From positions 145,384-209,383 of the forward strand of contig NW_008705572.1 of assembly GCF_000186865.1 (NCBI RefSeq): DNA of 64,000 nucleotides, read 5' to 3'. A program made the translations under genes and the position numbers. Shown here in pieces: positions 1 to 64,000 of this stretch; positions within the stretch are counted from its first letter, which is position 1; each line of letters opens with the position of its first letter. The notes beneath the pieces were generated by a model that was given only the letters and a program-made list of their open reading frames with translations, searched no databases and was not told where the DNA came from. The stretch is from Aureococcus anophagefferens. Its lineage: Eukaryota > Sar > Pelagophyceae > Pelagomonadales > Pelagomonadaceae.

Positions 1-1151
1 AGGAACGCGGGCCAGTAGATCGCGTGGAACCGGACGATGTCCTTGCCGATGACGTGGATGTCCGCGGGCCACTTGCCCGCCGCTTCGAGGCAGGGGTCGC
101 CGGCGGCCTTCTTCTCGGCGAGGCCGCCCGCGCCCGTGACGTAGTTCGTCAGCGCGTCGATCCAGACGTACATGACGTGGCCCGCGTCGAAGCCCTCGGG
201 CAGGCCGACGCCCCAGTCGAAGGTCGTGCGGCTAATGGAAAGCTTCTCGATGTCCTCGGCGTCGTCGAGCATGAGCAGGACCTCCTTGCGCCGGCTCTCG
301 GGCTCGACGAAGTGCGGGTTCGCGAGGACGTGCGCGCGGATCGCCGGCGCGTACTTGCCGAGCTTGAAGAAGTAGCACTCCTCGCTCGTGCGCTTCAGCG
401 GGATGCCGTCGGCGTCGCAGAAGTTCTGGAGCTGGGCGTCGGACGCCTTGACGAAGCACTCCGCGCGCTCGTCGTACCAGCCGTCGTAGCGCTCGAGGAA
501 GACGTCGCCCGAGGCCGAGCACCGGCGCCAGAGCTCGCGGCAGCACGCCTTGTGCCGCTCCGACGTCGTGCGCAGGTAGTCGTCGTAGGACACGTCGAGG
601 CGCGCGTCCAGGGCCTTGAACTTGGCGACGCACTCGTCGACGAGCTCGATGGGCCGCTTGCCCTCCTTGGCCGCCGTGTTCGCGATCTTCTGGCCGTGCT
701 CGTCCGCGCCCGTGAGGAAGTGGGTCTCCGCGCCCCAGAGGCGCCAGTAGCGCGCGACGACGTCCGTGACCAGCGCCTCGTAGGCGTGGCCCATGTGGGG
801 CGACCCGTTCGCGTAGTTGATCGCCGTCGTCACGTAGAACGTGCGGTCCTTGGCCGCGCCGAGCCGCGCGTCGTCGCGCGGGAAGTTCACCGACCCGAGG
901 AGCTCGCGCGCGGGCAGGGCCGCCTCCATGGGCGGGCCCTCGCCCTTGCCCTTGCCCTTGCCCTTGCCCTTCTTCTCCGCGGGCGCCGGTGCCGCGCCGC
1001 CCGTCCCGGCGGCCGGGGCCTTGCCCGCGGCCTTGGCCGCAGCGGCGGGCGGCGCGGGCGGCGCGTCGGCGGCAAGGAGGCCGTAGGTGAGGCCGAGCCG
1101 GCCCGCCGCCTCGTCGTACTTGAGGTCGTCGGCTGCGCGCGCCGGTGCCAT
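1..1151 (-). CDS. Methionyl-tRNA synthetase, 5' part (runs off the left edge)
   Basis: Charges tRNA(Met) with methionine. Reading down from the ATG at 1151-1149, one frame stays open to the window edge (about 383 residues). Residues 106-122 read YVTTAINYANGSPHMGH, the class I signature with the HIGH-type motif. Near the edge the frame gives HVIGKDIVRFHAIYWPAF, the conserved MetRS block after the connective peptide. The KMSKS loop and anticodon domain lie outside the window. The first ~100 residues are an Ala/Pro/Lys-rich extension with a (GK)5 run encoded by a CCCTTG-type hexanucleotide repeat near 950-975. No signal peptide or clear mitochondrial presequence is evident, so a cytosolic enzyme is likeliest. 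The family call is firm; compartment is inferred. Confidence 0.93.
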   Translation of the reverse strand, partial: MAPARAADDLKYDEAAGRLGLTYGLLAADAPPAPPAAAAKAAGKAPAAGTGGAAPAPAEKKGKGKGKGKGEGPPMEAALPARELLGSVNFPRDDARLGAAKDRTFYVTTAINYANGSPHMGHAYEALVTDVVARYWRLWGAETHFLTGADEHGQKIANTAAKEGKRPIELVDECVAKFKALDARLDVSYDDYLRTTSERHKACCRELWRRCSASGDVFLERYDGWYDERAECFVKASDAQLQNFCDADGIPLKRTSEECYFFKLGKYAPAIRAHVLANPHFVEPESRRKEVLLMLDDAEDIEKLSISRTTFDWGVGLPEGFDAGHVMYVWIDALTNYVTGAGGLAEKKAAGDPCLEAAGKWPADIHVIGKDIVRFHAIYWPAF

Positions 1152-1157
1152 CGCGCA

Positions 1158-1245
1158 GCTGCAGGCGAGTAGCTCTCGATCGGTGCTTTGCCTCGGTGCC
1201 GCCGCTGCAGGCGAGAGCTCTGCGATCGGTGCTTTGCCTCGGTGC
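1158..1245. repeat. Tandem ~43-bp duplication upstream of MetRS
   Basis: Two imperfect copies (about 1158-1200 and 1204-1245) share GCAGGCGAG and then CGGTGCTTTGCCTCGGTGCC. They lie just upstream of the MetRS start codon, in the divergent spacer shared with the gene at 1504. Function unknown. Confidence 0.75.
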
Positions 1246-1375
1246 CTCTCGCGAGCTCGCCGGCAATGCCGGCCTCGGCGATTATTGATCCGGGTGGTTG
1301 AAGTCGCACGAAACGGCCGCGCCATCGAGCTCTCCGCAAGCTCGGGCAGCGCGAACAACGTCGCGCGACCGCAAC

Positions 1376-1500
1376 GTTGCCACCAAACCACGCGCATAAA
1401 CGTCGCGCGCCCACCGCAATAACTTTGCCACCAAACCACGCGCATACACGCTCAACGCTCGCGCACGCGCCACCAAACAACACGCATAAACGCTCAACCA
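1376..1500. repeat. Three imperfect direct repeats before the 1504 start codon
   Basis: The block CCACCAAACCACGCGCAT and close variants occur three times between about 1376 and 1490, ending a few bases before the ATG at 1504. The divergent spacer 1152-1503 holds this and the preceding repeat; no other gene is seen in it. The copies may be 5' UTR or promoter repeats, which is inference. Confidence 0.7.
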
Positions 1501-1503
1501 ACC

Positions 1504-3915
1504 ATGCCCGCGCGCCCGAAGACCGCGACGCTCATGATGCGCATGATGCTGGCCCAGCGCACGGGCCGCGAGCTCGCCGAGGAGGAGCGGCCCAGCGGCG
1601 TCGAGCACGTCACGGAAACGTCGTGCGCGATCTTCGCCCAGTCGCTGGCGCCGGCGCTGCGGGGCCGCGCGTGGGTCGCGTTCGAGTGCGACGACGGCGC
1701 GGCGGGCGACTGGAGCCACTTCAGCATGCCGCACGACGCGGAGCGGTACGCGCGGTGCCGGCGGCGCTGCGCGGCGGCGATCCAGGAGCTCTTCCGCCGC
1801 GCGGGGCTCGCCGACGAGACCTTCGCCGAGGCGACGACGCGCTGGGGCGGCCGCCCCGGCCTGCCCGCGCCCGTCTTCGCGAACGACGTCCGCGACGAGC
1901 GGCCGCGGCTCGGCGCGCTCGAGATCTACTTCGTCGTCGCCGCGGACGCGTCGCCGGGCGCCGAGCTCCGGACCGTGCTCCTCCACTCGAAGCTCAACAG
2001 CTCGCTCTGGCCCAACACGCGCGTCGTCGTCCGCAAGCTCGTCAACGCGCTCGGCGTGCTGACGTACGAGCCGCCGCGAGCTCCGAAAACGCCCGACGGC
2101 GACGACATCGACGACGACGACGCGCCGGCGACGCCGACGTCGCCGCCGGCGTCGCCGGGCGGGACGCCGGCGTCGCCGAGCCGCGCGTTCCGCCGCCGCG
2201 CGGGCGCGCCGTCGCCGAAGAAGCGGCCGCACCGCGCGCCGCTGCCGCGGTCGCACGCCGGCGGCGGCCGCAGGGCCAAGGAGCCCTGCGAGGCCTGCGG
2301 CCAGTGCCGCTACCGCGAGCGCTACACCGTCGTCGAGCGCTTCAACAAGTGCGAGGGGGGCACGCACAGCGCATGCCACGCGCACGGCTGGCCCGAGGCG
2401 TCGCTCAAGCTCGCGCGCGACGCGGGCCACGGCCTCACGCGGTGGACGGCGCGGAAGATCGGCGACTGCTGCGCGCTGCGCTGCGCGACGCCCTTCTGCA
2501 ACCATCTCTACGTCCGCGAGGCGAACCACGCGCGGTCGTGCCTGCCGAGCCCGTGCGCGCGCGCGCGGCCCCTCGACGACCTGGCGGCGCCGTCGCCGCG
2601 CGCGCGCCGGCCCGCGTCGTCGCCGTGTGACTACATGACGTCGGAGTACTGCCTCGCGACGCGCCACACGGTCCAGTACGGGAGCCACGCGCCCGCGAAG
2701 CGCGTCCGCGTCGCCGTCGTCGTCCGCTTCCCGCAGCCCTTCGCGCCGGGGCCCGACCTCCGCGACGGGTCGTCGGCCCTCGACGGCGCCCCGTCGCTCG
2801 CGCGGTCCCAGGGCGACGACGGCGGCTTCCTGTCGCTCGCGCGGTCCCAGGGCGACGACGGCTTCCTGTCCATCCAGCGCTCGACGAGCGACGCGGGCTT
2901 CCTGTCGCTGCCGCGGTCCGAAGCGCCGGCCGGCGACGGCGACGACGAGCGCACGCGCGCCTCGGCCGCGTCCCAGGCGCTCCTCGCGGCGCCCGACGAC
3001 GCCTCGAGCAAGCCGCCGAGCCTCCCGCCGCGGAGCTCCTTCCTGCCGTCGCCCGCGCAGCTCGCCGCGGCGCGCGCCGCGGCCGCGCGCGACGACGCGT
3101 CGGCGCCGCGCGGCGACGCGTCGGCGGCGAGCGCCGCCGCGCCCGCGGCCGCGGCCGCGCGCGACGACGCGTCCGTCGCGAGCGGCCTCGCGCCGAGCGT
3201 CGCGCCGTCGGCGCGGACGCCCGAGCGGCGGCCGTCCTGGGACGCGTCGCGGTCGCCGCCCGCGCGGCGCACGCGCCTCCTGTCGACGCGCGCGCGGGTC
3301 GTCGTCGTCGTGAGCCCCCTCGGCGACCCGCGGACGGGCGAGCGGAGCCGCGGCCACTACGAGGACGGCCTCGAGACGGGCCTCGACGCGCGCTGGGCCG
3401 AGCCGCGGCGCGGGCCGAAGCCGGCCTGGGAGAAGTCGCACGGCAAGGGCCACGCCGAGCCCATGCGCGTCGACATCGCGGGGCCCGCGAGCCAGTACGG
3501 CTGCCTCGCCGCGCGGCCGCCGGACCGGGCCCACGCGAAGATCAGCCGGTGCCGCGCGTGGGTGCCGCGCGAGTGGAACGAGATCCGGCGGCCGGCCCTC
3601 CCGTCCTACGACTGCAAGGCCTTCGGCGCGCCGCCGGACGTCGAGCCGGCGATCACGTTCACGGCGCAGCCCCCGGCGCCGGGGCAGCACCCGTCCCAGT
3701 TCGTCGGCTTCCTCGACGTCGCCGCGGGCGGCCGCACCTACGAGGTCTCCATCCGCTCCACGTCCGGCGCCGCGTCCCGGTCCTACGTGCTCGTCCAGCC
3801 GTCGACGCCCCTCGCCTTCGCCGCGACGGGGCCCGCGTGCCTCTGCGTCACGCTCGCCCGGTCCGCGTCGCTCCAGCGCTCCAACTCGAACTCGTCCATG
3901 GGCACGGTCGGGTAA
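1504..3915 (+). CDS. Hypothetical low-complexity protein with a Cys-rich segment
   Basis: An uninterrupted 803-codon frame starts at an ATG just after the repeats. Residues ~1-190 look globular. Residues ~195-260 are Pro/Ala/Asp-rich. Residues ~260-345 are Cys/His-rich (CEACGQC, then C..H..C and CCALRCATPFCNH), possibly metal-binding. Residues ~430-480 contain repeats of the form GFLS-[LI]-x-RS. The C-terminal ~200 residues end in a beta-rich segment. I do not recognise a family. The 3' end overlaps the antisense reading frame of the RING/ankyrin gene over 3783-3915, so one C-terminus may be mis-modelled or the two convergent genes truly overlap. Confidence 0.65.
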   Translation: MPARPKTATLMMRMMLAQRTGRELAEEERPSGVEHVTETSCAIFAQSLAPALRGRAWVAFECDDGAAGDWSHFSMPHDAERYARCRRRCAAAIQELFRRAGLADETFAEATTRWGGRPGLPAPVFANDVRDERPRLGALEIYFVVAADASPGAELRTVLLHSKLNSSLWPNTRVVVRKLVNALGVLTYEPPRAPKTPDGDDIDDDDAPATPTSPPASPGGTPASPSRAFRRRAGAPSPKKRPHRAPLPRSHAGGGRRAKEPCEACGQCRYRERYTVVERFNKCEGGTHSACHAHGWPEASLKLARDAGHGLTRWTARKIGDCCALRCATPFCNHLYVREANHARSCLPSPCARARPLDDLAAPSPRARRPASSPCDYMTSEYCLATRHTVQYGSHAPAKRVRVAVVVRFPQPFAPGPDLRDGSSALDGAPSLARSQGDDGGFLSLARSQGDDGFLSIQRSTSDAGFLSLPRSEAPAGDGDDERTRASAASQALLAAPDDASSKPPSLPPRSSFLPSPAQLAAARAAAARDDASAPRGDASAASAAAPAAAAARDDASVASGLAPSVAPSARTPERRPSWDASRSPPARRTRLLSTRARVVVVVSPLGDPRTGERSRGHYEDGLETGLDARWAEPRRGPKPAWEKSHGKGHAEPMRVDIAGPASQYGCLAARPPDRAHAKISRCRAWVPREWNEIRRPALPSYDCKAFGAPPDVEPAITFTAQPPAPGQHPSQFVGFLDVAAGGRTYEVSIRSTSGAASRSYVLVQPSTPLAFAATGPACLCVTLARSASLQRSNSNSSMGTVG

Positions 3916-4853
3916 AGCGAGAAGCCCGGCTTAGGAGACGCGCCTCCGCGCGCCGCGGAGCGCGGTCCGGCGGAGGCGGTCCACGAGGACGGCGCCCCGC
4001 TCCGGCGGCGCGTCTCCCCGTCCTCGTCGCCGCGCCAGCGGCGGAGCGCGTGCGAGAGGCCGTCCGCGGCGCCGCGCACGCTCCGCTGGTCCTCTAGCAC
4101 TCGCGCCCGCCGCGCCGCGACGTCCGCCGAGTCCTGGCGCGGCGGCTCGGGGGGGCGCCCGCCGCAGCGCGCGTCGAGGAACGCGGCGACGTCGTCGTGG
4201 CCCGCTTCGCGCGCCCACTGCCGCGGCGCGATGCCCCAGCGGTCGCCGACGTCCGGCGCCGCGCCGACGTCGTCGACGAGGAACGCGACGCAGTCCAGAT
4301 GGCCGTTGTTCGCCGCCCAATGCAGCGGGCTCCAGCCCGTTTCGTCGACGACGTCCGCGCGCGCGCCTGCGGCTGCCAAAAGCCGCAGCTCCGCGACGCG
4401 CCCCGCCGCGGCGACGAAGTGCACGGGCGCCGCGCCGACGCGCGACGCGCTCGGGTTCGGGTCGTCGCCGCGCGCGACGTAGCGCGCGAGCGACGCCCAG
4501 TCGCCGCCCGCGGCCGCGGCCGCGAGCGTCTGCCGCTCGATGGGCGCGCGGCAGCGCGGGCAGTTGCTCGACGCGCGCGCGCAGGCGTAGCAGACCGCGT
4601 GGCCGCAGGGCTGGAGCCACCGCCACTGGCGCCCGCGCGTCTCCGCGTAGCAGCACGGGCACTCGTCGTCCGTCGGCGTCGTCAGCACGGGCGCCGCGGC
4701 CTCGGCGGCCGTGCGCCGGCGCACGGGGAATCGGCAGAGCGGGCAGTGCGTGACCTTCGGCGCGCAGTCGACGCAGAGGGCGTGGCCGCAGCCAAACGGC
4801 TCGGCCTCATCGATCGACGTCTCCAGGCATACGGCGCATTCATTCTGTCTCAT
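3783..4853 (-). CDS. Two-RING, ankyrin-repeat protein (probable E3 ubiquitin ligase)
   Basis: The start at 4853 puts MRQNECAVCLE at the N-terminus; an in-frame ATG at 4931 would add 26 residues. The first C3HC4-like RING spans about residues 6-43 (CAVCLE ... CGHALCVDC ... CPLC). The second spans about 65-105 (CPCC ... CGHAVCYAC ... CPRC). Ankyrin-like repeats follow at about 130-240, the clearest being GWSPLHWAANNGHLDCVAFL. RING domains recruit E2 enzymes and ankyrin repeats bind substrates, so a ubiquitin ligase role is the family expectation; the substrate is unknown. The last ~45 residues are antisense to the end of the neighbouring gene and the true stop is uncertain. Confidence 0.8.
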   Translation of the reverse strand: MRQNECAVCLETSIDEAEPFGCGHALCVDCAPKVTHCPLCRFPVRRRTAAEAAAPVLTTPTDDECPCCYAETRGRQWRWLQPCGHAVCYACARASSNCPRCRAPIERQTLAAAAAGGDWASLARYVARGDDPNPSASRVGAAPVHFVAAAGRVAELRLLAAAGARADVVDETGWSPLHWAANNGHLDCVAFLVDDVGAAPDVGDRWGIAPRQWAREAGHDDVAAFLDARCGGRPPEPPRQDSADVAARRARVLEDQRSVRGAADGLSHALRRWRGDEDGETRRRSGAPSSWTASAGPRSAARGGASPKPGFSLYPTVPMDEFELERWSDADRASVTQRHAGPVAAKARGVDGWTST

Positions 4854-4967
4854 CGATGCGCTGGCAATTGGGCAGCCTCTGTTCGGAGCCGCTTGGACTT
4901 CAAGTTGAAGAGCGCTGGTCACGGTCAACATGAAGGACCGCCGTCTCCTTAGATAAGTACGCGCGCC

Positions 4968-5813
4968 CTAGAGGAGCTTCGCCCGGCACGTGTTGACGAC
5001 GGCGAGGGGCAGGCCCGGGGCGTCGAGGGGCGCGGTCATGACGCAGGCCACGGACGCGCCGCCGAAGGGCCAGAGCTTGAGCGTGCCCTCGAGGCGCGAG
5101 TCGAGGGCCGGCTTCCGCGGCGGGCCGGCCTCGCCGCAGGCCGCGGGGACCCTGGCGCAGAGGAGCTCCGCCGCGGCGTCGTAGGCGGCGGCGGCGAGCA
5201 TCGACGGCCGGAGGTCGTGGAGCACGAGCGTCGCGGCGACGTCCTTGTGGCCCAGGGGCGGCACGTTGAAGTTGAGCGCCGTCTTGTAGCCCGCGGCGTG
5301 GAGCGCGTCGCTCCCGAGCTGGCGCATGAGCGCCGTCACGTTGAGCGCGCGGACCGCGAGCGGCAGCGGGCTCGGGTTGAACATGCGCATCGTCACGGCG
5401 GCCTCGACGTGGAGGCCGCCGTCGCGCTTCCAGGCGAGCTTCGTCGGCCGCGCGGCGCGGATCTCGAGCTTGGACGCGACGCGCGGCGACCACGCGAGCG
5501 CGCGCCTCGCCGCGTGCGGCGCCGGGCCCTCGAACTCGCGGAAGTAGAAGAGCGCGCAGGCGACGAACAGCGCGCCGAGGCGGCCGCGCCTGGACGGCGC
5601 CGGCGCCGGCGGCGCCGCAGGGGCCGGCGCGGGGGCGGGCGCCGGCGCCGCGGCCGCGTCGGCCGCCGGCGGCGCGCCGGCCGCGGCGGGGACCTCGAGG
5701 ATCTCGCCGGGGATGATGCTCAGCCGAATGTCGTGCGGCTTCTTGCCCTGCGTGTCGTCGACGACGAGGGAATTGTCCTCGACGACGCGCAATGAGACAC
5801 GATGGTTCGCCAT
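4968..5813 (-). CDS. Single-pass membrane protein with LEA2-like domain
   Basis: The chosen start gives MANHRVSLRVVEDN; a longer frame from 5876 adds only arginine-rich translation of the upstream tandem repeat. An Ala/Pro-rich linker (residues ~55-75) precedes one membrane segment (LGALFVACALFYF, ~82-95). After it comes a beta-rich domain with VTMRMFNPSPLPLAVRAL and later LNFNVPPLGHKD. The arrangement of a short cytosolic tail, one membrane helix and a domain with an N-P-x-P-L-x-V pattern resembles LEA2/NDR1-HIN1-like proteins. That similarity is judged by eye and is weak. Length 281 residues. Cellular role unknown. Confidence 0.6.
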   Translation of the reverse strand: MANHRVSLRVVEDNSLVVDDTQGKKPHDIRLSIIPGEILEVPAAAGAPPAADAAAAPAPAPAPAPAAPPAPAPSRRGRLGALFVACALFYFREFEGPAPHAARRALAWSPRVASKLEIRAARPTKLAWKRDGGLHVEAAVTMRMFNPSPLPLAVRALNVTALMRQLGSDALHAAGYKTALNFNVPPLGHKDVAATLVLHDLRPSMLAAAAYDAAAELLCARVPAACGEAGPPRKPALDSRLEGTLKLWPFGGASVACVMTAPLDAPGLPLAVVNTCRAKLL

Positions 5814-6417
5814 CGTGCTCTCACGCGCCGACGACGCTCTGCTCTCACGCGCGCGCCGACGACGCTCTGCTCTCACGCGCGCGCCGACGACGCTCTGCGG
5901 TAAAATGGATTGCTACAAGTTCAATATGTTCAACACGACGGCAATAACCGACAAAAACCCGTACGTCCTCTGCGCTCCGCGCCGCTGAGGGACACAGCGT
6001 TGCGCCATCGCAACCCGGGCAGTCATGACGAGACGGAGCACGAGCGGGCAGCCGGAGTCCGGCCGCGGCGGCCCGGCCGCGGCCGCGGCAGCGCCGCCCG
6101 GGCCTCGCGGAGCACGCCGCCAGGCCCGCGAGGCGCCCCACGTCGATGAAGCGCCGGCTCTGCCGCGATGCGACGCGGGACGCGACCAACTCGTGGTGGG
6201 AGTGCGCTGTCACATGGCGTTGCGCGGCGTGCGGGACAGATCTTTCTCTGCGCGCTGGGTGCACCGTGATTCTTGAGGGCATGATCAACCCGCCCGGCTC
6301 CTCGATCGACGACTTGGAGCTGTGGCTTGCTTTAGCCGCGACCCGCGCCGTCAGCCACCCGCGCCCGCCCACCCGTAGCCGCCCGCGCCCGACGCGTAGC
6401 CTTCGCCGACGTTAGAC
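5814..6417. other. Divergent spacer, no gene seen
   Basis: This spacer separates the LEA2-like gene (minus) from the ESSS gene (plus). It contains the 28-bp tandem repeat at its left end. Open frames here lack conserved protein features and have the composition of non-coding DNA. It presumably holds both promoters. Confidence 0.6.
5818..5898. repeat. 28-bp tandem repeat, three copies
   Basis: Three consecutive copies of a unit containing CGCCGACGACGCTCTG and CTCTCACGCGCG lie directly upstream of the start codon at 5813. The first copy is a few bases shorter than the others. Confidence 0.85.
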
Positions 6418-6783
6418 ATGTTCGCCCGCTTCGCCGTTTCCGCCGCTCGGTCCGCTCCGCGCACCGCCCGACGAAAGATGGGAGGCGGCGGCGAGCCCGG
6501 CACGCTCTTCGGGGAGAAGCCGGGCCACAAGATGGAGGGCTGGGAGCCGATCATCTACTCGTGCTACGGCGCGAGCGCCGTGCTCCTCATCGTCGGCCTC
6601 TGGAACAAGCCGACGACGTCGATCAACGCGTGGGCCAAGGACGAGGCGAACGCGCGGCTCAAGCTCAAGCGCGAGGGCGAGGACGTCGAGTACGGCACGC
6701 ACTACAACTCCAAGGCGGCCAAGTTCGCCTTCGCCAAGGAGGGCGTCGGCGCCGTGCCCACGAGCGAGTCCGACGACGAGTAG
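6418..6783 (+). CDS. Mitochondrial complex I subunit ESSS (NDUFB11-type)
   Basis: A 121-residue protein of typical family length. It has an Arg/Ala-rich mitochondrial presequence-like start (MFARFAVSAARSAPRTARRK), then the short motif GTLFGEKPGHKMEGWEP that resembles plant ESSS proteins. One membrane helix follows (IIYSCYGASAVLLIVGLW), then N-K-P-x-T-S-I-x-x-W-A and a charged tail. ESSS is an accessory subunit of the membrane arm of NADH:ubiquinone oxidoreductase and acts in the inner mitochondrial membrane. Its 3' end overlaps the open frame of the convergent coiled-coil gene. Confidence 0.82.
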   Translation: MFARFAVSAARSAPRTARRKMGGGGEPGTLFGEKPGHKMEGWEPIIYSCYGASAVLLIVGLWNKPTTSINAWAKDEANARLKLKREGEDVEYGTHYNSKAAKFAFAKEGVGAVPTSESDDE

Positions 6784-8017
6784 GGAACCCCCCCCCTCGG
6801 CCCATGCTCCACCTAACAACTTTAGACATCACATCGCGTCGAGCCTGCGAAGGGGGGTCTGGCGTCAAAGAAGAACGCGCAAAAAGAATCGGACGCCGGG
6901 CGACGCGCATGGCCTGCATGTGGTTCGACGACGCGCGGCGCGCCTCGAGCGCGGCGGAGCGGCCGCCCGGCGGCTTCCGCGCGGCGTTCGACGCGCGCCG
7001 CGGCAGGGGCTTCGAGGGCTCCTTTTTGCTGAAGCGGCTCGTGGGCTCCTCCGGCGGCTCGTGGGCGATGCCGTGCTCGCTGAGCTTCTCCTTGAGGCCC
7101 TCGTTGTCCTCCTTGACCTTGACAAAGGCCGCGAACTGGGGCCCCCGGGGCAGCTTGCCGAGGTCGTCGATCTTCGCCATGAGCGCGGCGATCTGCTCCT
7201 CGAGGCCGCCCGCGCGCTCGCGCTCGAAGGCCTCGGCCTTGGCCGCGCGGTCGATGTCCGCGTTCGCGCGGTCGATGGCCGACGCGACCTTGTCGTCCGC
7301 GTCCTGGACCGTCTTCCGGAGGCGGTCCGCGAGGCTCCCCTGCTTGCGCTTCTCCTCGTCGAGGCGGTCCGCGAAGGCCGCGATCTCGTGCTCCGCGGCG
7401 TCCGCGCGCGACTCCGCGCGCGCGCGCTTCCGCTCCGCGAGCTCCGCGCGCGCGCGCTCGTCGTCGGCGTCGCGCGTCGCCGCCGCGCGGCGCTCCTCGG
7501 CGGCGGCGCCCGCGGCGAGGGCGCTGCGCAGGCCCGCCTCCGCGCCGACGCGCGCGCCGACGGCCTCGTCGAGGTCACCGCGCAGCCGCGCGAGCGCGGC
7601 GTCGCCGGCGCCCGCCGCCGCGGCGACGGCCTCGTCGCGCGCCGCGTTGGCCGCGGCGCAGGCGTCGGCGACGACGCGCGCGACGTCGCCGTCGCGGGTC
7701 GCGGCCCGCTCGAGGTCGACGATGCGCGCGGCCATCGCCGCGTGGTCCTCCCTTAGCTCCTCGAGCTCGCGGGCGAGCGCCGCCGCCGACGCGTTCGCCT
7801 CGAGGGCCGCGAGCGCCTCGGCGGCCTTGAGCTGGGCCGCGGCGACGGCGGCCTCGAGCTCCGCGTTCTTCGCCTCGAGCTCGAGCAAGGCCGCGTTCTT
7901 CTCCCGCGCCTCGCCTTCGAGGGCGCCGACCCGCTTCACGGCCTCGGCGTAGTCGCGCTGCAGGGACCCGTGGCTCTCCGTGAGCCGCGAGAAGCGGAAC
8001 CGCAGGTCCGTCGTCAT
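6665..8017 (-). CDS. Long coiled-coil protein of unknown function
   Basis: The ATG at 8017-8015 opens MTTDLRFRFSRLTESHG. Residues ~15-330 are an almost continuous alanine/glutamate/arginine coiled coil (for example LEGEAREKNAALLELEAKNA) without recognised catalytic motifs. The tail from about residue 340 is basic and proline-rich. The frame continues antisense through the ESSS coding region (6665-6783); the last ~75 codons are probably untranslated or altered by an unplaced intron. Its start codon overlaps an ATG on the plus strand (CATG at 8015-8018). Possible roles include tethering or cytoskeletal functions, but nothing in the sequence decides. Confidence 0.65.
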   Translation of the reverse strand: MTTDLRFRFSRLTESHGSLQRDYAEAVKRVGALEGEAREKNAALLELEAKNAELEAAVAAAQLKAAEALAALEANASAAALARELEELREDHAAMAARIVDLERAATRDGDVARVVADACAAANAARDEAVAAAAGAGDAALARLRGDLDEAVGARVGAEAGLRSALAAGAAAEERRAAATRDADDERARAELAERKRARAESRADAAEHEIAAFADRLDEEKRKQGSLADRLRKTVQDADDKVASAIDRANADIDRAAKAEAFERERAGGLEEQIAALMAKIDDLGKLPRGPQFAAFVKVKEDNEGLKEKLSEHGIAHEPPEEPTSRFSKKEPSKPLPRRASNAARKPPGGRSAALEARRASSNHMQAMRVARRPILFARSSLTPDPPSQARRDVMSKVVRWSMGRGGGFPTRRRTRSWARRRRPPWRRRTWPPWSCSACRTRRPRPRA

Positions 8018-8167
8018 GGCGCTGCCCGCGCCCAACCGCTCCAAAACGCTGCCCCGCGCTCGGGGGGCAACGTGGACATCAACAGGGCGAGTTGCACGGG
8101 CTGCCCGGCGCGGCGCCGCGGCGCGGCGCGCTCCATGTAGCGCGGCGCGCGCCGCGCCGACCCCTCG

Positions 8168-8413
8168 ATGACGCGCCTCCGCGGCGGCGCGCGGCCCGGC
8201 GGCGGCGCCTTCGCCGTGACCATGTTCTGCGGCTCTCTGGTCTTCATCGTCAACAGCGAGCACTCGCTCGAGATGTTCACGTCCGCCATCTTCATGCTCG
8301 CCTGCCTCGCCGCCGTCTGGTACGCGCTGCTCTGGGTCGGGCGCGCCTTCATCGACCGCACGCACGGCTTCTCCGCGCGGCGCAAGCGAGAGCTCGAGGA
8401 CGACGACGACTGA
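8168..8413 (+). CDS. Small membrane protein, 81 residues
   Basis: The frame encodes two hydrophobic stretches (AVTMFCGSLVFIVN and MFTSAIFMLACLAAVWYALLWVG) and an acidic end, ELEDDDD. The start at 8168 is the longest; an internal ATG at 8222 is possible. A missing upstream exon cannot be excluded because the first 18 residues are low-complexity. Family not recognised. Confidence 0.5.
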   Translation: MTRLRGGARPGGGAFAVTMFCGSLVFIVNSEHSLEMFTSAIFMLACLAAVWYALLWVGRAFIDRTHGFSARRKRELEDDDD

Positions 8414-8760
8414 TTTTTTTTTGGTGCGGTGCTTTTTGTGCCTTCTTGGCGCGAGACGATGACTGACCTGCTGCGTCGTGCTCTTTACTGAGCGCATTGG
8501 CCTGTTTCTGGAGCACAACGCTGAGACGCGGCGCGGACGCGACCGGCGGTATCGCGCTGGTCTATGCAGGGGATTTGACCTCTTGGATCGGCTTTAATTG
8601 CACTAGCGCGGTCGATCATGACGGCGGGGCGTCCTTTTGGCGCATCCCGCCCGGTCTACTGCGGGCGAAGTTGTGCGCTGCGCTTCAACAACGTCAACTT
8701 GATGGTGAAGTGGTGACTGGTCTCGAGAACATCAGTCGAGAACTCGAGAACCAGCCAACG
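8414..8760. other. Spacer, no gene seen
   Basis: It begins with a T-rich run (TTTTTTTT near 8414) that may mark the 3' end of the small membrane gene. The plus-strand frame from 8497 reads through it into the next gene, but no conserved residues appear before the signal peptide at 8761. Confidence 0.5.
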
Positions 8761-9891
8761 ATGATGGCGCGCCATGGCTCGAAGACGATGATGGGACGCA
8801 AAGCCCTTGCTCTTCTCACCCTCCTCGCGCCCTCCGCGATCCACGCGCTGCACGCGCCGCGCGGCCCGGCCTCCGCCGCCACGCCGCGCGGCCCGGCCTC
8901 CGCCGCCACGCAGCGGTCCTCGTCGCGCGCGCCCGCGCCCGAAGTCGCTTCAGAATGCGGCTCCCTCGAGGAGTGCGAGGTCGAGGCCCGCGAACTTCAG
9001 GACGCGGCGCGGTCGCTGTTCGCGCAGGCCGCGGACCTGCGCACGGAGGCGCGGCGCGACGAGATCACTCTCCATCACCAAACCGTCGAACGCGCGTCGA
9101 ACAACATCATCGAGCTCACGCCGGCGGCGTCCGAGGCGGCCGAGGCCGGCGCGGCGGCGGACGCGTGGCACACGACGCTGCGCGTCATCGAGGAGGAGAC
9201 GGCGACGCGGGGCCGCCTGCTCGGGCACCAGATCGCGCACCAGCGCGCGGTGCTCCGCGTCGCGTGGACTTTCTTGGCGGGCGGCGAGGCGGAGGCGGAC
9301 GTCGCGCCCGCGGGCGAGGACGACGAGGCCTTCGCGGCCGTGCCGGGCAAGCCGTCCGGCTGGACCATCCACCGGAACCCGCGGCGCCCGGGCTCGACCT
9401 ACGTCTTCCCCCACATCCTCGAGGCGTGGACGTGGATCGCGCGGAGCGACGGCGTCCCCGAGAAGCTCCTCCTCCGCACGACGCTCTTCGGCCTCGAGGC
9501 CGCGCAGCAGGCCGTCGAGGCCGACGCCGCGGCGCGCGCCGACGCGAAGCGGCTCGCGGAGGAGGCGCGCGAGTTGCTCCGCGAGCACCGGTGGAACTGG
9601 GCGGACCCGATCAAGACGGCGCTGTCGTGGACGCGGCTCGGCCGCGCCGTGGAGAAGCGCGAGCTCGCCAGCGCCGTGGCCAAGGACCGCGCGGAGCTCG
9701 CGCGCTGCAGCTCGGGCCGCGAGATCGCGCTCGACGGCGAGACCTTCGTCGTCGGCAAGATCGGCGACTACCGCTTCGAGCGGCAGGACCTTGTCCGCCC
9801 GACGCCGGGGCCCGCGGCCGCGCAGCTCCTCGGCCGCGTGCTCCCCATGTTCGCGCCGCCGCCGCCGCGCGGCCGCTTCACGGCCTGGTAG
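8761..9891 (+). CDS. Unknown secretory/plastid-targeted coiled-coil protein
   Basis: The start is set at the ATG that precedes a hydrophobic signal (ALALLTLLAPSAIHALHAP); 8788 would serve equally. A 27-bp in-frame duplication at about 8864-8917 encodes two copies of RGPASAATP/Q in the transit-like region. The mature part contains helical, charged segments and the block WTIHRNPRRPGSTYVFPHIL (residues ~200-219). No family was recognised. The signal peptide followed by an Ala/Arg/Ser-rich stretch suggests a plastid precursor; the A-L-H junction is not the canonical ASAFAP. Confidence 0.6.
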   Translation: MMARHGSKTMMGRKALALLTLLAPSAIHALHAPRGPASAATPRGPASAATQRSSSRAPAPEVASECGSLEECEVEARELQDAARSLFAQAADLRTEARRDEITLHHQTVERASNNIIELTPAASEAAEAGAAADAWHTTLRVIEEETATRGRLLGHQIAHQRAVLRVAWTFLAGGEAEADVAPAGEDDEAFAAVPGKPSGWTIHRNPRRPGSTYVFPHILEAWTWIARSDGVPEKLLLRTTLFGLEAAQQAVEADAAARADAKRLAEEARELLREHRWNWADPIKTALSWTRLGRAVEKRELASAVAKDRAELARCSSGREIALDGETFVVGKIGDYRFERQDLVRPTPGPAAAQLLGRVLPMFAPPPPRGRFTAW

Positions 9892-10209
9892 CCGCGCGCC
9901 CGCGCCCCCTTCCGGGGGCCCCCCGACCGCGGCCCCGGTGTCCACGCCGCGAACCGCGATGTACATGCTCGCCCCTCCTTGTCATAAGCCCCTCTCACAA
10001 AAAAAGCCGGCGCCGCTTCTGCACTATCGCCGCGGCTTGGACGCTGTGGTAGCCTTGTGATTGCGCCTCTAGAGGCCTGTATTTTGCGTGATTTAGGCAT
10101 CGTGACTGCAAGGTGCCGGCGCCGGAGAGCGCGATCTCTGCAGCCACTGGCACCGCCGCGCCGGCACCTCCACCGCGATCTGAAGCCACAGCCGTCGCCT
10201 TGCCTCTTA
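9892..10209. other. Spacer, no gene seen
   Basis: It contains an A-run near 9999-10006 and a small C/G-rich block just after the upstream stop. In-frame codons upstream of 10210 do not look like protein. It likely contains the 3' end of one gene and the promoter of the next. Confidence 0.5.
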
Positions 10210-10716
10210 ATGCTCAAACTACTACTCCTGCTGGCGTGCGCCGCCAACGCGTTCACGCGCATCGCTCCGACGCAAAAACCATCCACTGCCCTCTTTGGCC
10301 TGCGCGAGCAGTACGAGGCCAAGGCCGCCGAGCGCGAGAAGAATCCCGGCGTCGTCACGCAGGAGGCGCAGGAGAACGCCGCGGCGCGGCTGAAAATGGA
10401 GTTCGAGGCTTACAAGCGCACGACGAAGTACGCCGGCGAATCGCTCGAGTCGTTCAAGGAGCGGCGCGACGCCGTGTCCGCGGTGCCGCGGCGCAACGGG
10501 TGGATCGCGTTCGGCCTCGCCGTCGTGCTCAACGCCAAGCTCTTCCTCTTCAGCCCCCCGGCCATCAAGGCCGTCGCCGCGGATCCCAACGGCATCTGCA
10601 CGTCCGCCGCGGGCGACGCGAAGCGGCCGGAGAAGGACAAGGGCCTCAACTCGTACGGCCAGCCGTGCATGCCGCTCGCGGAGTTCGCCAAAGGCTTGGT
10701 GTTCGGGACGCCATAG
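10210..10716 (+). CDS. Plastid-targeted membrane protein, unknown
   Basis: The protein starts MLKLLLLLACAANAFTRIAP, a textbook stramenopile bipartite presequence: a signal peptide ending at the A-N-A-F junction, then a transit-like segment. A longer frame from 10057 is judged non-coding because the ATG at 10210 begins the signal peptide exactly. The mature part has a charged helix (EQYEAKAAEREKNPG), one hydrophobic segment (WIAFGLAVVLNAKLFLF, ~98-114) and a tail with two cysteines (CTSAAGD and GQPCMPLAEF). Length 168 residues. Thylakoid or envelope membrane is plausible; the family is not recognised. Confidence 0.75.
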   Translation: MLKLLLLLACAANAFTRIAPTQKPSTALFGLREQYEAKAAEREKNPGVVTQEAQENAAARLKMEFEAYKRTTKYAGESLESFKERRDAVSAVPRRNGWIAFGLAVVLNAKLFLFSPPAIKAVAADPNGICTSAAGDAKRPEKDKGLNSYGQPCMPLAEFAKGLVFGTP

Positions 10717-10760
10717 TCCGACCATAAAACGAGCCTCGACGACTAGAAACGAATTACAGC

Positions 10761-11735
10761 TCAGACGCCCGCGGCGAGCCACAGGCTGCAGGTCTGCTCG
10801 AAGACGAGGAACGTGACCGCGTGGTTGACGACGGCGCGCGCGAGCTTCGGCGAGATGCCGTCCCAGAAGACGCCGACGCCGCCCTGCCTGTAGAGCGCCC
10901 GGGCGACGTCGAGCGCGCCGGCGCCGTCGCCCGCGGCGCCCGTCTCGGACTGGACCGCGGTCTTGACGACGTCGATGGGGTAGACGGGCACCCAGGACGC
11001 GGCGCCGGCGGTCGCGCCGCCGAGCAACGGGATCAGCGCCGCCGGCACGCTGCCCGCGAGCGCGCCGGACACGACCTCGTACGCGCTGAAGTAGAAGAAG
11101 TACGCGGGGATCTCCCGCGCGAGCGTCGCGCCGAGGCCCCGCGTCAGCAGGCCCGACACCCCGTCCTGCGCGATGATGTCGCGGAAGCACGCCAGGGGCC
11201 CGCCGGCGTAGCCCGCCTGCATGACGACCTTGAGCCGCTCGACGGGCGTGCAGACGAAGCCGCCCGCCGCGCCGGACGCGCACGCCGCGAGCGCGAGGCC
11301 GACGCCGCAGGACGTGAGGCCGCAGGCCGCCGGCGCGAAGAAGCGCTTCGCCGAATCGTAGACCAGGAACACGACGCCCTTGATCAGCGCCTGGCCGGCC
11401 ATCGTCGGAAGGACGCCGGCGTAGAACGCGGCGACGCCCTCCTCGTCGAGCACGCTCCTGATGACGTTCCGCTTCCGGGGAGCGCCGCCGCCGTCGGCGA
11501 GCGCCCGGCTGTTATAGGTCTGGATCTTGACCTTGATCGTGTCCAGCGGGTAGGCGACGCCGACGCCGATGGAGCCGCCGAGGCAGCCGGCGGCGAGGGA
11601 GATCGCCGCGGGGACGAGCTCGTCGGGCGCGGCGCGGAGCGGCGCTGTTCGATGTGTTCTCCGGTGAGTCCTGCGGTGCGCGGGTGCCCGCAGCGCGTCG
11701 CATGCAGCCAGGATTGCGCACAAAAAGGCCAACAT
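10761..11735 (-). CDS. Mitochondrial carrier family (SLC25) transporter with signal peptide
   Basis: Three repeated modules each carry the carrier signature P-x-[DE]-x-x-[KR]: PLDTIK, PVERLK and PIDVVK. The six-helix pattern is typical, and GGATAGAASWVPVYPIDVVK is characteristic. The true start is the ATG at 11735; upstream codons would require a TTG start. The N-terminus MLAFLCAILAACDALRAPAH looks like a signal peptide plus transit region, unlike most carriers, suggesting delivery to the plastid envelope or endomembrane rather than mitochondria. Sequence resembles the S-adenosylmethionine/acylcarnitine carrier branch, but the substrate cannot be assigned. Length 324 residues. Confidence 0.85.
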   Translation of the reverse strand: MLAFLCAILAACDALRAPAHRRTHRRTHRTAPLRAAPDELVPAAISLAAGCLGGSIGVGVAYPLDTIKVKIQTYNSRALADGGGAPRKRNVIRSVLDEEGVAAFYAGVLPTMAGQALIKGVVFLVYDSAKRFFAPAACGLTSCGVGLALAACASGAAGGFVCTPVERLKVVMQAGYAGGPLACFRDIIAQDGVSGLLTRGLGATLAREIPAYFFYFSAYEVVSGALAGSVPAALIPLLGGATAGAASWVPVYPIDVVKTAVQSETGAAGDGAGALDVARALYRQGGVGVFWDGISPKLARAVVNHAVTFLVFEQTCSLWLAAGV

Positions 11736-11981
11736 CGCGCAAGCACTCGTCTTCAAGCAGTGGTTGGTGATCTGTTGGTGAAGCCCGAATTGCCACAGTG
11801 CTTTTCAAGACGCATGGAGGTGGCGCAAAGCGTGCATAGCGGCTGCGGTTTGAGCCGTCGCCATCGTCGGAACTGCGCGTCGACGTTACAGGCGCAGCGA
11901 GCGCACAGCGGCTACAGTTTGACTCCTGCGCACCAGCCATCATCTAGTTTGCGGCGTCGCAGTCGTCGCAGCTGCGCATCT

Positions 11982-12870
11982 ATGCGCTCCATCGTCCTCG
12001 CATCGCTCGTCGCCTCTACCAACGCCCTCACGCACACCTTCGACGTGCCCGCCGTGCCCAACACCTTTGGTGCGATGCAGGTGACCTACACGACGGAAGC
12101 GAAATGCATGGAGGACTGGATCGCGGCGCACTGCGTCGGCGCGACCTGCGTCGGCTTCGACACCGAGAGCCCCGCCGTCGTGCCCGGCCGCAAGGCCGAC
12201 TTCGCCACGTGCGTGCTCCAGTTGGCCGTCGGCGACGAGGTCCTCGTCGCGCAGGGATCGCTCGACGCCGCGCCGCCCGCCGTCGCGGACCTCCTCGGCG
12301 ACGCGAACGTCGTCAAGGTCGGCGTCTCCATCGACGACGACGCCATCGAGCTCTACCGCGACGCGGGGCTCGCGGTCCGCGGCCGCTTCGACCTCGGCGG
12401 CATCGGCGCGGTGAGCGCGCAGCGGCGCGTCGGCCTCGCCCAGCGTCCTTGCGGTCGCGACGAATTTCGAGAGATTTCGACCGGGAAAACGAAGGAACAC
12501 CTTGGTAGGCCTCGCGACGCTCGCCAAGACCGTCCTCGGCCTCGAGGGGTTCTGGAAGAGCAAGAAGCTCGCCATGTCCAACTGGACGCGCCGCCCCCTG
12601 AGCGAGAAGCAGGTGCTCTACGCCGCGCGCGACGCCTGGGTCGGCGCGGCCGTCTTCGAGAAATTGGCGCTCGAGCCGGACGTCGCGGACGAGCTCGACC
12701 TGCCGGAGCTCGAGGACCGCGCGCGGCGGCGGCGCACGGCCAAACGCGCGTTGAAGAAGCTCGTCGACGACGACGACGAGCCCGACGCGGCGCGCGTCCG
12801 CGAGCTCCGGGCGATCGTGTCGGCGACGAAGCCCCGGGCGCCGGCCGTCATCGCGCTGCCAGAGGGCTAA
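11982..12870 (+). CDS. DEDDy 3'-5' exonuclease (DnaQ/WRN-exo type), two exons
   Basis: Join 11982-12432 with 12509-12870 (270 residues). Exo I is VGFDTES, exo II is around VGVSIDDDAIEL and exo III is YAARDAW (tyrosine type). The fold is that of Werner-type and plant 3'-5' exonucleases, which remove nucleotides from DNA or RNA ends using two metal ions. Splicing gives AQRRV-GLATLAKTVLGLEG, matching the family's helix before exo III. A signal-like start (MRSIVLASLVASTNALTHTF) suggests organelle delivery. The intron is a GC-AG introner of family C. The stop lies one base from the stop of the convergent protease gene. Confidence 0.85.
12433..12508 (+). mobile_element. Introner element, family C copy 1 (76-bp GC-AG intron)
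   Basis: The 8-bp flanks are GCCTCGCC (12433-12440) and GCCTCGCG (from 12509). The element begins CAGCGTCCTTGCGG and ends CTTGGTAG. The donor is GC, from the upstream flank. It is homologous to the intron at 58827-58903 in an unrelated gene. Confidence 0.75.
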
Positions 12871-12871
12871 C

Positions 12872-15800
12872 TTACGTCTTGTTATAGAGCGGGCGCGACG
12901 CGGCGTAGCCCGCGGGCACGTCGCCGTCGTCGGCGCCGAGGCTCGGCGCCGCGGGCGCCTTGGGCGCGCCCTTGTCGACGAGGACGAGGAGCGGCCGGCG
13001 CTCGGCGCCCGCGGCGATGCGGGTGTCGAAGAAGGTTCGGACGTCGTCGGGCGTGAGCGCGCGGAGCGCCTTCGCGAGCGCGCGGCGCTTGCCCCAGTCC
13101 GCGGTGCCGGCGACGATCTCCTCCCAGTGCGGGCCGACGTCCGCGGCCAGGGTCTTCGGCGTCTCCTCGAGCTGGCGCGCGAGGCCGTCGGCGACGGAGC
13201 CGAGCTTCGCCGCGTCGAGCGCCGCGAGGGCCTTGGGCGCCGACGTCGCGAGGAAGGATTTCATGTAGCCGTAGAGGTCGTCGGGCGCGCGGCTCTCCGC
13301 GTCGTCCTTGTTGCTCTGCGCGAGGAACACCAGACTCGAGCAGTTCTCGCGCGCGCGCGCCGCCGACTGGACGACGTAGCCGAGCTGCTTCTTCGTGCGC
13401 AGCTCGTCGTAGAAGGGCGCCTCGAGGACCGCGTTGAGCGCGAGCGTCCGCGCGCGCGCGTCGGGTCCCGTGCCCGTCTGGAACGACAGCAGCGCCGCGT
13501 AGTTCGACTCGTCGGCCTGGGGGGCCTTCGTGCGCTTCACGAGGACGCCCGTGTCGCGCGCGGGCACCTCGAGGACGCCCAGCGGCGCGTCCGTCGACGC
13601 GTCGGTCTTCGAGAGCCGCAGGACGTCGCGAAGTTCGCCGGAGAGCTTCGCGGCGTCGCTCTTCCGCAGGTTCCCCTGGGCCAGGACCTCGACGTCGCCG
13701 CCCGAGCCCCAGACGCCGCCCTTGTCGTCGAGCCAGGACCGCAGGCCCTCGAGCGACACCGCGTCCAACGCCTTCTTCAGCGCGGGCACGTCGAACTTGG
13801 GCGTCTCCGTCAAAAGCCCGAGCTCCGACACGGACCGCGCGGACGGCGGCGCGACGGCGTCGCGCGCGATCTCGCGGTCCACGGCGTCGACGACGCGCTG
13901 CAGCGGCGCGCCGCCGTCGCGCGACGCGTAGTCGACGGCGTCCAGGTTCCTCAGAGCTTTCGCGGTCTGCGTCGCGAAGGCCCCCAGCTTGTCGTCGAAG
14001 CCCCCGAAGGTCAGCGCGACGCCCCGCGGGCCGCTGGAAAGCGTCCACTCGAGGCCGGCGAGCGCCGCGTCGTAGGACGCCGCGCCGCTGTCGTAGTCCG
14101 CGTCGCGGAGCGCGTCGTTGACCAAGGACCGCCAGACGCGCGCGTAGACCGCGTCGCGCGCGGTGTACCCGAAGGCGCCGCTCCGCACGAGCACGAGCAC
14201 GGCGGCGCGCGGCAGGCCGAAGATCTCGTCCTCCTTGTGCCAGAGGCGCCACGCGTCCGTCTCCGCGTAGGCCAAAGGCGGGCCGAGGTCGCTTAGCGCG
14301 ACGCGCTTCTTCCGCGGGTGCAGCGGCGCGAGCGCGCGCGTGGGCACGTAGGCGTTGGGCACGGGGAAGAGGTCCGAGGTCGGCGGCGACGCGTCGGCGG
14401 CGAAGGGCGCGCGGTAGTAGGCCGTGCCGTAGATGGGCTCGGTCCGTCTTTTCGCGCCGCCCGTGACCCCGCCGTCGATCTCCGGCTCCGGCGCGAGCAC
14501 GGTGACCAGCGGCGCGATGCGCTCCAAGTCGTCGAGCACGCGCCGCACGTCGGCGCGGCGGTCGTCGTTCGACCGGGCCCGCGGCGCGCGGTCGAGGCGG
14601 AGCACGTCCGCGACGTCGGTCGCGTCCCCCGAGTACGCGACGGTCTGCAGCTTCGGCGCGAGGCCCGTCGCCAACGAATTCAGCTCCGGCGTGTCGCCCC
14701 AGGTCCAGGCCAGGTTCGCCATCGTCGCCGTCTCGTCGAAGACGTGGTCCGGCCAGCGATTCGCGGCGCGGAGGCCCGCGACGTACGCCAAACAGATCTT
14801 CGCCACGCGCCGCCACTCCTTCAAACCCTTGGGCGTCAGGTCCACGCCGACGTCGAGCGACTTGAACTGGTCCGTGTCCTCGCCGCCGCCCGCGCCGAGG
14901 CCCACCGCGAGGCCGCGGCGCCTTAAATCCGCGAGTAAAGACTGCGGGCCCTCGTGGCCGAGCACGTGCGACAGGAACAGGTCGGGCTTCGCGAAGCGGT
15001 CCCGGAGCCGCGACGCCTGGACGGCGGCGGCGTCCTCGCCCTCGAAGGGCACGATCCACTTGAGCGTGAGCGACCGCTGCGACGAGATGGACGAGACGAC
15101 GAGCGCGCCGTCTCTCGTGTCCGGCGTCGGGTCGACGGCGAGCCACGACGCGCTCGGCAGGCTCGCGACGCGCGTCTCCGGCGTGTCCCGCCTGCGCACG
15201 CCGGCGAAGGCACCGGCCGCGAGCTTCGTCAGCGCGTCGAGCGGCTCGCGGCCGCACACCACCCCCGCCATGCGGTCGCCGACGTAGTGCTCGCCGTAGA
15301 ACTCCACGAGCGCGCCCCGCGGCGGCTCGCCGGTGCCGTCGGGCGGCCGCAGGGTCGTGCGGTTGCCCGTGCCGAACTTGGAGAAGGGGTGCGCCGCCGG
15401 GAAGAGGCTTTTTTCAAGTTGGTAGACGCGGAACGCGTCGCTCTTCAAGTTCTTCGAGTGCTCGCTGTTGATGGCCTCGACCTCGCGGCGCGTCGCGTCC
15501 GCCGCGAAGAGGGGCGACGCGAAGAAGGGGCCCCAGCGCGCCAGGGCCGCGCCGAGCTTCGCCGCGTCGGGCAGCTCCCAGAAGTAGCACGTGTCCTCGG
15601 TGTCCGTGTACGCGTTACTCGATCCGCCGCTGTCGGACACGAAGCGCTCCCAGTCGTCCTCGCCGGGGAATGTCTCGCTCCCGAGGAAGAGCATGTGCTC
15701 GCAGAAGTGGGCCAGGCCCGGGTAGCCCGCCGGGTCCGACATGTGGCCCACGTGGACGTCGACGGCCGCCGCCGCCGACTCCGCGCGCGCGTCGCTCACG

Positions 15801-16078
15801 AGCAGCACGCGCATGCCCGACGCCAGCTCGACGAGGCGGTACTTGCGGTCGTCCGTCGCTGCCACGGCGAAGCCGTCGCAGACGACGCGCGGGGCCGCCG
15901 CCGCCGGCAGCGCGAGCGCTTTCTGCAGCGGGCTCAGGAGCACGGCGCCGCCGCCGCCGACGAGCAGCCGCCGCCGCTGCGCGCCGTCGCGGGTCGCCGA
16001 GAGCTTCGTGCGCTGCGTGCGCGAGCATCGCGGCGCCTGCAGGGCCGCCGCCACGCCGACGAGGGCCACCAGCTTCAT
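12872..16078 (-). CDS. M16 metalloprotease, insulin-degrading-enzyme type
   Basis: The protein is 1068 residues, close to insulysin length (~1000) plus a presequence. Zinc motif HFCEH is at 123-127, with the downstream glutamate block EVEAINSEHSKN (~198-209). A later E-L-R-T-K-K-Q-L-G-Y-V-V-Q block (~870) is the classical insulysin substrate-binding segment. The enzyme should cleave peptides inside a closed chamber. The N-terminus has a signal peptide (MKLVALVGVAAALQAP), a transit-like stretch and then RRRLLVGGGGAVLL ... ALALPA, which looks like a second, twin-arginine-like signal. Thylakoid-lumen targeting is therefore possible, by inference. The gene is intronless and head-to-head with the gene at 16133, 54 bp away. 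Confidence 0.9.
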   Translation of the reverse strand: MKLVALVGVAAALQAPRCSRTQRTKLSATRDGAQRRRLLVGGGGAVLLSPLQKALALPAAAAPRVVCDGFAVAATDDRKYRLVELASGMRVLLVSDARAESAAAAVDVHVGHMSDPAGYPGLAHFCEHMLFLGSETFPGEDDWERFVSDSGGSSNAYTDTEDTCYFWELPDAAKLGAALARWGPFFASPLFAADATRREVEAINSEHSKNLKSDAFRVYQLEKSLFPAAHPFSKFGTGNRTTLRPPDGTGEPPRGALVEFYGEHYVGDRMAGVVCGREPLDALTKLAAGAFAGVRRRDTPETRVASLPSASWLAVDPTPDTRDGALVVSSISSQRSLTLKWIVPFEGEDAAAVQASRLRDRFAKPDLFLSHVLGHEGPQSLLADLRRRGLAVGLGAGGGEDTDQFKSLDVGVDLTPKGLKEWRRVAKICLAYVAGLRAANRWPDHVFDETATMANLAWTWGDTPELNSLATGLAPKLQTVAYSGDATDVADVLRLDRAPRARSNDDRRADVRRVLDDLERIAPLVTVLAPEPEIDGGVTGGAKRRTEPIYGTAYYRAPFAADASPPTSDLFPVPNAYVPTRALAPLHPRKKRVALSDLGPPLAYAETDAWRLWHKEDEIFGLPRAAVLVLVRSGAFGYTARDAVYARVWRSLVNDALRDADYDSGAASYDAALAGLEWTLSSGPRGVALTFGGFDDKLGAFATQTAKALRNLDAVDYASRDGGAPLQRVVDAVDREIARDAVAPPSARSVSELGLLTETPKFDVPALKKALDAVSLEGLRSWLDDKGGVWGSGGDVEVLAQGNLRKSDAAKLSGELRDVLRLSKTDASTDAPLGVLEVPARDTGVLVKRTKAPQADESNYAALLSFQTGTGPDARARTLALNAVLEAPFYDELRTKKQLGYVVQSAARARENCSSLVFLAQSNKDDAESRAPDDLYGYMKSFLATSAPKALAALDAAKLGSVADGLARQLEETPKTLAADVGPHWEEIVAGTADWGKRRALAKALRALTPDDVRTFFDTRIAAGAERRPLLVLVDKGAPKAPAAPSLGADDGDVPAGYAASRPLYNKT

Positions 16079-16132
16079 CAGCGCGTGTGCTTGCCGTCAC
16101 CGCCGCCAGCGGCTGGGCCGGCCTCGCTGAGC

Positions 16133-16387
16133 ATGGGTGCGCAGCGCCTGTGGCAATTGCGCTTGGTGCTTCAATACGCGCTCCTGCCGCTCGCTGTCGC
16201 GCGCACGGAGGAAGAGATACTCCACACCTTCGGCTCCAAAGGCCGCCTGAAGACCGTGCTGCAGGCCTCGGCCATCTACGCCGGCGTCTTCCTCTTCTTC
16301 TTCCTGTCGAGCAAGGTGCTCGCGGCGCTCTGGAACGTCGGCGTCGCCGTGCGGGGCCGCTTCCAAACAAAAGAGAAGCACGCATGA
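16133..16387 (+). CDS. Small membrane protein, 84 residues
   Basis: The frame gives MGAQRLWQLRLVLQYALLPL, then TEEEILHTFGSKGRL and a hydrophobic helix (AIYAGVFLFFFLSSKVLAAL), ending FQTKEKHA. Two membrane segments are likely. Its TGA overlaps the ATG of the next gene in the sequence ATGA at 16384-16387. Family not recognised. Because the codon use and hydrophobic pattern look genuine, I keep it as a gene, but an upstream exon of the next gene is an alternative. Confidence 0.55.
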   Translation: MGAQRLWQLRLVLQYALLPLAVARTEEEILHTFGSKGRLKTVLQASAIYAGVFLFFFLSSKVLAALWNVGVAVRGRFQTKEKHA

Positions 16388-17721
16388 GGCGCTGGCTCGT
16401 CGTCGCGCTCCTCGGCGCCGCCGACGCCTTCTCCGTGCCGACCGCGCTGACGAAGCGCGGCCGCGCGGCGAAGGCGTCCGCGGCGGCCGAGAGCGTGCTG
16501 CCCCTCGCGGCGCGCTACGGCGCGCTGACGCCGCGGGACCGCGCGGCGATCTGGGCGTCGGGCCTCGGCGCGGCGACCTGGGCGGCGTTGAGCGGCGACC
16601 TCGTCGTCCGCGCGGTCGCGCGCGCCGCGGCCGCGGGCGCGGTCGCCTACGCCTTCGCGCGGCTCCTCGTCTTCGAGCTCGCGCGGGCGCCGCCGGGCGC
16701 CGACGTGACGGACCTCGCCGTCGCGGGGTCGACGTTCCGGAGCCTCGCGGGCGTCGACGACGCGCACGTCGTCGACTACGCGTCCGGAGCCGGCGACGTC
16801 GCGATCCACGCGTCGCACGGCTTCGGCGCCAACTGCCTGAGCTTCTGCGACGTGCTGCCCCTCGTCGCGCGGCGCGGCGACGTGGGCTCGGCGACGGCCC
16901 ACGACCACCCGGGCTTCGGCCTCACGCGGCGGCCCGGAAGGCTCGCCGCGTACGAGCTCAAGGGCGACATGGCGTCCGCGTGCCTCGCGCCGGCGGCGCT
17001 GGGCGTCTTCGTCGGCCACTCCATGGGCTCCATCTCCGCCGCCGAGGCCGCGCTGGCGCGGGCCACCGCGGGGCGGCCGACGGCGCTCGTGCTCATCGAC
17101 GCGGCGATCTTCCACCTCCGGGATCCGCCGCCCGCGGACGCGACGTACGCGGCGTCGCGGCGGCGCCGCGGGTTGGCCGCGGTCGGCCGCGGCGCGGCGC
17201 GCCTGCTCCGGAACCCGCTCGCGTCGTGGCCCTTCCGGGTGATGATCCGCCGCCTCGTCGCGTCGCGCGACTTCTGGCCGACGGGTCTCGGGGCCGCGTG
17301 GCACGCGTCGCGGCGCGCGGACGCGGCCAAGCTCCGCCGCTACGCGGCGCTCTACGCCATCCCCGCGGCGGCGCGGGGCTGGGAGCGCGGGCTCCTCGAC
17401 TTCTGCACCGCGCGGTTCCGCCAGGGCCTGGCGGCGGACGAGCCCTTGGCGCGGCGCCTCGCGCGCGCGCTCCGGGACCCGGCCGTGCCCCTGGACCGCG
17501 TCCTGCTCGTCCACGGCGCGGCGGACCCCGTCGTGCCCTGCGCGAACTCGCGGCGCATCCGCGACTACCTCGCGCGCGAGGCGCCGGCCGCGGCCGTGGA
17601 CCTCGTCGAGGTCGACGACTGCGGCCACTGCCCCCACGAGGAGGATGCGCCCCTCGTCGCCGCGGCCATCGGCGACCTCATCGAGCGGGCGAAGGCGCGG
17701 GACCGCGCGGACGAGCCGTAG
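16384..17721 (+). CDS. Alpha/beta hydrolase with plastid-type presequence
   Basis: A 445-residue protein starting MRRWLVVALLGAADAFSVPT, a signal peptide with an A-D-A-F junction. The hydrolase core has ASHGFGANC (oxyanion region, ~143-151), the nucleophile elbow GHSMGS (Ser213), HGAADPVVP with the acidic residue, and DDCGHCPHEE with the catalytic histidine. This is the pattern of the broad family of esterases, lipases and dienelactone-hydrolase-like enzymes. Substrate cannot be assigned. The ATG overlaps the preceding stop codon by the ATGA arrangement, which is uncommon in eukaryotes. Confidence 0.82.
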   Translation: MRRWLVVALLGAADAFSVPTALTKRGRAAKASAAAESVLPLAARYGALTPRDRAAIWASGLGAATWAALSGDLVVRAVARAAAAGAVAYAFARLLVFELARAPPGADVTDLAVAGSTFRSLAGVDDAHVVDYASGAGDVAIHASHGFGANCLSFCDVLPLVARRGDVGSATAHDHPGFGLTRRPGRLAAYELKGDMASACLAPAALGVFVGHSMGSISAAEAALARATAGRPTALVLIDAAIFHLRDPPPADATYAASRRRRGLAAVGRGAARLLRNPLASWPFRVMIRRLVASRDFWPTGLGAAWHASRRADAAKLRRYAALYAIPAAARGWERGLLDFCTARFRQGLAADEPLARRLARALRDPAVPLDRVLLVHGAADPVVPCANSRRIRDYLAREAPAAAVDLVEVDDCGHCPHEEDAPLVAAAIGDLIERAKARDRADEP

Positions 17722-17827
17722 AAAAGTGTACAGTGGCTTATCGGTCGCGCGGGAGGGGTCGACCGCGGATTGTCGCGCGCGGGACCGGGGGGGTCACGAA
17801 GGGCGGGGGCGCGACGCGGGGGCGCGT

Positions 17828-19009
17828 CTAGGCCGACTTGAGCGCCTGGAGGAGGTCGGCGATGGCCGCGTTGAGGTCGATGCCGTCCTTCGCGTGGTGC
17901 TTCTGGACGGCCTTGAGGACCTTCTCGAAGCCGTTCTTCGCGACGAAGCCCATCTCCTCGAGCTGCTTGAGGGCCTCGAAGACGCCGGCCGTGTCCGAGG
18001 AGATGAACTCCTCCCACTCGGACGACGGCGACGCCGCCTCCGCGGGCGGCGCGGGCGGCTCCTTGGCCTCCTCGGCCGCGCCGTGCTCCTTCGCGGCGGT
18101 CTCGAGGGACGCCTGCGTGGCCAGGCGCACGTGGTCGAGGCCGAGCTCCGTCGCGCCCGTCGGCTCCGCGGCCGCGGGCGTCTCCGCGCCGGCGGCGGCG
18201 GTCTCGAGGCTCTCGGACGTCGCCACGCGGACCGCGTCGGCGTCGGCGTCCGCCTCGCGCGCCGCCGCGCGCCACTTCTCGGCCATCTCGGCCATGAACG
18301 CGCAGGGCGGCTCGCCGTCCGCGCCCTCGCGCTCCTGGAACTTCTTCGCCATCTCGGCCATGACGTCCGTGTCCGCGTCGCCGTCGCGCATCGCCTCGGC
18401 GGCCTTGGCGCGGAGCTCCGCGAAGAGCGCGGCGCCCTTCGCCGCGTCGCCGTCGCCCATCATCTCCGCGGCCTTCTGCTTCAACTCCGCGGAGAGGGTG
18501 CCCTCGCACGGCTTCGCGCCGCCGCAGGTCCGCTGCTTCTCGCGGCGCCACTTCTCGCCGTCGCGGGCCCACCGCCGCTTCGGCTCCGAGAGCTTGATCT
18601 TCGGGAAGGACTCGGGGTCCCGCGCGTCGCAGCGGCCGCAGAGGTCGTAGTCGGGCCGCACGGTGCACTTGAAGCGGAAGCCGCGGATGGGCGACATGCC
18701 GCAGTCGTCGCACGTGACGCCGACGTGCACGCTCGCGGGCGCGCGCGACGGCACGACGTGGAAGACCGCGGCGCCGTCGCTGCGGGCGATGAAGGAGATG
18801 GCCAGCTCCTCATCCGTCTTGAGCGTGCAGGTGTCGCCGTCCGCGTCGACGTACAACAGGTCGTACTTGCCCTCGAGGTCCGGGAACGTGGCGTCGACGG
18901 CCGCGCGCAGCGCTTCGAGAGTGTTGGCGCGGAGGCCGACGCGGCGCACTTCGAGGCTGCCGTCGACGCGGTGGAGCTTCAGTTTCATGGTCGGGATGGT
19001 GTCAGACAT
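17828..19009 (-). CDS. p62/NBR1-like selective autophagy receptor (PB1-ZZ-UBA)
   Basis: From the ATG at 19009 the 393-residue protein has an N-terminal PB1 domain (~8-80) with the acidic OPCA-type motif YVDADGDTCTLKTDEEL and a basic patch near KLKLHR. A ZZ zinc finger follows (~97-130; CDDCGMSP ... CTVRPDYDLCGRCDAR). A UBA-like domain is at the C-terminus (~345-390; LEEMGF ... NAAIADLLQAL). This order is diagnostic of p62/SQSTM1 and NBR1, which polymerise through PB1 and tether ubiquitinated cargo to autophagosomes. SEWEEFIS just before the UBA may serve as a non-canonical LIR (W-x-x-F). The NBR1 FW domain is absent. The middle is Ala/Glu-rich with repeated A-E-M-A segments. Confidence 0.82.
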   Translation of the reverse strand: MSDTIPTMKLKLHRVDGSLEVRRVGLRANTLEALRAAVDATFPDLEGKYDLLYVDADGDTCTLKTDEELAISFIARSDGAAVFHVVPSRAPASVHVGVTCDDCGMSPIRGFRFKCTVRPDYDLCGRCDARDPESFPKIKLSEPKRRWARDGEKWRREKQRTCGGAKPCEGTLSAELKQKAAEMMGDGDAAKGAALFAELRAKAAEAMRDGDADTDVMAEMAKKFQEREGADGEPPCAFMAEMAEKWRAAAREADADADAVRVATSESLETAAAGAETPAAAEPTGATELGLDHVRLATQASLETAAKEHGAAEEAKEPPAPPAEAASPSSEWEEFISSDTAGVFEALKQLEEMGFVAKNGFEKVLKAVQKHHAKDGIDLNAAIADLLQALKSA

Positions 19010-19015
19010 GGTGCT

Positions 19016-19063
19016 GGCGTAACGCGTGTGTGCTTCGGTGAGGCGTAACGCGTGTGTGCTTCG
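19016..19063. repeat. 22-bp direct repeat upstream of the p62-like gene
   Basis: GGCGTAACGCGTGTGTGCTTCG occurs perfectly twice, at 19016-19037 and 19042-19063, starting 7 bp upstream of the start codon on the minus strand. Confidence 0.9.
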
Positions 19064-19188
19064 AGATGTGCTGCCAAAGAAGGCTCTTTGCCGGAGCCGC
19101 GTTTTGCAGAGCTCGCTTTGGAAGCCGATAGTCAATTGAAGTTGGCAATGCTGCCCACCTTGAACCATTGGCACACGATGCGCCGTAG

Positions 19189-20198
19189 ATGACGCGATGC
19201 TGCTGGGCAGCCGCGCTCGTCGTCGCCATCGCCGAGGCCGGCAGCGCGACCTGCGTCAGGGATGACGAGCTCGCCGCGCGCTGCAAGTCGTGGGCTTTTA
19301 TTCACATTCCGAAGTGCGGCGGCACGACCATAGCGACGATGGCCAACAACACGCGCATCCGGAAGCTGCAGCAGCCCTACCAGAACGGCATGCACCCGCC
19401 GACGGAGCCCATGCAGCACGTCCTCGCCGCGTACCTCCAATCGCGGATCGGCGTTCCAGCGTGGCGCCGCGCGTACACGTTCGCCGTCGTACGGAACCCC
19501 TACGACTGGGCGCTGTCGCAGCGCGGCTCCGGCGTCCTCGTTCGCGCGTCCATCGCACCGCACGCCTCAGGTTCTTCTACTCCGCGAAAGTCCACTGCAC
19601 CAAGGGCATGTTCCGCGACTCGTACGCGGCGGACGCGCCGGCGTGCATCTTCAAGCCCTACATCATCGACGACGAGAAGCGGAGCTCCCAGGACGGCACG
19701 GCGAAGCCCTACCGGCCGGAGCACCGCGCGCTCTTCGCGGCCTACCTCGCCGAGCTCGACGCGCTCGCGCGCGCGCAGGCGGCGGACAACGGCACGAAGC
19801 CGGGCTCGCTCCAGTGGCGGCGCCGGGGCTTCCTCGCGGGCAATCGGGTCGCGACGGAGCTCCGCGCGCGGTCGCAGAGCCGGCACAAGGAGACGTCGCA
19901 GCGCGCCTGGCTCACGGACGACGACGACGGGCGCCTGCTCGTCGACCGCGTCGTCAAGCTCGAGGACGAGGCCGCGTACGCGACCGTCGCGACGGAGGCG
20001 GGGCTCCTCGAGGAGCTCTGCGGCGCGCCGCCCTGCGACCGCGGCGCCGAGGCCCCGGCGTGGCTCAAGGCCGTCCACCACGGCCGCCGCCACCTGTACT
20101 ACGACGACCTCAGCTGCGAGATCGTCGCGCGGCGCTTCGCCGTCGACTTTGCGGAGTTCGGCTACGACATCGACGACTGCTACGGGACCCGCGGGTAG
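19189..20198 (+). CDS. Sulfotransferase (PAPS-dependent, carbohydrate type), two exons
   Basis: The first exon carries FIHIPKCGGTTIA, the 5'-phosphosulfate-binding loop, and VVRNPYDWA, the 3'-phosphate-binding segment. The frame then changes and continues with FFYSAKVHCTKGMF to the end (FGYDIDDCYGTRG). The shift is best explained by a short intron ending at the AG of 19569-19570. A GC donor at 19521 gives NPYDWALSQFFYS, which fits the family spacing best; a GT donor at 19515 also keeps frame. The first model gives 319 residues. A signal-like start (CCWAAALVVAIAEAGSA) fits a Golgi-lumen enzyme transferring sulfate to glycans. Acceptor unknown. A sequencing frameshift is a less likely alternative. 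Confidence 0.78.
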
Positions 20199-20264
20199 GG
20201 TGTGTTTCGCCGCGTGGTAGATCCCGTGCCGCCGCCTTGTACGCCCCTGTACGATCGATCCAAC

Positions 20265-21716
20265 TTACTCCGGGCGGCCCTCGAGGAGGGCGAGGAGCGT
20301 GCAGAGGGCGGCGCGCTCGCCCTCGGCCGTCGCGCGCGCGAGCGTCGCCCGGCGGAGGCCCTCGGGCGACGCGTTCGCGGCCGCGACGCCCGCTTTGGTC
20401 CGCGTCTCGAACTCCGCGTCGGACGCCGCGATCATGCGCCGGAGCAGGCCGCTGCCCGCCTGCACCGCCGCGGCCTCGTTGGCGTCGCTCACGCGTTCGC
20501 CCAGCGCCCAGGGCGAGTCCTCCGGCGCCTCGTTCTCGAGGATCTCCGCCGTGAGCGCCGCCTCGTCCATCGACACGAGCCGGAGGCCGCAGAGCAGGTC
20601 CCGGAGCGCCCCGGCGTGCGCCCGGTCGTCGACGTCGGACGTCCCCGTCGTCGTGAGCACGGCGCGGCCGCCGCCCGGCGCCGCGTCGAGCAGGCCGAGC
20701 TTGACCTCGCCGAGGTCGTCGTCGGACCGGATGGCCATCGCGACGTCGACCGAGCAGCTCTCCACGAGGGGCCGCTCGTCGTCGCCCAGCGCGAGCCACC
20801 CGAAGGCCTGGAGGCTCAGCAGCGCGTCCATGGGGCCCTCGCCGCCGGCGTAGGACGAGAAGACCTGCTCGCCTTTGACGAGGTCGCGCGCCGCGGTCAG
20901 CGACACGGACGCGCAGTACCCGTCGGCCTCGTCCACGCGCAGCTTCGCGTTCGGCGCGTCGTCGTGGTTCGCCAGGTCGATGAAGGGCAAGACCGCGTAG
21001 CCGACGCCGGGCAGGCTGGAGCCGCGCGACATGACGAGGGCCTCGTAGTAGCGCCACTGGCGCCACGGGAGCTCAGGGCTGCTCGGGTCGTGGAGGCGCC
21101 GCCGGCCGTTGATCGCCTCGAGATCGCTGCGCCACGTGGCCAGCAGCTCGGCCCGGCTCCGGCCCGTCTGCGTGCCCGCGAGCAGGCCGGCGGCCTCGTC
21201 GTCGGGCCAGAGCGCGGGCATATCGCCGAGCTCCGCGGCCGTCGGGAGCGCGGCGAGGTAGGGCTCCCACATGCCGTCGCCCTCGAGCTCCACGAAGCGC
21301 GCGGAGACGGCGGCGGTCTCCGTGACGAGATCCGCCGCGGGGTCGTCGCGCGTCGCCGACAGGTAGAGCGGCGCGTCCTCCGCGGACACGATCCACGCCC
21401 GCGGCGTCGTCAGCACCGCCTCGCCCGCGGCGACGTCACCGGACGCCACGAGGCCCAGGCCGTAGTCCGTCATCTTCGCCTCGACGCCGTTGCGCTCGCC
21501 GCCGCGCAGCAGGTACCAGCGCGCGCAGTCGTAGACCGCCTTGGACTTGCCGTCTTTGAATCGCGGGTCGCCGAGCGACTCCCGGCCGGCGAAGCCCTTT
21601 CTTTGCGTCGGTCGGTTCGCATGCGGCAGCGTGCGCCGCGTCGGAGGCGATCGCGGCGCCTGCAGGGCGCCGGCGGCGGCCAAGCTGCAGGCCGCGAAGA
21701 CGATGCTCGAGCTCAT
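20265..21716 (-). CDS. SET-domain protein lysine methyltransferase, Rubisco LSMT/SETD3-like
   Basis: The start at 21716 gives MSSSIVFAACSLAAAGALQAP, a signal peptide plus transit-like stretch; the longer frame upstream is unlikely. The split SET domain begins around MTDYGLGLVASGDVAAGE, and the catalytic block is VLPFIDLANHDDAPNA followed by GEQVFSSYAG with the conserved Asn-His and Tyr. A C-terminal helical region (~330-480) matches the Rubisco LSMT substrate-binding domain in position. Family members methylate Rubisco large subunit, aldolase or actin. Plastid targeting makes a plastid substrate likely, but this is inference. Length 483 residues. Confidence 0.85.
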   Translation of the reverse strand: MSSSIVFAACSLAAAGALQAPRSPPTRRTLPHANRPTQRKGFAGRESLGDPRFKDGKSKAVYDCARWYLLRGGERNGVEAKMTDYGLGLVASGDVAAGEAVLTTPRAWIVSAEDAPLYLSATRDDPAADLVTETAAVSARFVELEGDGMWEPYLAALPTAAELGDMPALWPDDEAAGLLAGTQTGRSRAELLATWRSDLEAINGRRRLHDPSSPELPWRQWRYYEALVMSRGSSLPGVGYAVLPFIDLANHDDAPNAKLRVDEADGYCASVSLTAARDLVKGEQVFSSYAGGEGPMDALLSLQAFGWLALGDDERPLVESCSVDVAMAIRSDDDLGEVKLGLLDAAPGGGRAVLTTTGTSDVDDRAHAGALRDLLCGLRLVSMDEAALTAEILENEAPEDSPWALGERVSDANEAAAVQAGSGLLRRMIAASDAEFETRTKAGVAAANASPEGLRRATLARATAEGERAALCTLLALLEGRPE

Positions 21717-21900
21717 CGCAAAGAACTGCGAGTTCAAGGCACCTCTGGCTTCTTGAATCGACCTTGAACCACGATGCCGCGGACTAGTACTCACTTCCGC
21801 GTGGCGCCCGCGCCGCTAGAGGCCTCCGGCTCGTCTAAAAAGAGGCGATCAGCCACGCTAACATAGCATATCCCGCCGGCGGGATATGTTAACGCTTTCC

Positions 21901-23316
21901 TTAGGCGTCCTCTTCCTTCGTCACGAGCGGGAGGAAGCCCGCCGCGGGCAGCGGCGCGCCCGTGTACATGGCGTGCATCGTCTGCGACATGAGGTTGATG
22001 GACTGGCTGAGTTCCTTGACGTCGTACCCCTCGTAGATGAGGCGCGTCTGCATCCTCAGCCGGTCGAGCCTGTTCTCGAAATACTCGTCGCGGGCGTCGG
22101 AGTCGTCGTCCGAGGGCTCGTCCTCCGACTCCGCCATCGGCATGTGGATGATCGCGTCGGTGTTCCGCTTGAGGGAGTGGAGCTTCATCTGGAGCCACTG
22201 GTCCAGGTAGAAGGTCGCCGGTTTCCCGTCGTAGGCGGCGAAGGGCGACGCGCCGCGGCGGAGGAGCTCGTTGAAGATCTTCCGCCGGGACCAGGAGCGC
22301 CCGCCGCTGCTCCGTCGCAGCACGTAGCGAACCATTCGCGCGGGCTCGCCGCACTGCGCCAGAGCGCAGGCGAGCAGCGGAGCCGGCGCGCCGGCGCTGA
22401 CGGAGGCGCCGGCGTCGAGGAGCGCCACCGCCGCTTCGGCGTTGGCCCAGGCGGCCGCGACGGCGAGCGCCGTCATCCGCCGCCGCGGACCGCGCGCGTC
22501 GACCGCCAGGCCTCGCGCGACGAGCGCCGGGAGGAGGCCGACGTGGGCGTCGTCGGATTTGCCGGGCCTGCGCGCCCAGCAGAGGACGCACGGATCCATG
22601 CGCGCGGTGGACTCGTTGAGGTCGAGCGACGCCGCGTCGATGCGCGCGAGGATGCCGTCCGCGGGCGCGCCGAGCGCGAGCGCCGATCGGACGGCGACGC
22701 GCGCCGGCAGCGCGTCGAGGATTCGCAGAAGCTTCTCGCGCACGGTGGGATGCACCTTCAGCCGCGGCTGCGGCGGCCACAGAGCCACGTCGCCGGTGTG
22801 GACGCAGTTGTCGTCGTAGACCTCGAAGTCGAAGACTTCGAGCGCGGGGAGCCCGCCGGCGCGCAGCAGAGCTGGGAGCCGGAACATTTGGCGTACCGAA
22901 TCTGGAGTATCTGGAGCGACGAGCCCCTCGTCGTCGAGCAGGGCGACGTGCACCCGAATGCGCACCTCCAGGCATCGCGCGCGGAACGGCTCGCGCTCGA
23001 GAGCGGCGAAGACGCAGCCGAATTTAATATCGTCGTCGACGCAGTCGACGGACAGTCGCCGAGCCCCACTAAAAGTCGGCAGCGCCGTTCGCCAGTGTCC
23101 GACGCTTGTAAAGCTCGTCTCTTTACGTTCCCAGGAAATCGACTCCACGCAAGCGCGCGCCGCGCGGAACGACCGCGAAATGCCGCCCTTGATCATGATC
23201 GCTTCGAGGTCCAAATAATCCAAGACGCGCCCCTTCAGCTCTTGTGGAAGCCGCATCATCGAGGACGCAGGCGGCGCCGGGGGCTTTTGGAGTCGGCTGC
23301 TGCGACGCGGGGGCAT
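21901..23316 (-). CDS. F-box-like protein with ankyrin-like repeats
   Basis: The start at 23316 gives MPPRRSSRLQKPPAPP, a basic nuclear-type tail. Residues ~22-60 (LPQELKGRVLDYLDLEAIMI) have the F-box pattern of substrate receptors in SCF ubiquitin ligases. The middle is unassigned. Residues ~280-360 contain ankyrin-like units (MTALAVAAAWANAEAAVALLDAGA). The C-terminus is acidic (ESEDEPSDDDSD). No introns are needed. Role in ubiquitin ligase recruitment is a weak inference from the F-box pattern. Confidence 0.6.
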   Translation of the reverse strand: MPPRRSSRLQKPPAPPASSMMRLPQELKGRVLDYLDLEAIMIKGGISRSFRAARACVESISWERKETSFTSVGHWRTALPTFSGARRLSVDCVDDDIKFGCVFAALEREPFRARCLEVRIRVHVALLDDEGLVAPDTPDSVRQMFRLPALLRAGGLPALEVFDFEVYDDNCVHTGDVALWPPQPRLKVHPTVREKLLRILDALPARVAVRSALALGAPADGILARIDAASLDLNESTARMDPCVLCWARRPGKSDDAHVGLLPALVARGLAVDARGPRRRMTALAVAAAWANAEAAVALLDAGASVSAGAPAPLLACALAQCGEPARMVRYVLRRSSGGRSWSRRKIFNELLRRGASPFAAYDGKPATFYLDQWLQMKLHSLKRNTDAIIHMPMAESEDEPSDDDSDARDEYFENRLDRLRMQTRLIYEGYDVKELSQSINLMSQTMHAMYTGAPLPAAGFLPLVTKEEDA

Positions 23317-23546
23317 CGCAGGCGTCGGCGTCGGCGCGATGGCCGCTCGCAGGTGTCGGTGTCGGCGGTGGCCGCGCGCAAATTGGATTCCCAGGTCGCG
23401 CAGCTCGACTCGAGTGCGGCGACAACATGGATGCAACATGCCTTCAACGAATGGCAGTCGTGCGCACAAGTCGCACGTCCCCTTCAATAATTCGGTCAAC
23501 GAGACCAACGTGCTTACGACCTCGCCGCGCGCCGCCCCTCCCGAAC

Positions 23547-24905
23547 CTAGGGGTCCTTGGGGAAGAGGGCGTTGAAGAGGCGGTTGGCGAGGTCCGCCGT
23601 CTTGCCGCGGTCGTCGAGGCCGAGGTTCGCGCAGTACGCGGAGAGCCGCGACCAGCCCATGGCCTCGAGCTCCGTCGCGGACGCGACGGCCGCGAGCTCC
23701 GCGGGCACGCCGCTGGAGAGCGTCTTGGTCTTGGCGAAGCGCGCGAACTCCTTGAAGAGGATGAGCCCGCCGTCGTTCTCGTCGATGCGGTCGAACTCCT
23801 TGATGAGCTCCTTCGCCGACAGTTCGATGCCGAGCGACGCGCAGCCGCGCGCGAACTCCGCGAGGTCCAGGCGGCGGTCGCCGGACGAGTCGAACTCGTA
23901 GAAGAGGTCCCAGACGCGCGCGTAGGCGACGAGGTGGCCGAGGAGCCCCCGGAACTCGTCCCTCTGCACGAAGGCGTCGGACCCGCCGGCGCACGCGTCC
24001 TGGTACGCGTTGAGCAGGGCCGGCTTGCTGTTCAGCACGGGCCAGTGCTCGAGGACCCACTTGTCGATCTCCGCGAGGCTGACCATGCCGTTGCCGTTGT
24101 AGTCGAGCGCCGCCCAGGCCCGCGCGAGGCTCTTCTTGTTCAGCTGCATCTCCGCGAAGTCCGCCGTGCACTTGGCGAAGCGCTTCGCCTCGCGCTTCAA
24201 CTTCGACTTGGACGCGCCGAAGCGCTTGTCGCGGCGCTTGTTCTTCGAGCCGTGCTTGCCTTTGCGCTTCTTGTTCACGGGGACGACGAGGCAGGACTCG
24301 CAGGCCTCGTCGCCGCCGAGCTCCGTCGTCGGCTGCTCCATGGCCGCGTACTCCGCGTCGTGCTTCGACATGGGCACGAGCTGGTCGGCGACGAACTTGC
24401 AGAACTCGTCGAAGAGGAGCATGCCGCCGTCGTTGACGTCCGCGTCGCGGAACATGTCCGCGGCCTGGTCCGCGGTCGCCGTCACGCCGAGGTCGTTGCT
24501 CGCGCAGAACCGCTGGAACTCGGGCAGCGTGATGCGCCGGTCCTTGTACTTTTCCGACGAGTCGACCTCCTGGAAGATCGCCCAGAGCTTCGTGAAGAAG
24601 AAGAGGTTCCGGAGCATCGCGCGGAATTCGTGCTTCTCGATGTAGTCGTCCTCGTAGCCGCCGCTGCACGTCGCGTAGTAGGTCCGCAGCAGCGCGGGCT
24701 TGTTGTCCATGCCCGCGAAGCGCGCGCCGCCCTTCTTCTCGATGTCGTCGACGATGAGCTTGTCGAGCTCCGCCAGGGAGACCATGTTGTTGCCGTTGAC
24801 ATCCAGCTCGGACCAGAGGGCCTGGAGCTTCTCGAGGCTGCCCCAGGAGGCCATGAAGGCCACGTACTCCGGGTTCTGGTACTTGGACGACGCGCCGGCG
24901 CCCAT
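23547..24905 (-). CDS. Myristoylated multi-EF-hand protein with duplicated halves
   Basis: The start MGAGASSKYQ has Gly2 and Ser6, a consensus for N-myristoylation, so membrane attachment is expected. EF-hand loops occur in two similar sets of three: DVNGNNMVSLAE, DSSEKYKDRRITLPEF and DADVNDGGMLLFDEF in the first half; DYNGNGMVSLAE, DSSGDRRLDLAEF and DENDGGLILFKEF in the second. The second loop of the first set has extra residues and may not bind calcium. A Lys/Arg-rich linker (~215-250) separates the halves. The last ~45 residues (LEAMGWSRLSAYCANLGL) look SAP-like. General layout resembles calflagin-type sensors. Length 452 residues. Confidence 0.82.
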   Translation of the reverse strand: MGAGASSKYQNPEYVAFMASWGSLEKLQALWSELDVNGNNMVSLAELDKLIVDDIEKKGGARFAGMDNKPALLRTYYATCSGGYEDDYIEKHEFRAMLRNLFFFTKLWAIFQEVDSSEKYKDRRITLPEFQRFCASNDLGVTATADQAADMFRDADVNDGGMLLFDEFCKFVADQLVPMSKHDAEYAAMEQPTTELGGDEACESCLVVPVNKKRKGKHGSKNKRRDKRFGASKSKLKREAKRFAKCTADFAEMQLNKKSLARAWAALDYNGNGMVSLAEIDKWVLEHWPVLNSKPALLNAYQDACAGGSDAFVQRDEFRGLLGHLVAYARVWDLFYEFDSSGDRRLDLAEFARGCASLGIELSAKELIKEFDRIDENDGGLILFKEFARFAKTKTLSSGVPAELAAVASATELEAMGWSRLSAYCANLGLDDRGKTADLANRLFNALFPKDP

Positions 24906-25154
24906 GGTTGGCCTAGTTATTGAAGGGGATGGGCGCTCGACTGATGCCCTCTGGCCGGGTTGCGCGAGGCTTGTGCGATCTCCGAGCAGCGCGCGAGCGG
25001 CGCCGAGAATCGGGCAGCATCGAGGGTAGATGTTTCAGACAACTCGCCGCCACGCTGCACTCGTGGCCACAAAGCTCGCGACGTCGCAGCCTGTGTCGAC
25101 GCAAATTTGCGCGCGCCAACAGCATTGGCAAGGCTTTAAACGCATCGAACACCA

Positions 25155-26099
25155 ATGGCCGTCCCCGTGTTCCTCCTCTACATCCTCGCCGCGCCGACGG
25201 CGCTGTGGCTCGCGGCCTACTTTTTGCCGCTGCTCTACATTCGCCTGCGCGGCGTGCAGGACCTCAAGAAGAAGTACGGCGCGACGTGGGCCGTGGTGAC
25301 GGGCGGGTCCACGGGCATCGGCCGCGCCATCTGCGAGGAGCTCGCGAAGCAGGGGCTCAACGTCGTCGTCGCGGCGCTGCCCGACAAGTTCCTCGAGCCC
25401 GCCGTCGCGGAGCTGAGCGCCGCGTACAAGGGGCAGGAGTTCGTCGCCGTGGGCGTGAGCTTCGCGCCCGGCGCCGACTACCTGGAGAAGATTAAGGCCG
25501 CGACGGCGGACAAGGACGTGCAGATCGTCTTCAACAACGCGGGCTTCATCGTCACGGGCTTCTTCGACACGCAGCCGCTCGGCAAGCACCTCGTGAACAT
25601 GGAGTGCAACGCGACGGCGGCCGTGGCCATCACGCACCACTTCGCCGCGGCCATGATGCGCAAGGGCCTGAAGGGCTGCATCGTCTTCACGAGCAGCGCG
25701 TCCGCGTACATCCCGAACCCGTTCGCGATCATCTACGGCGCGACCAAGGCCTTCATGTCCCAGTTCGCGGCGTCCATCGCCGTGGAGCTGCAGTGCAAGG
25801 GCATCGACGTGTGCGTGATCCACCCGTCGCCCGTCGCGTCCAACTTCTACAACAAGGTCGAGCACAAGATCGACTCCATGGAGTCGTTCAAGAAGCTCGC
25901 CGTGGACCCGTCGGAGCTGCCCCGCGAGATCTTCGCGTCCATCGGCCGCTGCGTGCTCCGCGACGTCGGCAACACGGCCGTGGGCATGCGCCTGGGCGTC
26001 GCGCTCCTCCCCTACAGCGCGCTCGCCCACATCATCGCCCTCGTCGCGCCGTTCCTCCCCGACTACGTCGAGAACGACAAGAAGCGCGGCCAGGTCTGA
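25155..26099 (+). CDS. Very-long-chain 3-ketoacyl-CoA reductase / 17-beta-HSD12-type SDR
   Basis: A membrane helix at the N-terminus (VFLLYILAAPTALWLAAYF) precedes the Rossmann fold with TGGSTGIG (~47-54), the NNAG motif, a catalytic serine in VFTSSASAYIPNPF and the Y-G-A-T-K catalytic pair. The protein is 314 residues, as in KAR/HSD17B12 enzymes. These reduce 3-ketoacyl-CoA in the second step of fatty-acid elongation at the ER. The C-terminus NDKKRGQV has a lysine pair near the end, compatible with ER retention. Substrate range is inferred from family resemblance. Confidence 0.87.
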   Translation: MAVPVFLLYILAAPTALWLAAYFLPLLYIRLRGVQDLKKKYGATWAVVTGGSTGIGRAICEELAKQGLNVVVAALPDKFLEPAVAELSAAYKGQEFVAVGVSFAPGADYLEKIKAATADKDVQIVFNNAGFIVTGFFDTQPLGKHLVNMECNATAAVAITHHFAAAMMRKGLKGCIVFTSSASAYIPNPFAIIYGATKAFMSQFAASIAVELQCKGIDVCVIHPSPVASNFYNKVEHKIDSMESFKKLAVDPSELPREIFASIGRCVLRDVGNTAVGMRLGVALLPYSALAHIIALVAPFLPDYVENDKKRGQV

Positions 26100-26115
26100 G
26101 CGCGCGGGCGCTCGG

Positions 26116-27285
26116 TTACCGCCCTGAGTAACACAGCAGGGCGCGCAGGAACGTCCGGTTCGCGGCGACGTAGGCGACCGCGAGGAGCGCGTGGAACGCC
26201 GCGTCGAGGACGAGGAGCCCGTCGTCGCCGCCGAGAAAGTCGGAGGCGAGCTTCGCGGCCGCGGCTTCGAGGACCGCGAGCAAGCACGCGGCGCTCGCCA
26301 CGGCGAGGAATCGGTCGAGCAGCGTGAGCCCGTCGACGCGCGGCGGCGGCGCGCGGGCGACGGCCGCCTGCGCGAAGAAGACCGCGAAGAGCAGTTTCGC
26401 GCGGCCCGCGAAGTCCTCCAACGGGAAGAGCCAGCCCGCGGCGAGGCCGACGACCGACAGCGCCGCCGTCGGCGCCGCGACCTTGACGACGTGGACCGCG
26501 GGCCGCCGCCGGAGCGCGACGCCGCCGCGGACGACGTCGAGCTGGAGCAGCCGCAGCGTCGTCGCCGTCGGCTCGAACTCGCTCAGGCAGTAGTCGCACG
26601 TCGCGTCGGCGCAGATCGCCGCGTCGGCGCGGAGGTGGACCCGCGGGCCGGCGAGCGACTCGGACCGCGCGCCCCGCCGCCGCAAGCTCACGTGCGCTAA
26701 CGTAATCACGGCCACGGCCTCGACCGTGTCGAAGGGGAAGCGCCGCAGGTCCGACGACGCGCCGAGGGCCAGGTCGCAGTCGAAGCGCGCGACGAGCCTG
26801 TGCGCCGACGCCGTCACGGCCCCGCGGTCGCAGCGCACGGCGTTGGCGACGTCGAGGCGCGCGGCGAGGTCGTCGGCGTCGACGGCGTCGTCCCAGGCCG
26901 CGTGGACCTCGAATTTCGCGCTGACGGTGTTCGCCGCGGGGTCGACTGCGGACACGACGACGAACTTGACGGCGACGCTGACGGCCGCGGCCGACGCGTC
27001 GAACTCGTCGGCGAAGACGCGGAGCCGGTCCTTGATGACGCGGACCTTTGCGGCATCGCCCCGGGACCGCGCGCGGCTCAGGTTCCGCCGCAGCTTGGCG
27101 CGCAGCGCGAGCGCGTCGTCGCGGGTCGCGCGCGACGAGTCCTCCTGTGACGGCGGCGCCTCCGACGGCGATGGCGTCACCGGCAGTATCGATGGATCAT
27201 AGGCTGCCTCTGACGGCACCGGCGTCACGGGCACGCGCGGCGGCTGCCGCGGAAGCCGCTTCCGCAGGCTACAAGCCGCGAACAT
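26116..27285 (-). CDS. Pentameric ligand-gated ion channel homologue
   Basis: From the ATG at 27285 the 389-residue protein has a Pro/Ser-rich N-terminus, then a beta-rich domain (~85-265) containing FEVHAAWDDAVDADD and DLRRFPFDTVEAV. The latter matches the F-P-F-D signature of the Cys/Pro-loop. Four hydrophobic segments follow: VVKVAAPTAALSVVGLAAGW, RAKLLFAVFFAQAAVA, LTLLDRFLAVASAACLLAVL and LDAAFHALLAVAYVAA. This order fits pLGICs of the prokaryotic/protist type. The two loop cysteines of animal receptors are absent, as in bacterial members. The N-terminus overlaps one base with a 59-bp tandem repeat. Ligand unknown; the identification is by eye. Confidence 0.6.
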   Translation of the reverse strand: MFAACSLRKRLPRQPPRVPVTPVPSEAAYDPSILPVTPSPSEAPPSQEDSSRATRDDALALRAKLRRNLSRARSRGDAAKVRVIKDRLRVFADEFDASAAAVSVAVKFVVVSAVDPAANTVSAKFEVHAAWDDAVDADDLAARLDVANAVRCDRGAVTASAHRLVARFDCDLALGASSDLRRFPFDTVEAVAVITLAHVSLRRRGARSESLAGPRVHLRADAAICADATCDYCLSEFEPTATTLRLLQLDVVRGGVALRRRPAVHVVKVAAPTAALSVVGLAAGWLFPLEDFAGRAKLLFAVFFAQAAVARAPPPRVDGLTLLDRFLAVASAACLLAVLEAAAAKLASDFLGGDDGLLVLDAAFHALLAVAYVAANRTFLRALLCYSGR

Positions 27286-27401
27286 GCTGCAGCACTCCAG
27301 GACGCAGGCACCAACTGCGATAAGGGCAGCCCCCGAGCGACGATGCTGCAGCACTCCAGGACGCAGGCACCAACTGCGATAAGGGCAGCCCCCGAGCGAC
27401 G
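27284..27401. repeat. Perfect 59-bp tandem duplication
   Basis: Units at 27284-27342 and 27343-27401 are identical, beginning ATGCTGCAGCACTCCAGG and ending CCCCCGAGCGACG. The repeat abuts the start codon of the channel gene, so it lies in that gene's 5' UTR or promoter. Confidence 0.95.
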
Positions 27402-27537
27402 AATCATCGATCAAAACTCCTTCGGCAAGATCGACCTTGCCTTCGTGGTTTACCTATCGTTGGCCTTTTGAGTAGGCAGCGCTCGAGAGGCAGCCCACCG
27501 GCGTCGGCGCCGTGCCGCTGGCCGTCGGGCGGCGGCC

Positions 27538-30500
27538 ATGTTCTCGGCGCAGGAGCTCAGCGAGCACCTCGCCAAGGCGCGCGAGGCGGAGCGCTGGGCG
27601 CGGGCGCGCGGCGCCGTGCAGGACAAGCACTGGTCCTGGGTCTTCGGCACGCTCTGGACGGGCCTGCGCCGGTCGCCGCGGCTGCACTTATGCGTCCCGG
27701 ACACGATCCTCTTCGAGGACGGCGCCCCGACGAAGTGGCTCGGCAGCGACGCCGACGGCTACCTCGCGCGCAAGGACCTGACGCCGCCGGGCGCGCGACT
27801 GTACCGGAGCGACCGCGGCGGCGAGGGCCAGCGCATCCGCGACGAGTTCTTCGCCTTCGAGCGCATCAAGCTCTTCCGGGCGGCCTTCGAGGATGCCCAG
27901 CGCCTCCAGGGCGCGCGCCTCGAGGAGCCGTCGGCGGCCTCGGAGCGCACGCCGCCGACGGCCGCGCGCGGCGGCCCCGCCGTCTGCGTCGCGGAGTACA
28001 TCGACGGCGTCCGCGAGGAGCTGAGCGGGCCCCAGCTCGAGTACCTGGGGAGCCACCAGGAGTGGCGCGTCCAGGTGCGCGCGCTCCAGGCCCTCGTGGG
28101 CGCCCAGCGCTACGCGCGCGGCGTCTACGACCGCGACGCGAAGGCGTCGCTCGCGCCGCGCGCCGAGGCCGTCGCGGCCGCGGCGGCGGCCATCGCCGCG
28201 GGCGAGCCCGAGCACGTGAGCCGCGACGACCTGAGCCACCTCGCGTCGGCGCTGGCCAAGTTCGCCGAGTCGACCTACGCGCCCGCGGCGACGCGCGCGG
28301 CTGTGCCGAATTCAACCACTGGTTTGGGTGGTCCTGACCAAACTTCAGAATTCTCGAGCTCGGTCAAATCGAAGTCGATTCGGCTGACTTTTGGACGGAT
28401 CGTTTTCTCTCATCGAGTTCTCGAACCACAGTGAAAATCCTCGTGTCAAAACATTCGAATACGCTCACATTGAAGTCGAGTTGAAGATTTGAATTCGGCA
28501 CAGGCGCGCGGCCGAGCTCGCGCCGGGAGACCCCGACGCCGCGACGATGGACGACCTCGGCCTCGAGGTGGAGAAGCTGGCCATCGAGGCGGCCATCGAC
28601 GCCAAGGGCACGCTCTGGCTCCTGCGGGCGACGGAGGTCAAGGTGACCTTCGTGAACCGCGCGCCCGCGCGGACGGACCACGAGCGGTCCGAGGGGGAGC
28701 GCCGCGCGCGCGCGGAGGCCGAGGCCGCCGGCGACGAGCTGCGGCGGCTGCTGAGCCTGGCGCTGAAGCGCGGCGTGTCCCTGGAGGCGTCCTTCAAGCA
28801 CTTCGACGCCAAGGGGCTGGGCCGCGTGGACGCGCGCGGCCTCGTCGAGGGCATGGCGCTCCTCGGCACGCAGCTCACGGAGCCCGCGGCGCTGCTGCTC
28901 ATGGAGGCCCTGGCCGGCAACGCCGTGACGGGCTTCTCCGAGGCGCACCTCGCCCGCTTCGCCGGCGCGCCGGAGCCCATGGCGTCCGTGTCGTCCTGGG
29001 GCTCGCGCGCGGACCGGGCGTCGCCGGCGTCGCCGCCGCGCGGGAGCACCGCCGCGGGCGGCGACGAGCCGACGTGGCGCGACCGCGCGCGCGAGATGCT
29101 GCGATCGACGTCGTCGCGGCGGTCCGAGCGGCCGCGGACGACGGGCGCGATGGCGCGCGACGCCGCGCGCGCGTCCGTCGAGGAGGTGTCCGACGGCGAG
29201 GAGAAGAAGCACCCGCTCCAGCTCTCGAAGAAGGAGCTCCGCGACCGGTGGGGCGGCGACCCCCTCGAGGCCGTGCCCGGCGCGCGGAACAAGAGCCGCA
29301 AGGCCCTCGCGGAGCTCCGCGCGGCCGCGAAGCGCCGGCGCAAGCGCGAGAAGGAGGACCGCGAGCGCGAGGAGCGCGAGGGGTCCGTCGCCGACGAGTC
29401 GACGCTCGGCGTGTCCTCGGCGAGTTCGCCGCCCAAGGGCGACCCCTTGAACGACGACGAGGCGTCCTTCGGCTCCGGCGACCTCTCCGACGAGATGAGC
29501 CAGGCGTCCGTCGCCGGGGACGAGCGGAGCGCGCTCATGGAGGGCGCGCGGCCGGACGTCGCCGCGGCCGTCGACGACCTCAAGGACGAGTTCTACCACG
29601 TGCAGACGGGCGTCGTCGCCACGTTCCGCGTGCTCCAGGGGCCGCTGGAGCCCGAGGCGGACGCGCGCGCGGCCGCGACGTACCGCGAGCAGACCCTGGC
29701 CGCGGAGGCGTCGGGCGCGGCCATCGGCCTGCCGACGGCGCCGCGCGGCGCGCCCGTGCGCTTCCTGCTCGTCGTCGCGCCGGACTTCTTCATGACGCTG
29801 GACACGCTCGAGCGCTGCGTGACGCCGCTGCTCTCGCGGCGGGGCGCGCGCGGCGACGCGGTCCTGGTCGGGCTCCCGGGACTGCCGAACACGCACTGGC
29901 CCGCGGGCATGCGCGCGAACACGGCGTCGGGCGCCGTCAACAACAGCATGCACGCCACGGTCATCGAGCAGCTGTTGATCCACCTCAAGAACTCGAACCG
30001 GCTCCCGAGCGACCCGAACACGAAGGTCGTGTTCCTCGGCTTCGGCAACGGCGCGTGCGCGCTCACAAAGTTCGCGACGCGCCACCTCACGCCCCGCGCG
30101 GAGGCGCTGCGCGAGTTCAAGGACGCGACGGTGGCGCTGATCCTCGTGAACGCGTTTTTCGCGGCGTCGGGCATGAAGAAGACGGCGAAGACGCTCCACA
30201 AGATCCTCTCCGGCGCGATCTTCGAGGAGCGGCTCGAGGCCATCGTCGCGCACCACCTCAGCGCGGACTACATGCGGGACAAGGGCCGCGACCCGGCGCT
30301 CCGCGACTTCTGGACGTCGCGCGAGGCCGTCGAGATCGGCGACAACGAGGCCGGCGACCAGATCCAGTCGCGGAACTTCGCGTCGTCGACGGGGCCCCAG
30401 GGCGTCATGGCCCAGCTCCGCGGCCTGCTCCACCACGACGACACGCGGCCCGTGCTGAACCGCATCGCCAAGCCCATGATCCTGCTCCAGGCGCGCAAGG

Positions 30501-33500
30501 GCCGCTTCGTGCCGCCGGACCTCGCGCCGGAGGCGCTGGACAAGGCCAAGGTGTCGCGCGCGCCGACGGCGTCGAAAGCCGCGAGCGCGGGCGGCACGGT
30601 CTGCAGCGTCGAGTACGTCGACTGCGGCCACGAGATGAACCAGGAGAGCATGAAGTCCATCGCGAAGGCGCTCAAGGACGTGCTCGAGGCCGCGGCGCCC
30701 GAGCTCCGGGACGACGACGACGAGAGCGTCGAGGCCGCGGCGGAGGCCGCGGTCGACGCGTCGAGCCCCGAGTACCGCCTCCCGCGCGGCGCCTTCGACG
30801 CGGAGCGGCGCGAGCGCGAGGAGCGCGAGGACCTCGAGGCGTCCATGCGCGCGGCCATGGACGACCTCGAGGCCGAGGAGGGCTCCGTCGGCTTCGACCC
30901 GCTGTCGCAGCTCGGCGCGGACATCGGCGACGGCGCCCAGGAGCGCAAGGAGGGCGACGAGAGCGAGGAGAGCGGCTCCGAGTCCGGCGCGTCGCACCCC
31001 GGCGAGGACGAGTCGCAGAAGAAGCACCGCAAGAAGAAGAAGGTCGGCGCGACGAAGAAGAAGCAGCTGCGCGAGGCCGCGCGCATGGCCGAGAAGCTCC
31101 GCGCGGAGCAGGCGGCCGTCGACCGCGCCAAGGCGGAGCAGGAGGAGCGCTTCGCGATGCGCTACGAGGACTTCCGGAGCCGCGAGGCCGCCAAGGAGGC
31201 GGAGCGGCTGCGCCTCTACCGCGAGGGCGTCATCAAGGCCGAGGAGCGGTCCGAGTACATGAGCCAGCAGCGCGACGAGGAGGACGCCGTCGACATCGCG
31301 AACCGCCTGGCCATCATGCGCGACCAGGCCAAGGCCGAGAAGCGGGAGCGCGACGCGGACGCGGAGAACAAGATGCTCGAGGAGGCGACGATCTTAGACG
31401 GCGAGAAGCAGGGCGGCTACCTGACGGGCGGCCTCGAGCGCTTCGTCAACGGGTCGCGCGCGAAGAAGGACGGCCGCTGCCCGCCCATGCGGTCCATCGC
31501 GGAGAGCGGCAAGCGCATGACCGACGACCTCTTCACGTCGCGGCGGCGCATGGTGCTCGCGCTCCAGCAGTGCAAGGAGCTCGAGGCCGTCGTGGCCCAG
31601 TTCCAGCAGGCCGTGGACGCGGCGGACCACGACGCGCGGCGGCTCCAGCGGACGCTGCGCCTCCTCGAGACGAACGCGGGGTTGAAGGGCGCGCTCGCGC
31701 CGAAGCAGCGCGAGGTCGAGGAGCTCCGCGCGTCCTACGCGGCGAAGATCGACGAGTACCAGCAGCTCACGGACATCCTGGCGTCGCGGTCGCGGAAGCT
31801 GCGGCTCGCGAACCGCATGGCCCAGGCGCTCAAGGTCACCGTCGCGCAGAAGGAGGACTCCGCGAAGATCCTCATCGACGCGCTCGATCGCCTCGCGCGC
31901 CAGCTGCGCATGAAGCGCGGCGCGCAGCGCCTCGACAAGACCAAGGCCGAGCGCGAGGCCAACGACCGCCGCAACATCATCAAGGCCCAGCGCGCGCGGC
32001 TCCGCAAGGTCGACACGGAGCTCGGCCGCGTCCGCTGCCACAAGGGCGCGTTCGTCAACTCGGACATGTGGAACCCGGGCGTGCTCCAGCGCATCACGAC
32101 CGACGACCTGCGCCTGGCGCTGACGACGGAGCAGCGCGCGCTCGAGCAGCAGATCCGCGACCTCGAGCGCAAGCTCAAGAAGTTCGAGCGGACCATGCGC
32201 GCGGCGAACCGCGAGCTCCGCGTCACGGACAACGAGGCCCAGACCGTCGAGGAGGTCGGCAAGGCCGTGAGCGACGCCTACAAGGAGGCCACGGGCCGGT
32301 CCATCGCCCAGGAGCTCGACGACATGGAGGCGGAGCAGACCCGGGCCCAGGAGCTCGCCGCGGAGGCGGAGGCGTCCGAGGCGCTCGCGAAGAAGGCGCG
32401 CGCGACCGTCTCGGGCGACTGCGTCGCCGCGCGCGTGCGCCACAAGGCCGCCGCGGACCGGTCGCCGGACGAGAAGAAGTGGGTCGCGCTGGACGTGCTC
32501 GTGAACCCCATCGCCTACAGCCACGTCACGGAGGCCGAGGCCGAGGAGATGAAGTACGACCCGGACTACGCGCCGAGCTTGCGCGTCGAGGACATCGAGC
32601 GCATCATCGTGCTCCCGCGCCAGCTCCAGCTCGCGCTACCCTTCCTCTTCAGCGAGGCGGAGATCGAGGGCCACCGCCTCCTCTGCGCCTTCACGCACGA
32701 GGAGGGCGAGGCCCACTTCCGCCAGCTCGACAAGAACGGCGAGGCCGCGCGCGGGCTGGCGGGCCTGCGGAAGCGCGAGGCGGAGGCGAAGGACCCGCTC
32801 GAGGAGGGCGCGCGCGGCAAGCGCGGCGCCATGCGCGCCGAGCACGCGTCCCTCGGCGCCCAGGCCCAGTCCATGGCGCTGCTCGACACCGTGCTCCGCG
32901 AGCGGCGCCTCGCGCGGATCCGCGCCAAGGGCGCGCACGACCTCGGCGAGCCGGAGGCGCGCTACATGGTCCTGGACCGCATCCTCCACCCGGAGTTCCA
33001 CTTCGCGCCGCCGGCGTCGGAGGACCACGCCCGCGACGACGCGGAGCACGTCGAGCGCATGTCCATCGCGCTCAACAACGCGTCGCGGACGGGCAAGAAC
33101 CAGGGCGACGAGTACGAGGCGCAGCGCGCGGCCTACGAGGCCGGCGCGACGGACCTCGAGCTGCACCTCGCGACGCCCTGGTTCCCCTACCGCGAGTCGG
33201 GCAAGGCCCACAGCCGCCACTCGCTGCTCCGGCTCGTCGACGCGGAGGCGGGGTCCTGCGCGTTCGGGCCCGACGAGTACCTGCGGACGCTCCTCGCCGA
33301 GTTCTACGTGGACCCGCGCTACACGGGCGTGGGCCGGCGCAAGGCCGGCGCCGTGCGCGCCTTCGGGAAGCGCCTCACCGTCATCCACAAGGAGCAGGAC
33401 AAGCGGCGCCGCGACCTCAACGCCATCTACGCGACGCACCACGCGACGACGGGCCTCAAGACCGCGAAGCCCGGCGGCCGCCGGACGACCAAGGGCCACG

Positions 33501-36500
33501 CGGACCCCAAGGCGCTGCTGCGCCGGTCGCGGCAGCGCGGCGGGGCGAGCGACGGCACGCGCGGCGGCTCCGACGCGCCCGAGGCGGACCTGCCGGACAG
33601 CGACGAGTCCTACGAGGAGCTCGCGGAGGACGAGTTCGACTCCGACGAGCTCGAGAGCGACGGCGAGCGCGCGTACTCGAGCGCGTCGTCGTCCGACGCC
33701 GACGAGGACGACGCGAACCGCGAGAAGCGCGTCTACGGCGGCTTCGACGCCGTGCACCCGGCGTCGCTCGGCCCGAACGCGCAGAACGCGGGCCTCGGCG
33801 GCAAGGTCGACGCCGCGGGCGGCGCGCACGCCGCGTCCTTCAGGAAGGGCCGCGGGTCCGAGAAGCCACCGGGCGGCGACGCCGCGCGGCGCGCGCTGCG
33901 GTTCCGCGCGTCCGTGGCGCGCCAGGGCATGCGCGGCCGCGTCGCGAACAAGGGCCCGCCGAAGAAGCTCGAGAAGTTCCACTCGTCGAGCTCCGAGGAG
34001 GAGGAGGAGAGCGAGGAGGAGGACCTCGACGCCGTGACGACGGTGAAGGACATCGAGGCCCTCAACGACCTGACGCCGCCGCCGCTCAAGGCGTCGGATG
34101 TGCTCTTCGAGTACGAGGGCAAGGTCGCGACGTTATTGGACGAGTCCGACGCGCTCGAGACGCGCGCGTCGCGGACGCACCGCTTCGAGATCCCCTTCGA
34201 CCCGCACCGCAAGCTGCTGTCGATCACGGTCACCGTCGTCTACCGCGGCGTCTTCACGGCGCGCGGCTACCGCCTCGGCCGCCTCGCCGCGGCGTTCTTC
34301 GCGATGCCGACGGCGACGAGCGGTTTAGGCCAGCCCCGGTCCGTGGGCCACGCGCCCTACGAGAGCCAGCAGCTCAACTCGGGCACGACGCTCGGGCGCA
34401 CGGTCCTCGTGCACAACCCCGACGCGAAGCCGCTGAAGCCCGGGCCCTACCAGGTCGTCCTCGGCGCCGCGTCCGCGACCAAGTACTCGATCACCGTCGA
34501 GGCGCACGCGGTGCGCACCGCGGGCGCGACGCTCGACGCGGAGAGCCAGCGCGCGAAGAAGATCCAGGACGAGCTGCGCGTCTGCCGCGCGGCGACGGAG
34601 GACCTGTGGACGTCCATGCGCCTCGGCGAGCGGAAGGTGCTCGTCGTCCAGGCGCTCATGGACGAGGCCGAGGTCGAGAGCTCGCGCTGCGAGCAGGAGA
34701 CGGAGCGCTGCAACACGGAGCTCGCCGTCGACGACGAGCGCATGGAGCTCACGGACGACCAGCGGCGGGCGCTCTACGCGAACGTGCGGACGCTCGAGGT
34801 CGAGTTCGCGCACTGGTGCCGCCTCTTCGCGTCGCGGTCCCAGGAGCGCGTCGACCTCCTCGCGGGCCTGCGGCGCCTGCGCAACGAGCGGCGGGACCGG
34901 CTCGCGGACACGGAGCGGCTGGGCCGGGAGATGGCCTGGCTCCAGCGCCACCTGCCCGCGGCCTACGGCCTCGTCTTCGGCATGGCGGAGGCCACCCAAT
35001 GCGCGCTGGACCTGAACACGACCTTCGAGAACATCAAGACGACGGAAGGCAAGGCCCAGTGGAAGAAGGTGGCGACCCTGAAAGGCCTCGTGACGTCGAT
35101 GATGACGCCCGCGGAGGAGGTGCGCCGGCGGCACAAGACCGAGGGCTGGAACGCGCTCGCGCTGCCCGAGCAGCAGTGGAGCACGCTCGACCGCATCCGC
35201 TTCCCGGACCGCTACGACTGGCTGCTGGACCAGGAGCGCCGGGAGGACGCGGAGCGCCAGGACCGGGGGCTGAAGCCCCTGAAGCGCAGGAAGCCCAAGG
35301 CCGTGCGCGCGATGGCGGGCTACGGCCGCGGCGAGCTCGAGCGCATCGACCGCGTGACCTTCGACCAGCTCACGCGCCAGGAGCGGTCCATCTGGAAGCT
35401 CATGAAGCGCTTCCACAACGACCCCAAGCTCCTCGTCGACTCCCAGAAGAAGAAGGCCGACGGCTTCGACCCGAACCACGCGGCGACGGTGCGGTTCAAG
35501 CACCCGCGGAGCTGGACGAAGGACGAGCGCGAGTGGGCGTCCATGGACAAGATCCTCAACCCCGAGCTCTGGCAGGGCCTCAAGCTGCGGACCCAGGAGA
35601 CGCTCGACGACCACGAGAAGGCCGAGGACATCGCCGCGTACATGCCGCCAGCGGACGAGGTCGCGGGCGAGGACGGGTCGCCCATGGGCGACGGCCCCAA
35701 GGCCGGCGCCTTCGCGGCGCCGCCGAAGCGCGCGCGCGCGGCCGGCTCCATGTTCGGCTCCATCGTCAACCAGGCGCTCCAGTCGTCCGTCGACGCGGCG
35801 GCCGAGCTCGCGACGGACGGCGCGGACTGGTCGTGCTCGCTGTCGCGCGAGGAGATCATGGAGGTCTGGGCGGCGAAGCACGCGCAGGCGTCCTGGGGCG
35901 TGGACCAGTGCAAGGCCCACGTGCTCCTCGAGCGCTTCAACGGCGACTTCGCCGACTTCTACGAGGTCCAGAAGTCGCAGCTCGCCGCGCGCGCCAAGGA
36001 GGCCGCGGGCGCGGGCAAGAACCGGCTCATCCGGGACCTCGACGAGACGCCCGTGGAGACGGATCTGGACGCGCGGTGCCGGAGCCTCCAGGCGGAGATG
36101 GACAAGGCCATCAACAACAGCAACGAGCACATGGAGTCGGCCGTGCTCCACGGCGGCGTCCGCCAGCGCTACCCGACCGCGGTGCTGCGCCTCGAGCTCG
36201 AGCGCGAGCTCGACTGCTTGTTGAGAGAGCAGGTCTACGAGCGCGAGCGCGCGACGCGGTTCCTCCTCGAGCAGGACGAGGACAGCGACATCGAGACGGA
36301 CAGCGACGAGGAAGAGGAGAAGCACCCCGGCATGAAGAAGCCCGACAACGTGTCCAAGGGCGTCTACCAGGCGCGGAAGGCGGCGCTCGTCGAGACGACG
36401 AAGGACGAGGCGACGAAGCAGCTCGAGCGGGAGCTCGCGGCGCTCGGCCCCCGCGCGTGCTTCGCGTGCCGCAAGAAGCTCTGCGAGTGGTGCTCGTCCA

Positions 36501-37927
36501 TCGAGTTCGACACGATCGCCGCGCGGCGCCAGGCCATCTCCGACGAGCTCGTCTACGTCCGCATGCACCCGGACATCAAGATCCTGGAGTCCTACGTGCC
36601 CCTGTCGTCGTCGCGCGGCGGCAATCCGCACTTTCGGCGCGAGGACCTGCTCCACGAGCTGACCTGGGAGGACACGCAGCTCGCGATGCGCATGCAGCTC
36701 GACGCGCTCGACCGCGAGCTCCACGACGCCTTCGCGACGACGAAGGAGTACATGGAGGTCAAGGCGCTCCACTCGTACCCGACGATGATGTGGACGAACA
36801 ACGCGCGGCGCGCGCTCGACCGCGAGCACAACCGCTACGTCGCCATGGTCGTCGCGTCGGACATCGTCGACGACGCGCTCGACTGGATGCTCGAGGGCTG
36901 GCACTTCGGCGAGCGCGAGAGCCACTTCTCCGTCGCGGGCTACGTGCCGTCGCTCAAGCCCGACGGCTTCGTCCGCGCGGGCACGGACCAGGTCCTCGCG
37001 CAGGCCGCGGCGGAGGACCGGAAGACGAAGCAGCTCGCCGACGAGGCCGCGGGCGGCCCGCCGCCGGAGAGCAGCGTCGTCGGGTCGCCGCGGTCCAAGG
37101 CCGAGGCCATCGAGCAGGCGGCCCAGTTCCGGCTCGGCACGGAGAAGGTCGTCAAGGCGGGCGGCGACCGCGACAAGCACCTCGACTTCACGGAGCGCAC
37201 GCTCAAGTTCGGCCTCTTCTCCATCACGCTCATGTTCTTCCGCGCCATGGCCCTCGTGCAGCGCGAGAAGGAGTCGTGGTCCGGCGTCCACGACGCCATC
37301 GGCGAGGACGACGCGAAGAAGGTGCCGCCGACGGACGAGCGGAAGAAGATGCGCCGCGAGCAGCAGCGGCAGGACGAGCGCCAGAAGAAGCTCGCGAACG
37401 CCCTGGGCCGGGCCAAGGTCGGCGAGGAGCGCACGCGGCGGCGCATCGAGAAGGAGAAGGCCGAGGCCGCGCGGAAGCTCCACGAGAAGGTCCGCCGCGA
37501 GAAGCGCGAGCTCCAGGCCTGCGGCCAGCTCCAGAGCTTCTACCGCGGCCACCTGGGCCGCAAGGCGGCGCGCCGCTGGGCCATCAAGCGCGCGGAGCTC
37601 GAGGCCATGAACGCGCTCATGACCGCGTCCGCGATCACCATCGAGCGCGTCTTCCGCGGCTACATGGGCCGCATCGCGGCGTCCGTCGCGCGCATGGAGA
37701 TGGCCGAGTTCATCTCCATGGTCCGCATGGAGGAGGCCGCGGCCGACGAGGACGAGTACTGGAAGAGCCACTCCTACGCGCGCATGAAGCGCAACATCCG
37801 CATGTTCGTCCACTCGACGCTCAGCAACCGCAAGTCCAAGCTCGGCGAGGAGGACCTCGCCCTCATCCAGAAGCTCACGTCGTCCATGGAGGACGCGGAC
37901 GTCGACGCGGACGCGTCGAATCGGTGA
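27538..37927 (+). CDS. Giant 3,392-residue IQ-motif protein with degenerate hydrolase-like domain
   Basis: Join 27538-28292 with 28504-37927; splicing out the introner keeps frame (APAAT-RAAELAPGD). Features in order: a globular N-terminus; a degenerate EF-hand (FKHFDAKGLGRVDARG, ~350); a charged region; an alpha/beta-hydrolase-like domain (~670-985) whose elbow is GFGNGA with no serine; a long coiled coil (~1050-1500); four copies of a W-x-x-[LM]-D-x-I-x-x-P motif (~1577, 1739, 2477, 2595); acidic runs; a beta-rich segment (~2110-2230); a CFACRKKLCEWC zinc-knuckle-like cluster (~2904); and two IQ motifs (LQSFYRGHLGRKAAR ~3255, IERVFRGYMGRIAA ~3297) that should bind calmodulin-like proteins. 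A scaffold role is the best guess. Family not recognised. Confidence 0.82.
28293..28503 (+). mobile_element. Introner element, family A copy 1 (211-bp GC-AG intron)
   Basis: The 8-bp target duplication GCGCGCGG is at 28293-28300 and 28504-28511. The element has perfect 15-bp inverted ends, CTGTGCCGAATTCAA and its complement before 28504. The donor is the GC that opens the upstream duplication; the acceptor CAG is the element's last three bases. Retention would stop translation at 28434. Confidence 0.93.
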
Positions 37928-37973
37928 TAACGTGCGTCCTTGTGCTAGGCGCCTCCGCTCCACCGCCTGTTTA

Positions 37974-38465
37974 CTAGTCCGTCTTGTCCCCGGCGGGCGC
38001 GGCGGCCTTCTTTGCGCCGAGGCTCTCGAGCTTCGCGACGATGCCCCGCTCGCTGAAGCCCTGGATCGTCTCGACGCAGGCGCCGTCGCGGTAGATCTTG
38101 AACGTCGGCATGGCCGCGATGCCCTCGCGCCGCGCGAGCTCCTTGCACTCGTCGACGTCGACCTTGACGAACGCCGCGTCCCACGTCTCGGAGAGCCTCC
38201 CGTAGATTGGCACGGCCGCGCGGCACGGCGGGCACCACGTCGCGAAAAAATCGCAGACCAGCAACTCGCCCTTGGCCTTGGCCGACGCCAGGGCGCCGTC
38301 GAAGGCCTTCGTGTCGTGCACGCCGACGACGCGGCCGCCGCACTCCGGGAAGGGCTCCTTCTTCTTGAGGATGTTGCGCGCGACGAAGGCGAACACCAGC
38401 ACGCGCATCGGGTTCTCCGTCAGCCAGCTCCACAAGCTGGTGAGGAGTTCGAGCACGAACATCAT
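37974..38465 (-). CDS. Membrane-anchored thioredoxin
   Basis: A 163-residue protein beginning MMFVLELLTSLWSWLTEN, with hydrophobic segments up to residue ~35. A thioredoxin fold follows with VCDFFATWCPPCRAAVP; the redox motif is WCPPC rather than WCGPC. The cis-proline block is GIAAMPTFKIYRDG. It should catalyse dithiol-disulfide exchange at a membrane surface. The longer frame to 38597 adds only serine-rich sequence without homology. A TlpA-like or TMX-like role cannot be distinguished. Confidence 0.85.
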   Translation of the reverse strand: MMFVLELLTSLWSWLTENPMRVLVFAFVARNILKKKEPFPECGGRVVGVHDTKAFDGALASAKAKGELLVCDFFATWCPPCRAAVPIYGRLSETWDAAFVKVDVDECKELARREGIAAMPTFKIYRDGACVETIQGFSERGIVAKLESLGAKKAAAPAGDKTD

Positions 38466-38691
38466 GGCGGACGAGGTGACGGCCGCGCGCGGCGTCGGAG
38501 AGCCTGCTGTGGACGAGGCGACGGCGCTCGCGGCGTCGGAGAGCAGGCTCCTCTGCGAGCTCGACCTGTCGCAGCTGTGGTTGCACAGACGCTGCACTGC
38601 ATCAAGTACTGCATCATCAGCTTGTCCACAGCACCCGTCGCATTTTTTTTGCTCATGTACTTAGTAGTAGGCCTGGTAGTGACGAAGTTCA

Positions 38692-40466
38692 TTACGGCGC
38701 TGATTTTCGGTATAATCGCCGACTGTTTCGGTTTTTTTGTTTTTTTTGTGCGCTCGCGACGATGCGCTCGGCGAAGGGCAGCGCGAGGCGGGCGTCGACC
38801 TGGGCCCAGCGCAGGGGCGTGGGGTCCCGACCTTTCCCGCGCGCTTTGGGCTCGCCGCCCCGGAGCCACGCGCGCGCCGCCGGCGCGAGGCTGTGGGTCT
38901 CGAGCTTGTCGATGGTGTGGGCCACGGCGCCGCAGAGGGGCGTCGCGAGGTCGACCTCCACGACGGCCGCCGGGTCGCCCGCGGGCACGCCCGGAATGTC
39001 CATCACGTAGAGGCCCAGCGCGGCCATGTGCTTTGCGAACATTTCGTCCATGCGCAACCGCGATTTGGTCGTCCATGTGCCCCCGCGTTTCACTTTTTTC
39101 TCGATGCTCCACTCCCGCATCGCCGTCGACTGCGGGTGGGGCACGTGGACCGTGAACGCGTCCGGCACGACGCGGAACGAGTAGTTCGCGCCTGGGCAGG
39201 AAAAGAGTGATTCAACGTCGGTTCAACGCGAGTGTTCCGCGCGCGTTCGTTCCGGAAAAAGCGTCCGCGCGTCGAGACCGTTCCGAGGGATGATCGCTCG
39301 TCCACGAATCAGCCGAAACGAGTGGGAAACGGCCGAGATAGGAGCCTTGAAGTTGGGGAAAATCGCACCCTTTTCCCGCCCTGGTTCGCGCCGCGCAAAG
39401 ACGCGATCCACTCGATCTTGTTTTTGCCGTAGCCTATGTAGCGCTCGTCGAAGCGCGGCACGTGGCTCGCCTCGCCCGGGTGGCCGTCGAGGCAGCGCGG
39501 CACGGCCACGAACGGCTCGTACTTGTTGCTGAGGAAGCAGGGCAGCGCGGGCGCGGGCTCGGCGGGCCCGTCGCTCGCGGCGTCGCCCGACGCGAGCCAC
39601 GCGTCGAAGCGCGTCGAGCCGTGGTGGTGGAAGGGCTCGCAGTGGCCGTCGAGCTCCTCGACGTACTCGAGCGCGCGGCGCGCGTCGTCCTCGCCCGCCG
39701 CGAGCGCGCGGCGGCGGCCCCCGGCGACGGCGTCGCCCTCCCAGAGGTTGAGCGTCCGCGGCGTCCACCGCGGCGGCGGCGGCAGCCCGGCCACCGTGCC
39801 GTTGGCGAGGCAGCGCACGAGGCCCCGCTTCGTCAGCGGGATGCGCTTCGCGAGCTCCGCGTGGTCGGGCAGGACGAGCTGTCGTGGCCACGCGGGCTTT
39901 CCGAGATCCAACGCGAACGCGGGGACGACGAGCGCGGTCCGCGGCCCGAAGGACGACCGGGCGATGGTCTGCTCGAGGAGGAAGCGCGCGTCGGCCCCGG
40001 GCCAGAAGTCGGCGTCCAGCAGGAAGATCCAGGGCGTCGTCGCCTTGGCCCAGGCCAGGTTCCGCAGCCGGTTCACGGGGTACTTCTGGTCGGGCTCGCG
40101 CACGAGGACGGACACGTGGACCTCCGGGCAGGCGGCCATGATGCGCTTCGCGTCCTGCGTGACGCCGCCCGGGTCCTCAGGCGTCACCGTCATGCCCAGG
40201 CTCAGGGGCCCCTTCCAGCGCTCGCAGACGTGGCCCAAGTTCCAGAGGCGGTCCGTCGTCGACTGCGTCACGATGGTCACGTTGCCGTTGGCCGTCGTCG
40301 ACGGCGCGTCGGGCTCGCAGCCCGGCGGCACGCCGCCGGGCCATTCGCTCAGCGCCCGGAGGTTCTCTGGAGCTGCGGATGCGACCAGCGCGGGCCGGCC
40401 GCCCTCGTGAATGGCGAAGGTGACGATGCAGGAAAGTACGATCATCGCGCGGACGATGACGTGCAT
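38692..40466 (-). CDS. GT49 glycosyltransferase (LARGE/B4GAT1-like), two exons
   Basis: Join 40466-39392 with 39191-38692 (524 residues). The start MHVIVRAMIVLSCIVTFAI is a type II Golgi signal anchor. Key blocks are VNRLRNLAWAKATTPWIFLLDADF, whose D-A-D binds the metal-nucleotide sugar, and RFDERYIGYGKNKIEW. After the intron comes ANYSFRVVPDAFTVHVPHPQ, the expected C-terminal family block, confirming the splice. Animal homologues add glucuronic acid or xylose to matriglycan; the algal acceptor is unknown. The intron is a family B introner. The tail KKQKNRNSRRLYRK is basic, and T-runs follow the stop. Confidence 0.86.
39192..39391 (-). mobile_element. Introner element, family B copy 1 (200-bp GC-AG intron)
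   Basis: Plus-strand flanks GTTCGCGC at 39184-39191 and 39384-39391 are a perfect 8-bp duplication. The plus-strand ends are CTGGGCAGGAAAAGAGTG and CACCCTTTTCCCGCCCTG, which are imperfect inverted repeats. Read in the host gene (minus), the donor is GC and the acceptor CAG. The element lies inverted relative to the copy at 53342 when both are compared with their host genes. Confidence 0.92.
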
Positions 40467-40969
40467 GGTTGCGATTGCGGGTGCCTGCGGGGGCGAGGCC
40501 GTACGGCGCGCCGCGAGGCCAGACGACGCCCCGCGACGGCGGAGCCGGTTTGAGATGCCCGTCGCCCGGGCGCCGGGTCGCTCGTTTTGGCTCGACGCGT
40601 CTCTAAACGTAGGGGGCCCGGGAGGAACCGCGGGGGACGGGAGGCTCAGAGGGGTCTCACAGGCGCCGGAGGCGCCAGTGGACGGCGGCGTCCTGGCGCA
40701 TGCGCCAGTACCGTTTTGGCCGAAACCCGTCGCGACCGCTCGATTTTTCGGGCGACGTTCGAGAAGAGGGGGTCGGGGACACCATGACGGGACGCGGGGC
40801 GGCGCTTTAAGGATAGGTGCGGGTCTCGCGTGAGCGGCTTGAGACAGAGATTTCGATACACGCATCTCTGCGGGGCGACCGCCCATGAGCGGGCCTCGCC
40901 ACTTCTCGAGGCGATTTCCATCGGCTGACATTTGCCCGGCAGCCCAGCATCGCCCTCGAAGGTGACGCG
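40467..40969. other. Divergent spacer, no gene seen
   Basis: It separates the GT49 gene (minus) and the first sulfotransferase paralogue (plus). The minus frame stays open upstream of 40466 but shows no conserved residues and is probably non-coding. Only the last ~20 bases, next to the ATG, are shared with the corresponding upstream region of the second paralogue. Confidence 0.5.
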
Positions 40970-41833
40970 ATGGTGCTCCGCATGCTCGTCGTCGCGACGT
41001 GCGCGCACGCGTGGCTGCTGGAGAACAGCACGTTCTGGCGGAGCCCACAAAGCGAGGAGCCCATGTGGAAGCGCATGCTCCGGACGACGTCGCCGCGGCG
41101 CCGCGGCGTGATCCTCTGGGCCCACGGGCGGTCCGCCACGGACACGTACTGCGGCACGCTCAAGGACAGCGCCCACTTCCGGTACTGCAACGGCATCAAG
41201 GAGGGCTTCAACACGAACCACCGCGAGGGCCGGGTGCTGACGAAGGCGCACCTCAAGCGCTGCGCGGAGCGGAACGAGATGCTCTCGCACGTCAAGCCGA
41301 GCCACCTCTCGCCGGAGGATAAGCGGGACCACCTCAACACGCCGGAGAAGTTCATGCGCGCGGCGCGGGAGTTCGGCTACGAGGTCATCGTCGCCGAGTA
41401 CCGCGCGAACGCGCTCGCGCGCATGGTCTCGTCGTGGGAGATGAAGCCGCGGTCCGCGGCGGACACCAAGGCCCAGTTCTGCCTGCCCCGCGGCGACCTC
41501 GTCCGAGGGATGGACGAGGAGTACTTCCTCTGGCAGCGCGGCCTCCGCGCGGCGATCCACGAGCGGCTGAAGGTCATCGAGCTCAGCTTCGAGAACGTGA
41601 CGCGCGGCCTCTGCGCGGCCGTGAAGCGCACGACGCTGGCGCTGGAGAGCTCCGAGTGCGGCGGCTCCAAGTGCGCCTGCCGGGAGTTCGAATCGCCGCA
41701 CACGAAGACATCCAACCGCGCCGCGTCGCTCGCGGGGCGCACGTCCAAGGAGGCCGCGGCCTGCATCACGGCCGCGCTCGAGGACAAGCCCGACTACGCG
41801 TGGATGCTCGACCTGTCGCGAGCAGAGAAGTAA
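40970..41833 (+). CDS. Sulfotransferase-like protein, paralogue 1
   Basis: A 287-residue protein beginning MVLRMLVVATCAHAWLL, a signal peptide. GVILWAHGRSATDTYCGTL (~48-66) is a variant of the PAPS-binding loop. VIVAEYRANALARMVSSWE (~138-156) fits the 3'-phosphate-binding R-x-N-x-x-x-x-x-S block. Four clustered cysteines (CGGSKCAC) lie near residue 226. It likely sulfates a secreted or Golgi glycan, but the acceptor is unknown. The paralogue at 42943 has the same length and shares the first 83 residues exactly. Confidence 0.72.
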   Translation: MVLRMLVVATCAHAWLLENSTFWRSPQSEEPMWKRMLRTTSPRRRGVILWAHGRSATDTYCGTLKDSAHFRYCNGIKEGFNTNHREGRVLTKAHLKRCAERNEMLSHVKPSHLSPEDKRDHLNTPEKFMRAAREFGYEVIVAEYRANALARMVSSWEMKPRSAADTKAQFCLPRGDLVRGMDEEYFLWQRGLRAAIHERLKVIELSFENVTRGLCAAVKRTTLALESSECGGSKCACREFESPHTKTSNRAASLAGRTSKEAAACITAALEDKPDYAWMLDLSRAEK

Positions 41834-42942
41834 AATTGTGCGGTATTTGCGGCGATATCGAGAATGCTACGAAGCGATCGCTGCCGTCCGCGTCGGCCGC
41901 GAGCGCGCCGTTCATGCGGTCGAGGAAGGGCGCACGCGTCGCGTCCGCGATGGCGCGCCACGCGTCCCGCGTCTCCCGCGCGAAGCCGCCCGCGGCGCAG
42001 GTCGCGGCGTCCAGCACGCACGCCTCATGTGAGGCGGCCCATGAGGCCTCCCATGACCGGGCCTCGCCACTCTCTCTAGCGCATTACAGCTGTAGGCACG
42101 CACCCCCACTCCTCATTCTCCTCGCCACACGCGGTGCCAGGAGAGAGCCACAGCTCACCGGCGCCGAGGCAGTCGGCGAGGGGCTGACCGGGGCATTTGG
42201 GTAAAAAATCCGCTTCGTCCCCGAGAGGAAGAAGCTTAGGCCTACGCTTCGTAGCCCATTCCTCCTCCAGAAACGCGACGGTTTTTCCTTGGGTCTGACT
42301 TGCTTGGTTCTTTGATGCCTCCTGTCCTCCCGGGTTCTCCCGTCGTTCTCGGCCGCTGCCGTTTCGAGTGCCCGAGAGCCCGGCTTGTTGTCACGGGGCC
42401 GGCGTCAGGCCGGCGTCCCCTACGCTACCGTGACTTTTATTCGCGACGAACGATTCTTGAACCGTGCTGCCGTGGCGGTTCGTCCGCGGCGCCCTCGGCG
42501 GCGGTCATTTCAGCCCCTGTCCGTCGCCGGCCGGGTGTGTCGGGGGGCTCGGCTCCGCGCTTCATGTTCCTCCGTCGTCCTGCCCTGCGTCCTTCCGCAG
42601 GTCGGAGTCCGACCCGTTTCGTCACGGGGTCGGCCAGTGCTATGCTACCGTGACCTCCCCACTGTCCAGTCCGTTGTGAGGGGCTGACCGACAGACCTCA
42701 ACTGGTTCCGCCCTGGGCGGGCGACTCCGGTTACCTGAACACCTCGGCTCTCGGCCGCGTCATCTTCACGATATCCGACCTGATCCGCGTGCGCCGTCGG
42801 CCGCCCACGGGCCGCCGACCTAGTCCCACGTTAAAGCACCCATAATAATAATAATAATAGCCCAGGCGACGAAGCGCTTGTGAAATTATCCAGACCGGTT
42901 GTCTACGAGTGCCTAAAAGGCATCGTCGTCGAAGGTGACGCG
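41834..42942. other. Spacer between duplicated sulfotransferase genes
   Basis: The first ~50 bp (TTTGCGGCGATATCGAGAAT onward) recur after paralogue 2 at ~43820, so the duplication included 3' flank. The rest is less GC-biased in codon pattern than genes and has internal repeats: GAGGGGCTGACCG at ~42178 and ~42676, and TCACGGGG...CTACCGTGAC at ~42390-42434 and ~42620-42653. No convincing gene is present. Small open frames have no family features. See the retroelement-like call. Confidence 0.6.
42390..42860 (+). mobile_element. Possible non-LTR retroelement 3' remnant with (ATA)n tail
   Basis: The segment ends in ACGTTAAAGCACCCATAATAATAATAATAATAG, a trinucleotide tail typical of some LINE-type insertions, and lacks coding capacity. 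Repeated subsegments occur within it. No reverse transcriptase frame is present and the 5' boundary is arbitrary. A simple repeat-bearing spacer is the alternative. The assignment rests on the tail alone. Confidence 0.3.
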
Positions 42943-43806
42943 ATGGTGCTCCGCATGCTCGTCGTCGCGACGTGCGCGCACGCGTGGCTGCTGGAGAACA
43001 GCACGTTCTGGCGGAGCCCACAAAGCGAGGAGCCCATGTGGAAGCGCATGCTCCGGACGACGTCGCCGCGGCGCCGCGGCGTGATCCTCTGGGCCCACGG
43101 GCGGTCCGCCACGGACACGTACTGCGGCACGCTCAAGGACAGCGCCCACTTCCGGTACTGCAACGGAATCAAGGAGGGCTTCAACACGCAGCACCGCGAG
43201 GGCCGCGACCTCACGCGGAAGAACCTCGAGCGCTGCGCGAGGCGGAACGAGATGCTAACGCACGTCAAGCCGAGCCACCTCTCGGGGAAGAATAAGCCGG
43301 ACAACCTGAACACGCCGGAGAAGCTCATGCGCGCGGCGCGGGAGCTCGGCTACGAGGTCATCGTCGCCGAGTACCGCTCGAACGCGCTCGCGCGCATGGT
43401 CTCGTCGTGGGAGCTGAAGCCGCACTCCGCGGCGGACGCCACGGCCCATTTCTGCCGGCACCGCGGCGGCCTCGTCCGAACGTTTAACAAGGAATACTCC
43501 CTCTGGCAGCGCGGCCTCCGCGCGGCGATCCACGAGCGGCTGAAGGTCATCGAGCTCAGCTTCGAGAACGTGACGCGCGGCCTCTGCGCGGCCGTGAAGC
43601 GCACGACGCTGGCGCTGGAGAGCTCCGAGTGCGGCGGCTCCAAGTGCGCCTGCCACAAGTTCAAATCGCCGCACACGAAGACATCCAACCGCGCCGCGTC
43701 GCTCGCGGGGCGCACGTCCAAGGAGGCCGCGGCCTGCATCACGGCCGCGCTCAAGGACAAGCCCGACTACGCGTGGATGCTCGACCTGTCGCGAGGAGAG
43801 AAGTAA
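42943..43806 (+). CDS. Sulfotransferase-like protein, paralogue 2
   Basis: Same length (287 residues) and architecture as the gene at 40970: signal peptide, HGRSATDTYCGTL loop, VIVAEYRSNALARMVSSWE and CGGSKCAC. Residues 1-83 are identical between the two. Residues ~84-105 and ~155-180 differ strongly (for example MDEEYFLWQ versus FNKEYSLWQ), while the block after that is again nearly identical. The tandem copy probably acts on a different acceptor or is being homogenised by conversion. An upstream in-frame ATG at 42880 adds 21 residues that paralogue 1 lacks, so 42943 is preferred. Confidence 0.72.
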   Translation: MVLRMLVVATCAHAWLLENSTFWRSPQSEEPMWKRMLRTTSPRRRGVILWAHGRSATDTYCGTLKDSAHFRYCNGIKEGFNTQHREGRDLTRKNLERCARRNEMLTHVKPSHLSGKNKPDNLNTPEKLMRAARELGYEVIVAEYRSNALARMVSSWELKPHSAADATAHFCRHRGGLVRTFNKEYSLWQRGLRAAIHERLKVIELSFENVTRGLCAAVKRTTLALESSECGGSKCACHKFKSPHTKTSNRAASLAGRTSKEAAACITAALKDKPDYAWMLDLSRGEK

Positions 43807-43902
43807 CACGTTTGTGGGTGGTTGCGGCGATATCGAGAATGCTGCGAAGTGATTGCTGCAAGCTTACTGCAAAGGGTCAATGCTGAACCGGCTTGAAGAC
43901 GC

Positions 43903-45057
43903 ATGTTCGCAATGGTCCGATGTAAAAAGATGATGTTGGCACGACTCACCTTACTGTTGCCGCTCGCCGTCGCGTTCACCGTCACCGCGCCGCGCGCCGC
44001 GCCGCCGTGCGGCGTGCCACGTCGCGGCGCGTCGATCTTGGGCGCCGCAAAGAAGGGCTTCGGTGCCAAGGTCAAGGCGAAGCGGCCGCCGTCGCGCGAC
44101 TCGGTCAAGGCCAAGCCATCGACGCGCGATGGTCGCGGCGGCGGCGGCGGCGCGCCCGTCGTGCCGCTCGACGACGACGTGCGGCTGGCGCTCGACGCGC
44201 TCGACGAGGCCGGCGGCGGCATCGAGGCGTACCTCAGCCCCGCGCTCTTCGAGGACCCGGCGACGCTGCGCGACGTCGGCGCGCGGCTGCGCGCGGGCGA
44301 CGTCGTCGTGCTGAAAGACGCGTTCCGCGACGAGTTCGCGCAGGCCGTGCACGCCGAGCTGGCGGCCGACACGGTCGACTGGGCGCTCAACGAGGCGTAC
44401 TTCGCCGACGGCTACCACCACCGCCACCACAACGCGTACGACGCGCGCGCGTGGAGCGCGCGCCTCCGGCGCGCGCTGGGCGTCTTCGCCGACGAGCGCA
44501 CGCGCGCGTTCATCGGCGAGCTCGCCGGCCGCGACTGCGCGGGCGACGCGACGGGCGCGCCGAGCTGGTACAAGGCGGGCGACCACTCGCTGCCGCACAC
44601 CGACTGGGTCGGCCAGCGCACCGTCGCGTACGTCTGGCACCTCTCCAAGGGCTGGCGGCCCGAGTGGGGCGGCGCGCTCTACTGGGCGGGCGCCGACCAC
44701 GCGGTCGCGACGCATCCCGCGTCCTTCAACACGCTCGTGCTCTTCTGCGTGACGACGACGTCGGCGCACTTCGTCACGACGGTCTCGCCGCACCACGAGG
44801 GGAAGCGCCTCACCTTCAACGGGTGGTGGCAGAGCGCCTGGCTGCCCTCCGAGGCCGACGCCGAGCTCGACGCGGTGCTCGCCGACGAGGCGCGCGGCGA
44901 CAAAGTGACGCACGCGCAGCTCCAGGCCATCGCCGACGTGCTCGCCGACCCGTGGCAGAACATCGACGCCGCGCGGCGCGAGCGCCTCGACGGGCAGCGC
45001 GAGGCCCTCATGCGGCGCCTCTTCCCGCGCGGCGCGCGCGCGGGCGTGGAAGCGTGA
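43903..45057 (+). CDS. 2OG-Fe(II) oxygenase with plastid-type presequence
   Basis: A start at 43903, or at 43930 (MMLARLTLLLPLAVAFTVTAP), gives a signal peptide with an A-V-A-F junction. The double-stranded beta-helix has SLPHTDWVGQRTVAYVWHLS with the metal-binding H-x-D, then GGALYW, the distal histidine in SAHFVTTVS and KRLTFNGWW with the 2-oxoglutarate-binding arginine. This matches prolyl-hydroxylase-like (P4H/Ofd1) enzymes. It likely hydroxylates a protein or small molecule in the plastid, by inference. Length 384 residues. It converges with another 2OG oxygenase at 45191. Confidence 0.83.
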   Translation: MFAMVRCKKMMLARLTLLLPLAVAFTVTAPRAAPPCGVPRRGASILGAAKKGFGAKVKAKRPPSRDSVKAKPSTRDGRGGGGGAPVVPLDDDVRLALDALDEAGGGIEAYLSPALFEDPATLRDVGARLRAGDVVVLKDAFRDEFAQAVHAELAADTVDWALNEAYFADGYHHRHHNAYDARAWSARLRRALGVFADERTRAFIGELAGRDCAGDATGAPSWYKAGDHSLPHTDWVGQRTVAYVWHLSKGWRPEWGGALYWAGADHAVATHPASFNTLVLFCVTTTSAHFVTTVSPHHEGKRLTFNGWWQSAWLPSEADAELDAVLADEARGDKVTHAQLQAIADVLADPWQNIDAARRERLDGQREALMRRLFPRGARAGVEA

Positions 45058-45190
45058 GCTTCGCGCCCGGCGGCGACCGGCGGACGTTGCCCGCCGCCGT
45101 CGGGGGGGGCTGGCCCCCGCGCGCCCCCCGGGGTCATAGTGTTTGTACTCGACGTCCGGGCGCGGGCCACGATGCCGCGGGGGGCGGAGG

Positions 45191-45901
45191 CTACGGCCGT
45201 CGCCGCGAGAAGGACGCGACGACGACGACGCGCTCGCCCGACTCCACGGGGAGCCCCGCGTGCGTGACGCGGCCGCCGAAGAGCATCGCGTCGCCCGCGG
45301 CCGGCCGCAGGGACACGGTCGGCGGCTCGGCGCGGTGGCCCCGCGAGTCCTGGCTCCAGAAGCCCGTGCCGCCGCCGGCGAAGGACTCGGACACGGGGAT
45401 GAGCACGGTGAGCGCCTTGCCGTCCTCGTGCCCGAGGAACTCGTCGCCGGCGCCGTAGACGTTGACGGCGGGCTCGCGGCAGGCGAACTCGAGGCCGTCG
45501 TCGTCGTAGAGCCGCGCGAGCCGGCCGCCGAAGAGCGACGGCAGGCGCTCGTCGACGAGCGCGCAGACGCGCGGCAGGACCCGCCGGCAGACGACGTCGT
45601 CCGCGGCGCGCGGCGCGGCCGTCGCGTGCTCCGTGGCGACGGCGCGGCTCGTCGACAGCCGCAGCAGCCCCGAGCTCGGCTCGCCGTCGCGGCGCGCCGC
45701 GGCGCGCGAGCACGCGGTCGCGATGATCGAGCACTCTTCCTCGGTGGCGACCTCGGAGAGCAGGAACACCGCCGCGCCGGAGGTCAGCGCCTCGGCGCCG
45801 TCGCGCAGCGTTTCGGCGCCGAGCGGCACAGTGCGCCATCGATGCTGCTGCAAAGAGCCGCAGCTGCGCGCGGCGGCGAGCAAGAGCAGGCGCGTTTTCA
45901 T
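45191..45901 (-). CDS. Prolyl 4-hydroxylase-like 2OG-Fe(II) oxygenase
   Basis: A 236-residue protein with a short signal-like start (MKTRLLLLAAARSCG). The catalytic block has FLGHEDGKALTVLIPVSE with H-x-D, GGGTGFWSQ, and PAAGDAMLFGGRVTHAGLPV followed by SGERVVVVASF, supplying the second histidine and the arginine. NVYGAGDEFLGHED is typical of the P4H family. Probable ER/secretory or plastid location; substrate unknown. Despite being adjacent and convergent, it is only distantly similar to the oxygenase at 43903, so recent duplication is not indicated. Confidence 0.82.
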   Translation of the reverse strand: MKTRLLLLAAARSCGSLQQHRWRTVPLGAETLRDGAEALTSGAAVFLLSEVATEEECSIIATACSRAAARRDGEPSSGLLRLSTSRAVATEHATAAPRAADDVVCRRVLPRVCALVDERLPSLFGGRLARLYDDDGLEFACREPAVNVYGAGDEFLGHEDGKALTVLIPVSESFAGGGTGFWSQDSRGHRAEPPTVSLRPAAGDAMLFGGRVTHAGLPVESGERVVVVASFSRRRP

Positions 45902-46166
45902 CTCCCGAGGCAGACCATTAGATCAACCATGGTCATGCAAACGCGCCGAAGTTGCCGCTCGCGCTGCCGCTCACCACAAGCTTACGGATAGCGGCAGCTC
46001 TCCGACGGCTGCGCGCGCGACGAGTCGAACGCCTGCAGCGCGTGGGACACGACGAGCAGTAGCCGACGCCCGCGCTCCGAGTCCTCGCCACGCCGACCGC
46101 GCCGCCGCCGCCGACGCGCCGCCGGCCCGGATCGCCCGGACCTCCTGCGCGCCGACGCCCGCCGTC

Positions 46167-46880
46167 ATGGCGCGTTTCAATCGCTTACCCTCGGACCTGC
46201 TGGGCTCGCAGATCTTCCGCTTCTCCGAGATGGACCGGGAGATCGCGAGATTACAGGCCGAGGTCGCGCGCCTCCGCGAGGCCGCCTGCCGGCCCTACCT
46301 CCGCGACGTGCTCGCGTTCTGCGAGACCGTCGCGTCGGAGCGCCTCGACGGCTTCCTCGTGCGCGACCTCGCGATCACGGACGACCACGCGCGCCACGCG
46401 GACATGCGGCGGATGACCTACGCCGACAAGGTGTCGATCGTGCCCGAGCTCACGAAGCGCGGCTACCACGTGACGCAGTTCCCCGAGGACCACTCGGGCG
46501 GCGCGCCCATGATGATCGACTTCGACGCGCCGGCGCCGGCCGCGGTCGAGGGCCTCGTGCTCCACCGGCCCGACGCGCCGCGCTTCGAGGTCGGCGCCGT
46601 CGTCGAGGCGTTCGTCGAGCCGGGCGCGTGGGTGCTCGGCGTCGTCGTGCGCCACTGGTGGCGGCCGCGCGGCTCCGCGGAGATGAACCCCTACCAGATC
46701 ATGCTCTGCCCGGGGCACCTCCCCGACGACGCGGACTTCGAGGACCGGCTCATCTACGCGCCGGAGGACGACGACGATTTGATCCGCCTCCCGAACCCGC
46801 CGCCCGACGCGGAGACGGTCGCCTTCGCCGCGAAGATCATCCGCGACGGCTGGCCCCCGGCGCCGACTAACGCCGGTTAG
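46167..46880 (+). CDS. Hypothetical protein, 237 residues
   Basis: The start MARFNRLPSDLLGSQIFRFS is chosen because sequence upstream in the frame is low-complexity. Residues ~20-40 form a short helix rich in Glu/Arg/Leu (REIARLQAEVARLREA). Residues ~75-115 read MRRMTYADKVSIVPELTKRG. A beta-rich part follows (VVEAFVEPGAWVLGVVVRHW) that may be a small barrel. The C-terminus is PPAPTNAG. Family not recognised. The stop overlaps the stop of the convergent KCTD gene by three bases. Confidence 0.6.
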   Translation: MARFNRLPSDLLGSQIFRFSEMDREIARLQAEVARLREAACRPYLRDVLAFCETVASERLDGFLVRDLAITDDHARHADMRRMTYADKVSIVPELTKRGYHVTQFPEDHSGGAPMMIDFDAPAPAAVEGLVLHRPDAPRFEVGAVVEAFVEPGAWVLGVVVRHWWRPRGSAEMNPYQIMLCPGHLPDDADFEDRLIYAPEDDDDLIRLPNPPPDAETVAFAAKIIRDGWPPAPTNAG

Positions 46881-47746
46881 ATGCCGCCGACGCCCGCGCC
46901 CGCGGGGAAGAAGCGGATCGGCTGCGGCGGCGACTGCGCCGCGCGGATGGCCTCGATCTCCTCGGGCGACGGCTCGTCCAGGGGCAGCGGCGGCAGGCCG
47001 CGGTCGAAGAAAGGATCCGCCTCCTTCGCGTCGCGGGGCACGGCCCGGTCGTCGACCCAGGTCCCGAAGCTCGAGAGCCACTGCCAGCCGCAGTCGTAGG
47101 GCCCGAACGGCGCGAGGCGCCGGCCGTGGGACGTGTACTGGCTCTGCCAGGGCATGCCCACGAAGTGCGCCGCGCACTCGAAGTCGCGCGCGGGCCAGCT
47201 GAACTCGTCGACGCGGACGTCGCCGAGCTTCTTCGCGATGGGGATCGCGCCGGCCTGCTGGATCACGCCCTCGCGCTCGACGGCGACGCGCCACGTGCGC
47301 GAGTCCGCGGCGTACTCGAGCACGCGGCCGACGCAGAGCACGTGGAGCGTCTGGCTGCTGTAGTCGGACGATCGGCTCCGATAGCTGTAGCGCACCGTCG
47401 CGCCCGCGGGCGGCAGCACGACGCGCTCGGCGAGGTCGCCCGCCTGGTAGAACTCGGCCTCGGCGATGAGATCCGCGCGCGTCGCGAGGTCCAGCCGATC
47501 GAGCGTCGTCCGCCGCAGGCTCCCGCGGCAGTAGCTCAGCACGAAGTGGAAGAGGTCCGGGTCGCGGTCCACAAAAATCCTTCCGGCCTCGTCCCGGGGC
47601 AGCTTCGGCCAGCCCAGGAGCGCGTCGAGGAAGCCGCAGCGCGCGAGCGTGGAACGAGTGCTCGTGAAGGGCGTGCCGCCGACGGAGAGGCGGACCAATT
47701 CGCTCCCACCGCCGCCCTGCTCCTCGAAGTCGACGGCCGCGGCCAT
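46877..47746 (-). CDS. KCTD-like BTB (T1) domain protein
   Basis: A 289-residue protein. Residues ~17-110 form a T1-type BTB domain: VRLSVGGTPFTSTRSTLAR, then GRIFVDRDPDLFHFVLSYCRG and the alanine-rich A-D-L-I-A-E-A-E-F-Y helix. T1-BTB proteins oligomerise and often act as cullin-3 adaptors or channel regulators. The C-terminal ~180 residues, including GRVLEYAADSRTWRVAV and YDCGWQWLSSFG, are unassigned. No intron is needed. Confidence 0.87.
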   Translation of the reverse strand: MAAAVDFEEQGGGGSELVRLSVGGTPFTSTRSTLARCGFLDALLGWPKLPRDEAGRIFVDRDPDLFHFVLSYCRGSLRRTTLDRLDLATRADLIAEAEFYQAGDLAERVVLPPAGATVRYSYRSRSSDYSSQTLHVLCVGRVLEYAADSRTWRVAVEREGVIQQAGAIPIAKKLGDVRVDEFSWPARDFECAAHFVGMPWQSQYTSHGRRLAPFGPYDCGWQWLSSFGTWVDDRAVPRDAKEADPFFDRGLPPLPLDEPSPEEIEAIRAAQSPPQPIRFFPAGAGVGGI

Positions 47747-47908
47747 CGTATGAGTATGCCACGCAGAAGATGCAACTTCACATCCAATATCGGCCTTAAA
47801 CCCCGAAAGGGCAGCCGCTTCAACCCGGGCGCTGCTAGCCGATGAAGGCGAGATCGACCCTAACGACAGCTTCGCTCTATGCGGTGTGCGACCTGGGCCC
47901 GGCGGCGC

Positions 47909-49456
47909 CTACAGCTCGCCCGCGGGCGCCTTGAAGCTCGCGAGGAAGGCGTCGTGGAAGCCCGCGAGGCGCTTGGTGACGGCCGTGATCTGGTCCTCGG
48001 GCGGGAGGAAGGTCGTGCGGAAGTGCCAGGTGCCGTTCTTCTGGCCGAAGCCCGAGCCCGGCACGACGACGAGGCCCGTCGACTCGAGGAGCTTGAGCGC
48101 GTAGAACGCGTCGGGCGCGAGGCCCGCGGCGCCCGCGGCGGCGAGCGCCGCGTCCGGGAGCGTGATCGAGGGGAAGAGGTACATGGCGCCCTGGGGCTGG
48201 ACGCAGGACACGCCGTCCAGCGCGTCGAGCGCCCTGGCGACCTCGTTGGCGCGGCGCTCGAGCGACGACAGCTTCGCGGCCTTCTCGTCCTCGTACGCCT
48301 TGAGCTCCCTGCCGTCGACCGGCGGGTTGACCATGAGGCCCACGGCGATCTGGCCGAGCACGTTGGAGCAGAGCGACACGGACGCGAGCTTGATGAGCTG
48401 CTCCTTGACCTCCTCGCTGACGTTCGTGAGCTCGAAGTAGCCGCCGCGGAGGCCGCACTCGCCCGTGAAGCCCTTGGACACGGAGTGGAACGAGACGACG
48501 GGGATCGTCGACTTGAGGTCGTGGACGACCTTCTTGAAGGAGATGAACGCCGGCGCGTCGCCGTAGACGTTCTCCTGGTAGACCTCGTCGGCCATGAGCA
48601 CGAGGCCCGGCTTCGACGCGACGAACTCGACGATGGCCTCGAGCGCCTCGCGCGGGAGCGACGCGCCCGTCGGGTTGCCCGGGTTGATGATGACGAGCAT
48701 CTTCGGCGTCGCGCCGCGCGCGACGACGTCGTCGTAGGCCTTGGCGATCTCCGCGACGGGCGCGGCCCAGTCCGCGGACTCGTCCAAATAGTAGGACCCG
48801 AGCGTGCCGTCGTACATCGTCGCCATCGCCGAATACAAGGGGTACTGCGGCGCGGGCGCGAGCACGCCGTCCTTGGGCCCGCTCACGAGGAGCTGCGTGA
48901 GGTGGCGCACGCCCGCCGACGCGCCGTCCGTGAGGAAGATGGCCTCGGGGTCCGCGGCGATGCCGTCGCGGTCGCTGATGAACTTCGCGACCTCCTTGCG
49001 AACCAGCGTGATGCCCTGCGACTCGCTGTAGGCGCCGACGCCGCCCTGGATGGCCGCGCGGTAGGCGTCGGCGCGCTCGCGCACCTGCTTGGACACGCCC
49101 CAGCGCGGCGTCTTCGGGAGCACGACGTTCGACAGCACCTCGCGCGCGAACTTTGGCGGCGCCTGACCGAGCGCCTGCGGGTTGCCGATGTTGCACCGCA
49201 CGATCTCGTCGAAGGGCCAGTCGTGCGACTCCTTCGCGAGGTCCGCCTCGATCTCGCGGGCCCGGTCCAGGATGAAGCCGCGCACAGCGTACCTATAGGG
49301 TGGTGCTCCGGTGTCGCTGCGGCGGTGAAGCGATGCGGCGACGCCGGCGCGTCACTGGGCCTCGACGATCTTCGGGTTCACGGCATCGATGTCTAGGCCT
49401 TCCGACTGCACCGAGGCGAGGCTCGCGGCGAGCGCAACGAGCGAGAGGCGCTTCAT
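47909..49456 (-). CDS. Alanine aminotransferase, two exons
   Basis: Join 49456-49356 with 49292-47909 (494 residues). Exon 1 encodes MKRLSLVALAASLASVQS (signal-like) and DIDAVNPKIVEAQ; splicing a 63-bp GT-AG intron continues YAVRGFILDRAREIE, as in eukaryotic ALT. A start at 49285 would need GTG and would lose this block. The PLP-lysine motif is SVSKGFTGECGLRGGY; NPGNPTGA and CNIGNPQALGQ are also conserved. It interconverts alanine and 2-oxoglutarate with pyruvate and glutamate. The N-terminal signal suggests an organellar or endomembrane isoform; which one is uncertain. Confidence 0.9.
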
Positions 49457-50467
49457 GTTCACGCGCGCGGCGCGGCGTCGGAGCTCGAGAGCGTGAAGAT
49501 CGAGCACTGGAGCAAGAGCTTGGAAGGCGAGCTTGCCGAGCCACGTGGGTGTTGTCGTCAACGTCTACTTTTCTCCGACCAAGGACGCGCTGCGCCCGCG
49601 TATGCTTCGAACTCCAGCACGCCTAGCCCCACGGCCCGGGCGCTGAGGGAAGCCACGAGCTAGCCGACCGAAGGTGCCGCACCGGACTCGGAGCGCCGCG
49701 GAAAGGCCCAATTCCCAACGGCCTTGCCGCGCGGGGCCCGGCTGCCAGTGCAACCAACATTGCAGCGTGCCGTCCTCGAGGTCGAAGATCACGCCGAGGG
49801 GCCTCGTCATGATGATGGAAGCATCGAGCCAGACGCCGCCGTGCTTGGCCATGTACATGACGCTGACCCAGTCCGCCGTGATCGGCGGTCTAGGCGCTGC
49901 CAGTGTTCCCACTGGCAACTTGAATACGCACGCGCGCCGGGCAATGGGCGTCTTCCTGAGCTCCGGGACGGGGCCCTTCCCGGCCTTCGTGCGCGCGCTC
50001 AAGGCGGCGTTTCGCGCGCTCAATATCGTCACCGGGCGGCGAACGAGCTCGGCTTCGTCAACGCCCTCGGGAACGGCGATCGGCTAAGCGCCATCGCCTA
50101 CGCCTACGTCGACAGATACGGACGCCAGGGCCCGGCGCAGGCCTGGGACCCCCACCAGAGCTCGCGCCGCAGCCCGCGGCTCCTCTCGGGCGCCGGCTTC
50201 GGCGGCTCCGCGCCTGCGCTCCGTGATCGGCCTTCGGCGCGGCGCCGCGTGCGCTCGAACCAGGCGCACGCCTCCCTGCTGGCTACTCAGCGCCCGCCGC
50301 GCATGCGGACCGGTACCCTCGCCGCAGCAGGTCGATCGCGGCCGGTCAGGCAGGGATCGGAGCGCGTCGAGCGCGCGCGTGCAACCTTCCCAGCGAGTTC
50401 ACCGTCGACCTAAAATCGCTCGGCTGAAGAGATGGCACAAAGTCTCTGAGGCCGCAGCACAGCAACC
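49457..50467. other. Spacer holding only a glycosyltransferase relic
   Basis: Apart from the relic on the minus strand at 49565-50032, no gene is recognised between alanine aminotransferase and ASCC3. Plus-strand frames over 50030-50400 lack conserved features. Confidence 0.5.
49565..50032 (-). pseudogene. Fragment of a sugar-binding DXD glycosyltransferase (GT32/capsular type)
   Basis: The frame contains TADWVSVMYMAKHGGVWLDA followed by TRPLG and DGTLQCWLH. The R/A-D-W-x-R-x-x-x-L-x-K-Y-G-G-V-W-L-D pattern is the donor-binding core of OCH1-like and capsular-polysaccharide transferases. The usual upstream N-terminus and the downstream acceptor half are missing, and the frame continues as low-complexity sequence to its stop. 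I therefore read it as a truncated relic. A small intact gene or an unplaced multi-exon gene cannot be excluded. Confidence 0.5.
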
Positions 50468-53400
50468 ATGACCGCGCCGCCGCGCCTCCACGTGCTCTGG
50501 CACGTCGAGCTGCACGGCGAGGACGCCGCCATCAACGACCTCGAGAAGCTCGAGCACGAGACGAAGCAGGCGCGCGCGACGCAGCCGGTGCAGGACGCCA
50601 GGGACCTCGACCAAGTCACCGGCGCGCTCCTGTGGAAGGTGCACGGCCACCGCTTCGGCGGCGGCGGCAAGAAGAACAAGCGCGCCTTCGACGAGTTCTG
50701 CGCCCGCGTCGGCGACGGCGTCACCAAGGGCGACGGCGACGCGTCGGGCGACGCCTACGCCGCGCTCCGCCGCGACGCGTCCGCGCACAAGACGGCGGCG
50801 CGCCGCGACGTCGAGCAGGCCTTCGGCGCCGTCGCGCAGCGCGACTGGAAGGGCGTCGTCGACGCCTTCGAGGCGCTGCGCGCGCAGGAGGTCGCGGCCG
50901 CGCCCGCGAAGCCCCGGGGCCCGCGGTGGGCGCCGCCCGTCGCCTACGACGGGACCGAAGCGGCGGACGCGCCGCCGCCGCCGGCAGCGCCGCCGCCGCC
51001 GAAGGCCGACGACGTCGGCGCGGCCTGGCTCGTGGGCAAGTGCGACGCGCTCGGGTCGAGCCTCGGCGCGCTCGACGTCGCGCTCGGCGTGCTCGACGCG
51101 GCGAAGAAGTCCGACGCGGAGATGCAGGGCGCGCTCATGGAGCTCCTGGGCTTCGGCGACGCGGCGCTCACGCTCATGGGCGAGCTCTGCGAGAAGAAGG
51201 CCGCCGTCGCCGCCGTCGACGCGCGCGACGTCCGCGCGATCGTCTCGGCGATGGGCGGCGGCGGCGGCGGCGCGGCGCCGTCGCGGAGCTTCGCGGCGCC
51301 GCCGTCGGGCGGCGCCTACCGCCAGGGCGGGTCCGTGCGCATCGGCGGCGAGAAGAAGCAGTCCCAGCGGTCGAAGAAGCAGCAGCGGAAGGCGCGCGCG
51401 GCGCGGACGGGCCCGTCCGAGGCGGCCGACTATCTGGAGGCTTTGGGCTTCGACGAGCGGTACCTCGCCCAGGAGCGGAGCCTGGGCCTCCAGAAGAACG
51501 TCGTCGAGGAGCGCATGTCCCACGCCGAGGACCTGCTCGGCGGCGCGGAGCGCGAGTACCGCGAGACGCGGAGCGGTTTGCCCGCGGGCGCGGAAAAGTT
51601 CTACGGCGAGGGCTACGAGGAGGTCGAGATCCCGCCGCCCAAGGCGCTGCCGCCGCCGGGGCCCGGCGAGCTGCGCCAGCTGACGGACTGCCTGCCGCCC
51701 TGGGCCGTCGCGTGCTTCCCGAAGTCGACGACTGTGCGGAAACCAACCGCTGGTTTGGGTGGCCCTGACCAAACTTGAGAATTCTCTAGCTCGGTCACAT
51801 CGAAGTCGATTCGGCTGATTTTTGGACGAATCGATTGCTCTCGTCGAGTTCTCGGAGTACAGCCGAAGAGATTGCGTTGAAACTGTCGCATACGCTCACA
51901 TTGAAGTCGGGTTGAAGATTTGAATTCCACACAGGTCGACGAAGGCGCTGAACCGCGTGCAGTCGGCCGTCTTCGACGTCGCCTTCAACTCGCAGAAGAA
52001 CCTCCTCGTGTGCGCGCCGACGGGCGCGGGCAAGACGAACGTGGCCTTATTGTGCCTCCTGGAGCTCGCGGGCCGCTTCCACCTCGGCGACGACGCGTCC
52101 GACGAGTCGCCCGCGGAGCGGAGAAAGGCGTTCCTGGCCGATCTCGCGCAGCACAAGGCTGTCTACGTGGCCCCGCTGAAGGCGCTCGCCCAGGAGGTCG
52201 TCGACAAGTTCAAGGAGCGCCTGGCGCCCCTGGGCATGATCGTCAAGGAGCTCACGGGCGACGCGCAGCTCTCGAAAAAGGACGCGGACGCCGCGCACGT
52301 GCTCGTCGTCACGCCGGAGAAGTGGGACGTCGTGACGCGCAAGCAGGGCGGCGGCGGCGGCGGCGACTCCATGGGGTCCCTCGCGTCGCGGTGCCGCCTC
52401 CTGATCGTCGACGAGATCCACCTGTTGGCGGAGGAGCGCGGCGCGGTGTTGGAATGCGTCGTCGCGCGGACGACGCGCTTGGTCGAGAGCTCCCAGTCCC
52501 AGGCGCGGCTCGTCGGCCTCAGCGCCACGCTGCCCAACTACGAGGACGTGGGCAGCTTCCTGGGCTGCGCCGACGACAGCGTCTTCTTCTTCGGGCCCGA
52601 GTTCCGGCCCGTGCCGCTGAAGCAGACGTTCGTCGGCGTCACGGAAACGAAACGGTTCCAGAAGCTCGTCAAGCTCGACGATCTCGCCTTCGACGTCGCG
52701 TTGAGCGCCGTGGACCGGGGCCACCAGGCCATGATCTTCGTCCACAGCCGCCGGGAGACGTTCAAGACGGCCATGGCGCTCCGGGACCGCGCGAACCGCG
52801 ACGGCCGCGACGGCGCGTTCAAGCCCGCGGAGGACCTCGGCAACCTCCTCAAGCCCTTCGCCCCGGCCTTAGCCAAGTGCAAGCACAAGGAGCTCCGGGA
52901 AGCCGCCGAGGCGGGCTTCGGGCTCCACCACGCGGGCATGTGCCGCGCGGACCGGAGCCTCAGCGAGCGCATGTTCGCCGCGGGCGCCGTCCGCGTGCTC
53001 TGCTGCACGGCGACGCTCGCCTGGGGCGTCAACCTGCCGGCGCACGCGGTGATCTGCAAGGGCACGGACGTCTACGACCCCCAGCGCGGCGGCCACGTGG
53101 ACCTGTCCATGCTCGACGTGCTGCAGATCTTCGGCCGCGCGGGCCGCCCGCAGTTCGACGACTTCGGCGAGGCGACGCTGCTGACGACGCAGAAGGCGCT
53201 GCCGGACTACCTGCGCAAGCTCGCGCGCGCCGCGCCCATCGAGAGCTGCCTGCCCGCGCGCCTCGCCGACGCCATCAACGCCGAGGTCGCCGCGGGCACC
53301 GTCGCGTCGTTGAAAGACGCGGGCCGGTGGCTCGACCACACGTTTCTCGCAGGGCAGGACAAGGGTGATTCAACGTCGCTTCAACGTGAGTGTTCCGCGC

Positions 53401-56400
53401 GCGCCCGTTCCGGAAAAAGCATCCACGCTTCGAGACCGTTCCGAGAGATGATCGCTCGTCCAAAAATCAGCCGAAACGAGTGGAAATCGGCCGAGCTAGG
53501 AGCCTTTGAAGTTGGGAATTTCGCACTCTTGTCCTGCCCAGGTTCCTCGCCGTGCGCCTGCGCAAGAACCCGCTGGCCTACGGCTGCCCCTACGACCAGG
53601 CGCGCGAGGACCCGGGCATGGGCCGCTTCCGCGAGACGCTGTTGCGCGACGCCTGCAAGCGCCTCGACGAGAGCCGCATGTGCCGCTACGACCGCCGGTC
53701 CGGCGCGGTCGCGGGCACGGAGGTCGGCCGCGTCGGGTCCCACTTCTACCTGCGCCACGAGTCCGTGCGCGAGTTCAACGAGCGCCTGCGCCAGCACGCG
53801 ACGGACGCGGACATCTTGGTGGTCGTCTGCTCCGCGTACGAGTTCGAGCAGCTCAAGCCGCGGAGCGACGAGGTCGCGGAGCTCGACCGGCTGCGCGAGT
53901 CGGAGGTCTGCTGCCCCGTGAGGAGCGACGAACTGTTCGCGTTGGCCGACGAGCCCGCGGGCAAGGCGGCGACGCTGCTGCAGGCCCACGTGTCGCGCGC
54001 GCCGTTCTCGGCCTTTACTTTAGCGTCGGACGCGGCGTACGTCGCGAAGAACGCCGCGCGCGTCTGCCGCGCGCTCTTCGAGATGGCGCTGCGGGCCCAC
54101 TGGCCGTCGCTGGCGGAGCGCCTGCTCGCGCTCGCCAAGGCCGTCGAGCGGCGGCTCTGGTGGTTCCAGCACCCGGTACGGCAGCTCGCGGATCTCGAGC
54201 CGAACCTCAACGAGCGGCGCCGCAAGTTCCCCGAGGACGCGCTGCGCCAGCTCGAGGCGAAGCGCCTGACCGTGGACCGCATCCTCGGCGACCTCAACGG
54301 CGACCCGCGCGAGGTCGGGAGCCTGGTGCGGAACAATGCCGCGGGCGCGTCGCTCGTCGCGGCGGCGCGCAAGGTGCCGTCCGTGACGCTGGAGGCGGAC
54401 GTCAAGCCCATCACGCGCACGGTGCTCCGCGTGACGCTCACGGTGACGCCGACCTACCACTGGGAGCCGCGGACCCACGGTCTAGGGCCCGAGCCCTGGT
54501 GGGTCTGGGTCGAGGACGCGCGCGCCGAGCGCATCCACCACTTCGAGCTCGTGCTGCTCAAGCCGCCGGAGAAGCGCGCGCGGCGGGGCATGGAGCCCGT
54601 CGTCGTCGCCTTCACCATGGCCGTCAAGGACCCGCTGCCGCCCCAGTTCTTCGCGCGGGCCCAGAGCGACCGCTGGGTCGGCGCGTCGGCCATGCTCGAG
54701 ATGTCGACGAACGGGCTGCAGCTCCCCGCGGCCGCGCCGCCGAACACGGATTTGCTACCGTTGCGGCCCCTGCCGCTGGCCGCCCTCGGCGACGAGCGCT
54801 ACGCGTCCTTCTATTCCTTCACGCACTTCAACCCCGTGCAGACGCAGCTCTTCCACTCCTTGTATCGCGCCGACGGCAACGTGCTCGTCGGCGCGCCGAC
54901 GGGCTCGGGCAAGACCTGCCTCGCGGAGCTCGCCATCTTCAAGCTGCTCAACGACCGCGGCGACCAAAAACTCAAGGCCGTCTACGTGGCGCCCCTGAAA
55001 GCGCTCGCGCGGGAGCGGCTCAAGGACTGGCGGAAAAAGTTCGGCGAAAAGCTCGGGCTCAGCGTCTTGGAGCTGACGGGCGACGCGACGCCCGACGCGC
55101 GCGCCCTGCGCGACGCCGACGTGCTCATCACGACGCCAGAAAAGTGGGACGGCGTCACGCGCCAGTGGCGGCGCCGCGACTACGCGCGGCACGCGGCGCT
55201 GCTCTGTGTGGAAACCAACCACTGGTTTGGGTGGTCCTGACCAACTTGAGAATTCTCTAGCTCGGTCAAATCGAAGTCGATTCGGCTGACTTTTGGACGG
55301 ATCGATCGCTCTCGTCGAGTTCTCGAAGCCCAGTCGAATAGCTAGCGTCAAAACATTCGAATACGCTCACATTGAAGTCGGGTTGAAGATTTGGTTTCCA
55401 CACAGGCGCTGCTCGTCATCGACGAGATCCACCTGCTCGGCGAGGACCGCGGGCCCGTCATCGAGGCCATCGTGAGCCGCGCGCGCTTCATCTCGGAACA
55501 GGCCGACAGCAACGCGGACAGCCCGCCGAAGGTGCGCATCGTCGGCCTGTCGACGGCGCTCGCGAACGCGCACGATCTCGCCGCGTGGCTCGGGTGCGAC
55601 CCGAAGACGGGCCTCTTCAACTTCCGCCCCGCCGTGCGGCCCGTGGCCATGGAGGCCCACGTCGCCGGCTTCGCGGGGAAGCACTACTGCCCGCGCATGG
55701 CGACGATGAACAAGCCCTGCTACGCGGCGCTCCGCGAGCACGCGGCGGGCCGGCCCGCGCTCGTCTTCGTCGCGTCGCGGCGGCAGACGCGGCTCACGGC
55801 GCTGGACTTGATCGCGCTCGCGGCGGCGGACGACGACTTCGGGGGGAGCGGGTCCGGCCTCTGGGTCGGCGACGACGTCCTCGGCGGCGAGCTCGACGGC
55901 TACGCGCGGGAGTGCGCGGATCCCGCGCTGAAGCACGCGCTCCCCTTCGGCGTCGGCGTGCACCACGCGGGGCTCCAGGAGCGGGACCGCGACGTCGTCG
56001 AGAAGTTATTCGAGCGGGGCGCCATCCGCGTGCTCGTCTGCACGGCGACGCTGGCCTGGGGCGTCAACTTCCCCGCGCGGCTCGTCGTGATCAAGGGCAC
56101 GGAGTTCTTCGACGGCAAGCTCGGCAAGTACGTCGACTTTCCCATCACGGACGTGCTCCAGATGATGGGGCGCGCGGGCCGGCCCCAGTTCGACGACGTC
56201 GGCGTCGCGTGCATCTTCGTGCACGCGCCGAAGAAGGAGTTCTACAAGAAGTTCCTCTACGAGCCCTTCCCGGTGGAGTCGAAGCTCAAGGACGCGCTCC
56301 ACAACCACGTCATGGCGGAGGTCTGCCTCACGCGGGCGATCACCTCGAAGCTCAGCTGCGTCGCCTGGCTCAAGTGGACCTACCTCTTCCGGCGCCTGAC

Positions 56401-57598
56401 GCAGAACCCGAGCTACTACCACTTATCGGACGACCCGACGCCGGACAACGTCGACGCGTACCTCGAGGCGCTCGCGGAGGCGACGCTCGACGACCTGGAC
56501 CACGCGGGCGCCGTGGAATTGGACGGGTCCGACGTCCACCCGGCGACGCTGGGCCAGGTGGCGTCCTACTACTACCTCGACTACAAGACGACGCAGCGCG
56601 CGGCTTTGACCGTCGACGACGTCGACGAGAAGCTCGGCGGCGCGGACGACGAGGCGCTCGCCGTGGCGTTCCTGTGCGACGCCGAGGAGTTTGGCGAACT
56701 GCCCGTGCGCCACAACGAGGACGGCCTCAACGCCGACCTCGCGCGGGAGTTGCTGCAGCGACGCGACGACGCGCGGTGCCTCGAGGCCCTCGACGAGCGC
56801 GGCTTCGACGACGCCCACGTCAAGGCCCAGCTGCTCGTGCACGCGCGGCTCCGGGACGGCGTGTTGCCCATCGCGGACTACGCGACGGACACGCGGTCCG
56901 TCTTCGAGCAGACGTCGCGCGTGCTGGCGGCGCTCATCGACGTCGTGGCGGACGCGGGCGCGCTCAAGCTCACGCTCGCGCTCTGCACGTTGAGCCAGGC
57001 GCTGAACACGTCCTGCGCGGCGCACCGCGACGAGCTCTGCCAGCTGCCGGGCGTCGACGACGACGACGCGAAACAGTTGCGGCGCGCGCTCAAGTGGAAC
57101 GACTCGCGGAAGAAAGGTGTGGCGGACCTCCACGCGGTCGACGTCCGGCCCCACGTCGCGCGCCTCGTCAAGGGCGGCGCCCCGCGGGCCATGCGCTTCG
57201 CCGACGCGCTGCCCCGGGGCCGCGCGGCGCTCGCCGCGGAGCTCAAGTTCGGCGACGGGGCCGCCGTCGCGGAGGTCGGCACGTTCGAGGCCTTCGAGTG
57301 CCGCGTGGCCCTGCGCGTGCCGCCGCCCCGGAAGCGCGCGAAGAACGACCGGCGCCTGGCCTTCGGGTTCTGGCTCATCCTCGCCGACGGCGACGAGCTC
57401 GTCGCGCTGAAGCGCGTCACGTGCCACGGCGGCAACGTGGACGCGACGCTCGCGGTCCAGGGGCCCGACGAGGTCCTCGACGACTGGGCGCTGACGCTCT
57501 ACGCCGTCGCCGACGCCGCCCGCGGCTTCGACGCCGAGCTCGCGCTGCCGGGGGTGCGGGTCGTCGCGGGCGCGGAGGAGGCGAAGGAGGCGTCCTAA
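50468..57598 (+). CDS. ASCC3/Slh1 Ski2-like helicase, four exons
   Basis: Join 50468-51723, 51935-53341, 53542-55195 and 55406-57598 (2169 residues; human ASCC3 is about 2200). Cassette 1: APTGAGKT (~438), DEIH (~577), HHAGM, TATLAWGVNLPA and GRAGRPQFDD, then a Sec63 domain. Cassette 2: APTGSGKT (~1338), DEIH (~1444), TATLAWGVNFPA and GRAGRPQFDD, then a second Sec63 domain. GLSTALANAHDLAAWLG and HYCPRMATMNKP in cassette 2, and intact second-cassette motifs, favour ASCC3 over BRR2. ASCC3/Slh1 splits collided ribosomes in the RQT/ASC-1 complex and also helps repair of alkylated DNA. Three introners interrupt it. Confidence 0.94.
51724..51934 (+). mobile_element. Introner element, family A copy 2 (211-bp GT-AG intron)
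   Basis: Perfect 8-bp duplication GTCGACGA at 51724-51731 and from 51935. Ends are CTGTGCGGAAACCAA and TTGAATTCCACACAG (imperfect inverted repeats). The donor GT is in the duplication. It splices FPKSTKALNRVQSA just before helicase motif I. Retention stops translation at 51778. Confidence 0.93.
53342..53541 (+). mobile_element. Introner element, family B copy 2 (200-bp GT-AG intron)
   Basis: Flanks GTTTCTCG (53342) and GTTCCTCG (53542) are an 8-bp duplication with one mismatch. Ends are CAGGGCAGGACAAGGGTG and CACTCTTGTCCTGCCCAG. Splicing restores WLDHTFLAVRLRKNPLAYG. Retention shifts frame, since 200 is not a multiple of three. Confidence 0.92.
55196..55405 (+). mobile_element. Introner element, family A copy 3 (210-bp GC-AG intron)
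   Basis: Perfect 8-bp duplication GCGCTGCT at 55196-55203 and 55406-55413. The ends CTGTGTGGAAACCAA and TTGGTTTCCACACAG are a perfect 15-bp inverted repeat. GC donor. Insertion lies 3-4 codons before the second DEIH box. Retention stops translation at 55240. Confidence 0.94.
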
Positions 57599-57712
57599 AG
57601 TGGTTCGTTATACTTCAATGTGTCGGTCGATCTTCTCATCTTTATGATCTGGGTCCACGTTGAGTGACACGGGGCTGCCACGATGCGCGATCGATAGTTC
57701 TCGATCGTCGCC

Positions 57713-59761
57713 ATGTCGCGGGCCTCGAGCCCGCTGCTGGAGAAGCACAACATCACGGGGCCGGAGCTCATGCCGCGGCCGCCGCCGGAGATCGAAATGA
57801 TCGAGATGCGCGACTGCATGAGCATCGACCACGTGGGCCACTGCCACTGCGCGCCGACGCCCAAGGGCCGGCGCTGGCTCGGCGCGTGCCTCGTGCCCGC
57901 CTTCGTCATCGTCGCCGTCGCCGCCGCCGTGGCGCTCGCGGAGATCGAGCACGACGGGCGGAGCCACCACTCGTCCTCGACCGGGTCGACGTCCGACGGC
58001 TGGAGCGACGCGGAGGCCGTCAACGGCTGCGAGCTCGCGGCGGGGACCTACTACTGCAGCTACGGGTCCGAGGAGTTTCTACGGTTCGCCAAGGTGCGCA
58101 ACTTCCTCGAGGGTCGCGGCGCGAACATCAGCGACGCCGACGAGCTCAAGACCTGGCTGCCGACGCTCGTGACCGTCGAGTACACGCCCGGCTACGTGGA
58201 GCAGGCCATCGGGTCCCAGATGCTCGACGCCTACGTCGCGTTCTCTCTCTACCTCCCGAAGCAGAGCCACGTCTCGAGCGGCGCGCGCGCGGAGACGGTC
58301 TCGGTCAACGGCTCGTACATGGTCGTGCTCCACACGAACGGGTCCCTGAAGTCCGTCGCGCCGACGGCGGACCTCGACGAGGACCACACGTCGGGCGGCA
58401 CGCACATGTCGGCCTTCAAGTTCATGAGCCCGAGCGAGGTGTTGACCTACAGCAACGACTTCATGCACCAGGAGGGCTACCCGTACCTCTTCGGCGTTTA
58501 TTAAGCGTTACATTCCCCGCCCGATCCCCACTGTCAATTGTCACGCTTATTTCGCACCGAACAGGTACACGTGGGCCTGGGGCCTCGAGTCGGAGACGGA
58601 CGAGACGCCGCGGCTCGAGCGCCTCGTGTCGAAGCGGCGCTGGAGCGCGCACGACGTCCAGATGGCCCGGGGCGGCGAGAGCTACTGGCAGCCGACGGAC
58701 CCCGCGGCGCTCACGAGCAACTACACGTTCAGCGAGATCGACCGGACCACGGGCGTCAAGCTCGACACGTACCTGTTGCCCGGCTGCGACGACATGAACC
58801 ACGTCCAGGTGCTCGAGGACGAGCGGGTCGCCATCAGCGTCCTGCGGCCGTGGCGACGTTCGAGAGATTTTGGGTGAGAAATCGTCACCGTCGCGCTTGG
58901 TAGGTCGCCATCGTCTCCTGCCGCCTCGCGAATTCCGTCGTCAAGTACGACCTCGCGACGCGGTCCGTGGTCTGGATCGCGGGCGGCGCGGCGGGCAACC
59001 TCACGCTCATCGACGAGGACGGCGGCGTCCACCCGCCGGGGACGAACCTCTGGAGCGGCCAGCACAACGCGGAGTACTTCGGCGACGACCAGTACTTTCT
59101 GTTCGACAACCAGTACGGCCAGATGACCCCGAGCCGGCTGCTCGTCTTCGACGTCGACGAGCGCGCGGGGACCGCGACGGTGACCTACGCCTACACGTTC
59201 TTCGACTCCTGGCCCCACGGCTACAGCGAGGTCTTCGGCGACAACGACCAGCTCCCGACGGGCAACATGCTGACGTGCTGGTGGCCCAACGCGCTGAGCC
59301 CGGCGAAGAGCCTCCAGTACGACGTCCAGCTCCTCGAGGTGACGCACGCCGAGGAGATCGCCTGGAAGCTCAACGTCTTCGGGCGGCACGAGTGCCTCGC
59401 GGACAGCGACGACTTGTGCGACCGCAACATCCAGGTCGGCTGGAAGGTCTACTCGCTCGAGAAGCTCTACGCGCGGCCGCCGCTCTACAACGGCACGCTC
59501 CTGAACGGCACGCTGGCCTTCACGACGCACACGCAGTTCAAGACGTCCGCGAAGACGACGGGCGCCTGGCGCCTCGCGCTCGCGGGCGACACGCTCGCGG
59601 CCGCGCCGTTCGACTGGGAGGCGCACTTCCGCGCGACGACGGTGACGACGCTCGTCGACGCGGACGTGCCCGACGGCGCCACGCTCGGCCTCTACGTGAC
59701 CAACGAGTTCGAGACGGAGGCCTACCTGCCCATCGTCGTCGGCCAGGCGTGGACGCCGTGA
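57713..59761 (+). CDS. Arylsulfotransferase-like type II membrane protein, three exons
   Basis: Join 57713-58482, 58565-58826 and 58904-59761 (629 residues). A cytosolic N-terminus precedes one membrane anchor (LGACLVPAFVIVAVAAAVAL, ~63-82). The lumenal part shows the arylsulfotransferase/ASST-type propeller pattern: WSAHDVQM, DDMNHVQVLEDER-VAIVSCRLANSVVKYDL, and SGQHNAEYFGDDQYFLFDNQYG. Bacterial ASST enzymes move sulfate between phenols using a histidine; here a histidine in GQHNAEY occupies a likely site. Several N-x-[ST] sites support a secretory location. Both introns restore conserved sequence; the second is a family C introner. Acceptor and donor unknown. Confidence 0.78.
58483..58564 (+). 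mobile_element. 82-bp intron with degenerate inverted ends (possible old introner)
   Basis: GT donor at 58483 and AG at 58563-58564 rejoin EGYP-YTWAWGLE. The intron's left (CTCTTCGGCG...TTAAGCGTTAC) and right (GTCACGCTTATT...CCGAACAG) parts are imperfect complements. Only GTAC is repeated directly on both sides, so the origin is uncertain. Confidence 0.5.
58827..58903 (+). mobile_element. Introner element, family C copy 2 (77-bp GT-AG intron)
   Basis: The flank GTCGCCATC occurs at 58827 and again at 58904; 8-9 bp of it is duplication. The element begins CAGCGTCCTGCGG and ends GCTTGGTAG, as in the intron at 12433, with a shared inner block TTCGAGAGATTT. The donor GT is in the duplication. Splicing gives LEDER-VAIVSCRLANS in frame. 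Confidence 0.82.
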
Positions 59762-60259
59762 ATTCGACCCCCGCTTCTACCGCATCTCCCGCGGTCGAGG
59801 CGCCCGCCGAAGAAAGCGCGAGGCTCCGGCCTGCAGCGCACGGTATTCCCCTCGGCCGCGGAATTCAAACTTCGCTTCTACTCTCGACTTGTGTGTCGTT
59901 TTCTTTTTGGGGGGGGCGGCCCGGCTGTGACGGGCCGAAGCACCCCCCTTTTCGACGGGCCGAAGCACCCCCTTGCGACGGCCCGACGCCCCCCGACGGT
60001 CCCCCGCCGCTTCGCGCCGTGACCGCCGTCCGTCGCTCCGGGCGGGCGACCCGCCGAACGAGCCGCGCGGCAGCTCTTCAAGCGCGGTACTCAAACGCCG
60101 CGGGTCGTCCTGACGAAGAAAAACGCCCGGGGCAGTTTAAGTTCACAGTATGGTCATGTTATGTACAGGGTGTTCGAAGCGGTATGTGCAGGTTTGAATG
60201 TTCAGGAGACGACGACGACGCGGTGTGTGTGCAAAAGGGTCCCGGGCGCGAGTCCGCGC
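59762..60259. other. Spacer, no gene seen
   Basis: It holds a T-rich run and G/C homopolymer blocks near 59895-59990, including two copies of CGGGCCGAAGCACCCCC. Open frames are short and compositionally biased. Convergent transcripts from both sides probably end here. Confidence 0.5.
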
Positions 60260-60931
60260 TCAGGGCCGCGAGTCGTGGTAGAGGTCGTGGGTCGCGGCGT
60301 GGTCCATGGCCGACGTCCGGATCTGGATCTCGTAGCGCGGGAGGAGCGGGTCCCGCGGCTGCACGGTCGCGTGCAGCGACTGGTACCCGTTGGGCTTCGG
60401 CCCGCGGATGTAGTCCTTGACGTCGCTCACGTTGTCCTCGCCCTCCTCGCGGGCGAGCTCGTGGAGCACGCGGTAGCAGAGGGCCGTGCCCTCCTCGCCC
60501 TCGGACGCGACGACGACGCGGACGCCGACGACGTCCCGGAGCTCGTCGAGGTGCAGCGCGCGCTTCTCGCCCATCTTGCGGCCGCAGGACTTGGCCGTCT
60601 TGAGGCGCGACGTGATCTTCAGCGGGGTCCGCCTGAGCTGCTCGTCCCGCCCCGCGAGCCGCGCGAGCATCGAAGTGGACTTCTCGAGCGACAGGCTGTC
60701 GCGCACCCGCCTCCGCTCCAGCTCGCCCTTGACCGCGAGCATGCCCGCCGCGGGCGTCGCCGCGTTCAGGAAGTTGTTGATGAGGTGCGACCGGCGGGAG
60801 GAGGAGGTGGGGGTGGCCGCGGGCTCGGCGGCGTGCGGCGCGGGAACGTTTGTAGGCCTAACGTTCGGTCGAAGCGGCGCCGGCGCGCTCAGCGCCGACG
60901 CGCCCGCCGCGAGGAGGGCGAGGGCGAGCAT
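60260..60931 (-). CDS. Short RelA/SpoT-type (p)ppGpp synthetase with plastid-type presequence
   Basis: From the ATG at 60931 the protein begins MLALALLAAGASALSAPAPL, a signal peptide and transit-like stretch. The synthetase domain shows LKITSRLKTAKSCGRKM, LDELRDVVGVRVVV, GPKPNGYQSLHATV and YEIQIRTSAMDHAATHD. It should transfer pyrophosphate from ATP to GDP/GTP, making the alarmone that tunes plastid gene expression. There is no HD hydrolase domain in its 223 residues, so it resembles small alarmone synthetases. It ends just after the E-I-Q-I-R-T block (HDLYHDSRP), lacking the usual H-W-x-Y-K; a further 3' exon may exist outside the called frame. Confidence 0.8.
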   Translation of the reverse strand: MLALALLAAGASALSAPAPLRPNVRPTNVPAPHAAEPAATPTSSSRRSHLINNFLNAATPAAGMLAVKGELERRRVRDSLSLEKSTSMLARLAGRDEQLRRTPLKITSRLKTAKSCGRKMGEKRALHLDELRDVVGVRVVVASEGEEGTALCYRVLHELAREEGEDNVSDVKDYIRGPKPNGYQSLHATVQPRDPLLPRYEIQIRTSAMDHAATHDLYHDSRP

Positions 60932-61872
60932 GGGAGCGCGCAGCGGCGCGCCCCGGGGGCGTCTGTCGTCGGCGAACATTCGTGTGGCCTGCTGGCGCTT
61001 TGGCGCTTTTTCGAGCGTTTCGCGCTCGAACGGCTAGCCGGCTCTTCTCTCGGACCGGAGATCGCACGGCGCGCCCGAGCGTTGTGGCTGAGCCACAGCG
61101 TCGGCACAGGCCGCCGCGGGCCCCGCCGCTGGCCCTGAAGGTCGCGTGGCGTACCTAGACCGCTTCGCACCCCATCCCCGATATATATGGGCGCCGTCGC
61201 CGGCGATTCGCGGTCTTGGGCGCTCCGCGGCGCGCGCGCGGGGCCGAAGCGCAACGGCTGTCTCGGCGGCCGACAGGCGGTCGCGTTCGGCGGCGCGCGC
61301 GGGGCCCGCGCGCGGGCGCGGGCGGCCGGGGGCCTCGGGCGCGACCCGGCGAGTGCCTCCGGCGCGTCGCGCGCCCCCGACGGCGCCGGGTCGGGCCGCG
61401 CGGCTCGGGCTCGGCGTCGGGCGTCGAGCGCGTCGCGGCGGCCGGCGCGCGCGCGCTCCCGGCGGTGGTCGCCGGCCTTCGACCCGCGGAAGGCGTCGTT
61501 GCCCGCGCAGAGGGGCTCGAGGGCCCTCTCCGCGGACCGGACGGACTCCGCGCGCGCGCGCGACGCCTCGCAGGGCTACCCGGTCCGCGGCCGCGTAGGC
61601 CTTCGAGAGCTTCGTCGGCGCGCTCGCGGCCGCGCGGGCCCGCGGCGGCGCGGCCGCGCTCCGCGGCGCGCGCGACGAGCTCGGCGCCGGCGCCGAGGCC
61701 GCCGCGGCGCCCCGCCACGGCCGCGGCGGGGCCGGAGGCGCGTCCGCGAGGCTCCGCGAGGACGCGCGCGCGCGCGCGCTCGTCGCCGCGGCGCGCACCG
61801 GTAAGCTAGTCATCGCGCGCGCGACGCGCGGCGGGCGCCCCGGGAGCGCTATGCTTACTCGTCCGCGCGTGC
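60932..61872. other. GC-rich region, possible unresolved minus-strand coding
   Basis: Several overlapping frames are open because of extreme GC content. On the minus strand a segment around 61350-61560 (RSAERALEPLCAGNDAFRG) looks more protein-like than its alternatives, and a second frame upstream (KLSKAYAAADR, ~61590-61620) may join it through an intron. No start, splice site or family could be fixed, so I do not call a gene. Confidence 0.35.
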
Positions 61873-62624
61873 TTACTCGTCCTGCTCGAGGAGGTCCTCG
61901 ACGTCCGCGTCCTCCTCGTCGACCGCCTGCGCCTTCTTGAGCAGGCGGTCGTTCATGCGGACCCAGGCCTTGTATTCGTGCGCGACGTGGCGCTTGCCCC
62001 ACTTCAGGCATAGGCGCAGCGCCAGGTCGCGCTGCTCCTTGACTGTCATCTGTTTCTTCACCGCTTTGATCTCCGTCTTGAGCACCCACGCGTCGAGGCG
62101 GACGCGGCCGCGGCCTTGGCCGAGCTTGACGAGGACCTCCGTCTTGGTCTCGTACTTCACCTTCACCGGCTCCCTCCGGCCGTTGACCTTGACGTACTTG
62201 CCCGCGAGAGGTAGCCGCTCGTACGCTCGTCGTCGTCGAGCGAAGTCGCCGAACGCCTGGTGCAGGTCCCGGCGCGTCCGGTGCGCGACGGGGCCGAAGC
62301 ACGCGTCCGTGCCCCTGCCCTTGCACAGGCCCGTGCACCCGCCGCAGCACAGCTTCCTGCGCGATACGCAAAAAATCACGTTGGTGTTCGCGCGCGCGCG
62401 CGCGTCTCTTTCCTCGGCGCGGCGGGGACGCTGGTCGCGCACGGCGTCGCCGCGTCGGCCCCGGCGGCGGCCGCCGGCGCGCAGATCTTGAGCAGCGCGG
62501 TTCTCCGCTCCTTCAGTCTCTCCTTCTCGTCGCGCTTCGTTGCGTCGCGCTGCGCCCGCACCGCCTCGATGTCGCCGCCGCTGGCTTCGAACTGTTCGTC
62601 GAGGAGGGCGACGAAGTCCGTCAT
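61873..62624 (-). CDS. Basic Cys-containing protein, unknown, two exons
   Basis: Proposed join 62624-62443 with 62356-61873 (221 residues); a GT donor at 62442 and an AG at 62358-62357 keep frame. Exon 1 encodes MTDFVALLDEQFEASGG and a charged helix. Exon 2 opens with KLCCGGCTGLCKGRGTDACF, a Cys cluster that may bind zinc, then the basic segment VKVNGRREPVKVKYETKTE and a helical C-terminus ending in acidic residues (VDEEDADVEDLLEQDE). I do not recognise the family. The intron position is supported by frame and splice consensus only. Confidence 0.5.
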
Positions 62625-62849
62625 CGCGCGCCGGCGCGCCTCTGGCGGCGACGGTGGTCGGCGCAGCGGCGCGTCGTCGGGCGGCTTCGGCTGGCAGACT
62701 GCGGCCTCGACGGAGTCGATGAGTGAAAATCCTGCGCGGCTCGCTGCGCCGCCAGGCTCGCCCGGGGGCGCGACCGCGTCCGCCGGTCGAGGCGCCGGTC
62801 GTCGGGACGCGAATCTTCATTATACGACCCCGGCGCGTCGGCGGCCGCC

Positions 62850-63995
62850 CTAGTCGTCGGGCGACTCGGGGTCGTCGGCGTGCGCCGCGGCGGGGTCGGC
62901 TTCTTCGTCCGGCAGCGCGACGGCGCCGGCCCAGAGGCGCTGCTCGTCGCAGTCGTGCGGCCCGCCGCCGCCGGCGGCGTCGCACCAGCGCGGCACGTTC
63001 GACGCGTGGCGGAGGACGACCTCCGCGCGGCAGAACTGGCAGAAGAGGCGCGGCGCGGACCGGCCCGACGTGAAGCCCGTCACGGCCTCGACGATGGTCG
63101 CGACGCCTCCGGTGATGTCGGCGGCGCTCATGTCGTCGATGGGCGCCGTCGACGGCCGCGCCGCGCGCGCGTCGACGCGCTGCTTCAGCGCGGCGATCTT
63201 CGCCGAGCCGAACTGCTCCGTCGGCGAGATGGCGCGCGTCTCGGTGAGGTGCGTGTGCCCTTTGCCGACCCAGAACTGCTTGAACTGGACGAAGGCGGCC
63301 TCGAGGCTCGCGGCGCCGCCCGTCGTGTCGTTGGCGCTCGTCTCGATGAAGACGCTGGCGTAGACCTTGGACACCGACGCGAACGCGGAGCCGTCGACCG
63401 TGGTCGTCTTCGCGTGCGACCCCTCGACGAAGGTCGCCCTCTCCGCCAAATCGAACGCCAGCTTGCCGCCCGCCGACGAGTAGCGGTGGATGGAGACGAC
63501 GGGGATCTTGAAGCCGACGCGGCTCGCCGCGCTCTCGCCCGGGTCGTGGAAGAGCAGGATGAACGGGCGGACCGCGGACTTGTACATGGTCATCGTCCAG
63601 TTCTCGCAGGCGACGTTCTTGATCTTGACGCTCACGACGAAGGTGTGCTTGCCGCCCTGGGCCGTCGACGCCGAGAGCACGCCCCGGACCGCCGCGTCGA
63701 CGTCCGCCAAGGACGGGCCCGTGATGTCGACGTTCGGCACCGTGGGGTCCTTGCACACGGGGATCATGAGCTCCGTCTCCTCCTCCGCCTTCTGGAGCCG
63801 GTCGGCGAGCTTCGTCGCCGCGGAGTGCGTGCCGTCCGGGAAGTACGCGCGGATGCCGAACCTGTTGAAGTACAGGCTGTACATCTTCGTCGCGAGGAGC
63901 GACGCGGCGCGCTCGACGCGCGACTTGGTCGCGTAGTTGCCGCCGAGGATGCCGATGTTCTTGACGTGGCAGAGCGACCGGATGTAGTGGCTCAT
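62850..63995 (-). CDS. Hypothetical protein with C-terminal Cys/His cluster
   Basis: The frame begins at an ATG five bases from the window edge, so the true start may lie outside. The 381 codons encode MSHYIRSLCHVKNIGILGG, a region with PNVDITGPSLADVDAAV, beta-rich parts (KHTFVVSVKIKNVACENWTM and FILLFHDPGESAASRVG) and a C-terminal cluster CQFCRAEV ... WCDAAGGGGPHDC that may bind zinc. The end is acidic (ADDPESPDD). No family is recognised and no intron is needed. Confidence 0.6.
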   Translation of the reverse strand: MSHYIRSLCHVKNIGILGGNYATKSRVERAASLLATKMYSLYFNRFGIRAYFPDGTHSAATKLADRLQKAEEETELMIPVCKDPTVPNVDITGPSLADVDAAVRGVLSASTAQGGKHTFVVSVKIKNVACENWTMTMYKSAVRPFILLFHDPGESAASRVGFKIPVVSIHRYSSAGGKLAFDLAERATFVEGSHAKTTTVDGSAFASVSKVYASVFIETSANDTTGGAASLEAAFVQFKQFWVGKGHTHLTETRAISPTEQFGSAKIAALKQRVDARAARPSTAPIDDMSAADITGGVATIVEAVTGFTSGRSAPRLFCQFCRAEVVLRHASNVPRWCDAAGGGGPHDCDEQRLWAGAVALPDEEADPAAAHADDPESPDD

Positions 63996-64000
63996 CTCGC

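Follow-up and report, generated by a model that had tools for sequence, protein, structure and literature searches.

Introners are one of the few mechanisms that have been seen to make introns in great numbers. The introners of Aureococcus anophagefferens and Micromonas pusilla were described by Huff, Zilberman and Roy in 2016. According to excerpts of papers that relate this work, they have a characteristic length of ~210 bp (PMC9481584), direct repeats and terminal inverted repeats (TIRs) of constant length (PMC7789003), and co-opted splice sites, and they spread by DNA transposition in both orientations (PMC10228655). For A. anophagefferens, canonical splicing motifs (PMC7789003) and insertion between nucleosomes are also reported in such excerpts. 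Gozashti et al. 2022 (PMC9860276, excerpt) describe introner families with target-site duplications (TSDs) and TIRs, which carry their own 3′ splice site and obtain the 5′ site from the TSD; one of these, family 4 from the MAG of an Aureococcus sp., is reported to carry both splice sites and to add 12 bp.

The window, i.e. the whole stretch of 64,000 nt of A. anophagefferens DNA that was analysed, contains five introner copies in three genes, which belong to two families (A and B) and lie on both strands, a clean and checkable example. With a probability of about 95%, the three family-A elements are introners, i.e. short non-autonomous TIR DNA transposons that would have turned into spliceosomal introns upon insertion. 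They resemble the introners of Huff et al. 2016 in length, repeats, TIRs, co-opted sites and orientations, and the excerpts reveal no difference in kind; since introners of A. anophagefferens were described there, this kind of element is already known from the species. Added here are the use of GC by half of the single donors, and two splice-polarity classes in family B, in which none of 95 copies is perfect-ended. The features of the window are as follows.

27472..37927, plus strand: host gene of A1, a stop-to-stop frame of 3,414 aa after splicing
28293..28503, plus strand: introner A1 as a putative intron of 211 nt, i.e. TSD GCGCGCGG with donor GC plus a 203-bp element, acceptor CACAG
28301..28503, plus strand: element A1, 203 bp, with perfect 15-bp TIRs (CTGTGCCGAATTCAA)
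28504..28511, plus strand: second TSD copy of A1, GCGCGCGG, predicted to stay in the exon
39192..39391, minus strand: family-B introner belonging to the other polarity class; the element spans 39192-39383 and the TSD on its donor side 39384-39391 (minus-strand reading GCGCGAAC, with donor GC)
50450..57598, plus strand: ASCC3/Brr2-type double-cassette helicase, a stop-to-stop frame of 2,175 aa with three introners removed
51724..51934, plus strand: introner A2 as a putative intron of 211 nt in the ASCC3-like helicase, TSD GTCGACGA with donor GT plus the 203-bp element 51732-51934
53342..53541, plus strand: family-B introner of 200 nt in the same gene, TSD GTTTCTCG/GTTCCTCG with one mismatch, donor GT, ends CAG..CAG
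53350-53541, plus strand: element of this family-B introner, 192 bp
55196..55405, plus strand: introner A3 as a putative intron of 210 nt, TSD GCGCTGCT with donor GC plus the 202-bp element 55204-55405

The sequence shows that insertion generates an 8-bp target duplication, of which the upstream copy, read on the coding strand, starts with GT or GC and can act as the 5′ splice site. The 3′ splice site is supplied by the element end CACAG, and removal of one TSD copy plus the element restores the host frame. The spliceosome probably removes these segments from the RNA, and a transposase acting in trans presumably moved the elements. Because the ends of family A are inverted (CTGTG...CACAG), both strands finish in CAG, and putative introns are found in both orientations. 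Family B would follow the same scheme, its asymmetric ends permitting splicing from one strand only.

The family-A elements and their TSDs, which start at 28293, 51724 and 55196, lie where the first-pass annotation had put them. It had claimed perfect 8-bp duplications, and all three are perfect (GCGCGCGG, GTCGACGA and GCGCTGCT); its inverted termini of ~15 bp, perfect in copies 1 and 3, were likewise recovered (matches of 15/15, 12/15 and 15/15 for A1, A2 and A3). The term “near-identical” was too strong, as the pairwise identities are just 84, 88 and 90%. The count of three introns in two genes stands for family A, but it missed the two family-B elements (53350-53541 and, on the minus strand, 39192-39383). 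When the window was scanned for inverted ends flanked by exact 8-bp duplications, 26 matches came out, at thresholds that passed over both family-B copies. A1, A2 and A3 are the only ~200-bp elements among them, and only A1 and A3 have 15/15 inverted ends.

The helicase has the Pfam domains DEAD, Helicase_C, Sec63 and SNRNP200_wHTH, and in its second cassette the DEAD domain is split by A3. Its frame is restored by removal of one TSD copy plus the element at A2, at A3 and at the family-B site 53342-53541. The restoration of the frame across helicase motifs, which had been claimed from the family-A copies, is thus confirmed, with the family-B removal needed too. Frame length alone is weak proof, because the DNA is GC-rich and shadow frames are equally open after splicing (2,204 aa for the helicase, 3,480 aa for the A1 host gene); coding frames were assigned by homology and domains. 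The two ORFs of the A1 host gene have no Pfam match. A search with its long ORF found one relative, the orthologue P0121, which is gapless at the A1 junction; a search with a cut piece of the gene found none, under a length rule that shuts out full-length relatives. The minus-strand host gene has a Glyco_transf_49 match, and its frame lengthens from 616 to 755 aa on splicing at 39192..39391. Among the eligible sites, 79 of 80 are stop-free in the predicted frame for 150 nt on each side, once spliced.

At the junctions the helicase orthologues are gapless, the exception being a single residue next to site 1 of P0002. The A2 junction is identical in the A. anophagefferens protein JL720_5202. At the family-B junction, the flanking residues are kept in three orthologues, and five residues are missing in JL720_5202. 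At the A3 junction, the third of the gene, P0002-P0004 have no extra residues and JL720_5202 has four. These four residues would fit an alternative in which both splice sites lie within the element, with the donor GT in the inverted repeat (CTGT/GTGG) and 12 nt added to the mRNA (8 of the TSD plus 4). The 12 bp given for family 4 in the excerpt of PMC9860276 agree with such a donor, and GT is present at that place in 38/54 single-donor A copies. Yet it is absent there in 16/54, including the type of window copy A1, the three orthologues lack the additional residues, and the GY (GT or GC) in the TSD of 70/70 exact-TSD A copies would be left unexplained. We therefore consider an internal donor very unlikely; judged from sequence, a TSD donor fits the present elements better than donors of the family-4 type. 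Of the three junctions in the helicase, two have a different donor in the gene model JL720_5202, which counts against the introner reading; gene finders may, however, misplace introner junctions, as this published model seems to do.

The first-pass annotation had proposed a genome-wide search, with absence of further copies counting against it. With up to 3 mismatches allowed, the 28-bp family-A core matches the 49-Mb genome at 706+703 = 1,409 places and the reversed pattern at 0+0, so that the repeats are not due to chance and the search did not refute the first-pass reading. The 5′ end of family B has 887+890 = 1,777 matches, and its reversed control has 0. A TSD with at most one mismatch together with TIRs was found in 82/92 sampled A copies (70 exact) and 91/98 B copies (82 exact), in a sample biased towards copies that resemble those of the window and towards contigs C1-C5. 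Sightings without clear TSD and inverted ends were left uncounted (10 of 92 for A, one of them the window copy A2, cut by the locus edge, and 7 of 98 for B). The median divergence from the consensus is 4.2% for family B and 9.4% for family A; the “recent spread” claimed for A fits B better and is weaker for A itself. Sense and antisense A copies are intermixed on the tree (22 changes vs 21.3 in shuffles). The similar length and intron-like appearance of the copies would also be expected of ordinary repeated introns spread via gene duplication or reverse splicing, but the 8-bp TSDs, the inverted ends, the two orientations and the differing flanks contradict this, and it is hardly credible.

Correctly placed GY donors were found in 70/70 A and 81/82 B copies with exact TSDs. 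For A, the donors were sense in 24, antisense in 30, on both strands in 16 and on neither in 0; the values for B were 30, 24, 27 and 1. For comparison, a donor at either side occurs in 36% of host 8-mers. The coding strand was called with a codon model that had been fitted to two genes of the window (cross-checks 128/128 and 80/80), and it was as predicted by the donor in 70/70 single-donor copies with flanks, including 36/36 of family A. The 70/70 donors vs 36% and the 36/36 strand assignments argue for the first-pass reading of the elements as non-autonomous DNA transposons acting as introns. For the both-type B copies, the coding strand fits the end triplets in 21/22, with one uncalled. In sense-type A copies, the 3′ CAG predicted to be used is intact in 24/24 and the unused 5′ CTG in 18/24; in antisense-type copies, the used 5′ CTG is intact in 30/30 and the unused 3′ CAG in 22/30. 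In the sampled exact-TSD copies, apart from one B copy that has no donor, one predicted splice site comes from the element and the other is co-opted from the duplicated target.

GY in nearly all sampled copies could also reflect a target preference of the transposase, with no trace of selection for splicing, and P elements prefer GC-rich targets starting with GT. However, the coupling of GY and CAG to one strand in family B (34/34 and 30/30) is not what a splicing-independent preference would give, and the base at −1 of the TSD is close to the coding background. We regard target preference alone as unlikely. C is found at −1 in 57% (n=135); within the two genes of the window, C stands before 47% of the GC and 57% of the GT dinucleotides. 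As this is no clear excess, a CpG target motif beyond GY was rejected.

GC accounts for half of the single donors and GT for the rest. This differs from the canonical motifs in the excerpt of PMC7789003 and counts against the introner reading. A fraction of 39.6% GC-AG introns in A. anophagefferens was called an enigma in 2011 (PMC3033335), and the even use of GT and GC donors offers a simple account of it.

Searches of the genome with Pfam models found no intact mobilising transposase, which also counts against the introner reading. Both the P-element and the hAT superfamily have 8-bp TSDs. Likeness to the former consists of the TSD length and one genomic TNP-like_RNaseH_N match with in-frame stops (C25:178372-178818), a weak lead to a P-element-like transposase relic as driver; the P-element C-terminal model PF21789 has no match in the genome, with controls silent too. 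Likeness to hAT consists of the TSD length and the family-B end CAGGG, which we take to resemble hAT ends; the dimerisation domain PF05699 has 0 genome matches, and no control gave a signal either. The KDZ model has no genome match, with controls silent, nor have the MULE and IS1595/Merlin-type models. The rve model has 4.

Families A and B were not merged, because their whole-length identity in matching orientation is 51-53% vs 38-50% in shuffles (20 shuffles of one pair). The relation is weak, and the likeness resides in one local stretch of 61 nt, at 72%. A single IMG/VR contig (L089) matches a 19-nt block common to A and B. The match falls in an AT-rich region, with no introner in the 801 bases around it; it was taken as chance and a virus as carrier was dismissed.

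Family B has two splice-polarity classes, with ends CAG..CAG or CTG..CTG and few C/G variants, and perfect inverted repeat ends in 0/95 exact-TSD copies. In single-donor copies, GY goes with the strand on which the element ends in CAG (34/34 for one class, 30/30 for the other). Both classes occur on an almost identical core, the nearest pairs differing at 2 core positions. A single origin of the classes is weakly rejected (p-AU 0.044, with the bootstrap not settled), and well-supported branches force at least 3 class changes. It is conceivable, though doubtful, that these introners are polarity-locked and that polarity flips as a unit; the core would invert between its own inverted repeats, and the outer splice-critical bases would stay. 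If so, a transposon would re-set the direction in which intron function is possible. In silico, the end mismatch of family B lets the acceptor AG escape pairing in the hairpin (0.63 vs 0.03 unpaired). The family-A acceptor stays paired (0.08 unpaired), which contradicts acceptor exposure as a general requirement.

The first-pass annotation had named three mobile introns of one family (A) in the window, and all three were borne out: perfect 8-bp target-site duplications (TSDs), starting at 28293, 51724 and 55196, surround elements of 203, 203 and 202 bp (A1, A2 and A3). Their inverted ends match at 15/15, 12/15 and 15/15 positions, and their pairwise identities are 84-90%. The window, with a G+C content of 71%, belongs to a genome of 49.05 Mb in 86 contigs. 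It also holds a second element type, family B:

39192-39383, minus strand: family-B element, 192 bp
53350-53541, plus strand: family-B element, 192 bp, in the same helicase gene as A2 and A3

Direct 300-bp copies with 96% identity are present at 40947-41246 and 42920-43219, at a spacing of 1,973 bp.

The helicase frame is broken before removal of the elements (longest 758 aa), and removal of a TSD copy plus the element at the three sites (A2, the family-B copy and A3; sites 1 to 3) yields 2,175 aa from stop to stop. The same removal also opens a 2,204-aa shadow frame, and therefore the coding frame is not named by length alone. DEAD, Helicase_C, Sec63 and SNRNP200_wHTH domains were found on the exons read in the 2,175-aa frame, the second DEAD domain being interrupted by A3. 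JL720_5202 of A. anophagefferens comes closest among the relatives (93% across residues 380-980, 96% in the full alignment), followed by P0002 (75%), Pelagophyceae sp. CCMP2097 (72%) and Chrysophaeum taylorii (68%). The alignment of the orthologues P0002-P0004 reads through all three sites, except that P0002 has a gap of one residue next to site 1. JL720_5202 agrees with the predicted junction of site 1. At site 2 (53342-53549) it is missing the five residues WLDHT, where other orthologues keep similar ones, and at site 3 (55196-55413) it has four additional residues (12 nt) that are absent from other orthologues. The latter is the expected output of a gene finder that accepts only GT donors, and the former corresponds to the use of an upstream GT; both deviations are likely to be gene-prediction errors.

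The host gene of A1 (27472-37927) has a frame of 3,414 aa, with a 3,480-aa shadow frame also open, and a Pfam search with its ORFs gave no match. One relative of its protein (P0121) was found, and the alignment is gap-free at the A1 junction. On the minus strand, the frame at 39192 grows from 616 to 755 aa when the family-B element is spliced out in silico.

For donor usage, every copy in the sampled loci was included (92 A and 98 B sightings); 82 A and 91 B copies have inverted ends and a TSD with at most one mismatch, and 70 and 82, respectively, have an exact TSD. Among the exact copies, GC or GT stands at the TSD start only on the given strand, only on the opposite strand, on both or on neither in 24, 30, 16 and 0 cases for family A and in 30, 24, 27 and 1 for family B; the expectation from host 8-mers is 16, 16, 4 and 64%. 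Coding strands were called with a codon model for which two genes of the window served as the training set (128/128 and 80/80 in cross-checks). It was applied to the copies flanked on both sides by 200 nt or more, 99 in all (43 A and 56 B; 12 with one TSD mismatch). All 70 single-donor copies in this set lie on the donor-predicted coding strand. For 21 of the 22 B copies with donors on both strands a call was obtained, always matching the end triplets, and one was uncalled. The acceptor is intact at the end that is used, while decay is seen at the idle end. For the 80 copies that combine an exact TSD, flanks and a known strand, intron phases 0/1/2 number 34/21/25, roughly following the placement of GC or GT in codons, and 79 are stop-free within 150 nt.

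GC donors occur in 54 of the 108 single-donor exact copies. The accessible part of PMC3033335 puts GC-AG introns at 39.6% in A. anophagefferens and terms their origin an enigma; GC donors co-opted from duplicated GC-rich exons would account for this value, a link for which novelty is not claimed. The kind of element, the host species and the two-way insertion are already known: in the portions available, PMC9481584 gives a characteristic length of about 210 bp for A. anophagefferens introners, PMC10228655 relates the finding of Huff et al. that splice sites are co-opted and insertion occurs in both orientations, and PMC9860276 surveys introners broadly. An excerpt of PMC7789003 describes, for this species, constant-length repeats, TIRs and canonical splicing motifs, the last an uneasy fit with the GC donors seen here.

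Family-A copies in the strand-call set comprise 17 sense and 26 antisense insertions, interspersed on the tree (22 changes versus 21.3 in shuffles). Family B was enlarged by 20 copies to 108 with a TSD, 95 of them exact, plus 10 sightings without. Its ends are CAG..CAG or CTG..CTG, plus some C/G variants, and none of the 95 exact copies has a perfect inverted end pair. Polarity labels cluster on the B tree, with 15 changes versus about 35 when shuffled (0/500 shuffles as low), yet a single origin is rejected, if weakly (p-AU 0.044). In predicted folds, the acceptor AG of family B is free at 0.63, falling to 0.03 once the end mismatch is removed (68/69 copies). Family A in its natural state is predicted to keep it hidden (0.08, n=40), so that hiding is not fatal.

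Genome searches for a mobiliser gave no match with hAT and KDZ profile models or a P-type C-terminal model, for all of which the controls were equally silent, nor with MULE and IS1595/Merlin-type models. A single P-element-like transposase domain (C25:178372-178818, E 1.4e-9), with three in-frame TAG, is possibly a relic of the mobiliser and serves as a lead only. A virus as carrier was rejected: the 19-nt block shared by both families occurs once in an IMG/VR contig (L089:3965-3983), probably by chance, and the 801 surrounding bases are introner-free.

In the genome, 706+703 sites match a 28-bp family-A core with up to three mismatches, and 887+890 match the 5′ end of family B; the reversed controls gave 0 in both cases. 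Median distances to the own consensus are 9.4% for A (n=70) and 4.2% for B (n=82), so that the spread of B is the more recent. At loci L006 and L013/L014, at least two family-A insertions lie within about 1.5 kb in opposed orientations.
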